From: a virus
Reading direction: 5' to 3' (one strand)
Length of the DNA: 47,636 nucleotides
IMG/VR virus record: IMGVR_UViG_3300044960_000095
Location: 1 to 47,636 of that record
Shown: piece after piece, positions 1 through 47,636 of the stretch
Layout of the letters: the number at the start of each line of letters is the position of its first letter
How positions within the stretch are numbered: position 1 is the stretch's first letter
Made by a program: the position numbers and the translations under genes
Notes under the pieces: model-generated
Seen by the model: only the letters and a program-made list of their open reading frames with translations
What the model was told of the DNA's origin: nothing
Database searches by the model: none

Positions 1-127
1 TTCCACTGGCGTTGTTGACGGTTATATTAACTATTACGGCTATAACGGCGGTATTACGCAGTTTCGCAACTTGCGTATTTGTGACGGCAAAGGGGCTGAT
101 ATTGCGAAATTCACTGGCAGTACCAAG
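1..127. repeat. Terminal direct repeat, left copy
   Basis: Bases 1-127 match 47510-47636 exactly. The repeat lies inside the fibre gene and keeps its reading frame, so joining the ends restores one open frame. The length of exactly 127 is the usual maximum k-mer of short-read assemblers. I read it as the overlap of a circular or circularly permuted contig, giving a 47,509 bp genome, and not as a physical terminal redundancy. Confidence 0.95.
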
Positions 128-2800
128 CAAGTTGACTTTCTGGGTCCGGTAACCGTTGCCGGTAATGCGACGCTCGGCAACGCCAGCACCGATGCTCACG
201 CGCTGAACGGCACGCTCGCCGCGAATGGCACCGCTGGCACGAACGGTCAAGTGTTGCAGATCGTCGGCGGCCTTCCGCAGTGGGGCGCGCCGTCAACGGC
301 GGGCATCACGACGGGCACAGGTACCACGAGCCGCGTCACGAAATGGACCGGCACCAGTAGCCTCGGCAACTCGACCATCACCGACGACGGTACGAACATC
401 ACGCTGGCTCCGGCGACCGGCGTTCACGTGAGCACTGGGTATCTGTGGCACGGCCCTTCGATCAATACGTACATTAGCAGCAGCTCCGGCATCGGTTTTC
501 ACTTCAACGCCAATCTTGATGATCAGACGGGCTACATAAACTATGTGGGATACGGCGGCGGTACGAGTCGAACTCGTAATCTGATCATCGCCGATGGTAA
601 GGGTGCTGCCGTTGCGACGTTTACTGGGTCCACCAAGCAAGTCAATTTCGCAGGCGCGGTAACCATCGGCGGCAGCGTTACGATCCCCCCGGGCTCTGGC
701 ACGGCCGGAGGGCTCAAGATCGGGAGCGCGGTCGATGCGCTGTATCGCAGCACCGCGGACGGGAATCTGTTTTTGGTCAACCCGTACTCTGTCGGCGGAA
801 CTGGTCCGTATGACGTTGTTATTAAAACGACTTCTACGGACGGCCGCATTCGTTTGCAGGCCGGCGGCGGCGGTGATGATCTAGTGGTCAACGCCGATGG
901 CAGTACGTCGCTATTAGGCAACACGACCATCGGCGATTCCACGTCGGATACTCACACGCTGAACGGTACGCTCAACGCAAACAGTACCGCAGGAAGCAAC
1001 GGTCAGGTGCTCCAGGTAATCGGTGGGCTGCCACAGTGGGGCGCACCATCTGCCGCAAGCATTCCGACTGGTACCGGTTCCACGAACAAACTGACGAAAT
1101 GGACTGGTACCAACAGCCTGGGTGACGCCTCGATCTCGGATACGGGGTCACTGGTTACAGTGGCCAATCCAACCGTTATCAACGGCACGGTTAACAGCAA
1201 CACGTTGACCATCAATGGCTACGACTCTGGCAACCAGAGCGCAGCGGCGATCAAGGTGGTCAACATCGTGGGCGACGCTTTGGTTTCCAACACCGGGAAT
1301 CACGAGCGCTATGGCCTCTATTCGTCGGTTGCGCTGACTCGGCTGAATGCCGAGATTGGCGATGTCACTGCTTATGCCGGTTACTTCAGTGCCGATGTGT
1401 CCGGGGTGCAGGGCGGTGGCACCAAGACAGCCTACGCGCTGTATACGAACCAGGGTCTTGTTCATTTCGCTGGGGACACGAATATCGGCGGTAACCTTGT
1501 CGTTCAGGGCACGGACATCCTTACCACGCTGAACGGCAAGCAGAACGCCGATGACACGTTGACTGCTCTTGCTCAGCTTGACTCCACGACGGGACTCATC
1601 GAGCAGACGGGCGCGGACACCTTTACGAAGCGCGCTATCGGCGTCGGGGCGTCCACCTCGATTCCGACTCGCGGCGACGCGGATAGCCGGTACGTCCAGC
1701 AGACCCGGGCAGTAAACACGACGGCACCCCTCTCCGGTGGCGGTGCGTTGTCCAGCGACCTAACGCTGTCGCTGAGTGATAACGGTATCAGCAATACGAA
1801 GCTGCGTGACTCGGCGGGCTTATCAGTTATTGGTCGCAGTGCGAACACCACTGGTGACCCGGCCGATATTGTGGCTGTGAATGACGGTGATGTCCTTCGT
1901 CGTTCCGGCACGACGCTTGGTTTCGGAGCTATCCCGCAAAGTTCGGTTACCAATCTGACCACTGATCTCGCGGCGAAACTACCGGCGGCGAATGTTAGCG
2001 GTACCAGCGGCAAGCTCGCGAAGTTCACGGGCAGCAACACGCTGGGTGACTCGATCGTTACAGAAAGTGGTTCTACCGTCTCCGTGGCCGGTGATGTGGT
2101 TGCTACGAGCGGTTTCAAGGTCGGCAGCGGCGCGGTCAAGGGGCGTTTGAAGATTGGCCACAAAATCTTCACGTCGAGCGGCACGTATACGCCTACAACT
2201 GGAACTAAAGCTGTCAGGCTGCGAATGGTCGGTGGCGGTGGCGGTGGCGGTGGTGTTAGTGGCAGTGGCTCAGGGGGCGGCGGCGGCGCGGGTGGCAACA
2301 GCGGCACGTACCTGGAGAAGTGGATTGAGCCCGGTACGGACATTACGGGTGGCACCGTAACCGTCGGAGCCGGTGGTTCCGCTGGTAGCACTTCCGGTGG
2401 AGCCGGCGGTAACGGCGATAACACCTCCGTTGTGATTCAGGGAGTGACGTACACGGCGGCGGGAGGTACCGGCGGTCCCGGAGTGGCCACTCGCGCGGGT
2501 AACGTCATGGCGGTAACCCCGGCAGCAAATAACACCAGCTCCAGCGCGGATATCGTTTACTTCAACTACGGTACTCCGGGCTTCTCGTTTGTTGCTGACG
2601 TTGGCGTGCAGTGGTGGTACTCCGGGGCCGGTGCGTCATCGCCGTTTGGCGGTGGCGGCGGCGTGGCCAACACCAGTGTCAACGGTATCGCCGCTAGTGG
2701 CTACGGTGCCGGCGGTGGCGGCGCTGCAAATGCCACTAGTACGGGCAAGTCGGGTGGTGTCGGTTCTCCCGGCATCGTGATTATTGAGGAATACGCATAA
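2..2800 (+). CDS. Tail fibre / receptor-binding protein, C-terminal part (continues from 46827)
   Basis: This is the C-terminal 932 residues of a protein that starts at 46827 and crosses the circle junction; the full product is 1,160 residues. The frame is open from base 2, and a start at the TTG at 71 would be an artefact of the cut. The chain is rich in Gly, Thr, Ser, Asn and Val, with repeated GNVTV- and GSTKQV-type strands typical of trimeric beta-structured fibres. Two homologous blocks occur at 164-409 and 920-1165. The last ~220 residues are a glycine-rich domain (runs of 6-8 Gly around 2230-2290 and 2640-2730) like those at the tips of phage fibres. It probably contacts the host surface. 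GC drops in patches (for example 780-840), which suggests mosaic exchange. The receptor is unknown. Confidence 0.85.
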   Translation, partial: STGVVDGYINYYGYNGGITQFRNLRICDGKGADIAKFTGSTKQVDFLGPVTVAGNATLGNASTDAHALNGTLAANGTAGTNGQVLQIVGGLPQWGAPSTAGITTGTGTTSRVTKWTGTSSLGNSTITDDGTNITLAPATGVHVSTGYLWHGPSINTYISSSSGIGFHFNANLDDQTGYINYVGYGGGTSRTRNLIIADGKGAAVATFTGSTKQVNFAGAVTIGGSVTIPPGSGTAGGLKIGSAVDALYRSTADGNLFLVNPYSVGGTGPYDVVIKTTSTDGRIRLQAGGGGDDLVVNADGSTSLLGNTTIGDSTSDTHTLNGTLNANSTAGSNGQVLQVIGGLPQWGAPSAASIPTGTGSTNKLTKWTGTNSLGDASISDTGSLVTVANPTVINGTVNSNTLTINGYDSGNQSAAAIKVVNIVGDALVSNTGNHERYGLYSSVALTRLNAEIGDVTAYAGYFSADVSGVQGGGTKTAYALYTNQGLVHFAGDTNIGGNLVVQGTDILTTLNGKQNADDTLTALAQLDSTTGLIEQTGADTFTKRAIGVGASTSIPTRGDADSRYVQQTRAVNTTAPLSGGGALSSDLTLSLSDNGISNTKLRDSAGLSVIGRSANTTGDPADIVAVNDGDVLRRSGTTLGFGAIPQSSVTNLTTDLAAKLPAANVSGTSGKLAKFTGSNTLGDSIVTESGSTVSVAGDVVATSGFKVGSGAVKGRLKIGHKIFTSSGTYTPTTGTKAVRLRMVGGGGGGGGVSGSGSGGGGGAGGNSGTYLEKWIEPGTDITGGTVTVGAGGSAGSTSGGAGGNGDNTSVVIQGVTYTAAGGTGGPGVATRAGNVMAVTPAANNTSSSADIVYFNYGTPGFSFVADVGVQWWYSGAGASSPFGGGGGVANTSVNGIAASGYGAGGGGAANATSTGKSGGVGSPGIVIIEEYA
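164..409 (+). repeat. Fibre internal repeat, copy 1
   Basis: This encodes an ~82-residue block containing LNGTLAANGTAG and GQVLQIVGGLPQWGAP, homologous to the block at 920-1165. The copies are diverged at DNA level, so this is an old duplication within the fibre shaft and not a recent one. Confidence 0.8.
920..1165 (+). repeat. Fibre internal repeat, copy 2
   Basis: This encodes LNGTLNANSTAG and GQVLQVIGGLPQWGAP, matching copy 1 at 164-409. The segments preceding both copies are also related: GYINYVGYGGG at about 530 resembles GYINYYGYNGG at the circle junction. The duplicated unit therefore probably includes a longer shaft module. Confidence 0.8.
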
Positions 2801-3873
2801 TGATCGGTACTGATCTAAACCTGGTGTTGCCGTCACTGTCGGAATCGATGGCAACCAACATCTCGAGAATCGCCACGGCACTCTCGCAGATTGAGGACTC
2901 CATCGCGCAGAAAGCAACCCCGGCCGCCCTGGACATCAACGCACCCCTTGACATGCAGGGTAATGCGCTGACGAATACTACGTCGGTGCAGCTCTTACCG
3001 GGTAACGTCCCGTCGACCGCCGGCTCGATCTACTACTATAACGGCGAGTTCTACTTGATCGACGGTACGGGCACCATTCAGTTGACCGCTAATGGTGCGC
3101 TTAATGCCGCCAGCGTGGGCGGTATCGGTGGTGACTACGGCGGCGTGAATCCCGCGGCAGTTGTGTTTGACGACGCTTCCGGCGAGTACCGATTCACCGA
3201 GGACAACACGCCAACGTGGGCTGACCTGAAAGCGCAGGATGTAATCCTGATGCAGAACGGCGGTACCGGCTACGTGCGTCTCGGCGTCGACGCCGCGATC
3301 ACCGCCGGGCGGACGTTCTATTTCAAATCGTTGCCGAGCTCCGGCGCGAGCATGCTGGTCTATAACGCCAGCACTTCCACGCTCGAAGATGGCGCAGCGA
3401 CTCGTGCCACCGGAACGCAGTTGTTTACCGCAATCGACGCTACGAGCACCGTCAAGGGCGCCGATTTCAAGCACAGCGATGTGGAAATGCCGCTGTCGCA
3501 CATCGGACATAGCGAGTTTGCTAATGGTGGTAGCGCCGTTCAGCGCCCGCATCAGGCGTGGCGGTCGACGGGCAGTGGTACGTGGACGTTCATGCAACAC
3601 CTTCCGCTGAAGGTCGGTGATCGCGTGAAGTCCGTAACGGTACGGCTCGCGAAAACGTCAACGGTACTTGCTAGAATTTACATTTACAAATGGGATGGCA
3701 CCACTCTCACGCAGGTGGCAACCAATACAACGGCTAGTAGCTCGACTGTGGAACTGACCGCAACGGTTGGCACGCCGGTTGCCATCGTGTCGGGTGAGCA
3801 CTGGTACGTGCAAGTTGAGTGGTCAGACGGCCACACGATGGACAAGCTCCGCGCAACGTTCGATAGGCCCTAA
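2800..3873 (+). CDS. Virion protein, probable fibre-associated or tail protein
   Basis: This 357-residue protein starts with an ATG overlapping the fibre stop by one base (TAATG). The N-terminal ~45 residues look helical or coiled (SLSESMATNISRIATALSQI), followed by Ser/Thr/Gly-rich beta sequence and a C-terminal segment (about 255-357) that reads like a jelly-roll or carbohydrate-binding sandwich (WTFMQHLPLKVGDRVKSV, ARIYIYKW, GEHWYVQVEW). Its position between the large fibre and the tail hub suggests a second fibre or appendage. I do not recognise a named family. Confidence 0.65.
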   Translation: MIGTDLNLVLPSLSESMATNISRIATALSQIEDSIAQKATPAALDINAPLDMQGNALTNTTSVQLLPGNVPSTAGSIYYYNGEFYLIDGTGTIQLTANGALNAASVGGIGGDYGGVNPAAVVFDDASGEYRFTEDNTPTWADLKAQDVILMQNGGTGYVRLGVDAAITAGRTFYFKSLPSSGASMLVYNASTSTLEDGAATRATGTQLFTAIDATSTVKGADFKHSDVEMPLSHIGHSEFANGGSAVQRPHQAWRSTGSGTWTFMQHLPLKVGDRVKSVTVRLAKTSTVLARIYIYKWDGTTLTQVATNTTASSSTVELTATVGTPVAIVSGEHWYVQVEWSDGHTMDKLRATFDRP

Positions 3874-6800
3874 TGGCGCGTAACAGCTACGCCGAACAGG
3901 AAGCGATTACCTGGCAGACCGTAGGACTGCGACTCGGCGAGATTGGTCTCGACCTCCGCAACCGGACCACGCCGGGGGCACTCACGAAGCTGCTCAACGC
4001 GCGCTTCGAGGCCGATCGCATCGTCCGCCGCAACGGCTACCACGGCATCCGCCTCCAGCACGCGACTCAATTCCCCATCTTCCTTAACGGCGGTACGAGC
4101 ATTTCGTCAGCAATCAATCCAGTTGGGTGGATTTACGGCCACGGTCAGCAGGTCGACCCGAGCAACCCGTACGCGATCGAAACGATGCATTTCCCGGAGC
4201 CGCGCGTGGCCCGGGGCACGTTTCGGTACGAAGGCTCCGACGTTGTTTGGACCGGCGATCGTCTAATGATCGTCCGACGCGATGGCCATTCGGCAGTCGG
4301 CTACTCCGACTTCTGGGGCCTCCTCGTGAAGCACGCCGGCATCCCGGCGTTTCTCCCGCAGCAGGTCGACAGCCCGCCGCCGGACACGGTGACCGGCAAT
4401 TACGTTGAGACGTGTGTAACGGATACACAACGGTTTGTCGCGTGGGCCACCAGTACCGGCGTATCGTTGGTTGTCGTTGATCGCGCAACGGGCGCCGTCG
4501 TTAATCGCACTAGCGTTGGTGGGGCGGCTGCTTACGATATCAGACTGGTTCAGTCGGGCGCGTTTGTGGTCTGCGTGTGGAGGGATGCCAATACGGACCT
4601 CAACATTACAAAGTGGACCGGATTAACGTGGACCGCTGCCTCGCTTATTGACACGAACATCCGAGCGTTCGACCTAGCCCCCGTGCCGGGCGGGTTTCAT
4701 TTGCTGTGGCGTGATGGTGCCACGCTGTACGTCGGCAAATACGCAGGCCAGAACACCAGCAGCACCCCGTATGCTTTCCAAACGGCACTTTCGATTACGG
4801 GTACGCCAAACGGTCCGGTGGCCATTGCGGTCGCACCCGATGACACGCTCTGTGTGGTGTGGCAGTCCACCACGGGGTTGCAGGCCAAGGTGTTTAGTCA
4901 GTCGCTTGCGCAGATTTACGCGCAAACGACACTGAGTGCAACCACCATTTGGGACGGCGGACTATCGGTTTGCTCGCGCAGTTTGAAGGGGTCACCCTCG
5001 GGAGTCGCCGAGCCCTACTATCGATGGGTTGTTCACGCTGGAGACACAAACGGTAGCGTTTGGCTGGTTGAATTCCTGAATCCGGCGTCAGTCACGCGAC
5101 AGGCGACCCGTTACAATTCCAGGCTGGGTAGCAAGTCGTTTCGTGTTGGTAACGAGGTGTTCTGCTGGTTGCGCGCGACCAACTCGAGCACGCTCTACCT
5201 TGTCGGCGGAATCCATTCGGCTGGCATCTACACGCAGGTTTGCGGTATCGCGGATCGTGAGGAGGCGGCAACACGAGTGGTGCAAGACGGCGTGATGGCG
5301 CTGCCGATGGTCGTGCAGGATCCACTCGATGAGCACAGCTTCACGTGGGCGCGCCCGTTCTACACCGGGCAGAGCTACACGCGCGGCGGTAACGCGCGCA
5401 TCGGCGATCTGAACTTCCTCCCGACGTTCTCGGCGGCGCAGTACGGCGACTCGGTCTATATAGCCGGTAGCCACGTGCGATGTTGGGACGGCGTGGAGCT
5501 CGGTGACGCCGGCTTCCACGACTACCCGATCGTCACGGCCGCGACACCCGGCACCGGCGGTAGCCTCACGGTGAACTCGGCGTATCAGTACCGGGTCTAC
5601 CCCGTGCGCTACAATAAGCGCGGCGAGCGGTTCATGGGCGCGGCACTGACGTATGCCGCCAGTACGGGCGCGAGTGACACGAAGCTGACGCTGACCATCA
5701 AGACGCTGCCGGTGACCAACCACGACGACGTGGTATTCGAGGTTTACCGTACTGAGGCAGGACAGACAACCTTCCGTTTGGAGGGTACCGTCGCAAACAG
5801 CCTCACCGCCGGCACGGTGTCGTTCGTCTCGCAGATGTCCGACGCGACGTTGAGGACGCAGCCGGCGGACTCACATGAGGTCGGCGTTTCTGGCCCGGAA
5901 GAAGTCGAGGAGTTCGGCCCAATCGGCTGCGCGTTCCTAGTGGCCGCCGGTGATCGCCTGTGGGGCGCCGGTGGTCAGGTCCCGCGCGGGTTCGTGCAAT
6001 TCTCGAAGCTGAAGGAGCCCAAGGAGGGCGCCGGTTTCGATGCGCTGGCCGGTACGCAGCAGATCGACACTGAGGGCGGCGAGATCATCTCCATCGCCAA
6101 CTTCAGCGACAGCCTTGTCATCTTCGAGCGCGACCGCATCTACGTGCTGTTTGGCGGCGGGCCGGACAACTACGGCAACGGTGCATTCAGCACCCCTCAA
6201 CTCGTGCTAGCTGACGGCGCCGTCTCTCACGCGGGCACGTGTGTTACCCAGCTCGGCGTGCTGTTCTGGGGCGTCGACGGCCCCCGCCTGCTGACGCCCG
6301 CATTCAAAGTCGAACAGATCTGCGACCCCGTCCGCAAGCTCACGGAGACGCTGTCACCCTCCGGTGTGCAGGCGGATCTCGTCCGACGCGAGGTCGTGTG
6401 GTTCACCCGCGAGGGGACCGCAGTGCTGTTCAACTACGCCGGCCAGCGGCCTCGGTGGGCGCAGTGGACGGGCCTGAAGATCGCGGGGTGCTCGGACAGC
6501 GCGCTCGTCACCACGGACGGGCTGCTGCTACAGGAGGACCCCGACGCTAATGGCGACAACGGCGTGCCGTTTGAGTACGGGGGTGCTACTGGTGAGCTCG
6601 ACCTCGAGCAGCTGCTACTTGGCTGTACGGAGCTAAACCGCGTGGGCGTCGTCGGCGAGTACAAGGGGCCGCACCGCTTGCGCCTGCGGATCTACTTCAA
6701 CGGCTCGCCGATGTGGACCGATCAGCAGGTGTGGGACCCGAGGGACAAGACGTGGCTGGCCAGCGTCGAGGACGTTGCGAACCTCACGCCGGCGCAGGTC

Positions 6801-7001
6801 GACGCGCTGAACGCCACCGACCAGTCCGGCAAGTACGCCACTCACAAGAAGGTGTCTCGCCACAGCTGCGCGAGCTTCCGCGTCGAGTGGAGTGACATGG
6901 GGGCCTTCCGCCCGACCTATCAGCTGCATCAGCTCGTGTTCGAGCTCGGCGCGCGCGGTGGTCTCGCCCGAGTGCCCGCCAGCACATTCACCAGGAGCTA
7001 A
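3873..7001 (+). CDS. Large tail hub/nozzle-like protein (beta-propeller type)
   Basis: This 1,042-residue protein follows in a TAATG overlap. Its repeated strand patterns with aromatic and Gly turns look like propeller blades. The segments GDRLWGAGG and NFSDSLVIFERDRIYVLFGG, then VLFWGVDGPRLL, resemble tail tubular protein B / P22 gp10-type hub proteins of short-tailed phages, which extend the portal-adaptor channel. Size and position (after fibres, before ejection proteins) fit. A structural search would be needed to separate a nozzle from another large virion protein. Confidence 0.55.
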   Translation: MARNSYAEQEAITWQTVGLRLGEIGLDLRNRTTPGALTKLLNARFEADRIVRRNGYHGIRLQHATQFPIFLNGGTSISSAINPVGWIYGHGQQVDPSNPYAIETMHFPEPRVARGTFRYEGSDVVWTGDRLMIVRRDGHSAVGYSDFWGLLVKHAGIPAFLPQQVDSPPPDTVTGNYVETCVTDTQRFVAWATSTGVSLVVVDRATGAVVNRTSVGGAAAYDIRLVQSGAFVVCVWRDANTDLNITKWTGLTWTAASLIDTNIRAFDLAPVPGGFHLLWRDGATLYVGKYAGQNTSSTPYAFQTALSITGTPNGPVAIAVAPDDTLCVVWQSTTGLQAKVFSQSLAQIYAQTTLSATTIWDGGLSVCSRSLKGSPSGVAEPYYRWVVHAGDTNGSVWLVEFLNPASVTRQATRYNSRLGSKSFRVGNEVFCWLRATNSSTLYLVGGIHSAGIYTQVCGIADREEAATRVVQDGVMALPMVVQDPLDEHSFTWARPFYTGQSYTRGGNARIGDLNFLPTFSAAQYGDSVYIAGSHVRCWDGVELGDAGFHDYPIVTAATPGTGGSLTVNSAYQYRVYPVRYNKRGERFMGAALTYAASTGASDTKLTLTIKTLPVTNHDDVVFEVYRTEAGQTTFRLEGTVANSLTAGTVSFVSQMSDATLRTQPADSHEVGVSGPEEVEEFGPIGCAFLVAAGDRLWGAGGQVPRGFVQFSKLKEPKEGAGFDALAGTQQIDTEGGEIISIANFSDSLVIFERDRIYVLFGGGPDNYGNGAFSTPQLVLADGAVSHAGTCVTQLGVLFWGVDGPRLLTPAFKVEQICDPVRKLTETLSPSGVQADLVRREVVWFTREGTAVLFNYAGQRPRWAQWTGLKIAGCSDSALVTTDGLLLQEDPDANGDNGVPFEYGGATGELDLEQLLLGCTELNRVGVVGEYKGPHRLRLRIYFNGSPMWTDQQVWDPRDKTWLASVEDVANLTPAQVDALNATDQSGKYATHKKVSRHSCASFRVEWSDMGAFRPTYQLHQLVFELGARGGLARVPASTFTRS

Positions 7002-7678
7002 TGCCAGATGACGTGAGGGCGGCGCGAGTCGCCTATTTCAATCAACTCCGTGCAAAGCAGCTGCTTGGCCAGCCGCTAGCGCCCGAGGAGAAAGAGTATC
7101 TCGAGCGCGTCGCGACGATGCAGGCGGCGAAGAAGCTCGCGAGCGGCAACGTCGACAGCCTAATGGGTGTGTTCCTTAACGGGGTGCGGCGTGGAGCTGC
7201 TCTGGAGGCCCTGAAGCACAAGTACGAGATGCTGCTCCCCAACGCACCCGTGCCGCCGCCGGTTGTGCCCGGAAAGCCGGGTGTGATCATGGCTCGCCCG
7301 GGCGAAGCGGTGGGTATCGACGAGAGCGGGCGTTCGATCGACATTCGCGGCAAGCAGGTGGCCAACACCAGCGTGCCGTACGTCGTGACTCCGTACGGCG
7401 ACGTGCCGATGCGCACCGGCGAGTTGCGCGCGTCGGACATTACGAGTAATCCGATTCAAGCGTATCGCTACGGATCGAACAACGCCTTCATCGAGCAGGC
7501 GCTAGAAGCCGAATTCGGCGAGCACCTGAAAGCGATGGAGGACAATCGCGACGAGAACGGAATGCCAACTGACGAGTTCCCAGCGGACTACTTCAAAGGC
7601 AAGTCGAAGCGCGAACAACAGTACATCGAGTGGGGCGTTGAAGCCCTTCGCAAGCTGCGTCGCGGCACAAGGACCTAA
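7001..7678 (+). CDS. Virion-cluster protein of unknown function
   Basis: This 225-residue protein starts at a TAATG overlap with the hub gene and ends in a TAATG overlap with the next. The N-terminal 90 residues are helical and charged (QLLGQPLAPEEKEYLERV). A proline-rich linker (VPPPVVPGKPGV) follows, then a mixed alpha/beta C-terminus. No motif was recognised. Position suggests a tail or ejection accessory protein. Confidence 0.6.
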   Translation: MPDDVRAARVAYFNQLRAKQLLGQPLAPEEKEYLERVATMQAAKKLASGNVDSLMGVFLNGVRRGAALEALKHKYEMLLPNAPVPPPVVPGKPGVIMARPGEAVGIDESGRSIDIRGKQVANTSVPYVVTPYGDVPMRTGELRASDITSNPIQAYRYGSNNAFIEQALEAEFGEHLKAMEDNRDENGMPTDEFPADYFKGKSKREQQYIEWGVEALRKLRRGTRT

Positions 7679-8553
7679 TGGCAGGATTTGATCTAGGACA
7701 GGGATTTCAGGGCGCGATGGGCGGCGCGATGGCCGGCTCGGCGTTCGGCCCCATCGGCACCGGCATCGGCGCAATCGCGGGCGGCCTAATCGGCGGCTTC
7801 AGCGGGAATCCACAAGAGCAGTATCGCAGGCAGCTCGAGGAGCTCTCGCGACGATACGGTAATCGCCAGGCACCCCAGGCAGGACCAGCGGCGACAGCCG
7901 GCTATTCCGGGTTCCGCACGAACCAGGCGGGCCTAATCGCGCAGCTCGAGGCGATGGCTCGCGGCGAAGGCCCGTCGGCGGCGGCGATGCAGATGCGCGA
8001 GGCGATGGACCGGGCGGCGGCAACGCAGGCATCGGGCGCGGCGGCAGCGGCGGGGCGCGGTGTCAATGCGGGCGCGGCGTTCCGGCAGGCGGCCAACAAC
8101 ACCGCCGCGATTCAGGCCCAGGGCGCTCGCGATACGGCAACGATGCGCGCGGCTGAGCAGCTCAACGCCATCCAGCAGCTCGGCGGCGTCATCAATCAGG
8201 GTCGCGCGGCCGACGAGGGCGTGAGCATGTTCAACGCCGGTCAGTCGAACCAGATGGACCTCGCGAACCTCCAGGCGAAGCTCCAGATGCTCGGTCTAAA
8301 CGACGAGGCGCAGCTTCGAGCTCTCCTGGCCGCGATGGGTACCGCGCCGCAGCCGTTGGGCACCAGCATCCTCGCGGGTGGTGCGCAGGCGTTCCCGTCG
8401 ATCTTGCAGTACCGCCTCGCACAGAAGAATAGCGGGGGTGCGATGGGCTTCGGCCCGAACTACTCCCAGATGAGCCTGCTGCCGGGCGGCACGTACTACA
8501 GCCCGCAGCCGCGGCAATACCCGGCCAACGACTTCACCGGGTACTCGGGGTAA
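7678..8553 (+). CDS. Internal virion protein-like, glycine-zipper N-terminus
   Basis: This 291-residue protein opens with a Gly/Ala-rich hydrophobic stretch (residues ~8-40, GAMGGAMAGSAFGPIGTGIG) of glycine-zipper type that could insert in membranes. A long Ala/Gln-rich helical region follows, with a Tyr/Gly-rich tail at the end. In T7-like phages the gene after the tail hub encodes a small ejection protein with such a segment (gp14). By position and composition this is likely the small ejected protein. Sequence identity to gp14 is not claimed. Confidence 0.55.
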   Translation: MAGFDLGQGFQGAMGGAMAGSAFGPIGTGIGAIAGGLIGGFSGNPQEQYRRQLEELSRRYGNRQAPQAGPAATAGYSGFRTNQAGLIAQLEAMARGEGPSAAAMQMREAMDRAAATQASGAAAAAGRGVNAGAAFRQAANNTAAIQAQGARDTATMRAAEQLNAIQQLGGVINQGRAADEGVSMFNAGQSNQMDLANLQAKLQMLGLNDEAQLRALLAAMGTAPQPLGTSILAGGAQAFPSILQYRLAQKNSGGAMGFGPNYSQMSLLPGGTYYSPQPRQYPANDFTGYSG

Positions 8554-8556
8554 TTC

Positions 8557-10860
8557 ATGAGTGACGACCTGACGCCGCCGAATTTCGACTTCGAGGATGT
8601 TCTCGCCGCGAACACCAGCACTGGCGACCCGGTTCTCGACGAGCTGACGTGGGAGCGGCTGGGTGTCGATCTTAATCATCCGGCCGGTGATGTGCCGATG
8701 CCAGGAGAGCAGCCGACGGAGCCAAGCGCACCCCTCCCACCGAAGGGTAGCATCGCTGGACCCAAGGTGTCGGTCGGTACTCGTGGCATGACCGACGCGG
8801 GTATAAAGCGCGCGAAGGGTGTCTTTGGTGAGGCGGACGCTCGTATTACCGCTCGCGCAGGGGAGCTGGAAACCGAGAAGGACGCTCAAATTGCCAAGAG
8901 CCGTGAGCACTACGCCGCGGTTGGTGAAGCGTTTGATCTTGCGATCGAGAAGACGCGGGAATTCCAGCAGCGTGAGCAGGAGCTTCAACAGCAGGTAATC
9001 GCCTTCAACCAGCAGGCGGCGGAACTCGAGCAGCGGATGGCGGCGCAGGCCCAGGCCGAGCGCGCGGCCTACCTCGCTGAGTACAAGGAGCAGCTAGCTC
9101 TTATTAAGCAGCTGTCGCTTCAGTCGGGTAACCCGATGGGGCAGCTTTCGCGTGCGGAGGCAATCGGTCTCGCAGGGGCGCAGTTTGCTCAGGGATTCCT
9201 CGCCGCACAGGGCGTCAACATCGACGTTGCGGGGCAGGTGGATCGGTGGGTCGAGCGCTCGATCGCCGAGCACCAGATGAAGATCCAGAACGCGCGAACG
9301 GCGGCGCAGGACACGCTGCACCTTTACGAGATCGCGCGGCAGAATAGCCAGGACGAGTGGGAGGCGCGGCAGCGTTATCGCGGCTTCGTGATTGCGGGGC
9401 TTCAGGCGGCCATTCACCTGAATGCGTCGCGGTTCCAGTCGGACATCGCCATCGCTCGGGCGACCGAGCAGATCGCGCGGTTGCAGGTCGAGGCGGACGC
9501 AACGGAGCGCGCCATTAGCGATGCCCACTTCGCTCGCATCAACCAGATCTACCAGTCCGAGTACCAGCGCGCGTACCAGATGGGCCAACTGTCCATCGAG
9601 CAGCGGAAAATTGCACTCGATGAGGCCAAGGTGGCGTGGGACATGGACCCGCGCAACCCGAAGAACCAGGGCGAGGCGCCGCTGACGCTGCCGGCCATTA
9701 GCGACCCGGAGGAGCTCGGACCGGACGGCAAGCCACTGGTCGACGCAAACGGCAACAAGATCCTGAGAAATCGCTGGGTGCTAAACCGCAAGATTCAGGA
9801 TCCGGTACTCGCTCGTCAGGTGTGGTCGGATGCGGCGAAAGCACGCGAGGACTACAAGAACTACCTCAACGCCACCAATGCGCTGATCGAAGCCTACAAC
9901 AAGGCCAAGCCGATCTACGACCAGGTCAACGCGGTCAGCAAGATGACGTGGGGCGAGCTCGACCGACTGACGGATTCGCCGGAAGTCCACGAGTTCATGC
10001 AGGCACTCGATTCATGGGCGATGGCGAAGGTCTACGCCGTTAGCGGTAAGGCGGCGACCAACGAAGAGTTCGCCCGCGTGAAGTCGCAGGCGTACAAGGA
10101 TATGTTCCTCGCGCGCAACGCCAACAAGGGCGAGGTGTCCCACGCGAAGCTCCGCGAGGAGGGCCGCAAGGCGTTCGAGTCGCACATGGAGAGCTTCGGC
10201 TTCGAGGCAGTCCCGGAGAACGACCAATTCCAGCGCACCCCCACAGCAAGCCCGCGCACGGCGGCCGAAGATGAGGCCATCATCTACGGCAAGAAGCCGG
10301 AGCCCGGCCTCGACGAGAAGTTGCTGGGTCAGATCACCGCGCGTGATTCGGAAAACATTAGACGGCCGCTCCACAAGATTTCGGGCGCGTGGGCCGACTT
10401 CAAGGGTGCTGCAAACCTCGGCGAGATCGAGAAGGGCAGTGCGGAAATGAAGAAGTACGCCAACGAGGCGTTCGCGCAGCCCGAATGGTCCGTCGCAACT
10501 GAGCTGCTCGCCGCGTCCGTGGTCGCTCCCAACACCATGTGGAAGCAGGCCGAGGGTTTCGGTGTGAAGGTGAGGGGTGCGAAGGGCGAGGTGGTGAACG
10601 AGCAGTCGCCGTATGAGCTGCGACAGCAGGCGTACAAGGCGCTGAGCTCCATCGCGCGGGGTGAGACTCCGAGCGGTCGGCCGGTTTCGGCGGACACGAT
10701 GGAGTGGGCGTCATACCTGAAGAATCAGATCGACAACGATCCGCAGTTGTCGGCTCTGTTGAATGAGGGCGGCGATCCGAACGCGAAGGGATTCGACGTT
10801 ACGGACGCGACCGACAGTGAGCTTTACAAGCGGCTCGTGGCACGCCCCGGTGAGCAGTAG
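8557..10860 (+). CDS. Large internal virion/ejection-like protein, coiled coil
   Basis: This 767-residue protein starts at ATG 8557, just after the previous stop. An acidic, proline-containing N-terminus is followed by long heptad-rich helices (about 100-400; many Gln/Glu/Ala, e.g. FQQREQELQQQVIAFNQQAA), then a helical C-terminal half without recognised catalytic motifs. It sits between a glycine-zipper protein and an 866-residue membrane-active-looking protein, matching the three-gene ejection block of short-tailed phages. Role inferred from context. Confidence 0.55.
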   Translation: MSDDLTPPNFDFEDVLAANTSTGDPVLDELTWERLGVDLNHPAGDVPMPGEQPTEPSAPLPPKGSIAGPKVSVGTRGMTDAGIKRAKGVFGEADARITARAGELETEKDAQIAKSREHYAAVGEAFDLAIEKTREFQQREQELQQQVIAFNQQAAELEQRMAAQAQAERAAYLAEYKEQLALIKQLSLQSGNPMGQLSRAEAIGLAGAQFAQGFLAAQGVNIDVAGQVDRWVERSIAEHQMKIQNARTAAQDTLHLYEIARQNSQDEWEARQRYRGFVIAGLQAAIHLNASRFQSDIAIARATEQIARLQVEADATERAISDAHFARINQIYQSEYQRAYQMGQLSIEQRKIALDEAKVAWDMDPRNPKNQGEAPLTLPAISDPEELGPDGKPLVDANGNKILRNRWVLNRKIQDPVLARQVWSDAAKAREDYKNYLNATNALIEAYNKAKPIYDQVNAVSKMTWGELDRLTDSPEVHEFMQALDSWAMAKVYAVSGKAATNEEFARVKSQAYKDMFLARNANKGEVSHAKLREEGRKAFESHMESFGFEAVPENDQFQRTPTASPRTAAEDEAIIYGKKPEPGLDEKLLGQITARDSENIRRPLHKISGAWADFKGAANLGEIEKGSAEMKKYANEAFAQPEWSVATELLAASVVAPNTMWKQAEGFGVKVRGAKGEVVNEQSPYELRQQAYKALSSIARGETPSGRPVSADTMEWASYLKNQIDNDPQLSALLNEGGDPNAKGFDVTDATDSELYKRLVARPGEQ

Positions 10861-13460
10861 TGGGTAGATACGTCAACGTAGTCCTTCCGTCCGGTCGCGT
10901 TGTCGCCGTGCCGGAGGAGGTAGCCCAGCAGGGCCAGCTCAATCGCGACACGCAGGCGGCGCTCGGCGAGCAGGAGAACGCGCGGCTAAACGCGGAACGG
11001 TCGGCCGGCATTGTCGAGGGCGCGAAGGCATTTGTCGAGGGCGCGGCTGACACCCTGTCGTTTGGCCTATTCGGCGCCGGTCGCGAGCTGCTCGATCCCG
11101 AGGGCGCCCGCACGATGCGGATTCGCGCCGAGGAGCGCGGCGGTGCACGGTTCCTCGGTGAAGCGGCTGCGCTGGCGGTTCCGGGCCTCGGTGAAGCCGG
11201 GGCTCTCGGTCGCGCCGGTCGAGTTGCCGAGTACACCGCGCCGGGCATTGCTCGCTCCGTTGGCCGCTCCATCGGTGGTCGCGCCGGCCAGTTCACCGAG
11301 GGCGCCATCCTCGGCACCGGCGGCTACATATCGTCGACCAACATCACCGGCGACCCGCTCACCATCGAGGCGGCGGTTGAGTCGGCCACCATCGGCGGTC
11401 TCCTGGAGGTTGGCTTCAACGTCGCGGCGAACAAGATCGAGGGCGTCACGTGGGGCATCAAGCGCAGCGCGGCCGAGCATCGCCGTATCGTCGAGATCGC
11501 CGGCACGGCCAAGCGGGCGAAGGAAGTCTTCACGGACACGCCGCCGAGCTGGAACGAATTCGTCGATCTCCACACGGCGCGCAAGAAGGCCGTCCAGGAC
11601 TTCAACAAGGAGGTCGCGCGCGAGGCGAAGAAGTACAACGACTTCTGGCAGAACAACACGAAGCTGACGGAAGCGATCGACTCGGCGCAGGAAGCCGTCA
11701 ACGCCGTCCGCAACGACGTGTACGCGAAGCAGGGTGGGCCGTTTGCCGGAACGCCCGAGACCGTGAAGTACCGCTTCAACAAGGCGGGCCAGGCCGAGAC
11801 CGTCGAACACGTCTACGAGCGCGGCCGGATCAAGTACGACTTCGATGGCAATCCGAACGCGCGCACCACCGTCACCGGCCCCGAGGGCGAGCAGATTCCG
11901 GGCGCGCAGGGTGCTCCTCGCGTCCGCCAGGTCATCTACGACGCCGACGGGCGGCCGGTGATTAGCAACGAGACGCTGGAGAAGCTGCGCGAGTACGAGC
12001 GGCGCATCAGCCGGGTCTACAAGATCAAGTCGGGCGGCTACCGCATCGACGAGAGCGGCCGGTGGATTCGCGACGCATCGGTGCCGCCGGATCCTCAGCG
12101 TGCGCTCGAGGAGCTGCGGGCCATCAAGCAGGATTTCATGGGTTGGCGCTCGAAGTACAGCGGCATTATTCATGAGCTGCCCACACCGCCACGCACCCCT
12201 CTAACCGAGATTCCGGGCGAGTTGCCTAAGTCCATCGAGGACTTCGCTCGGAAGCACATGGACCAGGTCAACGAGATCGCAAACAGCATCAACGACCCGC
12301 AAATGGCAACGGCGCTCGAGCGAGTGATGAAGGACCTGGATCTCCTCGACCCAACGACACCACGCAGTGCGGCCGAGAACCTCAGCGAGCTCCATCGAGT
12401 CTTGCGCGATTACCGCGACAAGATGAAGGAGTTCGCCGAGTACGAGGCGAAGGAGAAGGCGAAGGCCGAAGCGATGCCCGGCATCCTCAAGTGGATCCAC
12501 CGGGCGGCGCGCTACGTTGGCGGTCGCGCGGTCGACACCGGCGGCGCGATGGGTGCCTTCAAACGGCAGGTCGGTGGCACGGCGATCGTGAAGGGGATGA
12601 CGGCGGTCGAGGGCGCGGTCCTCGGCTACGGCGCGACGGGTGACGAGAAGGGCGCGGCGCTGGGTGCTGCCCTGATGTACGGCCGGCTCAGCCTCAAACA
12701 GCGCATTCAGAATCTCATCGGCAAGTACGGGGTGCTGACTGCTGGGTTGGCGCGCAAGCTGGCCTCACCGATGGCCTACCTGGCGACCTCGTTCCCTAGC
12801 GGCGAGAAGGACACCGAAACCGATCCGCGCAAGCTGGCGGTGAATCGCGCGTACGAGCTCCGGGCGGCGGCGATGGCTGCCCCCGATGCCGCGTTCCTGG
12901 CGGTGCAGGGGATGCTCGGGGCGGACGGCGACATCGCGTGGAAGATGCACCAGCACGTCGTCGGCACGCTCAACTACTTGGTGAGCACGCTGCCGAAGGA
13001 CCCGGGCACCGACATGAAGATGTTCGAGTCCAACTGGACGCCGCAGTACCACGAGACGGTTGCGCTGGCACACCGGCTCGAGGCAGTGCAGGACCCGCTA
13101 ACGGCAATCGCGCGGGCCATCGCCGGAGACAGCCACCCGGCGGCGACCGAAGCACTGTGGGCGGTGTACCCGTCGATCATGCAGGAGCTCGCACAGGAGC
13201 TCTCGATCGCGGCGCCGCACATGAAGAACCTGACCTACGAGCAGGCGAGTGCCTACTCGAATCTGTTCCGCACCCCGCTGACGGGTCTCCAGCAGCCGGT
13301 GGTGGTCATGACTATCCAGGGCCTCTACATGAAGGGGCCGCAGCAAGCAGCACCCCCACAAGGACCCGCTGGTGGTGGAGCTTCTAAGAAGGCCGTGGGA
13401 CGACCCCCGGCCGTACAGTCGCCAGTTGCGGGCAGCAACGTGGCGAATCTCACGCAGTAA
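10860..13460 (+). CDS. Very large internal virion/ejection-like protein
   Basis: The protein has 866 residues. The start is GTG, overlapping the upstream TAG by one base (TAGTG). After a short N-terminal domain there are Gly/Ala-rich, weakly hydrophobic stretches (residues ~60-180, e.g. GAADTLSFGLFGAGREL, GGYISS) like the membrane-active segments of ejected pore proteins. A long charged helical middle and another Gly/Ala-rich region near 560-620 (GATGDEKGAALGAALMYG) follow. It probably forms part of the trans-envelope conduit. No lytic transglycosylase motif was found. Confidence 0.5.
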   Translation: MGRYVNVVLPSGRVVAVPEEVAQQGQLNRDTQAALGEQENARLNAERSAGIVEGAKAFVEGAADTLSFGLFGAGRELLDPEGARTMRIRAEERGGARFLGEAAALAVPGLGEAGALGRAGRVAEYTAPGIARSVGRSIGGRAGQFTEGAILGTGGYISSTNITGDPLTIEAAVESATIGGLLEVGFNVAANKIEGVTWGIKRSAAEHRRIVEIAGTAKRAKEVFTDTPPSWNEFVDLHTARKKAVQDFNKEVAREAKKYNDFWQNNTKLTEAIDSAQEAVNAVRNDVYAKQGGPFAGTPETVKYRFNKAGQAETVEHVYERGRIKYDFDGNPNARTTVTGPEGEQIPGAQGAPRVRQVIYDADGRPVISNETLEKLREYERRISRVYKIKSGGYRIDESGRWIRDASVPPDPQRALEELRAIKQDFMGWRSKYSGIIHELPTPPRTPLTEIPGELPKSIEDFARKHMDQVNEIANSINDPQMATALERVMKDLDLLDPTTPRSAAENLSELHRVLRDYRDKMKEFAEYEAKEKAKAEAMPGILKWIHRAARYVGGRAVDTGGAMGAFKRQVGGTAIVKGMTAVEGAVLGYGATGDEKGAALGAALMYGRLSLKQRIQNLIGKYGVLTAGLARKLASPMAYLATSFPSGEKDTETDPRKLAVNRAYELRAAAMAAPDAAFLAVQGMLGADGDIAWKMHQHVVGTLNYLVSTLPKDPGTDMKMFESNWTPQYHETVALAHRLEAVQDPLTAIARAIAGDSHPAATEALWAVYPSIMQELAQELSIAAPHMKNLTYEQASAYSNLFRTPLTGLQQPVVVMTIQGLYMKGPQQAAPPQGPAGGGASKKAVGRPPAVQSPVAGSNVANLTQ

Positions 13461-13885
13461 TGGCACTTGAAGAAGTTGGTTACGTTGGCAAGAACGCCGC
13501 GAAGCTGATCAAACTCGCCGAGAACATCACGGCGGCGACCGCGGCTCCGTCGACGGCAGCTGACGGCATCGCCGTCTATCCGAAGGACCAGGTGTTCACG
13601 AGCGACAGCGGCCACTGCTACTCGTCGTCTCCGGCGCAGTGGTCAACGCTGCTCGTCGACATGGCCGGCACCACGCCGTCGTTTACGTTCAAGCTGTGGG
13701 GCTACTTGGCGAAGACGGACAAGTGGTACGAAATCAAAACGTTCGCGGCGATGACGGCGAACAAGGCGGAACTCGTGCAGGAGCTCGGGCATTACAATCG
13801 CCTGTACCTCCAAGCCACCGCTGTTAGCGGCACAACCCCCTCGGCGAACGCCTGGCTGGTGACCTCGCGCACCGTTAGCTACTAA
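13460..13885 (+). CDS. Small structural-type protein
   Basis: This 141-residue protein starts at a TAATG overlap. It has a short helical N-terminus (GKNAAKLIKLAENI), then a beta-rich Ser/Thr body (TPSFTFKLWGYL, YLQATAVSG) like small head- or tail-decoration proteins. It is of similar size and style to the product of 45249-45668, but I see no clear homology. Last gene before the lysis cassette. Confidence 0.55.
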   Translation: MALEEVGYVGKNAAKLIKLAENITAATAAPSTAADGIAVYPKDQVFTSDSGHCYSSSPAQWSTLLVDMAGTTPSFTFKLWGYLAKTDKWYEIKTFAAMTANKAELVQELGHYNRLYLQATAVSGTTPSANAWLVTSRTVSY

Positions 13886-14043
13886 TGACGGAAGCACTTA
13901 TCACGTTGGCTGCCGCGCTGGGCCAACTCGGTGTTGCGGCAGCGGCGTACAAGATCGCCGTCGAGGTGAAGCGGATGGTCACAGCCCTCAAGGAACGCGT
14001 CGACAATCACGAGGAGCGATTGACCAAGCTCGAGGACAAGTAA
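13885..14043 (+). CDS. Small holin-like membrane/coiled-coil protein
   Basis: This 52-residue ORF overlaps its neighbours by one base on both sides (TAATG). A hydrophobic Ala/Leu-rich N-terminal helix (LITLAAALGQLGVAAAAY) is followed by a charged coiled-coil tail (VDNHEERLTKLED). This layout is like small phage holin or XhlA-type proteins. Its place at the head of the spanin genes supports a lysis role, but the helix is only moderately hydrophobic. Confidence 0.55.
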   Translation: MTEALITLAAALGQLGVAAAAYKIAVEVKRMVTALKERVDNHEERLTKLEDK

Positions 14044-14333
14044 TGGGGTCCATGCCCTGGCTGCTGGGGGTGCTGATTGTTGTCGCGGGAGGGGTGTTCG
14101 CCGTGGTAAAATACTTGCGAGGGGCAGAGCAAAATCGCTCTGACCTGGGCGAGCGTGACGCGGCACTCGAGCTCGAGCGCCAGCGAAAGCGCCAAATGGA
14201 AGCGGCGGCTGCGGAAGCCCGCAAGGCACGCCGAGAGAGGCTGCATGAGATGGCTGCTGGTGCCGACTCTGACGGCATTGATCGCCTGCTTCGGGAGCTC
14301 ACCGAAGCCGAAGACGGTCCCAACGTCAATTGA
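14043..14333 (+). CDS. i-spanin-like inner membrane protein (Rz-type)
   Basis: This 96-residue protein has one N-terminal transmembrane helix (residues 5-24, WLLGVLIVVAGGVFAVVKYL) followed by a charged Arg/Glu/Ala-rich coiled coil, the Rz architecture. It starts at a TAATG overlap. The lipoprotein frame at 14245 begins inside it and runs past its end, the known Rz/Rz1 nested layout. Together the pair would join inner and outer membranes during lysis. Confidence 0.7.
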   Translation: MGSMPWLLGVLIVVAGGVFAVVKYLRGAEQNRSDLGERDAALELERQRKRQMEAAAAEARKARRERLHEMAAGADSDGIDRLLRELTEAEDGPNVN

Positions 14334-14499
14334 TCCCTGTCAGGTACTCCGGCTGCGTAAGCCGCCACCGTTGCATTTCGCAAATGGCGCCCTACCTCTG
14401 GAGGACCGAAAGGCACTCCTGCTCTGGATAGCCGATGTCGAGGAGACTCGGATCGCTCTTGAAGGCTGTCCGCTGGTGCAGCTGGTCGACGACGAATGA
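14245..14499 (+). CDS. o-spanin-like lipoprotein (Rz1-type), nested in the i-spanin
   Basis: This 84-residue protein reads in a different frame from the i-spanin, overlapping its last 89 bases. MRWLLVPTLTALIAC ends in a lipobox with Cys15, and a Pro-containing mature region follows (SSPKPKTVPT, RKPPPLH). I chose ATG 14245 rather than an upstream start because it places the lipobox at a normal distance and has a purine-rich GAGAGG site six bases upstream. Its stop overlaps the next start as ATGA. Confidence 0.7.
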   Translation: MRWLLVPTLTALIACFGSSPKPKTVPTSIDPCQVLRLRKPPPLHFANGALPLEDRKALLLWIADVEETRIALEGCPLVQLVDDE

Positions 14500-15113
14500 A
14501 GACTGCACTTCTTACTCTCGCACTCACCGCCTGCATCTCCCCGGTCCCCACGCTTCCCAAGGTCGCGGAGGACGCAACGTACGAGCTCCACACGCCGAGC
14601 GGCCAGTGTACCGCCTGGGCCGTGGACGACCACCACCTCGTCACCGCCGGCCACTGCTGCGACGACGAGGGCTCGTATTTCGCGGCGCAGCCGGGGCGGT
14701 CACTCCTACCCGCAGAGGTCGTCATGGGCCTCGATGTCGACTACGAGGCGCAGGCCCCCGTCGATATCTGCTTGCTCAAGACGGAGGCTTTCCTGCCAGC
14801 ATCCCTCGTGCTCGCCGACAAGATGCCGCTGCCCGGCGATCCCGTCGGCTTCGTCGGATACCCAAACGGCAAGTGGACGCACAACAAGGGCGTGTACGTC
14901 GGCGACATCGACGGCCCGTTCCAGTTTTGGAACGACTACGTGGCGACGGCACCCTGCGGCCCCGGCGCTAGCGGCTCGGCAATGTACTCCGAGGACGGTG
15001 TCTACGGAGTGCTGGTGCGGATGGTATTCGTCGGCGACCGCGTGTACCCGGGGGACATTGGGTGCGTGGCCAGTCCGCTCTACCAGATCGAAGCGATTCT
15101 GACACTGCGCTAA
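14496..15113 (+). CDS. Lipoprotein trypsin-like (S1-fold) serine protease
   Basis: This 205-residue protein begins with a signal ending in the lipobox LTAC (Cys13). The catalytic triad of chymotrypsin-fold proteases is visible: His53 in VTAGHCC, Asp90 in PVDICLLK, and Ser159 in CGPGASGSAM. The GYPNG and VLVRMVF strands fit V8/trypsin-like folds. Start ATG overlaps the o-spanin stop (ATGA). A lipid-anchored protease in a phage lysis cassette is uncommon. It may cleave envelope proteins during lysis or act on the cell surface. The fold call is strong; the target is unknown. Confidence 0.8.
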   Translation: MKTALLTLALTACISPVPTLPKVAEDATYELHTPSGQCTAWAVDDHHLVTAGHCCDDEGSYFAAQPGRSLLPAEVVMGLDVDYEAQAPVDICLLKTEAFLPASLVLADKMPLPGDPVGFVGYPNGKWTHNKGVYVGDIDGPFQFWNDYVATAPCGPGASGSAMYSEDGVYGVLVRMVFVGDRVYPGDIGCVASPLYQIEAILTLR

Positions 15114-15596
15114 ATGGCAAACATAATGGCCGTCCGCTGGGGCCGCCTGTACGAAGGCACCCCGGCCGAGCTGGCCCTCGAAGACGCCGTGGCCGCTCTC
15201 GGCGTTCCGTACCGGACACAATTTCCGGGCTTCAAATACGGCGTCCGGGCGTTCCCCGACTTCTACCTCCCCACGCTCGGACTCGTGATTGAGGTCGACG
15301 ACCCCAGCCACGAGAAGCTCGAGAAGATGGAGGCCGACGCCGAACGAACCGCGACGCTCAACAAGGAGTGGGGCGTGCGCGTGGTTCGGTGCAAAAACGA
15401 AGAGGCGCTAAACGATCCGCACGGGACCGTTCAACGCCTCCTTCGTGAAGCCGGATTGTGGCCGCTGCCGGAGCGGCTCCCTAAGATTGCCGACGCACTG
15501 CCGAAGCTGAGGCGGGCGCCACAGCGAATCAAGCGCGAGGCCAAGATGGCGGCCCTTCGCGCGCAACGCAAAAAGAAGAAGAGGAAAGGAAGCTAA
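15114..15596 (+). CDS. PD-(D/E)XK endonuclease-like protein
   Basis: This 160-residue protein has a Glu in an early helix (ELALEDAV), then FPDFYLPTLGLVIEVDD, giving the D-x(n)-ExD-type core, then LNKEWGVRVVRCKNEEA, the usual helix-strand end of DUF559/VSR-like or T7 endonuclease I-like folds. The C-terminus is strongly basic (RKKKKRKGS). It may resolve junctions or debranch DNA before packaging. An alternative start is the ATG at 15126. Its position inside the lysis block is like gene shuffling seen in other phages. Confidence 0.6.
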   Translation: MANIMAVRWGRLYEGTPAELALEDAVAALGVPYRTQFPGFKYGVRAFPDFYLPTLGLVIEVDDPSHEKLEKMEADAERTATLNKEWGVRVVRCKNEEALNDPHGTVQRLLREAGLWPLPERLPKIADALPKLRRAPQRIKREAKMAALRAQRKKKKRKGS

Positions 15597-15787
15597 TGGA
15601 TCTCGATACGCTCTATCTCGTGGGCGCGATCGTCGCGGCATTCCTGGTCGGCGGCGTCACGGCCCTCCGCTCGGTCGCCCCGCTCACGGAGAACAAGATC
15701 GACGACAAGGCCCTCGAGCTCGGCGAGAAGTCGATGCCCGTGCTGGTCAAGGTGCTCGAGTTCTTCCGCGCTCGCGCCGCCAAGTAA
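15596..15787 (+). CDS. Single-span membrane protein, holin-like
   Basis: This 63-residue ORF follows in a TAATG overlap. One hydrophobic helix near the N-terminus (YLVGAIVAAFLVGGVTAL) is followed by an amphipathic basic tail. It is the last + strand gene before the terminator. Size and topology fit a small holin or antiholin partner of the 13885 gene, but no specific family is recognised. Confidence 0.55.
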   Translation: MDLDTLYLVGAIVAAFLVGGVTALRSVAPLTENKIDDKALELGEKSMPVLVKVLEFFRARAAK

Positions 15788-15788
15788 C

Positions 15789-15824
15789 TATTCTTTCCGC
15801 TAACAGCCGTTAGTGGAAGGAATA
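15789..15824 (+). promoter_or_regulatory. Perfect 16-bp RNA hairpin after the late operon
   Basis: In the + transcript, 15789-15804 pairs with 15809-15824 over all 16 positions (two are G-U), with loop AGCC. On the - strand the two G-U pairs become A-C mismatches, so the perfect fold exists only in the + RNA. There is no T-tract, so it is more likely a 3' stabilising or processing element ahead of the true terminator. Confidence 0.7.
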
Positions 15825-15843
15825 GCACCCCTACTTGCCTCGC

Positions 15844-16185
15844 TTACCCTCGGTGGCCTTCGTGGCTGCCGAGGGTTTTATTTTTGCGTATGTTCACGCG
15901 CTGCTCACTTTTAGTAGCCCATCGACAATTGCTTGGCTCGTAATTACCAAAAGGGTCGATTCGATCGAGCGTCATTCCATCTAGTCGTTCGCCCATGTCC
16001 GCCAGGAAGTTGTCGAAGGAGTCCCAGCGCTCGCAAACGCGGACACCGCGCCCGCCATATAGCGGGTAGTTCTCGTGCCTAGGGTTGCGGCAACGTTGCC
16101 GCATAGCCTGCCAACTTATGTACGTTGGTGTTCTGTTTCCGTTGCAGCCTCTATTTGGTTTCGATCGTGGACCTCTGCTTCCCAT
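15844..16185 (-). CDS. Small HNH-like homing endonuclease family protein
   Basis: This 113-residue protein has the family hallmarks YISWQAMRQRC, then YGGRGVRVCERW, FLADMGERL, LDRIDPFGNYEPSNCRW and EQRVN. This family of small selfish-type nucleases moves between phage intergenic sites. It sits at the very end of the - strand operon and overlaps the upstream gene by 35 bases. A related but broken copy is at 28153-28419. Activity not tested by sequence alone. Confidence 0.75.
   Translation of the reverse strand: MGSRGPRSKPNRGCNGNRTPTYISWQAMRQRCRNPRHENYPLYGGRGVRVCERWDSFDNFLADMGERLDGMTLDRIDPFGNYEPSNCRWATKSEQRVNIRKNKTLGSHEGHRG
15847..15885 (+). terminator. Rho-independent terminator of the late operon
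   Basis: CCCTCGG (15847-15853) pairs with CCGAGGG (15869-15875), with an inner GCC/GGC, followed by TTTTATTTTT at 15876-15885. It lies in the 3' end of the convergent HNH gene and separates the two transcription arms. Confidence 0.85.
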
Positions 16186-16585
16186 TCGCCTTCGGGCGCT
16201 TCTCTACAAGCGCATATGTATCGTCGGTAAATACAAATTCGCCGCGAGCCCGGCCCTTGTTCAGAGCCGAACGCCCGGCGAATCTCTCTGCCGGCTGAAC
16301 ACCCTGGAGGATGTCGCCGAATCCGCTGGGGCCGTTACGAGCCAGGAACCTCCGCACCCTCGCCGCTACCGTCTCGCTTGGCTTGGAAGGCGCAGTCGAT
16401 TCCGTACTTTCCGACGCGGACTCCGCAGCCCTCCTTCTTCGGCCGTTCTTTGGGCTTGTCGTCCGGGATTCCCTCGAGAACCTTTGCAGGGCCGCCCCCA
16501 GCATCCCCTCCGCTTCCGCTAGGTCCTCTCGGAGCTTCTTCACCCGCGTCGCCAGTGTCACCAGTTCGCTCAGCGTGTCCGTCAT
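16151..16585 (-). CDS. Coiled-coil plus winged-helix-like protein
   Basis: I chose ATG 16585 (MTDTLSELVTLATRV), giving 144 residues. The frame is open further upstream, but those residues look like out-of-frame sequence. Residues ~5-35 form a coiled coil, followed by a basic linker with Arg repeats and a C-terminal winged-helix-like region (VAARVRRFLARNGPSGFGDI ... FVFTDDTYAL). It may bind DNA. It overlaps 251 bases of the methylase-like frame at 16335-17066, and I think this is the genuine coding frame of the overlap. Confidence 0.55.
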   Translation of the reverse strand: MTDTLSELVTLATRVKKLREDLAEAEGMLGAALQRFSRESRTTSPKNGRRRRAAESASESTESTAPSKPSETVAARVRRFLARNGPSGFGDILQGVQPAERFAGRSALNKGRARGEFVFTDDTYALVEKRPKANGKQRSTIETK

Positions 16586-17066
16586 CGGCGTCAAGGTAGA
16601 GCGAGATGATGTCCTGGTCAACGGGGAACAGGAAGCCATTAGCAGCTAGCGCGTCGAGCATCTCCTGGTCGGGGTCCCGCAGGTACAGCGCGTGAGGGAA
16701 GGGGTTGCTCGACGACTTCACACCCGGCGGTGGCTCGAAGTTGATCCGACGCGCGGGGAACCACACGTGCGTGCAGTGCGGGATCAACTCGGCGAACCAC
16801 TTCGTTGACGGGTCCCACCGAAGAAGGAAGCAGAACCGCGTGTGCCGCCAGTGCTTCACCCATTTGAGAACCTCGCCGTGGGCATACGGATACAGCCCGT
16901 CAGACCCTTCCTCGAGCATCAACCGACGCGACGCCCTTATGTGGCTGCGCGGATTGCTGCACGGATCGAGGTCGAACTTCCCCAGCAGGTCGGCCAGCCA
17001 TTTGGGCGTGCACCAGCTGTCGCGGCCCTCGCTCTTGCCGCTGCCGCCGGCCGGGTTGGCGCTCAC
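16335..17066 (-). CDS. Phage Dam-like DNA adenine methylase homologue lacking the NPPY motif
   Basis: The start of this 243-residue frame reads WCTPKWLADLLGKFDLDPCS, the motif I region of the phage N6-adenine methylase family. FLLRWDPSTKWF, VWFPARRINFEPPPGVKSSS follow as in that family. The segment that should carry the catalytic NPPY/DPPY (between HGEV and LKWVKHW) is missing about ten residues, so the enzyme is probably inactive or altered. Residues after ~160 are Gly/Asp/Pro-rich and lie over the frame of 16151-16585, so the true or ancestral stop may have been lost. It overlaps the endolysin by ATGA. Confidence 0.65.
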   Translation of the reverse strand: MSANPAGGSGKSEGRDSWCTPKWLADLLGKFDLDPCSNPRSHIRASRRLMLEEGSDGLYPYAHGEVLKWVKHWRHTRFCFLLRWDPSTKWFAELIPHCTHVWFPARRINFEPPPGVKSSSNPFPHALYLRDPDQEMLDALAANGFLFPVDQDIISLYLDADDGHAERTGDTGDAGEEAPRGPSGSGGDAGGGPAKVLEGIPDDKPKERPKKEGCGVRVGKYGIDCAFQAKRDGSGEGAEVPGS

Positions 17067-17752
17067 CGCATGTACAATTCCGGGTTCACCGGAGCGTAAC
17101 GGTCGACCGGCGAGAGCTCGAAGTGGAGGTGCCGCGCGTCACCGTCCTTCGGGTTGTCGCCGATCAGGCCGAGCTCGTCGCCCGCGTCGACGATGTCACC
17201 GACCGACACAAACAGCGAGTCCAAATGGAAGTAGCCGCTGCGCCAGCCGTTACCGTGGTCGATCCAGCAGCGGTACCCCGTGCCGATCTTGCCGGCAATC
17301 TGCACACGACCCCCCGCAGCCGCGACGGCCGCGGTGCCGTACGGTACCACCCACTTGGGCTTACCATCGGGCGTACGACCAGCGCACCCCTTGTCCCCCA
17401 CGAAGTCCGGCTTATCACCTTCCTGCCAGCGGTAGAAGAGGTCCACGCCGTTGTGATCCGGGCGGCTCGGGTTGACGGACTTGAAGCCCGAGGTCACCAC
17501 CGCGCGGCGCCCACCCGGCAGCTCCGGCAGCGGGCAGTTGAGGAACCGCGTCGGACTGGCGACCGGCACAACGAGGCCGATCGTATGCTCCATCACCTTC
17601 TCGAGCTTCGCCATCGTCTTCGGCCCCGGCTTGCCGTCGACGAACAGGCCGTACGAGTCCTGGAAGTGCTCCACCAGCGCGACGATGTGCCGCGCCGTTA
17701 GCCGGCCTTCCTCGAGCTCGCGCCGAACGTATTCCTCAGCGGTCATCCCCAT
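17063..17752 (-). CDS. Endolysin: M23 metallopeptidase with N-terminal peptidoglycan-binding region
   Basis: This 229-residue protein has a short helical peptidoglycan-binding-like domain (residues ~15-50, LVEHFQDSYGLFVDGKPG), then an M23 LytM-type core: HNGVD (HxGxD zinc ligands), GNGWRSGYFHLDS and HLHFEL (HxH). It should cut peptide crosslinks of peptidoglycan. There is no signal sequence, so release would depend on holins. It is placed in the early arm, opposite the spanin/holin cluster. Its start overlaps the upstream gene by ten bases. Confidence 0.85.
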   Translation of the reverse strand: MGMTAEEYVRRELEEGRLTARHIVALVEHFQDSYGLFVDGKPGPKTMAKLEKVMEHTIGLVVPVASPTRFLNCPLPELPGGRRAVVTSGFKSVNPSRPDHNGVDLFYRWQEGDKPDFVGDKGCAGRTPDGKPKWVVPYGTAAVAAAGGRVQIAGKIGTGYRCWIDHGNGWRSGYFHLDSLFVSVGDIVDAGDELGLIGDNPKDGDARHLHFELSPVDRYAPVNPELYMR

Positions 17753-18141
17753 ATGACTCCTTTCGCTTTCGTGATGCCGGCGACGTACCTCCGAAGGTGG
17801 AAGTACGGCCGGTACATCGCGTCGGGTAGAAGGAGGAAGGGAGTGCGCTCCTCCTCCATTAGCAGGCTGTTTGGGATGTCCTCGACGAGTCCGACATAAG
17901 CCGGCTCGGCCATCGGAATCTTCATCAGGCTGAAGACATCCATGTGCGCGCCGAGAGTGGCGAGTTGGGGGTGCACGACCTGGAGACCCAACTGTTTGCC
18001 GTCCTCGAGCTCCAGCACCCCTAACTCGTACTTGTCGCGCGTGGTGATGATGCGCGTGCCGGCGGATAGTGGGGCCATGATGACCGCCACCTGGGGATTC
18101 CGATGGAACGGCGCCGGCAGCAGCTCAATCCACGACTTCAC
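17743..18141 (-). CDS. Hypothetical protein downstream of RNA ligase
   Basis: The protein has 132 residues from GTG 18141, which overlaps the ligase stop as GTGA; the longer open frame above this start is a shadow of the ligase. The sequence looks globular alpha/beta (PAPFHRNPQVAVIMAPLS, GKQLGLQVVHP, FLLLPDAMYRPYFHLRRYV). No family recognised. Confidence 0.6.
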   Translation of the reverse strand: MKSWIELLPAPFHRNPQVAVIMAPLSAGTRIITTRDKYELGVLELEDGKQLGLQVVHPQLATLGAHMDVFSLMKIPMAEPAYVGLVEDIPNSLLMEEERTPFLLLPDAMYRPYFHLRRYVAGITKAKGVIWG

Positions 18142-19280
18142 GCACCCTTCCGCATGAGGTACTCCGCGCCGACGTACTTCGCCTTGCGACGGGGACCCTC
18201 GAGCGACTCGACGACAACGCCCTCGCGGATCTGGCTGTTGTCGAAGTACGACGGACCATCTGAGAGCAACCTCACGCCGTGTGAGCTGAACTTCAGCGGG
18301 TACCTTCCCGTGATGACCGGAACGGCCGGCAGGTCGCAGTCCGCCAGAACGCACTCGCGCTCGAACGGAATCAGCCATCCGCCATTTGGATGCTGTATGT
18401 CGAAGCACGCGAGACCGGGACCGTCCTCGGGCTTGCGGCCGTAGGTGAGGTCCTGGATCTTCCGCCCGCCGTAGGTGTAGCCGTACAGCTCGCCGTAGAA
18501 GACGTAGCCCTTGTAGTCCTTCGTCTTCTCCGCGAGGCGCATCCGCTCGGCCGCGTCCATCCACACGTCCTCGCCGTACCAGTGGTTGCCGTTACCGCCC
18601 TTGATCGTGCGGTGGCTGCCAACGACGAACTTCCAGCCGATGGGGATACCGAGGAAGCGACGGCGCACCCAACCGAAGCGGAAGTTGGTGCCGTGGATCT
18701 TCTCCGTGATGACGACCGGCTCATCCTCCTCGAACAGCCGTGGCAGCTTCTTCAAGCTGTCGACGGTGTAGACCGGGAACGGCTGCTTCTTCGGCTTCGA
18801 GCTCGGTGGCGTCGGGCCATTTGCGTCCGGCTCAGGCGCCCGGTAGTACGTCACGCCGAAGTGGTCGGCGCACCCCTCGCCAAAGGAGAGCTGCGATGGC
18901 GCGGGCACAAGCAGCCCTTGAGAGAACACGCCGCGCAGCCTCGCCGCCCTCAGCCGAAACACCTCCTTGCTCGCTCCGTCCGGCCGCTCCTTCAGGAACG
19001 CGAACGCCGAGTGGCTCGTCGGCAGGAGGCAGTCCACGCTGAAGTACGCCGCCAGATCCCCCGGGTTGTACTCGCCCTTCCGAACCACCACCTCGTAGGC
19101 CGTCTCGCCCGTCCCCGCCATCTCGAAGCGCGCGATCTCGAGTCGATCCGCGTTCGGGTGCGGAAGGATCCTCGTAATACGGACAATCTCGGCTGTGAAC
19201 TCCGTGTCCGTTCGCTGGCCACATGAATCCGCACTCGACGCAGAACCGAAAATCGATTTGAGCTTGCTCCACAGCTTCAC
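18138..19280 (-). CDS. RNA ligase, Rnl5/DraRnl-like, with N-terminal OB domain
   Basis: The protein has 380 residues from GTG 19280 (GTGA overlap with MazG). Residues ~20-130 resemble the tRNA-binding/OB fold (ILPHPNADRLEIARF). The C-terminal nucleotidyltransferase has motif I KIHGTNFRFG (adenylated Lys), VFYGELYGYTY, REGVVVES and motif V KAKYVGAEYL. This two-domain order is that of Deinococcus DRB0094-type ligases, which seal nicked RNA. With a phage tRNA present, tRNA repair is one possible job. Motifs visible; function inferred from family. Confidence 0.8.
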   Translation of the reverse strand: MKLWSKLKSIFGSASSADSCGQRTDTEFTAEIVRITRILPHPNADRLEIARFEMAGTGETAYEVVVRKGEYNPGDLAAYFSVDCLLPTSHSAFAFLKERPDGASKEVFRLRAARLRGVFSQGLLVPAPSQLSFGEGCADHFGVTYYRAPEPDANGPTPPSSKPKKQPFPVYTVDSLKKLPRLFEEDEPVVITEKIHGTNFRFGWVRRRFLGIPIGWKFVVGSHRTIKGGNGNHWYGEDVWMDAAERMRLAEKTKDYKGYVFYGELYGYTYGGRKIQDLTYGRKPEDGPGLACFDIQHPNGGWLIPFERECVLADCDLPAVPVITGRYPLKFSSHGVRLLSDGPSYFDNSQIREGVVVESLEGPRRKAKYVGAEYLMRKGA

Positions 19281-19618
19281 CGATCGTCCCCCGAACCGTG
19301 CAGCACCCCTCGCTCCTTGCGGTCGGCGAGCTTGCGCAAGTTCGTCTCGGCAACGTCCTGGAGATCGATGCCCCACTGACGCGCCACTTCGCTGAGGTAC
19401 CAGAGGGCGTCCCCCAGCTCCTTCTTGAGCGCGAGAGTCGTCTCGACGCGATCACCACGATCACGCCAGAACTTCTTGATCTTCTCAGCCACCTCGCCGG
19501 CCTCGCCATTTAGACCCAGCGCCGGGTAGAGCCCGGGCGGGAGGGGTGCCACTAGGCTGTCTCCCACCGGGTACGCCGCGAACGTTGCGGCCTTCGCCTG
19601 GTACTCGTTGAGCTTCAC
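19277..19618 (-). CDS. MazG-like nucleotide pyrophosphohydrolase
   Basis: The protein has 113 residues from GTG 19618, which overlaps the polymerase stop (GTGA). The MazG signature is clear: LGLNGEAGEVAEKIKKF supplies ExxE and KELGDALWYLSEVA supplies ExxD, ligating Mg. It would hydrolyse (d)NTPs to monophosphates or affect alarmone levels. It is between polymerase and RNA ligase in one coupled run. Confidence 0.85.
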   Translation of the reverse strand: MKLNEYQAKAATFAAYPVGDSLVAPLPPGLYPALGLNGEAGEVAEKIKKFWRDRGDRVETTLALKKELGDALWYLSEVARQWGIDLQDVAETNLRKLADRKERGVLHGSGDDR

Positions 19619-21852
19619 TTCGCCTCGAAGTAGTTCGGCCCCCAACCGACCGAAACTTGCAAGGGCACCAGCAGAGGGGTGCCATTAGCCGTCGCGCTGA
19701 CCATGTGGTGCTTCAGGATCTCGGCCGCGCGTTCGACGTGCTCGACTGGCCCGATGGCCACCAGCTCGTCATGGACCTGCAAGACGATTCCAAATCCAAT
19801 CCGTTTGAATTCCTCGTCAGCTCCGATTCGCACCATCGCGTCGCTGATGATCTCGGCGCCCGTGGCCTGCATCGGGAAGTTGTAGCCACGGCGGTAGCCG
19901 CGAGCGCGAAGCCAGTCCGGCGCGGATTCGTCGGACTCCTCGTACAGCGGACACCATCGTCCACCGAGCGAGTAGATGCCGCGATTCTCGTCGATGTACT
20001 CGCGGCACCACGCCTGCCACTTGAACGGCCCCGGCACCGCTTCCGCGATACCGGCCAGCATGTCGCCGGCCACCTTCTCACCGATCGGCTTCCCGTCCGG
20101 CCCCGGCAGAATCGAGAACCCGTAAGCCCCCTTGCCGTACTGAAGACCGTACCAAACGGTCTTGATCATGCCGCGCAGAATCGCGCCGTAGGGGTGCTTC
20201 TTGAATTCGCCGCTCGGTATCTCGTCGACGTGCTTCCCGGCGTACGGGCACTCCACCAGCTCGCCGTCCTTGAGGCACTTCTCCGGCACCCGCCAGCCGA
20301 GGTAGTGGCCGAACACCCGCTTGGCGTTCTCGACGTGAATGTCCGGTGCCCCCGGCGCGACCATTGCCTCCAGCTGCGTGTCGCCAAACAGCCGCTTGCA
20401 TAGGTCGGCCAGGATCACGACTTCCAGCGCCGAGTAGTCGGCGACGAGAACCACGTGACCAGGGGGTGCTATGATGGCTTTGCGGACTTGGTAGAGATCA
20501 ACCTCCTCGCGGTTCGTTAGTTGCTGCGCCTCGAGCACCCCTTTCACACCCAGCCGGCCGGTGACGGCACCGTTTCGGTCGTCGCTGTCGCCCGCCGGCC
20601 CGCAGATGGGATTCACCCATCCGCCCGAATCGCGCATCTTGAGCAGGTACTTCTTCTGCCCGCGCACCGCCCGCAGCCGGAGAATGTGCTCAATCAGCTG
20701 CTTCGCCGGCTTGTGGTTCTTCGCGATCCAATCCAGCGCCGCGCCGTCGAGCTTGATTTGGCCCCGCTTGACCTTGCCCTTCTTCCACACGGGCGAGCGC
20801 GGGAACTCGAGCAGGTCGAAGAAGTCCGCCATTTGCGGCGGCGAGCTCCAAATGGCGTCGATGTCCTCGTCGTCGCGGAGGTACCACTCGTTGTCCTCGG
20901 GGAAGACGTTCTTGCGATACCAGCGACGCAGCCACTCCAACTCGGCCGCCTCATCGGCGCACGCTTGGTTGTACTTGTCACTCGCGTACTGGACATCGAT
21001 GGGGAAGCCGCGCCGCTCCATCAGGACGATCTCGTTGACGACCTCCTGGTTGAAGCCCGGCCGCCCGTCGTCGTGATAGACGTACGGTGCTGGGTCGGCC
21101 TCCATCTCGCACAGCTCCTCGACCTCCACGGCGGCAATCGCGTCAACTGCCGCGTAGTCGACGAGCAGCGGATGCCGCTCGTGGCCCGGAACGATGCTCT
21201 CCAGTGAGTACTCGGCGTCTACCTCCTTCTCCTCGACGAATGTCTCGGTGAATTCGCGCTTCGTCTTGATGTGCCCCTTGCGCAACCGGCACCCCTCAAC
21301 ACCACAGGAGCACTCGGTGACCTTCACCTTGCGCTGCTTCTCGACTTGGATCTTCGCCCGGTAACGAACCACGTCGACGAATTCGCAGACCGGCTCGTAC
21401 CCCAGCTTCGACACCATCAACGACTTCAGGCCGAAACCACCCGCCGAAACCAGCTCGGGCCACACCCACCGCGCGAAGTCCAGCGTGTTGATGGCGCCGC
21501 GCAGCTTGATGCCGTGGTTGGCGCATGCGTGGTCGTCCACCGGCTGGTTGTGGATGCACTTGAGGATCGACTCGTCCTCGAGCAGCTCCCGAATCGGCGG
21601 GTACTCTAGAGCAGCAGCAGGTAGCACCCAGCCGCGAGCGCGGTGATAGCCGCGAGGGCTAAGGCGCTTCGTGCGGATCGCGATCGAGAAGACATGAATC
21701 TTCGCTCGTCCGACGCAGGACTGCTTCCGCACGTCCACGTCGTAGAACTCAGTGTCGAACCCGATGATCCGAGCACGACGACAGCGCTCGACCAGCTCAT
21801 CCCACTGCTCGGGTCGATCGAGGTACTTGACCTCATTGATCCCGGATGACAT
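19615..21852 (-). CDS. DNA polymerase, family A, with 3'-5' exonuclease domain
   Basis: The protein has 745 residues. Exonuclease motifs: FDTEFYD (~31), a HNQPVDDH region, and DYAAVDAIA. Polymerase motif A is VADYSALEVV (~470), motif B RGMIKTVWYGLQYG (~562), motif C LQVHDEL (~692). An insertion with Cys pairs (ECSCGVEGCRLRKG) sits between the exonuclease motifs and could bind zinc. It replicates the phage genome with the DnaB-like helicase and SSB. The start ATG lies 20 bases inside the upstream SLOG gene. Confidence 0.92.
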   Translation of the reverse strand: MSSGINEVKYLDRPEQWDELVERCRRARIIGFDTEFYDVDVRKQSCVGRAKIHVFSIAIRTKRLSPRGYHRARGWVLPAAALEYPPIRELLEDESILKCIHNQPVDDHACANHGIKLRGAINTLDFARWVWPELVSAGGFGLKSLMVSKLGYEPVCEFVDVVRYRAKIQVEKQRKVKVTECSCGVEGCRLRKGHIKTKREFTETFVEEKEVDAEYSLESIVPGHERHPLLVDYAAVDAIAAVEVEELCEMEADPAPYVYHDDGRPGFNQEVVNEIVLMERRGFPIDVQYASDKYNQACADEAAELEWLRRWYRKNVFPEDNEWYLRDDEDIDAIWSSPPQMADFFDLLEFPRSPVWKKGKVKRGQIKLDGAALDWIAKNHKPAKQLIEHILRLRAVRGQKKYLLKMRDSGGWVNPICGPAGDSDDRNGAVTGRLGVKGVLEAQQLTNREEVDLYQVRKAIIAPPGHVVLVADYSALEVVILADLCKRLFGDTQLEAMVAPGAPDIHVENAKRVFGHYLGWRVPEKCLKDGELVECPYAGKHVDEIPSGEFKKHPYGAILRGMIKTVWYGLQYGKGAYGFSILPGPDGKPIGEKVAGDMLAGIAEAVPGPFKWQAWCREYIDENRGIYSLGGRWCPLYEESDESAPDWLRARGYRRGYNFPMQATGAEIISDAMVRIGADEEFKRIGFGIVLQVHDELVAIGPVEHVERAAEILKHHMVSATANGTPLLVPLQVSVGWGPNYFEAK

Positions 21853-22279
21853 GGACGAACCCCGACTTGCCCATCCTTCGGGCTTGCTTCACCGTCCAGC
21901 ACCCGCCGCTCTTGACGTGTTCGTCCGTCCCGCAGTGGTAACAGAAGTCGAACCTCATCCCGTCGTAGTGCGGCGGATACGTGGCGATCGTGATGCAGTG
22001 CACCTCCGTACTCGCTCGCGCGATTTGAAGGTTCCGCTTCTTGTAGGCTTCCCAACCTCGGAACTTGGGCGGGAAGATCAGCTTCTCGAGCTCGAGCTCG
22101 TCGGCCACTTCCTCGGCCCAAATGTCAATGCCGCCCAAATGGCAGTGCCCCGACGACACCGCCACCACGTCCGGGCGAGCGAGCAACGAACGGATGTAGT
22201 TCCGCGCGTGCCGCTCACCAAGCGCGGTGAACTTCGCACCCTCGGACCCGACGATCCCGACGACCCTACCTTTCGCCAT
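21833..22279 (-). CDS. SLOG/DprA-like Rossmann nucleotide-binding protein
   Basis: This 148-residue protein has an N-terminal Rossmann strand-loop (VVGIVGSEGAKF), SSGHCHLGGIDIWAEEVA and KRNLQIARASTEVHCI, as in phage DUF2493/SLOG proteins that bind nucleotides or their derivatives. A C-terminal CYHCGTDEHVKSGGCW segment gives a possible zinc knuckle. The biochemical role of these phage proteins is not settled. Confidence 0.65.
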   Translation of the reverse strand: MAKGRVVGIVGSEGAKFTALGERHARNYIRSLLARPDVVAVSSGHCHLGGIDIWAEEVADELELEKLIFPPKFRGWEAYKKRNLQIARASTEVHCITIATYPPHYDGMRFDFCYHCGTDEHVKSGGCWTVKQARRMGKSGFVHVIRDQ

Positions 22280-22478
22280 GCAGGTACTCGTCGAGCCATC
22301 GCTCGTAGCAGCGACGAATCACGCCCTGCGTGAACCCGCCGATGGTGTCATCCACCGCCACCGCCACCTTGACCTTCGTGACGATGTCGTCACGCAGATC
22401 AGCGAGCAGCCAGAGCGTGGCCAACGGATACTTCCACTGGCCTACAGGACGACTCCTTCGTACTTCGTATCCCGCCAT
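22266..22478 (-). CDS. Small hypothetical protein
   Basis: This 70-residue ORF overlaps the upstream C39-like gene by 37 bases and the downstream SLOG gene by 14. It is mostly helical (WKYPLATLWLLADLRDDIV, VIRRCYERWLDEYL). The start is uncertain; a TTG near LATLW would shorten it. No family recognised. Confidence 0.5.
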   Translation of the reverse strand: MAGYEVRRSRPVGQWKYPLATLWLLADLRDDIVTKVKVAVAVDDTIGGFTQGVIRRCYERWLDEYLHGER

Positions 22479-22870
22479 TTGGCCTCCAGCTCGTCGACCG
22501 AGTAGGTCAGCACGAGCTCACTGTCAGCCGAGTCGGCGACTAGATACCGCTCACCGAGCACCCCAATCACCGCAACCCAATGGTCGCCGGGACTACCGCT
22601 GTTCCAAGCAACCACTGCCGGCCGACCGCGCCTTACCGCGTGTTCGAGCTTCAGCAGTGCTACGTCTCGCCGCGCTTCCCGAAGCACCCACGGGCTACAG
22701 CCGTCGATCTTCGATGCCGCCTTGAGAATCCCGCGTGTGGGGGTGCCATTAGTGGCGCTTGTCCCGCACGCCTTCTCCAGCTCCTCAGCCGACCGCTTGA
22801 TGCCGAGGGCCTCGAGCGCGTTCTTCAGCGCAAACGGCCCGCAGTTAGCCTGAGAGTCCTGCATGCGCAT
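22442..22870 (-). CDS. C39-like papain-fold cysteine peptidase
   Basis: This 142-residue protein has the catalytic Cys in QDSQANCGPFALKNAL (Cys10) and the His in GDHWVAVIGV, followed by YLVADS with the third residue (Asp). This is the compact peptidase C39 / bacteriocin-processing fold without a transporter. In a phage it may process a virion or host protein. The motif match is good; target unknown. Start overlaps nothing and lies directly after the 22871 stop. Confidence 0.7.
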   Translation of the reverse strand: MRMQDSQANCGPFALKNALEALGIKRSAEELEKACGTSATNGTPTRGILKAASKIDGCSPWVLREARRDVALLKLEHAVRRGRPAVVAWNSGSPGDHWVAVIGVLGERYLVADSADSELVLTYSVDELEAKWRDTKYEGVVL

Positions 22871-23071
22871 CTAGCCCTCCTCATGTGGCTCCTGCGTCTT
22901 CGCTGGATGTCCCGGCTTGGCAACGAAGTGCATGTGCTCGATGAGCTTGTAGACCCGCGCTGCGACGCCCTTAGCGGCATAATGTCGTGCCATAGCTCGC
23001 GCGTTCGCTTCAGAGAGAAGCGCTACGAGCGCTGGCTTGGGCTGCTCGTCGGAAATGACCACGCACATCAT
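22871..23071 (-). CDS. Small hypothetical protein
   Basis: This 66-residue ORF starts in an ATGA overlap with the metallophosphoesterase. There is one alpha-beta-like segment (ALLSEANARAMARHYAAKGV ARVYKL) and an acidic C-terminus. No family recognised. Confidence 0.55.
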   Translation of the reverse strand: MMCVVISDEQPKPALVALLSEANARAMARHYAAKGVAARVYKLIEHMHFVAKPGHPAKTQEPHEEG

Positions 23072-23892
23072 CGGTACACGTGCCCCTGGTACTCGAACAC
23101 CGGCCGGTTGTGCCGATCGCGGTGCACCTCGATTTGGTCGATGGTGAATCGCGGGCGACCGTCGATGTAGTAGACCGTCACGATGGAGAACGACTGCTGC
23201 CAGCCGGGGTAACCACCGGTGTACTTCGCATGCGTCAGCTCGATGCTCATGTGGCCGCCACCGAACGCGCCGTACGTCTTCGGATTGCCGTCGTCCGTTT
23301 GCACCGTCCAGAACGTGGCGAACCGGCGGTGCAGGTGGCCGATCATCGTGATCTGATTCGGCGCGAGCTTGCGGATGCGGTTGCCGGGATTCTCACCGCC
23401 GCTACCCGTCGGGAAGAAGCCGTGCCCGTGCTCGATGACCAGCGAACCGAGACGGATTCGCGATTCGCTGTCCAGCACCCTCCAGCCTTCGCCGTCGGAC
23501 GGCAGCCCAAGCAGCTGCTCCACCGTCACCGCACCCGACAGCGACGGGTCGGACTCGATCTTGTCCTCCACCCACCGCTCGTGGTTACCGCGCATCAGCA
23601 CCGACCAGCGAGTGCGCGCCCAATCGTAGATCCAGCGGCCCGGCGTGACCGACTCGTGCAGCCTGCCCAAATCGATCGTGTCCCGTGCGCGCTTGGCGTC
23701 GTGTCGCGAGCTAACGCCGCAGTCCGCGATGTCGCCGTTCAGCACCACGTGCGTCACACCCGCCCGCTCACAACACTCGACTGCAAGCCGCATGGCCGGG
23801 TCGTCGTGAAACGGAATGTGGATGTCGTGGAAGACAGCGATCTTGGAGCCGTCGGGAACGTCAGCCCGCGTCAGCTTGTGCGTCTTGTTCAC
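23068..23892 (-). CDS. Calcineurin-like metallophosphoesterase
   Basis: The protein has 274 residues from GTG 23892 (GTGA overlap with the HD gene). The metal-binding motifs appear in order: DIHIPFHD, LNGDIADCG, MRGNHERW, IEHGHG and IGHLHR. It would hydrolyse phosphoesters; phage members act on nucleotides, nucleic acids or protein phosphates. It lies in the nucleotide-metabolism run with HD and MazG-type genes. Confidence 0.85.
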   Translation of the reverse strand: MNKTHKLTRADVPDGSKIAVFHDIHIPFHDDPAMRLAVECCERAGVTHVVLNGDIADCGVSSRHDAKRARDTIDLGRLHESVTPGRWIYDWARTRWSVLMRGNHERWVEDKIESDPSLSGAVTVEQLLGLPSDGEGWRVLDSESRIRLGSLVIEHGHGFFPTGSGGENPGNRIRKLAPNQITMIGHLHRRFATFWTVQTDDGNPKTYGAFGGGHMSIELTHAKYTGGYPGWQQSFSIVTVYYIDGRPRFTIDQIEVHRDRHNRPVFEYQGHVYR

Positions 23893-24503
23893 TGAATCCA
23901 AGGGAGCCGCTCGTAGAGCTCCGTCAGGTACTCCTCCTCGGCGCGCGCGGGCGACCAAGGGGTGAAGTTGTCGAATAGCTCGTCCGGCGTGATCTCGAAC
24001 GGCGTTAGCGGACCGGCGTAGTCCTCGCTGATGTCCACGCCGTCACGCATCGCATCGCCGTAGACCACCAGCCGCTCGGTCAGCCACATGCGGTCATCGA
24101 CCTGGCGCACGAGCGGGTCGCCGACAAACAGCAGGTTGAATCGGTCCTCGACGGCGATGTCCCACTTCGACTCGAGCGCCTTGTAGTCCGCAAGCAGACT
24201 CTTGAGCGGCGCCGACACGTCACCGAGCACGTGCTCCGCTGCGTCGTGGATCAAGACGCGCGCCGGCAGCTTCGGCTCACTCTGATAGAACCGGGCCGCC
24301 ATTCGAGCGCCCACGACCATGTGCTGCGCGATGGACATCTCGGTGGCGCCGGTGTACCGATGCACCCGCGCCGCGTGATAGGCGAGGTCGCGCAGGCGAA
24401 TTTGCTCCGGGCTCGGCTGCGCCAAATAGACCTTCTCACCCGAGTGCATGCGGATGTACGGCCCGCGCGGATCCGTCCGCCACTTACTGCCCGGCGTCGA
24501 CAT
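23889..24503 (-). CDS. HD-domain phosphohydrolase (YfbR/DatZ-like)
   Basis: This 204-residue protein has a first His in SIAQHMVVGARMA, then the HD pair and helix LIHDAAEHVLGDVSAPLK, then a downstream Asp (VDDRMW), the pattern of dNMP phosphatases (YfbR) and of the phage dATPase DatZ. It likely degrades a deoxynucleotide. The combination with the DUF5664 gene and family A polymerase resembles part of the 2-aminoadenine pathway, but PurZ is absent here. Confidence 0.75.
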   Translation of the reverse strand: MSTPGSKWRTDPRGPYIRMHSGEKVYLAQPSPEQIRLRDLAYHAARVHRYTGATEMSIAQHMVVGARMAARFYQSEPKLPARVLIHDAAEHVLGDVSAPLKSLLADYKALESKWDIAVEDRFNLLFVGDPLVRQVDDRMWLTERLVVYGDAMRDGVDISEDYAGPLTPFEITPDELFDNFTPWSPARAEEEYLTELYERLPWIQ

Positions 24504-24768
24504 TCGGCTCCTTCTCGATGATGTCGTACTCGCCGTTAGCGACTCGCGCCTCGGCGAGCTGCTCCTCCGTCGTCTTCGACTCGTCCGGCTCCGGGCGCGG
24601 GATCGAAACGAGCGCCCGCATCTCGTAGCCCTTGTTGGGGTGCCGATCGCGCAGCCACTTCACGGATGCCGCGCACTGCTTCGCGCCCCAATACGTCGGT
24701 TTGAACTTCATCACGGAGACGCCGAGACCGTTGACGATCTCGAAGCCCCGCAGGATCTCGTTACTCAT
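24484..24768 (-). CDS. Hypothetical protein
   Basis: This 94-residue ORF starts from an ATG with a strong GGAGGAGC ribosome-binding site just upstream. The start overlaps the stop of the 22-codon ORF above it. The N-terminal half looks folded (FEIVNGLGVSVMKF, YWGAKQCAASVKWL); the C-terminus is acidic. No family recognised. Confidence 0.55.
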   Translation of the reverse strand: MSNEILRGFEIVNGLGVSVMKFKPTYWGAKQCAASVKWLRDRHPNKGYEMRALVSIPRPEPDESKTTEEQLAEARVANGEYDIIEKEPNVDAGQ

Positions 24769-24829
24769 GCTCCTCCGTCAGCGCGCACATGAGGTACAGC
24801 GCCAGCAGCAACAGCACCCCTAACCCCAC
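24761..24829 (-). CDS. 22-residue single-span membrane micro-protein
   Basis: GTG 24829 overlaps the upstream TAG by one base and the TAA overlaps the downstream ATG start, so the frame exactly bridges two genes. The product is almost entirely a hydrophobic helix (VLLLLALYLMCAL) with a short acidic end. It contains an AGGGGTGC copy read as Gly-Val. The tight coupling supports translation, but at this length chance is possible. Confidence 0.45.
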   Translation of the reverse strand: MGLGVLLLLALYLMCALTEEHE

Positions 24830-25200
24830 TAGGCCCCCTTGGGGGTGCGCACCAGCTCGGCGGCGGGACCCTTCGGGGGACGGTTGTCGATCAGGAAACC
24901 GCCGTGATAGGCGTCGAGCAGAATCCCGACGCAAGCCGCGATGCCGTCGAGATGCAGCTTGCCGTTTGCACTCTCGGGGTCCACGTCCTCGCCGTCGACG
25001 AACGCCGCAAGATGGCGCTGGATCGCGCCGACGTAGGTCATCGCCTCGACCTTCGTGTTGCGCCAGTTGAACGCGCCGTACTTCACCGCGCCCTCACCAA
25101 ACGCGCGCGCCGCGCCGATGACCAGCGCCGGTGGCACGGTGTGCATCGGCACCTTCTTGTCGCCGTATGCCTGCTTCGGGTTCGGCGGGTTCACGCTCAC
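24829..25200 (-). CDS. dATP/dGTP diphosphohydrolase-like protein (DUF5664, MazZ-like)
   Basis: The protein has 123 residues from GTG 25200 (GTGA overlap). The family core is visible: PPALVIGAARAFGEGAVKYG, FNWRNTKV, IQRHLAAFVDGEDVDPESA and HLDGIAACVGILL, giving the all-alpha MazG-type metal site. In phages with diaminopurine DNA this family (MazZ) removes dATP/dGTP. Here no PurZ is found, so it may simply adjust purine dNTP pools. Confidence 0.75.
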   Translation of the reverse strand: MSVNPPNPKQAYGDKKVPMHTVPPALVIGAARAFGEGAVKYGAFNWRNTKVEAMTYVGAIQRHLAAFVDGEDVDPESANGKLHLDGIAACVGILLDAYHGGFLIDNRPPKGPAAELVRTPKGA

Positions 25201-25454
25201 TGGCCCTCCGACTCGTCGACGATCTCGTACTCGTCGCGCTCGAACGCCGCGCCCCAGAAAGGCCCGAGATTCGCCTCGAAGAAATCGTCGGGATTGGCTG
25301 GCTGGTAGCTGGCCGGATCGATCGTGAACATCCCGTTGGCGTCGTAGCCGTCGACGACACCCTCGCATCCCTCGAAACAGCTCTTTGCATTCAGACGCAC
25401 ACGCTGGCCGACTGCCGGCTGCGACTGCGGAATCGCTTCGTACATCTCACTCAC
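25197..25454 (-). CDS. Small protein with KOW-like segment
   Basis: The protein has 85 residues from GTG 25454 (GTGA overlap). The middle VGQRVRLNAKSCFEGCEGVV looks like a small SH3/KOW-type barrel that binds nucleic acid or protein. The C-terminus is acidic. Family not identified. Confidence 0.5.
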   Translation of the reverse strand: MSEMYEAIPQSQPAVGQRVRLNAKSCFEGCEGVVDGYDANGMFTIDPASYQPANPDDFFEANLGPFWGAAFERDEYEIVDESEGQ

Positions 25455-25783
25455 TGCGCGGTGCCGCGTGGCCCGCGAATCAGGAAGGCCCATCGAGTGC
25501 TCTCCGGCGTGTACGCCTCGACCACCCGACCCTTGAATCGACTACCGTAGAACTCCCGAGCCCAACGCTCAGCAGCACCCCAGCTCGGGAAGCGACGACC
25601 GGGACCCTTCGCGCGCCCTAATGGCCCGCTAATGACCCAATCGTCGGGATGCCGGTCCGAATAGTTGAACGCGACGCCTTCAACCTCGTCGTCGTCCATC
25701 CAGTATTCGGGTACGAGGTGCTCTGCTTCTGTTATCGGATCGTCGAGCTCGGGGATGTCGTCAGGTCCCGGAAGCGGACGCAT
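25451..25783 (-). CDS. Hypothetical protein
   Basis: The protein has 110 residues. The N-terminal ~40 residues are very acidic; the C-terminal half has a compact aromatic-rich region (FPSWGAAERWAREFYGSRF) like small DUF domains that bind a partner. It overlaps the 25761 gene by 23 bases. No family recognised. Confidence 0.5.
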   Translation of the reverse strand: MRPLPGPDDIPELDDPITEAEHLVPEYWMDDDEVEGVAFNYSDRHPDDWVISGPLGRAKGPGRRFPSWGAAERWAREFYGSRFKGRVVEAYTPESTRWAFLIRGPRGTAQ

Positions 25784-25967
25784 TCGCTACTGCCTCGGCC
25801 GCGAGCACGATGTCGTCGATGAAGAAGCTGACATCCGGCGCCATCTCGCGGAGCACCTTCTGGATGTCCTCGGTGATGCGCACGATCGAGCACCCCTCGA
25901 ACTCCTTCGAGTCGATGCTCAGACGAGCCGACGTGGTGCCAACGAACTCGAAGTCCAAACGGCTCAC
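25761..25967 (-). CDS. Small hypothetical protein
   Basis: The protein has 68 residues from GTG 25967, overlapping the previous stop (GTGA). Reads as alternating beta strands then a helix (LDFEFVGTTSARLSID, IQKVLREM). It contains an AGGGGTGC site (25890). No family recognised. Confidence 0.5.
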   Translation of the reverse strand: MSRLDFEFVGTTSARLSIDSKEFEGCSIVRITEDIQKVLREMAPDVSFFIDDIVLAAEAVANASASGT

Positions 25968-26158
25968 GACAGTAGCTCCTTGTCCTTCTCGTAGGCGCCG
26001 TCGACTTCGAGCTTCGCCGCGCCCTTGTTGAGTGCCTTGGCCATGTCGCGCGCCTGCTCGGCGTTGAGCACGATCGACGCGGTGACCGGCGACGAATTGA
26101 CCATCAGCATCAGCTTCTCGCCGACGCGAACGAGCATCATGGAAAACTCGTGCATCAC
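25964..26158 (-). CDS. Small hypothetical protein
   Basis: The protein has 64 residues from GTG 26158 (or ATG 26155, the triplet following it). There is a beta segment (FSMMLVRVGEKLMLMVN) followed by a helix and Lys/Glu tail. It is coupled to the helicase by GTGATG. No family recognised. Confidence 0.5.
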   Translation of the reverse strand: MMHEFSMMLVRVGEKLMLMVNSSPVTASIVLNAEQARDMAKALNKGAAKLEVDGAYEKDKELLS

Positions 26159-27180
26159 TTCTCCTTGCTCGGCAGGTCAAAGAAGCGCGCCGTCTTCAAG
26201 TCGACGCCCACGATGACCTTGCCCTCTGCGCCGAAGTTGTTCTTCGGTCGCGTGATCTCCATGCGGTTGTCTTCGACGTTGCGGCCGGCACGTCGCAAAT
26301 AGCGGCCGGGTCTAAACAGCGCTTGGAAGTCCTTCGCCTCGATGCCGGCGGCGGTGCACCAGGCGAGGTCACTCACACCAAACGGCCGGAAGCCCTCGAT
26401 GTCCGGCTGCGCGTTCGAGTCCTTCCACAACGAGCGCGCCATCCGCTCCTGACCGCGCTCCTCAAGCTGCTTGGTGTTCATCTGCGAAAAGCCGACGCAG
26501 GCACAGCCGTCGCGCTTCGCAATCTCGTTGAACTCGGCGCACCCCTGACGAATGGACTCCTCCATCGTCATGCCCTTGCGCGGGCGTAGGATCTGCCAGT
26601 AGTTGATGACGCGGAGGTCAGCGTCGCTTTCGTCCATGATCCGAAGCGCCTCGTCCATCGACATCGGTTGGTCGTGGTACTCGATGTTCTCGCCCCACTC
26701 CTCGATCTCGCTGGCGGCGATTCCGATCTTCAAGAGGTCGCGCTCATCGACCTCCACGTGCATCATCTTGGCGTTGTTGATCCCGGTGAGCGTCGAAAGC
26801 GAGCGGTCAGCCGTCCGCTCCTTCGGGTCCTCCGGTGCGATCACCTCGACGGTGTAGCCGGCCTTTGCCGCCGCCGAGATGATGTGCAGCATCCAGAGGT
26901 CCTTGCCCTCGCCGCTGTTTGCGCCAATCAATGTTGCGATGCCGCGCTTGATGCCGGCCCGCTTGTCGTACTCCTTCAGCCCCGTCGGGATGATGGCTCG
27001 CGGATCTTCACCGCGATCCTTCGCCTCCTTCTGGTGCTTCAGCTCCTCGTACCGGAGCCGGACGATCTCGCTGTACTTCACGCGGCTCCTCGGGTTGCCT
27101 TTCCGGTAGCCCTTTGCGCTCCCTGTAGCCGCAACTGCACGGGTAGAACCAGTCAAGGTTCGCCGTGCAATCGTCGGCAT
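26155..27180 (-). CDS. DnaB-like replicative helicase (RecA-fold ATPase)
   Basis: This 341-residue frame has a Walker A-like GANSGEGKD (~85), PEDPKERTADR, Walker B-like DLRVINYWQIL and CVGFSQMNTKQL, then an Arg-finger-like GRNVEDNRMEI region, typical of SF4 DnaB C-terminal domains. The DnaB N-terminal domain is absent. The first ~33 residues are basic and low in complexity, and another frame (27008-27217) overlaps them, so the true start may be GTG 27081 (VKYSEIVRLRYEEL). It works with the polymerase and SSB in replication. Confidence 0.75.
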   Translation of the reverse strand: MPTIARRTLTGSTRAVAATGSAKGYRKGNPRSRVKYSEIVRLRYEELKHQKEAKDRGEDPRAIIPTGLKEYDKRAGIKRGIATLIGANSGEGKDLWMLHIISAAAKAGYTVEVIAPEDPKERTADRSLSTLTGINNAKMMHVEVDERDLLKIGIAASEIEEWGENIEYHDQPMSMDEALRIMDESDADLRVINYWQILRPRKGMTMEESIRQGCAEFNEIAKRDGCACVGFSQMNTKQLEERGQERMARSLWKDSNAQPDIEGFRPFGVSDLAWCTAAGIEAKDFQALFRPGRYLRRAGRNVEDNRMEITRPKNNFGAEGKVIVGVDLKTARFFDLPSKEK

Positions 27181-27217
27181 GCGGTCCTGGCCACCGCTGT
27201 CTAGATTTCGTCATCAC
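27008..27217 (-). CDS. Possible small Cys-containing protein overlapping the helicase start
   Basis: This 69-residue frame starts from GTG 27217, inside the end of the 27201 gene. Its first ~36 residues look protein-like, with a possible metal site (HADDC ... FYPCSCGYR). The remainder is Arg/Glu/Pro-rich and overlies the helicase frame. Either this is a real gene and the helicase starts later, or it is a shadow. I favour a real N-terminal part with low certainty. Confidence 0.35.
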   Translation of the reverse strand: MMTKSRQRWPGPHADDCTANLDWFYPCSCGYRERKGLPERQPEEPREVQRDRPAPVRGAEAPEGGEGSR

Positions 27218-27680
27218 TCAACTCGACCGGCGACGAATCGCGGAGGTGTGGGGTGCTCGTTGCTGGCAGCTCCATCTGCGCCCCCGCGAGCAACTTGTCG
27301 GCCTGGCGAACCAGCGACTCGGCCCGGATGACACCCTTCCACTCGGCGCCGGCCACCTTCGCGATGGTGGTGCAGTCGGAGCGGGTTAGCCCGAGCGCCT
27401 GGATTCGATTCTTCATCTGCCCAAGCACCCCTCTAGCCTCGTATCGCGGCGCCAACAGTCTAGGCCCGAGCACCTCGCGGAACGCCTTGATGGCGTCCGG
27501 CACCGTCAAATAGCTGCGCTGTTTGACCGGCAGCTCAGCGAGTTCGAGCTTCTTCAGCACCGACTCGCCAGCCCTAACGGCCTTGGTGTCACCAACCTCC
27601 GCGTCAGCCTTAACGGCATTCTCAAGCCAGCCCCGCATCCACTCGCGCTCGGCCTTGGTGAACCGAATCGCGCCAGCCAT
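27201..27680 (-). CDS. Hypothetical helical protein
   Basis: This 159-residue protein starts at CTAATGG, three bases after the SSB stop. Helix-rich, with basic and acidic patches (FTKAEREWMRGWLENAVKA, YLTVPDAIKAFREVLG) and an acidic C-terminus ending DDEI. It lies between SSB and helicase, so it may be a replication accessory. No family recognised. Confidence 0.55.
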   Translation of the reverse strand: MAGAIRFTKAEREWMRGWLENAVKADAEVGDTKAVRAGESVLKKLELAELPVKQRSYLTVPDAIKAFREVLGPRLLAPRYEARGVLGQMKNRIQALGLTRSDCTTIAKVAGAEWKGVIRAESLVRQADKLLAGAQMELPATSTPHLRDSSPVELSDDEI

Positions 27681-27683
27681 TAG

Positions 27684-28160
27684 TTACTCGGACTCCTGCA
27701 AGTCCTCGTCATCCGCGTCGAGGTCCTGCACCTGGCGCGGCTTCTTCGCGGCGCTCTTCGCAGCCTTCTTGCCGCCCTTCTTCTTGCCGCGCATGCTGCC
27801 GGCACCCGGCTCCCATCCGCGCTCCTTCACTGTCTGGAGGAGGTCAATCGAGGGGTACAGCTCCGCGCGAACAACCTCGAAGCTCACCTTCTCGTTGTCG
27901 TCACCCCAGCGCCGAATCGCTGGGAAGCCAGCGAAGCCCAGCACGTCGCCCTTCTCCAGATGCGACGCGAAGTCCGCCTGCCGATCGTTCACGGCGATCT
28001 CGACCCAGAGGTCGTCGTGGCGTTCGCTGCGCGAGGTGCAAACGACAGTCAGCTTGACGAGCGGCTTCTCGCCACCCTCGATGATCTGCGGATCCTTGGC
28101 CAGCCGCGCATTCTGCATCCACATGCCCGCCTGCGAGTCATATTTCTTATACTCAGCCAT
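27684..28160 (-). CDS. Single-stranded DNA-binding protein-like
   Basis: The protein has 158 residues from ATG 28160; the open frame above that belongs to the HNH remnant. OB-fold-like strands (PLVKLTVVCTSRSERHDDLW, DVLGFAGFPAIRRW) and a basic linker (GKKKGGKKAAKSAAKK) lead to a strongly acidic tail (DLDADDEDLQESE) like SSB interaction tips. Its place beside ERF, nuclease and helicase genes supports the call. Confidence 0.65.
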   Translation of the reverse strand: MAEYKKYDSQAGMWMQNARLAKDPQIIEGGEKPLVKLTVVCTSRSERHDDLWVEIAVNDRQADFASHLEKGDVLGFAGFPAIRRWGDDNEKVSFEVVRAELYPSIDLLQTVKERGWEPGAGSMRGKKKGGKKAAKSAAKKPRQVQDLDADDEDLQESE

Positions 28161-28419
28161 TCCAAAACCGTCCGCGCACAATGGCGCATACGTGCGAGGG
28201 CGAAATGGAGTACCGCTCGGCAATACGCCGCTGCACGACTCCCTCTTTCGCCAGTGCCCTAATTGCCTGGACTTCATCGGCGGTGAGCCGAGTTGAGCGC
28301 CGATTGCGCGCCTGCTCCTTGGCAGTCGCCCATCGACAATTTCCAGGCTCGTACCCTTTGCTGTTATCGATACGCTCGCAGACAGCGCGACCGCATCGCC
28401 TGCCAGCTGGCGTACTCAC
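28153..28419 (-). pseudogene. Broken HNH-type endonuclease remnant with C-terminal helix-turn-helix
   Basis: In this frame (GTG 28419) the conserved end of the HNH family is read (CERIDNSKGYEPGNCRW, EQARNRRS) followed by an HTH-like tail (ALAKEGVVQRRIAERYSISP). The family start YASWQAMRSRC is present just upstream in another frame (EYASWQAMRSRCLRAY then a stop). The ~40 residues joining these parts in the intact relative at 15844 are gone. This is an internal deletion with frameshift. Its TGA overlaps the SSB ATG. Confidence 0.65.
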
Positions 28420-28421
28420 GC

Positions 28422-29144
28422 CTATGCGAGCGTTTCGGCATACGCGGGACACGCCCCTTGGCTGTCGCAGAACCGGCACTGCTCCGGCCCGGGGTTCATC
28501 TCGGTGGGGTGATCGAGTGCCCACCGCAAATCGTCGAGGTGCTCCTCGAGCTCGAGCGCCGTCATTAGCGGTCCCCATTTGCGTTCGGGTAGCGCGGCGA
28601 TGGGGTACTTCGGCCACTGCGTGATCGAGCGCTCGGCCTGATAGCTCGGCCGCCAACCGCCGAGTCCGTAGTCGACCAGCCCATACGAGAGCAGCTGTTT
28701 GGTTCGCGGGTCGACCGGCCACCGCCCGGTCTTGAGGTCGTCGATCCACGGCAGCCCGTCCTTGGTGACGCCAACCCAATCGACTGTGCCCGTTAGCCAC
28801 TCAGGTCCAAACTGGCGCTTCCACTCGTCGGCACCATCGCGAGCACCCCGGTACACCTGGATTTCCCGCGTTCGCAGGTTGAGCGCCGCCGTGATCTCGT
28901 GCCGCCCTCTCTCCGGCGGCCACCAGTCGTCACGATCGATGTCCGTCGCTACCAGCTTCTTCTCAAGTAGCGCGATGTCACCGCTAGCTGCCCATGAGGG
29001 GTGAGAATCGCCGGTTTCCTTCCAGTAGTGGACCAGCGTGCCGTAGTCGGTTGCCGCCTTGCTGTTCGGCGACTGCTTGCGGAGGCGAGGGAGCACCAGA
29101 CTCGCGGGGCAAATCACTCCGCGAGGGGTCTCGCTCGCTCTCAC
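28422..29144 (-). CDS. Cas4/RecB-like PD-(D/E)XK nuclease with probable Fe-S cluster
   Basis: This 240-residue protein has the nuclease motifs GTLVHYWKE (His), GTVDWVG (Asp) and WIDDLKTGR (D-x-K). Cysteines at the N-terminus (VICPASL) and three at the C-terminus (QCRFCDSQGACPAY) match the 1+3 arrangement that holds a 4Fe-4S cluster in Cas4 and AddB. It is likely an exonuclease partner of the ERF annealing protein. ATGA overlap with the upstream gene. Confidence 0.8.
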   Translation of the reverse strand: MRASETPRGVICPASLVLPRLRKQSPNSKAATDYGTLVHYWKETGDSHPSWAASGDIALLEKKLVATDIDRDDWWPPERGRHEITAALNLRTREIQVYRGARDGADEWKRQFGPEWLTGTVDWVGVTKDGLPWIDDLKTGRWPVDPRTKQLLSYGLVDYGLGGWRPSYQAERSITQWPKYPIAALPERKWGPLMTALELEEHLDDLRWALDHPTEMNPGPEQCRFCDSQGACPAYAETLA

Positions 29145-29527
29145 CCAGCCGCTAGGCTCGGGTCCATCGCGTTGCGGAAAGCCCAGCCGAACGATTCGCC
29201 GCCATCAGCACCAGTGCCCCAGGTGTCCACCTCGTCGTTTCCGTGCCAGATGTTCGTGGTGTTCCAGCGGCGCAGACCCTCGTTGTTGAGCAGCGTCGCC
29301 GCGTGCCGATAGCAGTCCAGATCAGCCTTCTCGATGTCGCCAGTCTTGACGAGCGCCAGCGCTCCAACGGCGCAACAGCTAACCGGCTTGCTGGTGCCGG
29401 TGCTCGGGTCATACTCGCGCACAAACGTCGTGCCGTCGCAGCCCGTCAGACCATTTGCCTCGGCGGCGGCAATCGCCTCCGCAAGCAGCATCTCGTCGTG
29501 CGGAACCTTGCACTTCTTCGCCATCAC
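29141..29527 (-). CDS. Hypothetical protein
   Basis: The protein has 128 residues; GTG 29527 or the ATG three bases on is the start, coupled to ERF by GTGATG. Cys and Trp rich segments (PVSCCAVGALALVKTGDI, NTTNIWHGNDEVDTWG) look like a small domain seen in phages, here unnamed. It sits between recombinase and nuclease genes. Function not assigned. Confidence 0.55.
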   Translation of the reverse strand: MMAKKCKVPHDEMLLAEAIAAAEANGLTGCDGTTFVREYDPSTGTSKPVSCCAVGALALVKTGDIEKADLDCYRHAATLLNNEGLRRWNTTNIWHGNDEVDTWGTGADGGESFGWAFRNAMDPSLAAG

Positions 29528-30252
29528 TTGCCCTTCGCGGCTGCCTTCAGCTGGCGTCGCTTCTCGACATACGCCTCGTTCAGGTCGGGGTCGGCGAACT
29601 CCTCCACCTGCGCCTTGAATTTGTCGGAGAGCTCGTCGGCCGTGCCCTCGAACTTCTCGATGGCCTCCTTCAGTGCTTCCTTGCGACGTGCGTAGGTGCC
29701 TTCGGCCGCGTCGTCCTGCTCCTTCTGCGTCACCTTGCGAGTGCGCCGGGGCTCACGCGGCTCGTAGTCGCTGCCACTTGCTGCCTCGCCGTCGTCATCC
29801 ACCGGCGCAAGACCGAACACCGCCATCAGCTGGTAGCGACGCCCGTAGGTGATCGCGCTGCCGACCGCCTGCGCCGTGAGCTTGCCGCCGTCTTCGTCGC
29901 CACCCTTCTTCGAGCGCTGCTTGCTAACGGCCATCGCCGTTTGGAAGATCAGGTGCTCACCCGACTCGTGGATGAGCATGCCGGTGATCTCGATGGTCTC
30001 GCCGACGATGCGGCCCGGCGTCTGGATGAACGCGAGCTTGTTCTTCGAGAGGATCGGCTTGATCAGCGTCTCGACCGCCTCGAGCGTCGCGTAGTCGTTC
30101 CCGAAGTGCGGGTTGTTGGCGTCCTTCACCACACCAGCCGGGATCTCACTGAACGCTGCCACCAACGCTTTCGCGAGGTTCGGAAGCCCACCTCGCTGCG
30201 TCTGAGCTAGCATCTGTGCTGCGGCGTTGCTCTGTAGCTGCTTTTCCTCCAT
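29524..30252 (-). CDS. erf: ERF-family single-strand annealing protein
   Basis: This 242-residue protein has the ERF core: NPHFGNDYATLEAVE, KPILSKNKLAFIQTPG, MLIHESGEHLIF and QAVGSAITYGRRYQLMAVFG. After a charged linker the C-terminus is helical. It anneals complementary single strands during recombination or circularisation. It is the first gene after the promoter at 30528-30557, with a GGAGATAG site before ATG. Confidence 0.88.
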   Translation of the reverse strand: MEEKQLQSNAAAQMLAQTQRGGLPNLAKALVAAFSEIPAGVVKDANNPHFGNDYATLEAVETLIKPILSKNKLAFIQTPGRIVGETIEITGMLIHESGEHLIFQTAMAVSKQRSKKGGDEDGGKLTAQAVGSAITYGRRYQLMAVFGLAPVDDDGEAASGSDYEPREPRRTRKVTQKEQDDAAEGTYARRKEALKEAIEKFEGTADELSDKFKAQVEEFADPDLNEAYVEKRRQLKAAAKGK

Positions 30253-30327
30253 CTATCTCCTTGTTAGGCGCTTGTCAGAAGCCCAACGATTGACGCGGCG
30301 CACACATGGACTCAAAATGGAGAACAT

Positions 30328-30456
30328 ATGGCGCTTCAACCTGGTACACGAAAGGAATGCGGCGTGCCCGACAAGATCGTGCAGTATTGGCCCGAGGCGT
30401 GGCGCGCTATGGCCAACCGCCTCGCTCAACGTAAGCTCGATGCAATCGTCGAGTAG
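30328..30456 (+). CDS. Small + strand protein inside the early arm
   Basis: This 42-residue ORF starts at ATG 30328 with GGAGA six bases upstream. The sequence MALQPGTRKECGVPDKIVQY then WPEAWRAMANRLAQRK is protein-like and basic-helical. It is transcribed against all neighbours and lies in the leader of the ERF operon. An AGGGGTGC site begins right after its stop. A weak TTGACG at 30290 is too close to be its promoter. Could be a small regulator or chance. Confidence 0.4.
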   Translation: MALQPGTRKECGVPDKIVQYWPEAWRAMANRLAQRKLDAIVE

Positions 30457-30527
30457 AGGGGTGCTAGCTGTGCGGTGAATAGCTGCTTTGCTGCACCCTA
30501 TCTCTCACCGCCCCTGCTGTCGCGAGT

Positions 30528-30557
30528 ATTATAGCGTGCGTTTCATATGCGCGTCAA
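30528..30557 (-). promoter_or_regulatory. Sigma70-type promoter for the ERF/replication operon
   Basis: On the - strand TTGACG (30557-30552) and TATAAT (30533-30528) are 18 bases apart. Transcription would start near 30521 and give a ~270-base leader before ERF at 30252. Confidence 0.7.
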
Positions 30558-30821
30558 ATGAAATCTCGCACGGTCCGGTAATTCCTCTGTTTCGCCTGTG
30601 GCCGTGTTGACCTTCCAGCTGTGTCCGCAGCTCGGACAGCTACTCGTGACCTCGGCGCCGCTGAACGTGTGGGCGTTCGTCCGCACATCGCAGAAGTCGC
30701 AAACGACGGTGCCTTCCGTGCGTAGTGCTCCATTCGCGAAGTAAGCGCGCGAGTGCTCGCCGACGAAGTGATCCCACAGCTCGCTCTCGTACTGCGCAAC
30801 CATCTCAAGATCGATTCCCAT
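30543..30821 (-). CDS. Zinc-ribbon-like small protein
   Basis: This 92-residue protein has two CxxC pairs, CDFC and CPSC, 25 residues apart, forming a likely zinc ribbon; SGAEVTSSCPSCGHSW is typical. The N-terminus is helical and acidic. May bind nucleic acid or act as an adaptor. Overlaps the upstream micro-ORF by 17 bases. Confidence 0.6.
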   Translation of the reverse strand: MGIDLEMVAQYESELWDHFVGEHSRAYFANGALRTEGTVVCDFCDVRTNAHTFSGAEVTSSCPSCGHSWKVNTATGETEELPDRARFHLTRI

Positions 30822-30897
30822 CTATATCTCTCGGCGCTAGCAGCGCCAGTACGATGAGCCAGAGTGCGATCAATCCGAGGAATGCGATGATCAGCAT
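30805..30897 (-). CDS. 30-residue single-span membrane micro-protein
   Basis: From ATG 30897, the product is a strong hydrophobic helix (MLIIAFLGLIALWLIVLALL) followed by a short charged tail APRDIDGNRS. It overlaps both neighbours, as do most genes in this arm. Could be a superinfection-exclusion or holin-type peptide; no family recognised. Confidence 0.5.
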   Translation of the reverse strand: MLIIAFLGLIALWLIVLALLAPRDIDGNRS

Positions 30898-31100
30898 AGG
30901 CTCAGAAATGAGTGGCCACCGATGATGGTCCACGCAACCCTCCATCGATCCCACCAGTCCAACTCGGCGAGATCGAGGAAGGGGTGCAGCGCGCCACGTT
31001 GATGCACCCGCCGGTAGCACCAGGGAATGCCGGTGATTCGGGACACGTCGATGGCTTCGTCGTCGATTAGATACGCAACCGGGCCGTTGAGGACTGGCAT
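30891..31100 (-). CDS. Small hypothetical protein
   Basis: This 69-residue protein starts from ATG 31100 (MPVLNGPVAYLIDDEAIDVS). Tryptophan-rich C-terminal half (LAELDWWDRWRVAWTII). The frame above ATG 31100 overlies another gene and was not used. No family recognised. Confidence 0.5.
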   Translation of the reverse strand: MPVLNGPVAYLIDDEAIDVSRITGIPWCYRRVHQRGALHPFLDLAELDWWDRWRVAWTIIGGHSFLSLC

Positions 31101-31113
31101 GCGCACCCCTCGC

Positions 31114-31254
31114 TCAGCACACCTTGTCGCCGTACACCCATTCGCCGGTCTCCAGGCGACGCACGCGACCACCTTGCCCAGCAGTGGCGTTGTCCTCGTT
31201 GAATGCGATCTCGTAGACGGAACCTGATTGAACCTTGACCTTGATGGTGTTCAT
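31114..31254 (-). CDS. Small hypothetical protein, 46 residues
   Basis: ATG 31254 overlaps the upstream stop as ATGA. The sequence begins MNTIKVKVQSGSVYEIAFNE and ends ETGEWVYGDKVC, which reads as a compact beta-sheet domain. Coupling and amino acid content support a real gene. Confidence 0.55.
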   Translation of the reverse strand: MNTIKVKVQSGSVYEIAFNEDNATAGQGGRVRRLETGEWVYGDKVC

Positions 31255-31454
31255 GCTGCTAGCTCCTCGATGCGACGCGCGGCCATGACCGCGTCGTGCT
31301 CGTCGTCAAATGGACCGGCGATGTCCAGCAACTCGCTGGATTCATCGTCATTGATGAAGACGTAGAAGCCGTGGATCGCTGGGGTGCCATTGATGGCTAA
31401 CCCTTCATCGTCGTGGTCCATCGGATGCTTCATATGATAAACATATGTTTTCAT
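31251..31454 (-). CDS. Small acidic hypothetical protein
   Basis: The protein has 67 residues. The first half is His/Asp-rich (YHMKHPMDHDDEG), then IHGFYVFINDDESSELLDIA and a helix. ATGA overlaps at both ends. No family recognised; fold looks alpha/beta. Confidence 0.55.
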   Translation of the reverse strand: MKTYVYHMKHPMDHDDEGLAINGTPAIHGFYVFINDDESSELLDIAGPFDDEHDAVMAARRIEELAA

Positions 31455-31945
31455 CGATGGGCCTCACGCCCGAACGCTCCCGGCGTATGCAATCGCGTTG
31501 GCCATTTGACCCACGCGGGATCCTTCGCGCGAACCTTCCACGCCTCGACGAGTTGATTGTTCGTCTTGGGCAGCTGGATGCGTCCGACGATGTTGCTGGT
31601 TTTCTGGCGACGTGCGGCGGTAGCCTCCTCGGCAAACGCCAGCTCGCATTCCCACTTCGCCCGAGCTTCATCGAGGTAAGGGGTGCGATTGTCGTAGCGT
31701 GGTCGGGCGAACTCCACCCGCTTGCCCGTCCAACGATGGACGTACGCCAGCTTCTCGTTGTCGCCGATCACGATGTCGGTGACATAGTGGTTGCCCACCT
31801 TGAGCTCGACCTCCTTGATCGGCAGCTCATAGCGCGCCAGCCGCCAGTGACGACCGTGGCCGATGAGGTGCTCTCCACAGAATCGGAGCCCGACCATTAG
31901 CGCACCCCTTTCCTTGTCCTTGATGGACTTCTGACTAGCCGCCAT
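31451..31945 (-). CDS. Hypothetical protein adjacent to integrase
   Basis: The protein has 164 residues; ATG 31945 lies 11 bases inside the integrase end, and a second ATG at residue 17 is possible. Beta-rich middle (YELPIKEVELKVGNHYVTDI, KLAYVHRWTGKRVEF) and a basic C-terminus with Trp residues. No repressor-like HTH is evident. Family unknown. Confidence 0.55.
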   Translation of the reverse strand: MAASQKSIKDKERGALMVGLRFCGEHLIGHGRHWRLARYELPIKEVELKVGNHYVTDIVIGDNEKLAYVHRWTGKRVEFARPRYDNRTPYLDEARAKWECELAFAEEATAARRQKTSNIVGRIQLPKTNNQLVEAWKVRAKDPAWVKWPTRLHTPGAFGREAHR

Positions 31946-33119
31946 AGAACGTCCCCTCGCTCGTCAGTCGACGACGAGCAGCGATGATGTGGTCGATGAC
32001 TTGGAACTGCTCGGCGGCCGGCAAACGCGCCGCACGCCGCTTGGCTGCGATGTAGTCCTTCTCGGTCTTGGCATTTGAAATGCACACACCAGAGTCATGA
32101 GTCTCGGTCGATGCGTCGTCAAGAGGCACCAGGCGAGAGATCTGACGGCCGCGCGCTGATTCGATGGCGCCCCCACCAAGGTAGTGCGCTCGTAGCGTGT
32201 CGCCGTCGTCCGCGTGCCCAAGGGCCGCCGCCACCTGTTCGACACCGCCGCCGAGTCGTACTGCGGTGGTCGCTCCCGAACCGCGTAGACCGTGCGGCGT
32301 GACGCGATCCACTCCCGCCAGCTTGCAGAACTTGACCGTCCAGTAGTGCAGCCCGTGGCGCGTCAGGTCGCCGAACAGCTTCTCGCCCGGCTGTTTACCC
32401 GCCGCCAGCTTGAGGAGGCGCTCGCGCAGCACCCCGGGCACTTCGATCTCGCGATCCGAGTGCTCCGTCTTGCTGTCGCGAATCCACAGCAGCCAGCCGT
32501 CATCGTCCAGGTCCTCCACCGTCCGCTTGACAACCTCGCTCGCCCGCAGTCCTAACATCAGTGCCGTTAGCACCGCCGTGGCCTCGAGCTCGTGGGCCTT
32601 CTCCTCGAGCAGCACCAACAAATAGCGCCTGGTGGCGTTGACGCGGAGCTTGGGCTTACCACGCCGCTTCTGCCCGACGGGCTTGATGTCGGCGAACGGG
32701 TTGAGCCGCAAATAGCCGCGCTGGATGCACCAGTCCACGAACCGCTTCACGTAGGACAGCTCGCCGTGATGAGTGTCCGGCGCGACCTCCTTGACTCGAC
32801 GCGCGTAGAGCTCGCGAGCGAGGGGTGCTGTTAGGGCTGCCAGCGGCCGGTCGCCTTCGTCCACCCGAAGGATGGCGCGCAGACGGTAGCGCGCCGTGTC
32901 CTTGCCCTTGCCGGCGTATTCGGCGAGGTACATGTCCAGCGCCTCTAGGACTGTCCGACTGCCCGCCGCCGCGTTGTACGCATCCCTTTCCGCAATGGCT
33001 TGGGCTTCTGTCTCATACGCAACAGTCTCGCTAGCGCCGTTTGCTGCAAAGTAGACAATTCGGAACTTCCGACCGTGCTTGTAGGGTCCAACGGCATGCT
33101 CACGTCCTTGCTTTGGCAT
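31935..33119 (-). CDS. int: Tyrosine recombinase / integrase
   Basis: The protein has 394 residues from ATG 33119, chosen for the strong GGAGGAG site nine bases upstream. The N-terminal AP2-like arm-binding domain (KHGRKFRIVYFAANG) and core-binding domain precede the catalytic residues: Arg in LGLRASEVV, Lys in IRDSKTEHSD, HGLR, His in LGHADDGD, and the Tyr in RAHYLGG. It implies site-specific integration, so a temperate cycle or an integrated satellite-like state. The attachment site is not certain. Confidence 0.88.
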   Translation of the reverse strand: MPKQGREHAVGPYKHGRKFRIVYFAANGASETVAYETEAQAIAERDAYNAAAGSRTVLEALDMYLAEYAGKGKDTARYRLRAILRVDEGDRPLAALTAPLARELYARRVKEVAPDTHHGELSYVKRFVDWCIQRGYLRLNPFADIKPVGQKRRGKPKLRVNATRRYLLVLLEEKAHELEATAVLTALMLGLRASEVVKRTVEDLDDDGWLLWIRDSKTEHSDREIEVPGVLRERLLKLAAGKQPGEKLFGDLTRHGLHYWTVKFCKLAGVDRVTPHGLRGSGATTAVRLGGGVEQVAAALGHADDGDTLRAHYLGGGAIESARGRQISRLVPLDDASTETHDSGVCISNAKTEKDYIAAKRRAARLPAAEQFQVIDHIIAARRRLTSEGTFYGG

Positions 33120-33191
33120 CGGGGTACTCCTCCTAAACATTTCAAGGGTGCTAACCCGCTCGTACCCGAAGGGGTGCCACTAATCGCAGCG

Positions 33192-33290
33192 TTAGGTGCC
33201 GCGATTTGCCGCCGCGATGAGTCCACTGCGGCGGTAGCGACGGAGTGCCTCGGGGCGTGAGTGCGCGCACGGTCCGCGTCGACGACCCAC
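33192..33290 (-). CDS. Possible Arg-rich micro-ORF upstream of integrase
   Basis: GTG 33290 to TAA 33192, 32 residues, many Arg (GRRRGPCAHSRPEALRRYRR). It begins two bases after the stop of the 29-residue ORF. No independent support beyond coupling. The rest of 33120-33192 holds the integrase RBS, GGGTGCTAACCC and an AGGGGTGC site at 33170. Confidence 0.2.
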   Translation of the reverse strand: MGRRRGPCAHSRPEALRRYRRSGLIAAANRGT

Positions 33291-33292
33291 GA

Positions 33293-33382
33293 CTACGGCC
33301 ACGCACCCTTGAGTGGGCGGCGGAACCACGCCAGGTCAAACGCGGTGTATTCCACGGGCCGGGATGCGATGCGGTACGGCAT
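33293..33382 (-). CDS. 29-residue micro-protein downstream of the kinase-like gene
   Basis: ATG 33382 overlaps the kinase-like stop by one base (TAATG). The peptide MPYRIASRPVEYTAFDLAWF then RRPLKGAWP is aromatic and basic, protein-like. Function unknown. Confidence 0.4.
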   Translation of the reverse strand: MPYRIASRPVEYTAFDLAWFRRPLKGAWP

Positions 33383-33981
33383 TAGCACCCCTCCTCGATC
33401 TCGGGCTTGTGCGGCGACTGCGAGCACCCGAAGTCGGACAGCACAACGCGGTCACCCGGCCGGATCATGACGTTACTGGCTTTGTAGTCCGTCATCGCGG
33501 TAACGCCGATCGAGCGGAGATCCTCGACGATGCCCAGGATATTCATCGCAGCGCATCCCCACGGCGTGAGTTTGTGCTCGCTCTTGCCACCGTTTGCGAA
33601 GTAGTCGACGATCTCGGGTAAGTTCCACGTCGTTAGCCTGAAACTACGGGGCTGAGTCGGAACGCCGTAGTTGTAAATGCACTCTGGCAATGGTTGCAGG
33701 CGCTTGGCTACGTAGCAGTAGAGCCGTTCGCCGTAGACGTTGTATTTTGGCAACGCCCACACTCGTTCTACGCGCATCAGGTTTGGACACTTGCCCTCCG
33801 CTTGCGCACGACGCGCAAGCTCGGCGGTGTGCGCATCACGCCAATCGTCCGTCACCTTGACCACGCGATGATCGTCCAGCGGATAGACCATCGCGAAACA
33901 CCCGGACCCCAGGCACTCCGTATCAAGCGCCGGAACGGGATAGCCATTTGCCTTCAGAGTGCTAACAGCGTGCCGCAACAT
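33382..33981 (-). CDS. Protein-kinase-like protein
   Basis: This 199-residue protein has a Gly-rich loop LGSGCFAMVY, a VVKVTDD strand with the ATP-binding Lys, a catalytic-loop equivalent MTDYKASNVMI (D-x-K-x-x-N) and VLSDFGCS with the DFG Asp. This is a minimal Ser/Thr-kinase fold of below-average length. It could modify host or phage proteins, or act in lysogeny or defence. The Gly loop, Lys, D/N and DFG are all present, so activity is plausible. Confidence 0.75.
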   Translation of the reverse strand: MLRHAVSTLKANGYPVPALDTECLGSGCFAMVYPLDDHRVVKVTDDWRDAHTAELARRAQAEGKCPNLMRVERVWALPKYNVYGERLYCYVAKRLQPLPECIYNYGVPTQPRSFRLTTWNLPEIVDYFANGGKSEHKLTPWGCAAMNILGIVEDLRSIGVTAMTDYKASNVMIRPGDRVVLSDFGCSQSPHKPEIEEGC

Positions 33982-34132
33982 GATGCCTCTCTTGGGTGAG
34001 TGGTTTGTGTGGAATCCATTTGAAACCGTCGAATCTGTCCACCTAGAGAGAGAGCTGGCCCTCCTGCGGCATCGAGCCAGCCGGAGAGACTAGATGGACA
34101 GGTTCGGCGGCTTCAACCGGCCGCCAGCGGCG

Positions 34133-34273
34133 CTAGAGCGACGGCTGTGGAGCTTGCTCGCGTGCCCCAAGAACCTGATCAGCGGTGATGCCGACCGCCT
34201 TGGACGCCTCGATCAACATCAGCAGCGAGCCGAACGCCGCCGCGAGCTGAACGCCGTGATCCGCGACAGCCAC
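34133..34273 (-). CDS. Small Ala-rich helical protein
   Basis: The protein has 46 residues from GTG 34273: MAVADHGVQLAAAFGSLLML then IEASKAVGITADQVLGAR. The opposite-strand frame here is Arg-rich and shadow-like. It is the first reading frame after the promoter at 34309-34337. No clear Shine-Dalgarno site. The interval 33982-34132 otherwise holds only a GGAATCCATTTGAA repeat (34011-34024) and the kinase RBS. Confidence 0.4.
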   Translation of the reverse strand: MAVADHGVQLAAAFGSLLMLIEASKAVGITADQVLGAREQAPQPSL

Positions 34274-34308
34274 GAGACAACTCAATCGAGGTTAGGTTTC
34301 ATAAAAAA

Positions 34309-34337
34309 TTCATATGAACCAACGAGCGGAGTGTCAA
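34309..34337 (-). promoter_or_regulatory. Sigma70-type promoter
   Basis: On the - strand TTGACA (34337-34332), a 17-base spacer, then TATGAA (34314-34309). It would drive the small ORF, the kinase-like gene and the integrase. A GCACCCCT word (34344-34337) abuts and shares one base with the -35 box. Confidence 0.55.
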
Positions 34338-34344
34338 GGGGTGC

Positions 34345-35184
34345 TCAATGCTCCACGAGCGCGATCACGCGCCGAATCTCCGCGAGACAGGCATCCCGAT
34401 CGTAGGTCTGGTTTAGCAGGATGGCATCGTGAGGGAGTGCGCCGCACCCCTGTAGACGGTCAAACGTACCGCTGTGGTTCCAGCCGCGCGTCATACCCAA
34501 ACCATCGCCAGCGTCGAACGGAAGCGTAAGACGCGCTCGGAACGTTTGGGTGCGGTGAACGCCCGCATGGCACATGACGCTCGCGATGATGTCCGTGCGC
34601 ACCGGCTCCGTCGTTTCCTTCAGAGTGATCAAGGTGGCGCCCCAATGCGGATCAACTCGAGACTCCACGCACGACGCTCCTAGCAACCGCACGACATAGC
34701 CAGCCGATTCGAGTACGTCGCACACGATGACAGCGCTAGCGCCAGCCCAAAACAACTGCTCGCGCGTGAGCCACCACGGGCCACCACACAGCGCTACCAC
34801 GTCGACGCACGTAACACCGTTGCTCCACACACGATGCGAAGTTCGCCACGCTTGATCCCACTGACCACGAAGCGCGCGATCCACGTCTAGCTCGTCGCCA
34901 TCATCAGCCCAACGCGGGCGACGCTTGCGAGACTTCGCCTCGGGCGGTGCGATCTCGGAGCGGATCTCCGCAAGCCTCTCGGCGCCAGCCGCCCATCCGT
35001 CACGTAGCAGTGCCGTAGCGTCGTGATGCGAGCGGATACCACCGAGATCTATGTCGCCACGCCGATCAACGTAGGTCGCGCGCTCGTAGGAGCGGTTAGC
35101 GTGGTAGAGCGGCTCGCTGTAGACGTTCACGTACTCATCGAACGCAAACAGACGGGCGACCATGTCATCGCTCTGATACAGCAT
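34345..35184 (-). CDS. Partner protein of the AAA+ ATPase, unknown family
   Basis: The protein has 279 residues from ATG 35184, which overlaps the AAA+ stop (TGATG). A Lys/Arg motif (KSRKRRPRW) follows the helical N-terminus, then RALRGQWDQAWRTSH, a segment with Cys and beta strands (VTCVDVVALCGGPWW, ASAVIVCDVLESAGYVV) like a VWA/DUF7192-type partner of CobS-like ATPases in other phages. The MIDAS motif is not seen. Pairing with the AAA+ gene is the main evidence. Confidence 0.55.
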   Translation of the reverse strand: MLYQSDDMVARLFAFDEYVNVYSEPLYHANRSYERATYVDRRGDIDLGGIRSHHDATALLRDGWAAGAERLAEIRSEIAPPEAKSRKRRPRWADDGDELDVDRALRGQWDQAWRTSHRVWSNGVTCVDVVALCGGPWWLTREQLFWAGASAVIVCDVLESAGYVVRLLGASCVESRVDPHWGATLITLKETTEPVRTDIIASVMCHAGVHRTQTFRARLTLPFDAGDGLGMTRGWNHSGTFDRLQGCGALPHDAILLNQTYDRDACLAEIRRVIALVEH

Positions 35185-36464
35185 CAGCGCACCCCCACCT
35201 TTGAAAGCTCGTCCGTGGTCCACCCTGCCGTAGCGCGACGGAGTGCACGCTCGATCGTCCAGCCGCCCTGCACCATGCGGGCAACGTTGAGGAGGAATCG
35301 CGTGCCGACGATGCGCCGGAGCTTTTGCTCGCTCACGCGATCACGAATCGACCACACACGCACACAAATGGAATCGTCGCCCACTAGCTCGCGTTCAAGG
35401 TCGCGATCGTAGTCGACCTCAATCATCGTGCCCACGAAGCGATCGAGAAACGCCGCGTCCAGCTGGTTGCGTCCGACGTACTGGCGATCGGTACCCGTGC
35501 CCCACGTGTTGGCGGCGCAGATGATCACGCTGTCAGGATGGCGCGTGGCCGTCGGCTGCTCTGCACGGTCCACGAGCGAGAGGTGGCCGTTTGCCGTGGC
35601 CGATTGGATGCAAAGCATCATGTTGGGATCGCTACCGTCCACCTCATCAAACAGGAACACGCCACCACACTCGTACATGCGCACGAAGTCAGTACCCTGA
35701 TAGCTGGTTGCGCCCGTAGTGAGGTTTGGAATTGCGCGCCCAACGATCTTGCCCTCGCTAACACCGGCGCTACACGAGATGCCAGCCCACCCACGAGCGT
35801 TGTCGCGCGTGCTGTCCAGTGCGCGAGCAAGGTCCGCCGCGAGCGTGGTCTTGCCCGAGCCAGCCGGGCCCACAACGTAGAAGTTACGGAACCCCATCGC
35901 GTACAGCTCCATGATCTCCGCGAGCGCCTTGTGAGTGCGCCCGCTCACCTTGGCGACGGTGGTACCGTTCACGCGGAAGTCGTGCACGCGCGCGCCCATC
36001 GCTCCGGTCTTGACGGCGTCCATGATGATCGCCGTGGCGATCTCGCTGGCACGACGCTCGATGTAGGCTGCGATCGTGGTACCGAGCGCTCCGTAGACAC
36101 TGAGATCGATCCCGGGTGCGCTGGTTGGTTTGGAATCCATTTGAATCTCGCCAGCGTCGCCATCATCGAGATCAGGGGTGCTCGTGCTGTCGCTGCTAGC
36201 CGACGCACCCCTGGGCGAGCAGATGCGATAGGGCTTGCCCGCTTTGCCAGCGCTGCACCGCCCGTGCTCGGCGCATTCGCGATAGGTGGAGTACGGCCCG
36301 ACCGTCCAAACGAGCGTGCCGTGGACCGGGCAAGCGGGGTGCTCGGGATCGGCCGCGTTGGTACCCTCAGCGGGGCAACCCTTGTGAGCGGGCTTGAAAC
36401 CTTTGAGGGTGTCGTACGCGACGACGGCGCCGCACGCGTCGCATTTCTTGCTGTACTTGGCCAT
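35184..36464 (-). CDS. CobS/MoxR-type AAA+ ATPase with N-terminal zinc-binding region
   Basis: The protein has 426 residues from ATG 36464. The N-terminal ~85 residues contain CDAC and later Cys/His residues (CPVHG, CAEHGRC, YRIC) of a zinc-ribbon type. After a linker comes the AAA+ core: Walker A VVGPAGSGKTTLA, Walker B GGVFLFDEVDGSD, sensor 1 IICAANTWGTG and an Arg-rich lid. Such chelatase-like ATPases remodel partners, here probably the 34345 product. Confidence 0.8.
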   Translation of the reverse strand: MAKYSKKCDACGAVVAYDTLKGFKPAHKGCPAEGTNAADPEHPACPVHGTLVWTVGPYSTYRECAEHGRCSAGKAGKPYRICSPRGASASSDSTSTPDLDDGDAGEIQMDSKPTSAPGIDLSVYGALGTTIAAYIERRASEIATAIIMDAVKTGAMGARVHDFRVNGTTVAKVSGRTHKALAEIMELYAMGFRNFYVVGPAGSGKTTLAADLARALDSTRDNARGWAGISCSAGVSEGKIVGRAIPNLTTGATSYQGTDFVRMYECGGVFLFDEVDGSDPNMMLCIQSATANGHLSLVDRAEQPTATRHPDSVIICAANTWGTGTDRQYVGRNQLDAAFLDRFVGTMIEVDYDRDLERELVGDDSICVRVWSIRDRVSEQKLRRIVGTRFLLNVARMVQGGWTIERALRRATAGWTTDELSKVGVR

Positions 36465-36466
36465 GA

Positions 36467-36670
36467 CTAGAGCACCCCCAGCAATGCGTTCGCTTGGTAG
36501 ACGAGATCGGGGCGACGTAGCTCCAACGCCGCTGTTAGCGCGCGATTGACACACGCGCGAGCCAACATCGGGCGACGTAATGCGTATGTCAGCGCGAGAT
36601 CCGTCTCGCAAATAAAGACGTGCAGCATTGTGCCGTCAAGACGGCAGGCGATCCAGGCGTAGCGATTCAT
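36467..36670 (-). CDS. Small hypothetical protein, first gene of the early arm
   Basis: The protein has 67 residues, with a TTGGAGGCC ribosome-binding site before ATG. It reads as beta then helical segments (YAWIACRLDGTMLHVFICET, ALRRPMLARACVNRAL). No family recognised. It is the promoter-proximal gene of the leftward transcript. Confidence 0.55.
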   Translation of the reverse strand: MNRYAWIACRLDGTMLHVFICETDLALTYALRRPMLARACVNRALTAALELRRPDLVYQANALLGVL

Positions 36671-36727
36671 TTGGCCTCCAAATAATTTTTGCGGGACTGG
36701 CGGGAACTAGTGCACGGTGGATGCCAA

Positions 36728-36756
36728 ATGCTATCCATTTGAAATCCGGTCGGCAA
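36728..36756 (-). promoter_or_regulatory. Weak candidate promoter of the early arm
   Basis: TTGCCG (36756-36751), 17-base spacer, TAGCAT (36733-36728). It lies at the right place, 58 bases before the first leftward gene, and the spacer holds an ATCCATTTGAAA copy (36733-36744). The match to consensus is only partial. Confidence 0.35.
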
Positions 36757-36769
36757 CCCTCAAAAAAGT

Positions 36770-36919
36770 GTGACAAGATGGCGCGAACGGCCACTCGGGA
36801 TGTGGAATTTTGGGACAGCGAAGAAGTGCCACGAGTGCCGCGAGCCAAACAGCACCCAAACGACGCACTCTCGCCTCGCCATCACCGTGCCCGGAGGTCA
36901 CACTAGCCTCGGTAGCTAG
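36770..36919 (+). CDS. Possible small CxxC protein
   Basis: From GTG 36770, 49 residues: MTRWRERPLGMWNFGTAKKC then HECREPNS and a Ser/Thr-rich tail. The CHEC pair suggests a half zinc knuckle. No promoter or ribosome-binding site is convincing. It may be chance coding in the divergent control region. Confidence 0.3.
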   Translation: MTRWRERPLGMWNFGTAKKCHECREPNSTQTTHSRLAITVPGGHTSLGS

Positions 36920-37219
36920 CGTGCATGTTAACCGCGCGAAACCACTAGCAGTGGCGGCATTGGAAATGAGCCATCCATTGCCATTGTTTGGCGCAACCGC
37001 GCGTAATCGCTGGCAAACGACGCCATTTGTAGGCGCTAACAGCGCGAGATCGCGCGCACCAGGGGTTTCCCCGCAGGGGAAAGAAGCTGCGCCCGCAGGG
37101 GTCCCCACACGCGCAAAAAATCCCCTCTCGAATATTACCCACATCCACCTACATGACTCGAGGGACGGGGGTACCTCGTCGAGCTCATCACCCCTTGACA
37201 CCGTCGAAAAAATAGCGGC
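36920..37219. other. Non-coding, hairpin-rich control segment
   Basis: No frame here looks coding. A cluster of hairpins lies at 37033-37110: GCGCT-AAC-AGCGC, GCGCGA-GA-TCGCGC, TTTCCCC-GCA-GGGGAAA (37066-37082) and CTGC-GCCC-GCAG. A short AT-rich patch follows (AAAAAATCCCC; GAATATTACCC). Position at the point of divergence fits an origin, packaging or regulatory locus, but nothing proves which. Confidence 0.4.
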
Positions 37220-37248
37220 TTGACAGCACCATTTGGATACCGTATAAT
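37220..37248 (+). promoter_or_regulatory. Consensus sigma70 promoter
   Basis: TTGACA (37220-37225), 17-base spacer, TATAAT (37243-37248), a perfect match. The spacer contains CCATTTGG. It should drive the lipoprotein gene at 37399 and could fire in a prophage. Confidence 0.85.
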
Positions 37249-37289
37249 AATAGCGACAGCAGTTAAGGTTTTGGCGGTGCTACGGCGCA

Positions 37290-37331
37290 GTCAGTGAGGG
37301 GTGCTGATAGCTGAGTCAGCTAGTCACTGAC
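37290..37331 (+). promoter_or_regulatory. Large inverted repeat with inner palindrome in the lipoprotein leader
   Basis: GTCAGTGA (37290-37297) pairs with TCACTGAC (37324-37331). Between them AGCTGAGTCAGCT (37309-37321) is itself palindromic. An AGGGGTGC copy starts at the end of the left arm. It may be an operator or an RNA switch. Confidence 0.6.
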
Positions 37332-37398
37332 GAGCAGCCGACAGGCCGACCAGCTAATAGTGGCTTGTAAGGCGCTAATGGCTGAGTAGCATAAGCAC

Positions 37399-37611
37399 AT
37401 GCGCTACTTGCTACTCCTACTCGTGGCGTGCTCGAGCTCGAGGGCGGCGCCGAGGCCGCAAGTGCCCGATACGCTAGTGGTCGCCGACGACATCTTCGGG
37501 AGCGTGACCGCCGAGATCGCGTTCGGCCCTGAGCCCGGAGCCTACGATTGCGAGGTGATGACGCCGGCCCCGCGACAGAACCCCAAGCCGGGCGAGATGA
37601 TTCCACGCTAA
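37399..37611 (+). CDS. Small lipoprotein
   Basis: The protein has 70 residues. MRYLLLLLVAC is a short lipoprotein signal with Cys11 in the lipobox; the mature part is Pro-rich with one strand pair (DTLVVADDIFGSVTAEIAFG). It has its own consensus promoter (37220) and a structured leader, unlike the late genes. Phage lipoproteins expressed this way often block superinfection; that role is only inferred. Confidence 0.65.
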   Translation: MRYLLLLLVACSSSRAAPRPQVPDTLVVADDIFGSVTAEIAFGPEPGAYDCEVMTPAPRQNPKPGEMIPR

Positions 37612-37668
37612 CGGCACCCCTAAATAGCAGTCTTGTCGCGTCGTTAGTAGTAGGCATATGAAAACCAT

Positions 37669-37698
37669 TTGACAGTGGCAGGTCAATCGCGGTATAAT
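37669..37698 (+). promoter_or_regulatory. Near-consensus sigma70 promoter upstream of the RNA region
   Basis: TTGACA (37669-37674), 18-base spacer, TATAAT (37693-37698). CCATTTG overlaps the -35 box. Transcription would begin near 37705 at a self-complementary GTGGGAGCTCCCAC and run into the tRNA and twin RNAs; 37705-37797 is a structured leader without a gene. Confidence 0.8.
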
Positions 37699-37797
37699 AC
37701 TTACGAGAAGTGGGAGCTCCCACCCACGCAGGTGACAGCGCAAAGGGAGACACGCTGAGTCGCCGGCCGATTACGGCGGATGACGGAGAAGCGTTGA

Positions 37798-37875
37798 CGC
37801 GGGATGAGGAAGTCCGGTCCATCCGCTCGGGCTCATTACCCGAGAACGCTGGTTCAAATCCAGCTCCCGCTACCA
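37798..37875 (+). tRNA. tRNA-Met(CAU), initiator-like
   Basis: A 78-base cloverleaf. Acceptor CGCGGGA pairs with TCCCGCT except position 1 (C1 x U72 mismatch, like the unpaired first position of initiator tRNAs). D-loop AGTCCGGTCCA has the invariant bases; the D-stem has one A-G mismatch. Anticodon arm TCGGG-CTCATTA-CCCGA carries CAT and three consecutive G-C pairs, a hallmark of initiator tRNA. T-arm GCTGG-TTCAAAT-CCAGC; CCA is encoded. The last ~50 bases could also serve as attP core. Confidence 0.75.
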
Positions 37876-37879
37876 ATTC

Positions 37880-37947
37880 GAGGCCACGTCCATCGCTTGG
37901 AGCCGTTTGCAGGGGTGCAGCGGGACCTCCAACTCGTGGGTGGCCTC
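37880..37947 (+). ncRNA. Structured RNA, copy 1 of a tandem pair
   Basis: A long hairpin starts four bases after the tRNA CCA. P1 GAGGCCAC/GTGGCCTC; inner CCA/TGG; internal loop TCGC/CTCG; P2 TTGGAG/CTCCAA; P3 CCGT/GCGG; bulged U; TGCA-GGGG-TGCA tip. AGCTTTTCT follows. Copy 2 has the same segment lengths on both sides with different paired bases. A terminator function is possible, but the conserved loops suggest a specific RNA. Confidence 0.75.
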
Positions 37948-37956
37948 AGCTTTTCT

Positions 37957-38027
37957 GACGGGCTGGCTGGTCGCTCTAGGCCACTTGCAGGGGTGCAGTG
38001 GAAGCTCTGGACTCGCCACAGCCCGTC
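37957..38027 (+). ncRNA. Structured RNA, copy 2 of a tandem pair
   Basis: P1 GACGGGCTG/CAGCCCGTC; inner TGG/CCA; internal loop TCGC/CTCG; P2 TCTAGG/TCTGGA; P3 CCAC/GTGG; bulged U; TGCA-GGGG-TGCA tip. ACCTTTTCT follows. Relative to copy 1 nearly every helix position differs but still pairs, while the unpaired TCGC, CTCG and the TTGCAGGGGTGCAG tip are identical. Confidence 0.75.
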
Positions 38028-38036
38028 ACCTTTTCT

Positions 38037-38114
38037 CCGGTGAACGCACTCCTTGAGACGAGTCTAGGGGCACCGGGAACATTCATCGGTCGACGGTAGC
38101 GCTTCAACGTCGAC
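38037..38114 (+). other. Further hairpins in the RNA region
   Basis: CCGGTG (38037-38042) pairs with CACCGG (38071-38076) and encloses ACTC/GAGT. GTCGACG (38089-38095) pairs with CGTCGAC (38108-38114). These do not share the twin-RNA loops. No coding frame is apparent in 38028-38300. Confidence 0.5.
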
Positions 38115-38119
38115 GAATA

Positions 38120-38184
38120 GCCCCGGCCGCTGTCGGTAAGTCCCTCGCGAGGGCACGGCGCGGTACCGGGGCGGCGCCTTTTCT
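38120..38184 (+). terminator. Strong hairpin ending in CCTTTTCT, likely terminator
   Basis: GCCCCGG (38120-38126) pairs with CCGGGGC (38166-38172), inside it CCGC/GCGG and a tight CCCT-CGCG-AGGG hairpin. GGCGCCTTTTCT follows. The same CTTTTCT ends both twin RNAs and the 45.7 kb terminator. It would separate the RNA region from the terminase operon. Confidence 0.55.
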
Positions 38185-38300
38185 ACAGCAAGCTGTATCC
38201 AGAGGGTCAATGGAACTCGCATCACGCAAGCGAATGGGTCACCCGCCGGTCCACGTTGACAAGAACGCTAGACGCGCGGTCAGCTACGTGGAGAGCTACC

Positions 38301-38816
38301 GTGCTTAACGACGACGGTAAGCCGCGGCGTGGAAGACCACCGGGTTCCAGGAACAAGCCTAAAGAACGATTGGTACCGCCTAGTCATGTCCCGCTGGAAG
38401 ACATCAGACCTGTAGATCCAGACACCATCGTTGCTCGCCAGCTGACGATGCTCGATTGGGCACAGCAGGCGATGCGCAACGAGATGAAGCGCGCCATGCA
38501 GGCGAAGGGGCAGTGGATCTCCAGCGATGACATCGCGAAGCTCGAGAAGCTGTCGATGGCCATTGTTCGCGCCATCGAAGCGCTGAAGCGATCCTCCGAG
38601 CTGGCTGACGAGCTCGCCGCACGCCTCAACGCGGAGCAGCTGCTCGAGGCCGCCATCCGCAAGATTGAAGGCCAGGATCTCGCGACGCTGAACTACGCGA
38701 TCAAGCGACTAAGAGCCCACCGTGAGCGCCTCGCGCCGGTGGGCGGGTTCGACAAGATCCAGATGGGCGAGCCGGCCACCGCTACGGCTGCAATCGCCGA
38801 GCTGGCCGAGGAGTAA
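38301..38816 (+). CDS. Probable terminase small subunit
   Basis: The protein has 171 residues from GTG 38301, chosen over TTG 38256 because of GGAGAG just upstream. An AT-hook-like GRPPGSRNK lies near the N-terminus, followed by long helices (ELADELAARLNAEQLLEAAI) and an Ala-rich acidic end. It starts the packaging operon directly before the GNAT and TerL genes. DNA-binding N-terminus plus oligomerising helices fit TerS. Confidence 0.6.
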   Translation: MLNDDGKPRRGRPPGSRNKPKERLVPPSHVPLEDIRPVDPDTIVARQLTMLDWAQQAMRNEMKRAMQAKGQWISSDDIAKLEKLSMAIVRAIEALKRSSELADELAARLNAEQLLEAAIRKIEGQDLATLNYAIKRLRAHRERLAPVGGFDKIQMGEPATATAAIAELAEE

Positions 38817-39268
38817 TGCAGTTCGCGACTCCGACCGCCGACGAGCTGAAGCTGGTCTTCGACTCGTGGGCAAACAGCTTCCGCAAATCACCGTGGGCTG
38901 GCTGCATCCCGAATCACCTCTACGACCAGGTGAGCCGCGAGGTGCAGCGAAGCATCATGGACAGGGGTGCGCGTGTGCTGGTCGCCGTCACGCCGATCGA
39001 GGGGCACGAGGCCGAATTCCCGGAGGTGCGGCGCGTGATGGGCTACAGCGTCTCCGAGCCGGAGCGCGGCATCCTGCACTTCCTGTACGTCAAGGCGCCG
39101 TATCGTGGGATTGGCGTCGGTCGCGCGCTCAAGCAGCGGACCGTCATCGACTTCTCGGCAGGCCAGCAATGGACCTACACGTTCCGCACGCGCGCTAGCG
39201 AGCGGTTCCTCAACAGCGACGTACCCGGCGTGTTTCGTTGGGACCCGGTGCCCGCTCGAGTCAAGTAA
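38816..39268 (+). CDS. GNAT-fold acetyltransferase-like protein
   Basis: This 150-residue protein has the acetyl-CoA site in YVKAPYRGIGVGRAL (motif A, R-G-x-G-x-G-R) preceded by strand GILHFL, as in GNAT enzymes. TAATG overlaps at both ends. GNAT-like genes next to terminase are seen in several podovirus genomes; the substrate is not known. Confidence 0.65.
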   Translation: MQFATPTADELKLVFDSWANSFRKSPWAGCIPNHLYDQVSREVQRSIMDRGARVLVAVTPIEGHEAEFPEVRRVMGYSVSEPERGILHFLYVKAPYRGIGVGRALKQRTVIDFSAGQQWTYTFRTRASERFLNSDVPGVFRWDPVPARVK

Positions 39269-40992
39269 TGTCTCGCACTCTCGAAAAAGCGCTACGGAAG
39301 GAAGCCGGGCGCACTGACGCGCAGAAGGAGGTAGACAAGCGCTGTCGCGAGCGGGCCAAGAAGATGCTCGCGGACCTCCAGCGCGTGAACCCCAAGGCGG
39401 CGGCGATGGTCCTCGATCCGTCTCCGCACGTCGCGGCTATTTGTCCGCGCCGCGCCGGCAAGACGTACGCCGCAGTGCTCGCCGCGCTGATCACCGGCGA
39501 GGCCAAGCCGGGCTCTATCAGCCTGATCATCTCGCTGAATCTCAAGCAGCTGCGCCGCCTCTATTGGGCCGGCGGTCCTTCGGGCCTGTTCACCATCGCG
39601 CGGAAGTACGGACTCCACCTCGAGTTCAACAACACCTTCCTGCGCTGGGAGCACGAGAACGGCAGCATCGGCTACCTCCTCGGCGCCGACGACGACGAGC
39701 AGCTCGAAGTCATTCGCGGTCTCGAGGCCGACCTCTACATCATCGACGAGTGCAAGAGCTTCCAGCCGGTCGTGCTCGAGAAGCTCATCGAGGACATCAT
39801 CGACCCGCAGCGGGCCTCGCGTAAGGGCCGCATCGTGATGATTGGTACCCCCGGTTTCATCATGGCCGGACCGTTCTGGCAGGCGACGTGTCCCGACGCG
39901 ACGTTCGAGATGGAGTACCCCGAGGGCTCCGGTCAGAAGGTTCGCGCGCGCTACTCCGTCGACTACGGGCAGCAAGATCCCTACGGTCGCACCGGTATCC
40001 TTGTTTGGTCGCGGCACCATTGGACGCTCCAGGACAACACTGCGATGCCCCACCAGTGGGAGGAGGCGCTCGCGAAGAAGCGGCAGAAGGGTTGGTCCGA
40101 CGACGACCCGACGTGGATGCGCGAGTACCTCGGCATGTGGACTTCGAGCTCCGAGGGACTCGTCTTCCGCTACCACGAGGAGAAGCGCACCGGTCGCGTC
40201 ACCTGGCAGCCGAAGTCGAAGCGTATCGACCAGACCACTCTTGCTGAGCCGGACGCGCTACCGGAGGACGGTAAGCCCTGGCGGCTGATTGCCGGCCTCG
40301 ACATCGGCTACGAGGCGCCCACCGCGTTAGTCGTTTGCGCCTACTCGTCGAAGCTGCGCCAGCTCCGCGTCATCGCTGACTACTCGCGCAGCCACATGCT
40401 CGTCCCGGACATCGCCGAGATGATCTACGACGCGCAGCGCCGGTACGGACCCATCGAGAAAATCTACGCCGACGTTGGCAACCTCGGCAAGATGGTGGTC
40501 GAGACCCTCGTTCGCGAGTACGGTTTCCCACTCGAGAGGGCCGACAAGCGCGAGAAATACGACCACATCGAGCTCCTCAACGCCGCATTTAGTCGTGGCG
40601 AGGTGCTGGTCATCGAGAATTCCACCCTCGAGAACCAGCTGCTCACGGTTTGCTGGGACCTGCGCGACGACAATAAGGGCGCGAAGGACCTGCTCGCGCG
40701 TCAGGGCAAGCTCCGCGAGGACGACTCGATCCCAAACGACAGCACCGACGCGCTGCTGTACTGCTATCGCGGCTCGCTGCACCACTTCGGATGGAAGCCA
40801 TCTGAACCGCAAGTGGAGCCCGGCACCCCCGAGTGGGTGAAGCAGAAGGAACTGCGCGCGCTCGAGCTCGCCCGCAGACAGCTAATCGACGCGGAGAAGC
40901 GTGGCCCGCTGGTCACCAACGACCTGCCGAGGGGCTCGTACTTCATCCAGCGCGCACTCACGAGGCTGCGATGGTCACTCCCGAAAATCTGA
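39268..40992 (+). CDS. terL: Terminase large subunit
   Basis: The protein has 574 residues from ATG 39268. Walker A CPRRAGKTYA (~60), Walker B LEADLYIIDECKS (~157), coupling motif VMIGTPG, then the RNase H-like nuclease with Asp in GLDIGYEAPTALVV (~345), DVGNLGK and NDSTDALLY. It packages DNA into the prohead through the portal. The 3' end overlaps the next gene by 22 bases. Confidence 0.92.
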   Translation: MSRTLEKALRKEAGRTDAQKEVDKRCRERAKKMLADLQRVNPKAAAMVLDPSPHVAAICPRRAGKTYAAVLAALITGEAKPGSISLIISLNLKQLRRLYWAGGPSGLFTIARKYGLHLEFNNTFLRWEHENGSIGYLLGADDDEQLEVIRGLEADLYIIDECKSFQPVVLEKLIEDIIDPQRASRKGRIVMIGTPGFIMAGPFWQATCPDATFEMEYPEGSGQKVRARYSVDYGQQDPYGRTGILVWSRHHWTLQDNTAMPHQWEEALAKKRQKGWSDDDPTWMREYLGMWTSSSEGLVFRYHEEKRTGRVTWQPKSKRIDQTTLAEPDALPEDGKPWRLIAGLDIGYEAPTALVVCAYSSKLRQLRVIADYSRSHMLVPDIAEMIYDAQRRYGPIEKIYADVGNLGKMVVETLVREYGFPLERADKREKYDHIELLNAAFSRGEVLVIENSTLENQLLTVCWDLRDDNKGAKDLLARQGKLREDDSIPNDSTDALLYCYRGSLHHFGWKPSEPQVEPGTPEWVKQKELRALELARRQLIDAEKRGPLVTNDLPRGSYFIQRALTRLRWSLPKI

Positions 40993-41252
40993 GCCGCGTC
41001 CTGTTCGACCTGAAGGCGGCCGGCGTGCGCCGCGCGAAGTTCGCCCCCGACGGCACGCTCCAGGAGGTCGAGTTCGCCGAGGAGCTCTCCGAGCCCGAGG
41101 ACCGGAGCACTACGCAGGTGGTTACGGTTCCCACCGCCACCGCCGCAGCACCCCAACAACTGGCCATTAACGGCGTCGTCGTGACTAAGCACCCCGGCTA
41201 CGCCGCGCTGTTTGGAGCCAACACCCCGCGCTTCCGTTCCGCTGACGAATGA
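40971..41252 (+). CDS. Small protein between terminase and portal
   Basis: The protein has 93 residues from ATG 40971, inside the TerL end. N-terminal helix and strand (SRVLFDLKAAGVRRAKFAPD, TLQEVEFAEE), then a Thr/Ala-rich linker. Its stop overlaps the portal ATG (ATGA). Similar small genes accompany podovirus portals; the function is not known. Confidence 0.6.
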   Translation: MVTPENLSRVLFDLKAAGVRRAKFAPDGTLQEVEFAEELSEPEDRSTTQVVTVPTATAAAPQQLAINGVVVTKHPGYAALFGANTPRFRSADE

Positions 41253-43147
41253 GAACACTCCAGGTACTCAACCCATTGCTACGCCAGCGCTGGTACGAGA
41301 AGGGCAGCGCCTCGAAGGACAAGAAGGAGGACGAGCTCCTCCGCGCGCAGTCCCTCGTCTCGGAGACGGCCGAGATCGAGCAGTATCAGCGCTCGTGGCA
41401 CGAGCTGAACCTCTGGAATGCCACGCTGCTGTTCAACCGCGAGTTGGTTGGGTTCAATTGGGGTGTCACGGAGGTCAACGCCGCGCGCGAGCTGTGGCCG
41501 TACAACCTCCACACCGAGAATCTCATCGAGGAGATCGGCGAGGCGATGATCTCGAAAGCGAGCTCGTCGCCGCTTCGGCCGTCGCTGGTTCCCACCGGCA
41601 AGAGCTGGAAGACCGAGCGCGCCGTTAGGAAGGCCGACAACTTCCTCTACGGACTGTGGCGGCAGACCAAGAGCGAGGACGCCTGCGTTTCGGCGTTCCT
41701 CGATTCGTTCTGGGCCGGCATCGGCGCCGTCATGGACGTGTACGACGAGGACACCGGGCTGCTCTGCACCGAGGCCCTGTTCCCCGACAACATCATCATC
41801 GACAACCGCGAGTGCATGAATCGGCGTTCGCCGCGCACGATTCGCATCCGCTCCGTTGTCCCGCGCGCCAGCATCGAGGCCAAGTACGGCGAGCTGCCGG
41901 CGACGCAGAAGTACGCCGACTATCGGCGTATCGGCGAGGGCTACGAGATCGTCGTCGAGGCGTTCCGTTTGCCGGACGCAAATGGCGAGGGCGGCTGGCA
42001 CGGCATCGCGTGCGGTGGCCGCATGCTGGTGGACGAGCCGTGGACGGAGGACTGGTTCCCCGTCGAGTTCTTCCACTACCGCGACAAGCTCAGCGGTTTC
42101 TACTGCCGCTCCGGCGTCGAGTCGCTCGTGCCGTATCAGCTGCGGCTGAACGACCTCAACAACGCGATCGAGGAGAGCCAGGACATCCGTTGCCATCCGC
42201 GACTGCTGACCCACATGAACACGCAGCTCGACCTGAGCCAGTGGGACAACGAGGCGGGGCGCATCCTGGGCTACGCGGGTGAGAAGCCCGAGCCGTTCAT
42301 TTGGCAAACGGAGCTGGCCGAGCTCTACCAGGAGCGCGAGCGCGTGTGGCAGAAGGCGTTCAACCACGCCGGCCTGTCCGATATGTTCGCGCACGCGGAG
42401 CTCCCTCAAGGGGTGCGACTGGACTCGAGCGCGGGCGTTCGCGAGTTCCACAACATGGAAGACCGCCGCCACTTGCGGCTGTGGACTCGCTTCGAGGACT
42501 TCCGGCTCCGGGTAGCGAAGATGCACCTCAAGGTGCTCGGCCGCTATAAGAGCGCGAAGGCGTACACCGTGGTGTACCCGTCGTCGCGTCTCGCTCAGGC
42601 CGCGAAGAAGGCCACCTACGAGGCCGTAAAGTGTCTCACCGAGGACCAATACAATTGGGACCTCGCCGCCGTTCCGCTGTCGCAGATGTCGCCGGCCGCG
42701 CGCCGCGAAACCCTCCGTGATTGGGTGTCGCGCGGACTGATGGACGACGCGCAGGCGAAGCGGATGCTCACCAACCCAAATCTCGAGCTCGAGGAAGACC
42801 TCGAGATGGCGAGCTACGACGACATCTACCGCCACATCGAGATCATGGAGAACGGTGGGTACGAAGCTCCGACGGAGCTGACCAACCTGACCTACGGCAT
42901 CAAGAAGGTCGTCGCGAACCTTCATCGACTGCGCCAGTTCGAGGAGGAGGACGAGGAGTCCGCCAAGGAGCTGCGCAACGTCATCGAGAATCACGTCAAG
43001 TGGATCGTGCACGCGACCTCGATCCAGCAAATGGCGGTCGCGATGTCGCAGGCTACGCCCGCGCCATTCCAGCCGACGCAGGGAATGCCCGGTACGAGCG
43101 CGTCTATCGGTAATATGGGTCCGATGGCAGCGCCAATGCCCGCTTAA
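41249..43147 (+). CDS. Portal protein
   Basis: This 632-residue protein follows TerL and precedes scaffold and capsid. Typical portal features: helical N-terminus, NRELVGFNWG, EEIGEAMISKASS, DSFWAGIGAVMDVYDEDTG, LFPDNIIIDN, then a long helical stem and crown (RRHLRLWTRFEDFRLRVAKM) and a Gly/Met/Pro-rich C-terminus. It forms the dodecameric DNA entry ring. Assignment is by position, length and these signatures. Confidence 0.85.
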   Translation: MRTLQVLNPLLRQRWYEKGSASKDKKEDELLRAQSLVSETAEIEQYQRSWHELNLWNATLLFNRELVGFNWGVTEVNAARELWPYNLHTENLIEEIGEAMISKASSSPLRPSLVPTGKSWKTERAVRKADNFLYGLWRQTKSEDACVSAFLDSFWAGIGAVMDVYDEDTGLLCTEALFPDNIIIDNRECMNRRSPRTIRIRSVVPRASIEAKYGELPATQKYADYRRIGEGYEIVVEAFRLPDANGEGGWHGIACGGRMLVDEPWTEDWFPVEFFHYRDKLSGFYCRSGVESLVPYQLRLNDLNNAIEESQDIRCHPRLLTHMNTQLDLSQWDNEAGRILGYAGEKPEPFIWQTELAELYQERERVWQKAFNHAGLSDMFAHAELPQGVRLDSSAGVREFHNMEDRRHLRLWTRFEDFRLRVAKMHLKVLGRYKSAKAYTVVYPSSRLAQAAKKATYEAVKCLTEDQYNWDLAAVPLSQMSPAARRETLRDWVSRGLMDDAQAKRMLTNPNLELEEDLEMASYDDIYRHIEIMENGGYEAPTELTNLTYGIKKVVANLHRLRQFEEEDEESAKELRNVIENHVKWIVHATSIQQMAVAMSQATPAPFQPTQGMPGTSASIGNMGPMAAPMPA

Positions 43148-43202
43148 TGGCTAGTGCCGAGTATTATCGCGAGTGGAGACGTAAGAACTCCGAGAAGGTT
43201 TC

Positions 43203-43943
43203 ATGTCCGCAGATAAGGTTGACACTCTCCTTGCCCGTATTGCCGCGCTCGAGGCTAAGCTCGCCGCGCAGCCGGCACCTCAGCCCGCACCCCAGACACA
43301 CTCGGGTCTCGATCCGCAGGTTCTTGCGCGGGCGCTCGCAGCTGACCCCGTCGGCACGATGGCTCAGCTCGGGGTGCCAGTCGATCATGTTTCCCGTGTA
43401 CTCGTCGCCCACACGCTGGGTGACGCCGCCCCGCCCGAGCTGAGGATGCTCGCGCAGCAGGGGCCGCTCGTGAGTGCCACGCAGGCCCTCGCTTCTGACC
43501 TCGCAGCTGTGCGCCAGCGGCTCGAGTCGTTCGAGAAGCGAGACCAGGTAGCCGCGCGTCGTGCAAGTTTCACCGCACTCGCAGCAGACAAGACCAAGTA
43601 CCCACGCCTCAGCGCCGTGATGGAAAAGAACCCCGAGCTGTTCATCAGCGAGGTGGACGCTTTCCAGGGGAACACGGACGCTCTCGCCGCCGAGATCGAG
43701 CGTCGCCTCGAAGCGACCGCCGTAGCACTCGGCGCTACCCCGCCCGCGAGTACGGAACACGCGGAGAATGCACCGGACCAGAGCACGCAGGTCAAGCAGG
43801 CGCAGTCGGGCGTCAGTGGGTTCGATCCCACGCCGCCACCGCTCTCTCAAGGCAAGTCGGGTGTGTGGACTCAGGACATGCACCAGGAAGCGAAGGAGCG
43901 GGTTCTCCGCAAGTACGCACCTGAGGAACTCGCGGGCCGCTAA
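43203..43943 (+). CDS. Capsid scaffold-like protein
   Basis: The protein has 246 residues. It starts with a short coiled coil (VDTLLARIAALEAKLAAQ), a Pro/Ala linker and helical, acidic remainder ending in a basic helix (QEAKERVLRKYAPEELAGR), as scaffolds that bind capsid by their C-terminus. It sits between portal and major capsid genes. No protease motif. In 43147-43202 another short frame (MASAEYYREWRRKNSEKV) starts at the portal stop. Confidence 0.7.
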   Translation: MSADKVDTLLARIAALEAKLAAQPAPQPAPQTHSGLDPQVLARALAADPVGTMAQLGVPVDHVSRVLVAHTLGDAAPPELRMLAQQGPLVSATQALASDLAAVRQRLESFEKRDQVAARRASFTALAADKTKYPRLSAVMEKNPELFISEVDAFQGNTDALAAEIERRLEATAVALGATPPASTEHAENAPDQSTQVKQAQSGVSGFDPTPPPLSQGKSGVWTQDMHQEAKERVLRKYAPEELAGR

Positions 43944-43953
43944 CAGATAGCTT

Positions 43954-43968
43954 AACGGCAGGCCCGTT
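43954..43968 (+). promoter_or_regulatory. Hairpin before the major capsid gene
   Basis: AACGG-CAGGC-CCGTT, a five-base-pair hairpin eight bases before the capsid ATG and next to TTGGGGCTGA, the only purine-rich stretch that can serve as RBS. It may protect the capsid mRNA end after processing. Confidence 0.4.
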
Positions 43969-43976
43969 GGGGCTGA

Positions 43977-45221
43977 ATGCCTTCAATCAACTACGGTCAG
44001 GCGAACCAGAGTGCCCTGGCCGACTACTTCATCGAGCGGTTCAACATCGTCGGTCGCGATGTCGAGTACGCGAAGAACCGCCCGACGCTGAGCTTCCTCC
44101 CTCGTGACACCGAGGCGCTGAAGCGCGGCAACTATTTCGACGAGACCCTCCGCATCGCCAACGGCTTCACCGGATCACCGGATTGGGTCGAGGGTAACAA
44201 GAACTACACCCCGAGCAAGACGGTCAAGTGGCGCGTCGGTGATCCCTATGCGCAGTACGGCCGGCTGACGTTCGACACCCTTGCGCTCGCGCGCAACCCG
44301 CTCGGCACGCTGATCGACATCAAGGGCGCGGAGGCCGATGGCGTCCGCGACGAGATGCTGAACACCTGCGAGTTCGAGCTGTGGAACGACGGTTCGGGCC
44401 ATCGCGGTACGGTGTCGGCGCTTGGTGGTACGGCTTCGAGCCGCGTCATCACGCTGACGAACGTCGGTGATGTCTACAACTTCCCCTACGGTGCGATCCT
44501 CGCTCCATACACCTCGGGTGGTTCGGCGCGCACCGACAAGTACAAGGTCGTCGACCTCGACCCGGTGAACGGCAAGCTCACGGCGGATCGCGTGAGCGGT
44601 TCGGCGAATGACCTCGCGGCGACGGACAAGCTGTACGTCGTCGGCTCGAAGGACGCCTACATGCCGGGCATCCCGACGTTCATCCCGGACACGGCGCCGA
44701 GCGACACGCTGTACGGCGTGACTCGTACCGGCAACCCGGCTCTGTCGGGCTGGCGGTTCCCGTTCCGCTCGAGCATCAGCGAGACCATCCAGCGCGCGTT
44801 CGCGACGATGGGCCGCTGGGTGAATCGGGCGGCGGGTAAGTTCGTCGTGTGCCTCTCGACCACGGACTGGCTGCTCCTTTCGATGGAGCGCGAGGGCCGC
44901 GTGTTCGAGGATCCGGGGGCGATGCAGAAGTGGGGCCTGGAGGGCCTGACCGTTCGCACGCCGTTTGGTCCGATCACCTGCATCGCGATTCCGCAGCTGC
45001 CGGACGGGCGCGGCTACATCATCGACTGGAGCTCCTGGAAGCTCTACACGCTGAAGAACATGCCGCACGTTGTCGACGAGGACGGCCTCACCTTCGTGCG
45101 CCTCGGTATCGACACGCCGGACGGCTACAAGAACGGCGACGCAATCGCCATGCAGTTCCGGATCTGGAAGGTGCTGCTCTGCCTCCAGCCGATGAGCAAC
45201 GCGACCTTCCCGACGGCCTAA
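43977..45221 (+). CDS. Major capsid protein
   Basis: This 414-residue protein follows the scaffold. Its N-terminal arm, the E-loop-like GNYFDETLRIANGF, and A-domain strands near the C-terminus (FVVCLSTTDWLLLSMEREG, TVRTPFGPITCIAIPQLPDG) fit the HK97 fold. Position, length and absence of other candidates make the call strong. The following RBS (AAGGAGGTC, 45238-45246) is the best in the genome. Confidence 0.85.
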   Translation: MPSINYGQANQSALADYFIERFNIVGRDVEYAKNRPTLSFLPRDTEALKRGNYFDETLRIANGFTGSPDWVEGNKNYTPSKTVKWRVGDPYAQYGRLTFDTLALARNPLGTLIDIKGAEADGVRDEMLNTCEFELWNDGSGHRGTVSALGGTASSRVITLTNVGDVYNFPYGAILAPYTSGGSARTDKYKVVDLDPVNGKLTADRVSGSANDLAATDKLYVVGSKDAYMPGIPTFIPDTAPSDTLYGVTRTGNPALSGWRFPFRSSISETIQRAFATMGRWVNRAAGKFVVCLSTTDWLLLSMEREGRVFEDPGAMQKWGLEGLTVRTPFGPITCIAIPQLPDGRGYIIDWSSWKLYTLKNMPHVVDEDGLTFVRLGIDTPDGYKNGDAIAMQFRIWKVLLCLQPMSNATFPTA

Positions 45222-45248
45222 TCCATGTGGAATAGGTAAGGAGGTCAA

Positions 45249-45668
45249 ATGATCCAGTATCCACTGCATGGATCCTACTCGCCGAGCCAGCTCGTGATGG
45301 TCGGCGCGTTCAAGACGGTCACCTCGGGCAACCCGACGGTTCTGCGCGACGGCACGAAGGTGTCGGCCTCGCAGAAGATGTTCTCGGTGACCCGCAACTC
45401 GGCGGGTCTCTACACCGTGACGTTCGCGTCCGGTTTCCCGCTCCCGAGGCTCCCGTTCATCTACGCGACGCTTCACCAGGCGGCGGCACCCACGAACGAT
45501 GCGGTGCTGCACGTGGTGCGCGACAGCTGGAACACGTCCACGCGATCGTTCCAGGTGCAAATCCAGACGAACGGTACGACTCCGGCGGCCACCGACGGTG
45601 ACGCTGGTGACGTGGTCTCGTTCATGCTCGTCGGCGCGATCGACTCGGTCGGCGTCGACCCGGCGTAA
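45249..45668 (+). CDS. Head decoration/stabilisation-type protein
   Basis: This 139-residue beta-rich protein (LYTVTFASGFPLPRLPFIYA, VQIQTNGTTP, DVVSFMLVGAIDSVG) comes directly after the capsid gene with a near-perfect Shine-Dalgarno site and before a terminator. Both suggest high expression as an abundant capsid-associated protein. Family not identified. Confidence 0.6.
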   Translation: MIQYPLHGSYSPSQLVMVGAFKTVTSGNPTVLRDGTKVSASQKMFSVTRNSAGLYTVTFASGFPLPRLPFIYATLHQAAAPTNDAVLHVVRDSWNTSTRSFQVQIQTNGTTPAATDGDAGDVVSFMLVGAIDSVGVDPA

Positions 45669-45677
45669 GAGGTCCTA

Positions 45678-45732
45678 CAGCACCCCAGCCCAACGAGAGT
45701 TGGGGTGCTGTGTGATTGTCTTACGCCTTTTC
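45678..45732 (+). terminator. Terminator after the capsid genes
   Basis: CAGCAC (45678-45683) pairs with GTGCTG (45705-45710) and CCCAAC (45689-45694) pairs with GTTGGG (45699-45704) around a GAGA tetraloop. A looser tract ending in CCTTTTCT follows to 45732. Probably partial, since later structural genes have no obvious new promoter. Confidence 0.65.
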
Positions 45733-45741
45733 TGAGGGCTA

Positions 45742-46824
45742 ATGCAGTTCGTTGTCAGTGATCTCATCAAAGCAGCGCGCGTTTACAAGGACGACGACCA
45801 CGGCGACGAGGACGCGTGGCTTGACGACGCGGACTGGCTTCGGCTGTTCAACGTCGAGTACGCGAGCCTCTATCCGCGTTGGGTGCGCGCCGGGCTGATC
45901 GTTCCGGACTACGTTGACAAGATTCTCCAGGGGCGGACCACCGCTCTAAACAGCGTACTTGCCATTAGTGGCGTGGCTCGCAAGGACGGCACTCGCTGGT
46001 ACCCGCTCGAGCACCTTCAGCCGCGCCTTGGCCGCGCACCGTTTCTCAACGAGGACACCGGCACGTCGGTTGGCTGGCTGGCTCGCGGGGCCGGCGACAA
46101 CTTCACGCTCGAGCTCACCCCGCCGCCGAACAACTTGCAGTATACGGCCCCGTCGAACGGCACCCCGGCCACGCTGGACATGAGCACCGTGCTCGGTCAA
46201 GGTCTGATGTCGATCGACACTGTGTTGCGGATGAAGACGCCCGGCACCACCGAGATCGGTATCCGCCTGATCCCGGACGCGGTAGGCGGTGACCCCTACT
46301 GGACGCAGCAGAGCGCGGTCGAGTGGCGCTACCATTGGGACTGGACGGCGCACGACACGGAGGACTTCGAGGCGTCCATCGCCGCCGATTCCTCGCTGCC
46401 GTTTGAGGTCGCGACGCCATCGACGGTCAACGAGGCGTGGACCAACTGGAACGACATCCAGAGTCGCACGCTCTGGGCGGTGCAGTTCGTCGGTGGTACC
46501 GAGCCAGTGGAGGAGGCTGGCAACTACTACGTTCGCTACTACGTGCGACCGGACTACTTCACCAGCGCCAGCGATACCGTCGAGCTGCCGTACGGAGTCG
46601 ACGAGCGCATCGTCCTCGGCATGGCGGATCGCGCCGGTATCAAGGACTCAACGGTCAGCCGCAACATCAAGGAGCTGAAGTTCGAGCACGACGCGCAGCT
46701 GAACTTCCTGATCTTCGGGCGCGGCGACGGTCCGCGTGTGCGCCGGATCAATCGCACCCCGCTTCGCACTGACAGGTTCGCGAGCCCGTTCCCGACGGAT
46801 CCTCGCTACTGGCTCTACGTCTAA
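45742..46824 (+). CDS. Head-tail adaptor-like protein
   Basis: The protein has 360 residues. The N-terminus is helical (DLIKAARVYKDDDHGDEDAW, YASLYPRWVRAGLI) and the C-terminal part has EERIVLGMADRAG-like helix and NIKELKFEHDAQLNFLI. The middle is a beta insertion. Located between the head genes and the fibre, where short-tailed phages keep the portal-adjacent adaptor. Assignment by position; moderate certainty. Confidence 0.5.
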   Translation: MQFVVSDLIKAARVYKDDDHGDEDAWLDDADWLRLFNVEYASLYPRWVRAGLIVPDYVDKILQGRTTALNSVLAISGVARKDGTRWYPLEHLQPRLGRAPFLNEDTGTSVGWLARGAGDNFTLELTPPPNNLQYTAPSNGTPATLDMSTVLGQGLMSIDTVLRMKTPGTTEIGIRLIPDAVGGDPYWTQQSAVEWRYHWDWTAHDTEDFEASIAADSSLPFEVATPSTVNEAWTNWNDIQSRTLWAVQFVGGTEPVEEAGNYYVRYYVRPDYFTSASDTVELPYGVDERIVLGMADRAGIKDSTVSRNIKELKFEHDAQLNFLIFGRGDGPRVRRINRTPLRTDRFASPFPTDPRYWLYV

Positions 46825-46826
46825 CA

Positions 46827-47636
46827 GTGATTAAGACCCACGCTCTCGTCCACGGCATTAACGACGTTCCCACGCAACGGGCGTTCCGGCAGCTGGAGCT
46901 CACCATCAATGAGCACCACAATGCCATTAGCACCCTCCAGTCAAACGTCGCCAACATTCAGGGCGGTGTGGGAGCGGTCAACAGTGTCAACGCCGGCAGC
47001 AACATGGTCTCCGTGTCGCCGACCTCCGGTGATGTCGTGGTGGACGTGGTGCCGGCGAACTTCAGCGGCATCCCGCAGTCGGCCATCACGAGCTTGACGG
47101 CTGACCTGGCTGCGATGCAGAGCGAGATCGACGGGAAGATCGACGAAGTCATCGCCGGGACCAACCTCTCTGGCGGCGGCACTTCGGGCTCGGTCACGCT
47201 GAACGTGGTGGATAGCCCGACGTTCGCAGGCAACGTCACGGTTCAAGGGGCCACTGGTTTTACGGTTTCAACACCGTTGGGAACCTCGCCGGCAATCAAT
47301 TGGCGGCAGGGAACGCTACAGACGTGGAAACTGTATCAAGTTCCTTCAAATCACACGCTTGCGCTTGACAACAGTTCGGGCGGTAACGTTGCGCAGTTTA
47401 CGTCTGATGCTATTACATGGCAAAAGCCGACCACGTTTATTCAGTATGCTCAATGGGGGTCCTTGGGACCATATTTGACGACTGATCAGACCCTTAATTT
47501 TGGGCGCGATTCCACTGGCGTTGTTGACGGTTATATTAACTATTACGGCTATAACGGCGGTATTACGCAGTTTCGCAACTTGCGTATTTGTGACGGCAAA
47601 GGGGCTGATATTGCGAAATTCACTGGCAGTACCAAG
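46827..47636 (+). CDS. Tail fibre protein, N-terminal part (continues at base 2)
   Basis: GTG 46827 starts two bases after the adaptor stop. These 270 codons include the whole right repeat; across the joined circle the frame continues at base 2 and ends at 2800, total 1,160 residues. The N-terminus (IKTHALVHGINDVPTQRAFR) and the helix ELTINEHHNAISTLQ are probably the virion-attachment part. Then GGGTSGSVTLNVVDSPTFAG strands begin the shaft. GC falls sharply after about 47260. Confidence 0.85.
   Translation, partial: MIKTHALVHGINDVPTQRAFRQLELTINEHHNAISTLQSNVANIQGGVGAVNSVNAGSNMVSVSPTSGDVVVDVVPANFSGIPQSAITSLTADLAAMQSEIDGKIDEVIAGTNLSGGGTSGSVTLNVVDSPTFAGNVTVQGATGFTVSTPLGTSPAINWRQGTLQTWKLYQVPSNHTLALDNSSGGNVAQFTSDAITWQKPTTFIQYAQWGSLGPYLTTDQTLNFGRDSTGVVDGYINYYGYNGGITQFRNLRICDGKGADIAKFTGSTK
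47510..47636. repeat. Terminal direct repeat, right copy
   Basis: Identical to bases 1-127; see the left copy. Its presence is the evidence that the window is a closed circle. Confidence 0.95.

Follow-up and report, generated by a model that had tools for sequence, protein, structure and literature searches.

A word that a phage genome repeats exactly, dozens of times, usually points to a protein reading the genome as a whole, as Chi and the stoperators do. The window analyzed here, a whole record of 47,636 bases from a previously unseen bacterial virus, contains 38 exact copies of the octamer GCACCCCT, or AGGGGTGC on the opposite strand. Identifying the reader would bring to light either a host Chi not described before, a dispersed regulator of an unusual kind, or a means by which a phage discriminates its own DNA from that of its host. 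A 127-base end overlap, which may reflect assembly rather than physical ends, leaves 47,509 unique bases and holds no site. The copies fall on both strands (22 on +, 16 on -; p 0.42), from the first at 1724 to the last at 42409-42416:

1724-1731, +, tail-fibre gene 71-2800
2941-2948, +, gene 2800-3873
6190-6197, +, codons AGC ACC CCT (STP); sibling phage TCG ACG CCG (STP)
8728-8735, +, gene 8557-10860
10573-10580, -, sense codons AGG GGT GC
12193-12200, +, gene 10908-13460
15825-15832, +, intergenic, flanked by converging operons
17384-17391, +, M23 peptidase gene
18015-18022, +
18870-18877, +, RNA ligase gene
19303-19310, +, MazG-like gene
19542-19549, -, MazG-like gene
19675-19682, -, DNA polymerase gene
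20190-20197, -, DNA polymerase gene; AAG CAC CCC TAC (KHPY); sibling AAG CAT CCG TAC (KHPY)
20535-20542, +, DNA polymerase gene
21289-21296, +, DNA polymerase gene
24814-24821, +, intergenic
25890-25897, +
26539-26546, +, DnaB-like helicase gene
27425-27432, +
30457-30464, -, intergenic; leftward sigma-70-like promoter at 64 bases
30980-30987, -, small early ORF
31103-31110, +, intergenic; directly precedes ATG of - strand
31679-31686, -
31902-31909, +
32821-32828, -, tyrosine integrase gene; overlapped by a GCYRTTWG copy
33170-33177, -, intergenic, upstream of integrase
33385-33392, +, end of kinase-like gene; precedes start codon
34337-34344, -, intergenic; abuts TTGACA hexamer (by eye)
34444-34451, +, DUF7192 gene
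36174-36181, -, CobS-like ATPase gene
36205-36212, +, CobS-like ATPase gene
37297-37304, -, intergenic; 49 bases beyond promoter 37220-37248
37614-37621, +, intergenic; 48 bases ahead of promoter 37669-37698
37911-37918, -, adjoins tRNA-Met
37989-37996, -, adjoins tRNA-Met
38963-38970, -, sense codons AGG GGT GCG (RGA); sibling CGC GGC GCG (RGA)
42409-42416, -, portal gene

The first-pass annotation had counted 38 copies where about 3 were expected, and both figures hold: base composition predicts 3.17, an order-2 Markov model predicts 1.16, and the reversed word occurs only 3 times. It had also named a codon-shuffled null as the means of refuting the excess. We shuffled synonymous codons while holding the protein and codon usage, together with dinucleotide-based shuffles of intergenic DNA. 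This null yielded 3.14 copies in 300 shuffles (z 23.5, maximum 8) and 3.1 in 1000 (maximum 9), and the 38 copies therefore stand. GCACCCCT is the most enriched 8-mer in the genome, at about 12-fold over the gene-preserving null, and coding DNA holds 27 copies against 2.95 expected.

The word is strict at positions 1 to 7, where one-mismatch forms show no excess (37 against 38.6 +/- 4.9 expected), and its flanking bases carry almost no information. The earlier view that the full 8-mer is preferred is confirmed, with T following GCACCCC 38 times, but the minor bases given as C, G or T are in fact A (10), C (12) and G (14); these three forms total 36 against 13.6 expected, an enrichment of about 2.6-fold. 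All reading frames are used without preference. In late genes arginine is seldom encoded by AGG (22 of 486), and 2 of these 22 fall within the word, at the two sites singled out on first pass (10573 and 38963). Three sites, at 6190, 20190 and 38963, lie on peptides that are identical in a sibling phage, which encodes them by other codons. Because the codon-held null is exceeded, all frames and both orientations are used, and synonymous differences separate the window from its sibling, our analysis supports the earlier proposal that selection acts on the DNA of GCACCCCT, with the word strongly and strictly kept genome-wide at free positions. Some DNA-reading protein apparently recognizes it.

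The sibling phage, whose capsid is 64% identical, was not part of the first-pass annotation, nor was a second word, GCYRTTWG. The sibling carries shifted versions of both words, AGCACCCC(A) and AATCRTTKG, at positions that differ from those in the window. Its AGCACCCC shares the GCACCCC core with a different preferred eighth base, and is likewise enriched (17 against 1.3 expected) and free of a halo of one-mismatch forms (42 against 38.8). Conservation of site positions was rejected, as aligned genes holding 35 window and 10 sibling sites gave only one co-located 7-mer pair (6485/46811). The 17 GCACCCCT sites in aligned genes show no detectable cost to protein conservation (identity 0.45 against 0.50 expected, p 0.27). 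We do not claim a longer motif: when 13 of the sibling's 20 GCACCCC sites were used to train an 85-base model and the other 7 were left out, the model recovered chiefly its own members, and its best match in the window has an E value of 0.54.

The first-pass annotation placed the word most densely in the early and control regions. This is true of raw counts, with 30 of the 38 copies within 15.8-38.25 kb, but not of enrichment, which is 11-fold in the early region (30 against 2.61 expected) and 15-fold in the late region (8 against 0.53). Spacing is random along the genome, orientation shows no bias relative to transcription (18:20), and sites within 40 bases of a gene boundary are no more frequent than expected (8 of 38 against 6.0, p 0.23). 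Intergenic DNA nevertheless holds 11 copies where 0.19 are expected, and 10 of the 30 early sites are intergenic although such DNA makes up 14% of that region (p 0.006). On the linear contig, 16 of 20 copies lie on the + strand before about 28-30 kb and 6 of 18 after it; a single change point is supported by permutation (p 0.04), but the corresponding arc on a circle is not significant (p 0.24). A leading-strand or two-arm layout is hinted at by the linear contig but not by the circle.

GCYRTTWG is present in more copies and is less strict:

910-46930, GCYRTTWG (reverse complement CWAAYRGC), 80 copies genome-wide, 43 on + and 37 on -

These 80 copies compare with 11.8 expected (maximum 22 in 1000 shuffles), and one-mismatch forms do form a halo (233 against 167). 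When GCACCCCT and GCYRTTWG are both masked, the genome is at background word level. A fixed composite of the two was rejected since their relative spacing is random (4 pairs within 15 bases against 1.8 expected, p 0.10), and paired half-sites of GCYRTTWG were rejected because its spacing shows no repeat. CTAATG-GCACCCC junctions are suggestive, but few.

The following genes and predicted promoters bear on the identity of the reader:

16335-17066, Dam-like methyltransferase homologue (phrog_111 E 5e-18; Pfam Dam 1e-4, below cut-off)
28422-29096, -, PD-(D/E)XK exonuclease, RecB/Cas4-like (PF12705, phrog_69 exonuclease)
29524-30252, -, ERF-type single-strand annealing protein (PF04404 E 3e-22, phrog_155)
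30528-30557, -, predicted sigma-70-like promoter, 11/12 matches
37220-37248, +, predicted sigma-70-like promoter, 12/12 matches
37669-37698, +, predicted sigma-70-like promoter, 12/12 matches

The ERF/Cas4-like system proposed on first pass is thus present, with both the ERF and the exonuclease genes found. The same annotation offered a Chi-like hotspot, a repressor or nucleoid-protein site, and a methylation or uptake word as candidates; a stoperator-like repressor fits poorly, and the others are only partly separable.

We tentatively favor the reading of GCACCCCT as a Chi-like octamer that would tame a nuclease of the AddAB/RecBCD type, its candidate reader. Such a helicase-nuclease, which most probably belongs to the host, would enter phage DNA at free ends, meet the G-rich word (5'-AGGGGTGC-3', core GGGGTGC) about once per 1.2 kb, halt degradation and switch to recombinase loading. 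The phage would gain protection of its linear DNA and concatemers made by recombination, and exact copies would therefore accumulate wherever codons or intergenic DNA permit. We infer the type of the nuclease, its ownership and the benefit to the phage alike. Since the nuclease could enter ends from either side, the word would be useful in both orientations, and the similar early and late enrichment and the copies in coding DNA are as expected if its function is independent of any particular gene. The strictness of positions 1-7, the lack of frame, transcription or boundary preference, the random spacing, the synonymous changes that create the word where the sibling peptide is unchanged, and the core retained in the sibling variant all argue for the Chi reading. 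The orientation switch near 28-30 kb would suit two-end protection if the contig ends are physical ends, but the circular test and the possible assembly origin of the overlap weigh against this. The phage's own ERF and exonuclease also count against a Chi role, the intergenic excess and the proximity of sites to three promoters point to regulation instead, and GCYRTTWG is left unaccounted for.

GCACCCCT resembles Chi of E. coli RecBCD (GCTGGTGG) and of other hosts in being an asymmetric G-rich octamer. The one close precedent found for phage words of this kind, a study of Chi in phage genomes, describes over-representation of host Chi in phages, temperate and concatemer-making ones included, and avoidance of Chi in phages with their own recombinase and a RecBCD inhibitor (PMC3784561). 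Chi in phages needing host recombination is dispersed and over-represented there, as GCACCCCT is, but GCACCCCT is another word, its 12-fold enrichment lies far above the medians of about 2-3, its density is 0.8 rather than 0.2 per kb, and its phage carries its own ERF and exonuclease. Neither GCACCCCT nor AGGGGTGC occurs as a whole word in the literature searched, a search that would miss the word inside longer sequences.

A possible but rather unlikely alternative is that a regulator or a DNA-coating protein, encoded by the phage, putatively binds GCACCCCT and silences or organizes the genome, with GCYRTTWG as the site of a second protein. The intergenic excess and the early intergenic preference are consistent with this, as are the encoded tyrosine integrase and a site 48-64 bases from each of the three best predicted promoters. 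The stoperator literature describes dozens of asymmetric dispersed sites in temperate genomes of Cluster A mycobacteriophages (L5, Bxb1, TipsytheTRex), with site sequences that shift between related phages, as the word does between our siblings (PMC6550527, PMC9283540). Stoperators, however, are 13-bp sites that lie in promoters and in short gaps between genes and whose orientation follows transcription, and they fit poorly because GCACCCCT lacks both an orientation bias and a gene-boundary preference; moreover, 27 of the 38 sites lie within genes, late structural genes included. No repressor or helix-turn-helix was recognized among the window proteins scanned (Pfam, PHROGs), although a lack of match is weak evidence, and the structures predicted for two possible DNA-binding proteins, with mean pLDDT values of 31.8 and 51.6, were too poor for use. 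Strictness itself is compatible with a regulator, because the dispersed word CGTGTAAAC of the Microbacterium phage Mabodamaca (OR613467) is equally strict (16 copies against 0.01 expected, no one-mismatch halo); unlike GCACCCCT, its copies are mostly at gene boundaries by eye. Alphaproteobacteria phages rich in CtrA sites are likewise enriched in the sites of one DNA-binding protein, but these are spaced dyads concentrated in promoter regions (PMC9437464), whereas GCACCCCT is a solid, mostly intragenic octamer.

The remaining explanations are less probable. That a host or phage DNA-modification enzyme putatively recognizes GCACCCCT, with many modified sites protecting or marking phage DNA, is improbable: the strictness of the first word and the two-base alternatives (Y, R, W) in the second resemble enzyme recognition sequences, and the Dam-like protein has a homologue in the sibling, but restriction normally drives loss rather than gain of such sites in phages, GCYRTTWG has its halo, the match of the Dam-like protein to its families is partial, and phage Dam-type enzymes usually recognize short sites. 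A host genome-wide word for uptake, segregation or architecture, acquired by a prophage during long residence, would fit the integrase and the enrichment in all gene classes; we consider it distinctly improbable, as copying and decay should leave an excess of one-mismatch relatives at positions 1-7, the preferred eighth base is not the same in the sibling, and ERF-carrying phages on other contigs lack the word (11 records, from 12 loci, hold between 0 and 3 copies apiece). An origin as a by-product of translation or transcription, through AGGGG Shine-Dalgarno sequences, terminator stems (GCACCCC...GGGGTGC) or codon-pair habits, is largely refuted and very improbable. A few copies lie ahead of start codons (31103, 33385), and the 7-mer is used in a hairpin at 45680-45708, but frames and strands are mixed, the null that holds codon usage and amino-acid sequence is far exceeded, and among the five pairs less than 150 bases apart only 36174/36205 is at a hairpin-compatible distance.

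A viral collection scanned with CTAATGGCACCCCT showed, among the matches listed (at least 119 stretches), a single match on each contig, and none of these loci is rich in GCACCCCT or GCYRTTWG. A scan of a genome-contig collection found no relative, and a host search by tRNA-Met was uninformative, with matches of about 80% to plasmid-collection records from Acinetobacter and others.

Two such words coexist in this genome, both selected within genes via codon choice and both changed in the sibling. They could form a two-word address code by which factors would treat phage DNA unlike host DNA, a self/non-self marking on unmodified DNA, although we regard this as quite improbable. The code would pair a strict word (GCACCCC plus a lineage-specific last base) with a graded one (a YRTTWG-like core with lineage-specific first bases), and could serve, for example, as a Chi-like mark by which an exonuclease, of the phage itself or of the host, spares phage DNA. 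Since both words shift between the siblings, the code and its putative readers would be co-evolving.

The octamer GCACCCCT (AGGGGTGC as read on the minus strand) occurs 38 times in the window, 22 times on the plus strand and 16 times on the minus strand, as the first-pass annotation had counted. We shuffled synonymous codons within each gene and resampled intergenic DNA from its dinucleotides, and this null averages 3.14 copies, its highest count being 8 over 300 shuffles. Such a codon- and protein-keeping shuffle had been named in the annotation as the test that could refute the excess; in 1000 runs, it never exceeded 9 copies. Under this null, GCACCCCT reaches a z of 23.5, followed by the overlapping AGCACCCC at 13.4 and all other 8-mers at 11.7 or less; ATTTGAAA and ATTCCAAA are also enriched in this ranking. 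Under an order-2 model, the top 8-mer score is 30.5 in the window, compared to a median of 6.7 over 49 other fetched virus loci (each at least 11 kb, including pieces of a sibling phage and two named phages), the highest being 27.9 in Microbacterium phage Mabodamaca.

The first 127 of the window's 47,636 bases are identical to its last 127, and the unique sequence is thus about 47.5 kb, circular or terminally repeated. Its early region (15.8-38.25 kb) is leftward and its late region rightward:

39268-40992, plus strand, terminase
41276-43147, plus strand, portal
43977-45221, plus strand, probable capsid
up to 15.8 kb, rightward, tail-fibre and internal-virion-type genes
about 38 to 15.8 kb, leftward, DNA polymerase, RNA ligase, DnaB-like helicase, SSB, PD-(D/E)XK exonuclease, ERF, tyrosine integrase and others

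The capsid assignment follows from genomic position and conservation in the sibling rather than from a family match. Searches of a phage collection found no near relative of the first 24 kb and only distant matches, or none, for the window proteins searched. A portal search returned the sibling (one record, 49,078 bases), which is syntenic with the window along most of the genome (identities of 57% for terminase, 64% for capsid and ~55% for polymerase). Its DNA polymerase gene is split by ~540 bases (~10374-10918; tblastn pieces 12351-10918 and 10374-9517), possibly an intron or inserted element. At the end of the window's late operon, 15126-15596 (plus strand) encodes a protein that shares 63% identity with its sibling counterpart and weakly matches methyl-directed restriction enzymes (PADLOC E 7e-6). 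A rightward 43-aa ORF within the leftward early region (30325-30456, plus strand), whose product is 65% identical to the sibling over 26 residues and unmatched in family searches, is possibly a small regulator. A partly degenerate TTCAAATGGATTCCA-type element recurs near 34020, 36175 and 36740 on the minus strand. Hairpin-forming arms ACAGCACCCCA and TGGGGTGCTGT at 45680-45708, between genes 45249-45668 and 45742-46824, may form a terminator, though one with no obvious T-run.

Selection on GCACCCCT acts at the DNA level, as the first-pass annotation had proposed: genes hold 27 copies against 2.95 expected, and every reading frame and both strands are represented among them. Seventeen sites lie in genes aligned with the sibling and show no unusual amino-acid conservation. 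Among eight chosen for codon comparison, three encode peptides unchanged in the sibling, where the codons differ:

site 6190, peptide STP, window AGC ACC CCT, sibling TCG ACG CCG
site 20190, peptide KHPY, window CAC CCC, sibling CAT CCG
site 38963, peptide RGA, window AGG GGT GCG, sibling CGC GGC GCG

The 21 words that differ from GCACCCCT by one base at positions 1-7 add up to 37 copies (38.6 +/- 4.9 expected), and the absence of an excess rules out decaying copies; softness is confined to the eighth base (36 other-base forms, ~14 expected). The early region was also said to be densest in sites, which is true of raw density but not of enrichment (early, 30 versus 2.61; late, 8 versus 0.53), and expected density under the null is likewise highest there.

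A second word, GCYRTTWG, has 80 copies against 11.8 expected (maximum of 22 in 1000 shuffles of the same null), distributed across the entire genome (48 early and 32 late), with no intergenic preference (p 0.54). It is graded rather than strict (one-mismatch forms, 233 versus 167 expected). Masking both words leaves a best 8-mer score of 7.8, close to background, so by this measure the window has two exceptional word families. The sibling has only 4 copies of GCACCCCT, equal to the control (4), and is enriched over order-2 expectation in AGCACCCC (17 versus 1.3), AGCACCCCA (10 versus 0.3) and AATCRTTKG (22 versus 1.6); it thus carries shifted forms of both words, at positions not common to the two genomes. 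Neither word stood out in more distant relatives: 11 records with an ERF relative had 0 to 3 copies each, and a record with a 27%-identical terminase had 5 copies of the 7-mer core (control, 7) and no exceptional 8-mer.

We tentatively place first a Chi-like reading of GCACCCCT, because the word is strict, asymmetric, G-rich and spread through all gene classes without heed to boundaries, and because host Chi is over-represented in phages (PMC3784561). Strictness alone cannot separate a nuclease word from an operator, as the Microbacterium phage word is equally strict. Orientation evidence is equivocal, the phage encodes its own annealing protein, and a Chi-like role would leave GCYRTTWG over. 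The site of a dispersed regulator, somewhat less probable, would account for the intergenic excess (11 copies versus 0.19 expected under the null; early intergenic DNA, 14% of that region, holds 10 of its 30 sites, p 0.006) and for word drift between siblings, as in the stoperators described in PMC6550527 and PMC9283540. Each of the three best sigma-70-like promoters has a site 48-64 bases off. However, the orientation feature that defines stoperators is lacking here (18:20 relative to transcription), gene boundaries are not preferred (8 of 38 sites lie no more than 40 bases from one, against 6.0 expected, p 0.23) and spacing is random. We consider a DNA-modification site unlikely, and a host genome word slightly more so.

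Dispersed phage words are a known kind, and a literature search for GCACCCCT as a whole word found no paper; new here are two words together, ~12- and ~7-fold enriched, that drift between siblings. A different word, TGCGCTGG, is likewise dispersed and strict in an ERF-carrying phage contig (IMGVR_UViG_3300012662_000005, 34,879 bases), with 48 copies against 4.8 expected (codon habits not controlled for) and no halo (one-mismatch, 72 versus 68.1). Its orientation bias (34:14) makes it a stronger candidate for a Chi-like word than GCACCCCT. In Mabodamaca (OR613467), CGTGTAAAC, for which a literature search gave no match, has 16 copies against 0.01 expected; by eye, these lie chiefly at gene boundaries, and the set looks like an operator or stoperator set.

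Follow-up and report, generated by a model that had tools for sequence, protein, structure and literature searches.

The DNA analysed here, referred to as the window, is the whole of the metagenomic IMG/VR record IMGVR_UViG_3300044960_000095 (47,636 nt). Between a group of leftward genes (DNA polymerase, helicase, ERF and integrase) and a rightward terminase-portal-capsid operon it carries two tandem hairpins, preceded by two sigma-70 promoter sequences and a tRNA gene and followed by the genes of the small and large terminase subunits, terS and terL (Table 1). The two promoters are the only sites in the 47.6-kb window that match the consensus at 12 of 12 positions, and the leader transcript is likely to start from the proximal one, at about position 37706. 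The assignment of terS is based on its place before terL and on 47% identity to the protein of the related phage L007; neither Pfam nor PHROG gave a match for it. Coding across the hairpins was rejected, since the relatives hold no homologous frame and no reading frame there is conserved.

Table 1. Features of the late-operon leader in the window, and the hairpins of two related phages (positions in their own records)
Feature	Positions	Strand	Remarks
Upstream sigma-70 promoter	37220..37248	+	TTGACA-17-TATAAT, 12/12 consensus
Proximal sigma-70 promoter	37669..37698	+	TTGACA-18-TATAAT, 12/12 consensus
tRNA gene	37798..37875	+	anticodon CAT, encoded ACCA end
Hairpin copy A	37880..37947	+	P1 = 37880-37887 with 37940-37947
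Tip of copy A	37908..37919	+	TGCA-GGGG-TGCA; CAGGGGTGC unchanged in 4/4 copies
Tail behind copy A	37948..37956	+	AGCTTTTCT, from sequence
Hairpin copy B	37957..38027	+	P1 = 37957-37965 with 38019-38027
Tip of copy B	37986..37997	+	TGCA-GGGG-TGCA, read from sequence
Tail behind copy B	38028..38036	+	ACCTTTTCT, from sequence
Leader 3' part	38120..38183	+	stem GCCCCGG/CCGGGGC, then directly GGCGCCTTTTC
terS	38301..38816	+	likely GTG start at 38301; open frame from 38256
terL	39268..40992	+	PHROG matches
L007 hairpin, single copy	4326-4393	same as terS	upstream of terS
L009 hairpin, single copy	4136-4203	same as terS	upstream of terS

Architecture of the tandem hairpins

An earlier note on this DNA had described two adjacent hairpins of about 70 bases at 37880-38027 built on one architecture, and the sequence is as described, with standard pairs formed at all of the named positions (26 of 26 in copy A and 27 of 27 in copy B). 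The identical tips and the shared build given there also hold, but the description of the segments had to be refined. The lower part consists of P1 of 8-9 bp, a 2-nt 5' bulge (GY) and a helix of 4 bp, instead of 3, whose last pair, U-G, is invariant; a 3x3 internal loop (CGC/CUC) follows, flanked by U-G and U-A; and a bulge of 3-4 nt lies on the 3' side beyond P2. The tip, with the consensus (T)GCA-GGGG-TGC(A), is identical in the two copies, which share 76% identity across the central 37 nt and little sequence in the basal stems. The spacing from copy A to copy B is 77-78 nt and, since CTTTTCT stands after both, the duplicated unit comprises hairpin and tail; the same tail is found 3' of the L007 hairpin and is missing in L009.

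The folding energies are -36.6 kcal/mol for copy A and -38.5 kcal/mol for copy B (z -2.7 each), and 3 and 4 of 200 shuffles, respectively, fold equally well. Folded as a single 191-nt piece, the two copies together have an energy that is ordinary for their composition (z -0.91), so that stability alone would show little and the evidence lies in covariation. An intrinsic terminator was rejected for these hairpins: the U run is short (four U), stands 3-4 nt from the stem by eye and is missing in L009. A terminator scan at the hairpins of the three phages found none, its loop limit also excluding branched or bulged stems.

Conservation of the fold in related phages

Relatives were collected from IMG/VR by portal, capsid and terminase protein searches, which gave four distinct related phages, some present as two contigs. 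They are named here by the first of their records: L007 (L007/L008/L010/L045), L009 (L009/L011/L044), L012 (L012/L016/L046, with L013/L017) and L014 (L014/L048, with L015/L047). Capsid identity to the window is 43-64% over the four relatives and 54-64% for L007 and L009, the two that carry the hairpin. The window phage is remote from isolated phages, as among 50,697 phage records its TerL has one weak match and its portal none; likewise, two scans of bacterial genomes returned no relatives of TerL.

With the single copies of L007 and L009, four copies are available from three phages. In their alignment 91.5% of the cells pair, and 15 of the 24 pairs have changed on both sides with pairing kept; none of 500 shuffles matches these values, which bears out the compensatory helices proposed in the earlier note. 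When the partners are slid by one base the signal is gone, every slid register collapsing. The basal helix has ten pairs, none of which is broken in any copy and nine of which are doubly changed, and RNAalifold, by itself, gives nearly the same structure. The letters that stay unchanged are CAGGGGTGC in the tip, ACTCG in the 3' strand of the internal loop, both closing pairs (U-G and U-A) and the base that opens the 5' bulge. The tip and the internal loop are thus nearly invariant, and the freely varying loops that had been associated with ordinary terminators were not seen. As the stems are free to change whereas the tip and the internal loop are not, the element looks like an RNA that is bound.

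A covariance model built, as had been suggested, from the two window copies alone was run on the window, its relatives and HK022. Besides the window copies, it recovers the single copy in each of L007 and L009 (E 7e-7 and 9e-7) and returns nothing else; this test is independent in sequence and not wholly in structure, because the structure line was drawn from all four folds. The shape is kept in two distant relatives despite almost complete replacement of the stems, so that the RNA element is real, and it is a previously undescribed one. These covarying homologues also uphold the view that the hairpins are a conserved fold and not simple terminators, and we regard the structural part as practically certain.

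The remaining two relatives, L012 and L014, keep the same operon with homologous terminase and portal. The four-copy covariance model finds no copy in either, nor in a whole-record search of their contigs G003 and G004, and a full search without filters of L046 and L048 with the covariance model R1 gave chance scores only. A scan of viral contigs for the twin-tip pattern returned four matches, all simple tandem repeats or chance, and a scan of IMG/VR for the tip plus internal loop returned 22, with the fold present only in the L009 contig. A further CAGGGGTGC site in L009 (9936) was rejected, its fold being unlike the other copies. When the leader was compared with phages by blastn, the best among the matches listed were tRNA matches only, and no Rfam family apart from tRNA matches the stretch; a weak similarity between the L009 hairpin and an Rfam microRNA family (20 bits, against a gathering score of 75) was taken as chance.

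The tRNA unit, the promoters and the remaining leader

The position of the tRNA gene is held in L007 and L009 by degenerate tRNA-like units. In alignment, the L007 unit has the same acceptor stem, the encoded ACCA and compensatory changes in the anticodon and T stems; it is without the normal D- and T-loop bases, and both ARAGORN and Infernal missed it. The acceptor stem and T arm are the sole remains of the tRNA in L009. It is these two parts of the unit that are kept, and the others decay. At all three loci the hairpin lies between the strong promoters and terS on the same strand, the upstream promoter having its counterparts at 3693 in L007 and 3739 in L009, and the proximal one at 4083 (10/12) and 3982 (12/12), respectively. 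The gap between tRNA unit and hairpin is 0-9 nt in each of the three phages, and from hairpin to terS there are 354 nt in the window (from copy A), 267 in L007 and 114 in L009, the positions behind these figures having been set by hand from the sequences. Because the gap to the tRNA is near-constant and the distance to terS is not, the hairpin belongs with the tRNA and the leader rather than with packaging. A regulatory sRNA and a tRNA-processing element had been left equally open in the earlier note; both are weighed below, and the near-constant gap makes the tRNA link the better lead.

After the hairpins, the leader of all three carriers has a long stem followed directly by GGCGCC and a pyrimidine run (three sequences); the stem sequences differ in L007 and L009, and the L009 version has CTTCC. 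Other leader parts are poorly conserved. A GC-rich hairpin followed by TTCTTTTTT stands immediately before terS in L007 (~4600-4645), and no terminator was recognised between hairpin and terS in L009. None of these leader sites was classed as a terminator by the scan of the window, L007 and L009, whose loop limit excludes the GC-rich hairpin of L007.

The upstream promoter seems to start a second transcript (window 37249-37668, L007 3722-4082, L009 3769-3981). GCACCCC, the complement of the hairpin tip, occurs in this region of all three phages, and GGGGTGC, able to pair with it, is also present there in the window and L007. Since GCACCCC is found in 33% of equal-sized window pieces, a high background, its pairing with the tip is a weak lead. 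Between both promoters the window holds a 70-aa frame with a lipoprotein-like start (MRYLLLLLVACSSS; 37399-37611) and L007, in the same interval, an unrelated 36-aa membrane-like frame, and GCGGCGACTGAGCG is common to the upstream leader of L007 (~3750) and the leader of L014 (~4420).

In L012, tRNA genes and fragments occupy 1561-2546, the cluster ending no more than about 5 nt from the likely terS start. A tRNA-Asn there directly adjoins terS, and tRNA processing would therefore leave an almost leaderless terS mRNA. An acceptor-plus-T-arm-like hairpin lies right before terS in L014 (4719-4760), where the covarying hairpin is absent. Elsewhere in the window, an RNA ligase gene (18138-19376) is also found in the L012 and L014 records and not in those of L007 and L009, and so does not track the hairpin. 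A DUF7192 protein lies beside an AAA ATPase whose C-terminus is weakly CbbQ-like (34345-36611), and a trypsin-like protease gene (14496-15113) is the last of the rightward gene block. Phage-type RNA polymerase was also looked for, but since even the controls gave no match, this negative result was set aside.

Possible roles of the element

We hypothesize that the hairpin is a cis-acting leader element that controls the late (terminase-portal-capsid) operon by a put-like mechanism, and give this reading a probability of roughly 0.4. The figure concerns the mechanism; what the analysis shows is the fold with its conservation and duplication, the position behind the tRNA unit, and the promoter sequences. 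Transcription, processing and binding of the hairpin, and its action in cis on the late operon, we infer from its position, the promoters and the analogy to HK022 put and the lambdoid late leader. Transcription would begin at the strong sigma-70 promoters and pass the tRNA or tRNA-like unit, then directly one or two hairpin copies and then terS. The tRNA-like unit, acting as a processing handle, would most likely be excised by host tRNA-processing enzymes, and RNA polymerase or an RNA-binding factor may recognise the hairpin via the invariant CAGGGGUGC tip and the CGC/CUC internal loop. Once bound, the hairpin would act in cis, like a put site, on continued transcription into the late operon or on its stability. 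The GC-rich hairpin before terS in L007 suggests the kind of site that a leader element must overcome. As a clear terminator is seen only in L007 and none was recognised in L009, the leader holds no conserved target for antitermination, and the absence of the hairpin from two relatives with the same operon counts against the cis-acting leader.

HK022 put (putL and putR) consists of two nascent-RNA stem-loops of ~70 nt, with bulges and conserved bases, downstream of sigma-70 promoters (PMC9378689). It binds the beta' zinc domain, through which it suppresses termination in cis. The window likewise has two tandem hairpins, but the put stem-loops together span ~70 nt whereas here each hairpin does and the relatives have one, and put lies in early operons whereas the present hairpin lies in a late leader, after a tRNA. 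A search of HK022 (AF069308) with the covariance model R1 gave no match up to E 10, so that no homology to put is seen. The late leader of lambdoid phages, from PR' to tR', can itself yield a stable sRNA, StxS (PMC7873438). It resembles the present locus in its strong promoter and untranslated leader ahead of the late genes; in contrast, no Q-type gene was identified in the window phage, and the leader here holds a tRNA unit and a covarying hairpin, the sequences having been compared through Rfam.

Two rivals to the cis-acting leader are serious. A phage RNA acting in trans is possible though unlikely: the strong promoters would give the leader, trimming at the tRNA unit would follow, and the hairpin, as a stable RNA, would bind a host or phage target via its GGGG tip, like StxS or a protein decoy. 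The constitutive-looking promoters and the exposed, invariant tip are in line with this, and the PR'-tR' late leader, from which a stable sRNA is cut, offers a precedent (PMC7873438). The tip complement in the upstream transcript of all three phages would fit as well, but this is a post hoc match of 7-8 nt with the high background given above. We consider it unlikely that the hairpin is instead a processing or stability element, such as a T7-like RNase III substrate or a protective 5' stem on the late mRNA after tRNA excision. Its ~26 bp with internal loop and bulges would suit such a role, and it adjoins the tRNA-like 3' end, so that tRNA 3' processing would put it at the mRNA 5' end; the tRNA-Asn directly against terS in L012 points the same way. 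For neither of these roles, however, would the apical loop have to be invariant and the bases of the internal loop nearly so.

It is distinctly improbable that the hairpin belongs, as one domain, to a larger ornate RNA like the oligomeric, tRNA-linked phage RNAs GOLLD and ROOL. These two are structured noncoding phage RNAs found beside tRNA islands (PMC12286853), and the hairpin, too, adjoins a tRNA, with CAT anticodon, in a promoter-driven leader of ~300-600 nt that has more similar parts (the GGCGCCTTTTC 3' part). Nevertheless, their fold is another one and GOLLD is far larger (many >800 nt), the rest of the present leader is poorly conserved, and cmscan with relaxed E-values (up to 5 for the window stretch and 10 for those of L007 and L009) still gave no match to GOLLD, ROOL or another such Rfam family.

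In YrlA and other bacterial Y RNAs a tRNA-like unit is joined to a bulged, Ro60-binding stem, and the window locus also couples a tRNA-like unit with a bulged stem. No Rfam covariance match to YrlA or Y RNA was found in the window, L007 and L009 stretches, and a TROVE/Ro60 gene was found in none of the five records (possibly incomplete), one control genome being positive.

A packaging RNA working with the terminase, the idea raised in the earlier note, is very improbable, as its only link is the position before terS-terL, the one likeness to phi29 pRNA, whereas the hairpin is not fixed to the terminase, stands at a varying distance from terS, is missing in two relatives with homologous terminase and portal, and has no Rfam match. 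An element acting as DNA (cos/pac repeats, a TerS binding site or a single-stranded hairpin substrate) would agree with imperfect inverted repeats close to terS, but is highly improbable, since a double-stranded site needs no compensated stem replacement and the place relative to terS is not constant.

Returning to the cis-acting leader, a further version of it is rather improbable, namely an RNA outside the lambdoid phages that antiterminates without a protein and is coupled to a tRNA-like unit removed by tRNA-processing enzymes. If true, removal of the tRNA would place the hairpin at the start of the late transcript, and such phages would have their tRNA as a processing handle, with decoding as at most a second function. 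To our knowledge, few phage RNA elements combine a conserved fold with coupling to a tRNA unit. If the hairpin acts in cis, a compact RNA would control an entire late operon in a group of uncultured phages. Furthermore, the series from a full tRNA in the window, through a defective one in L007, to an acceptor-plus-T-arm remnant in L009 lies within one locus, and makes the purpose of this phage tRNA directly testable there.
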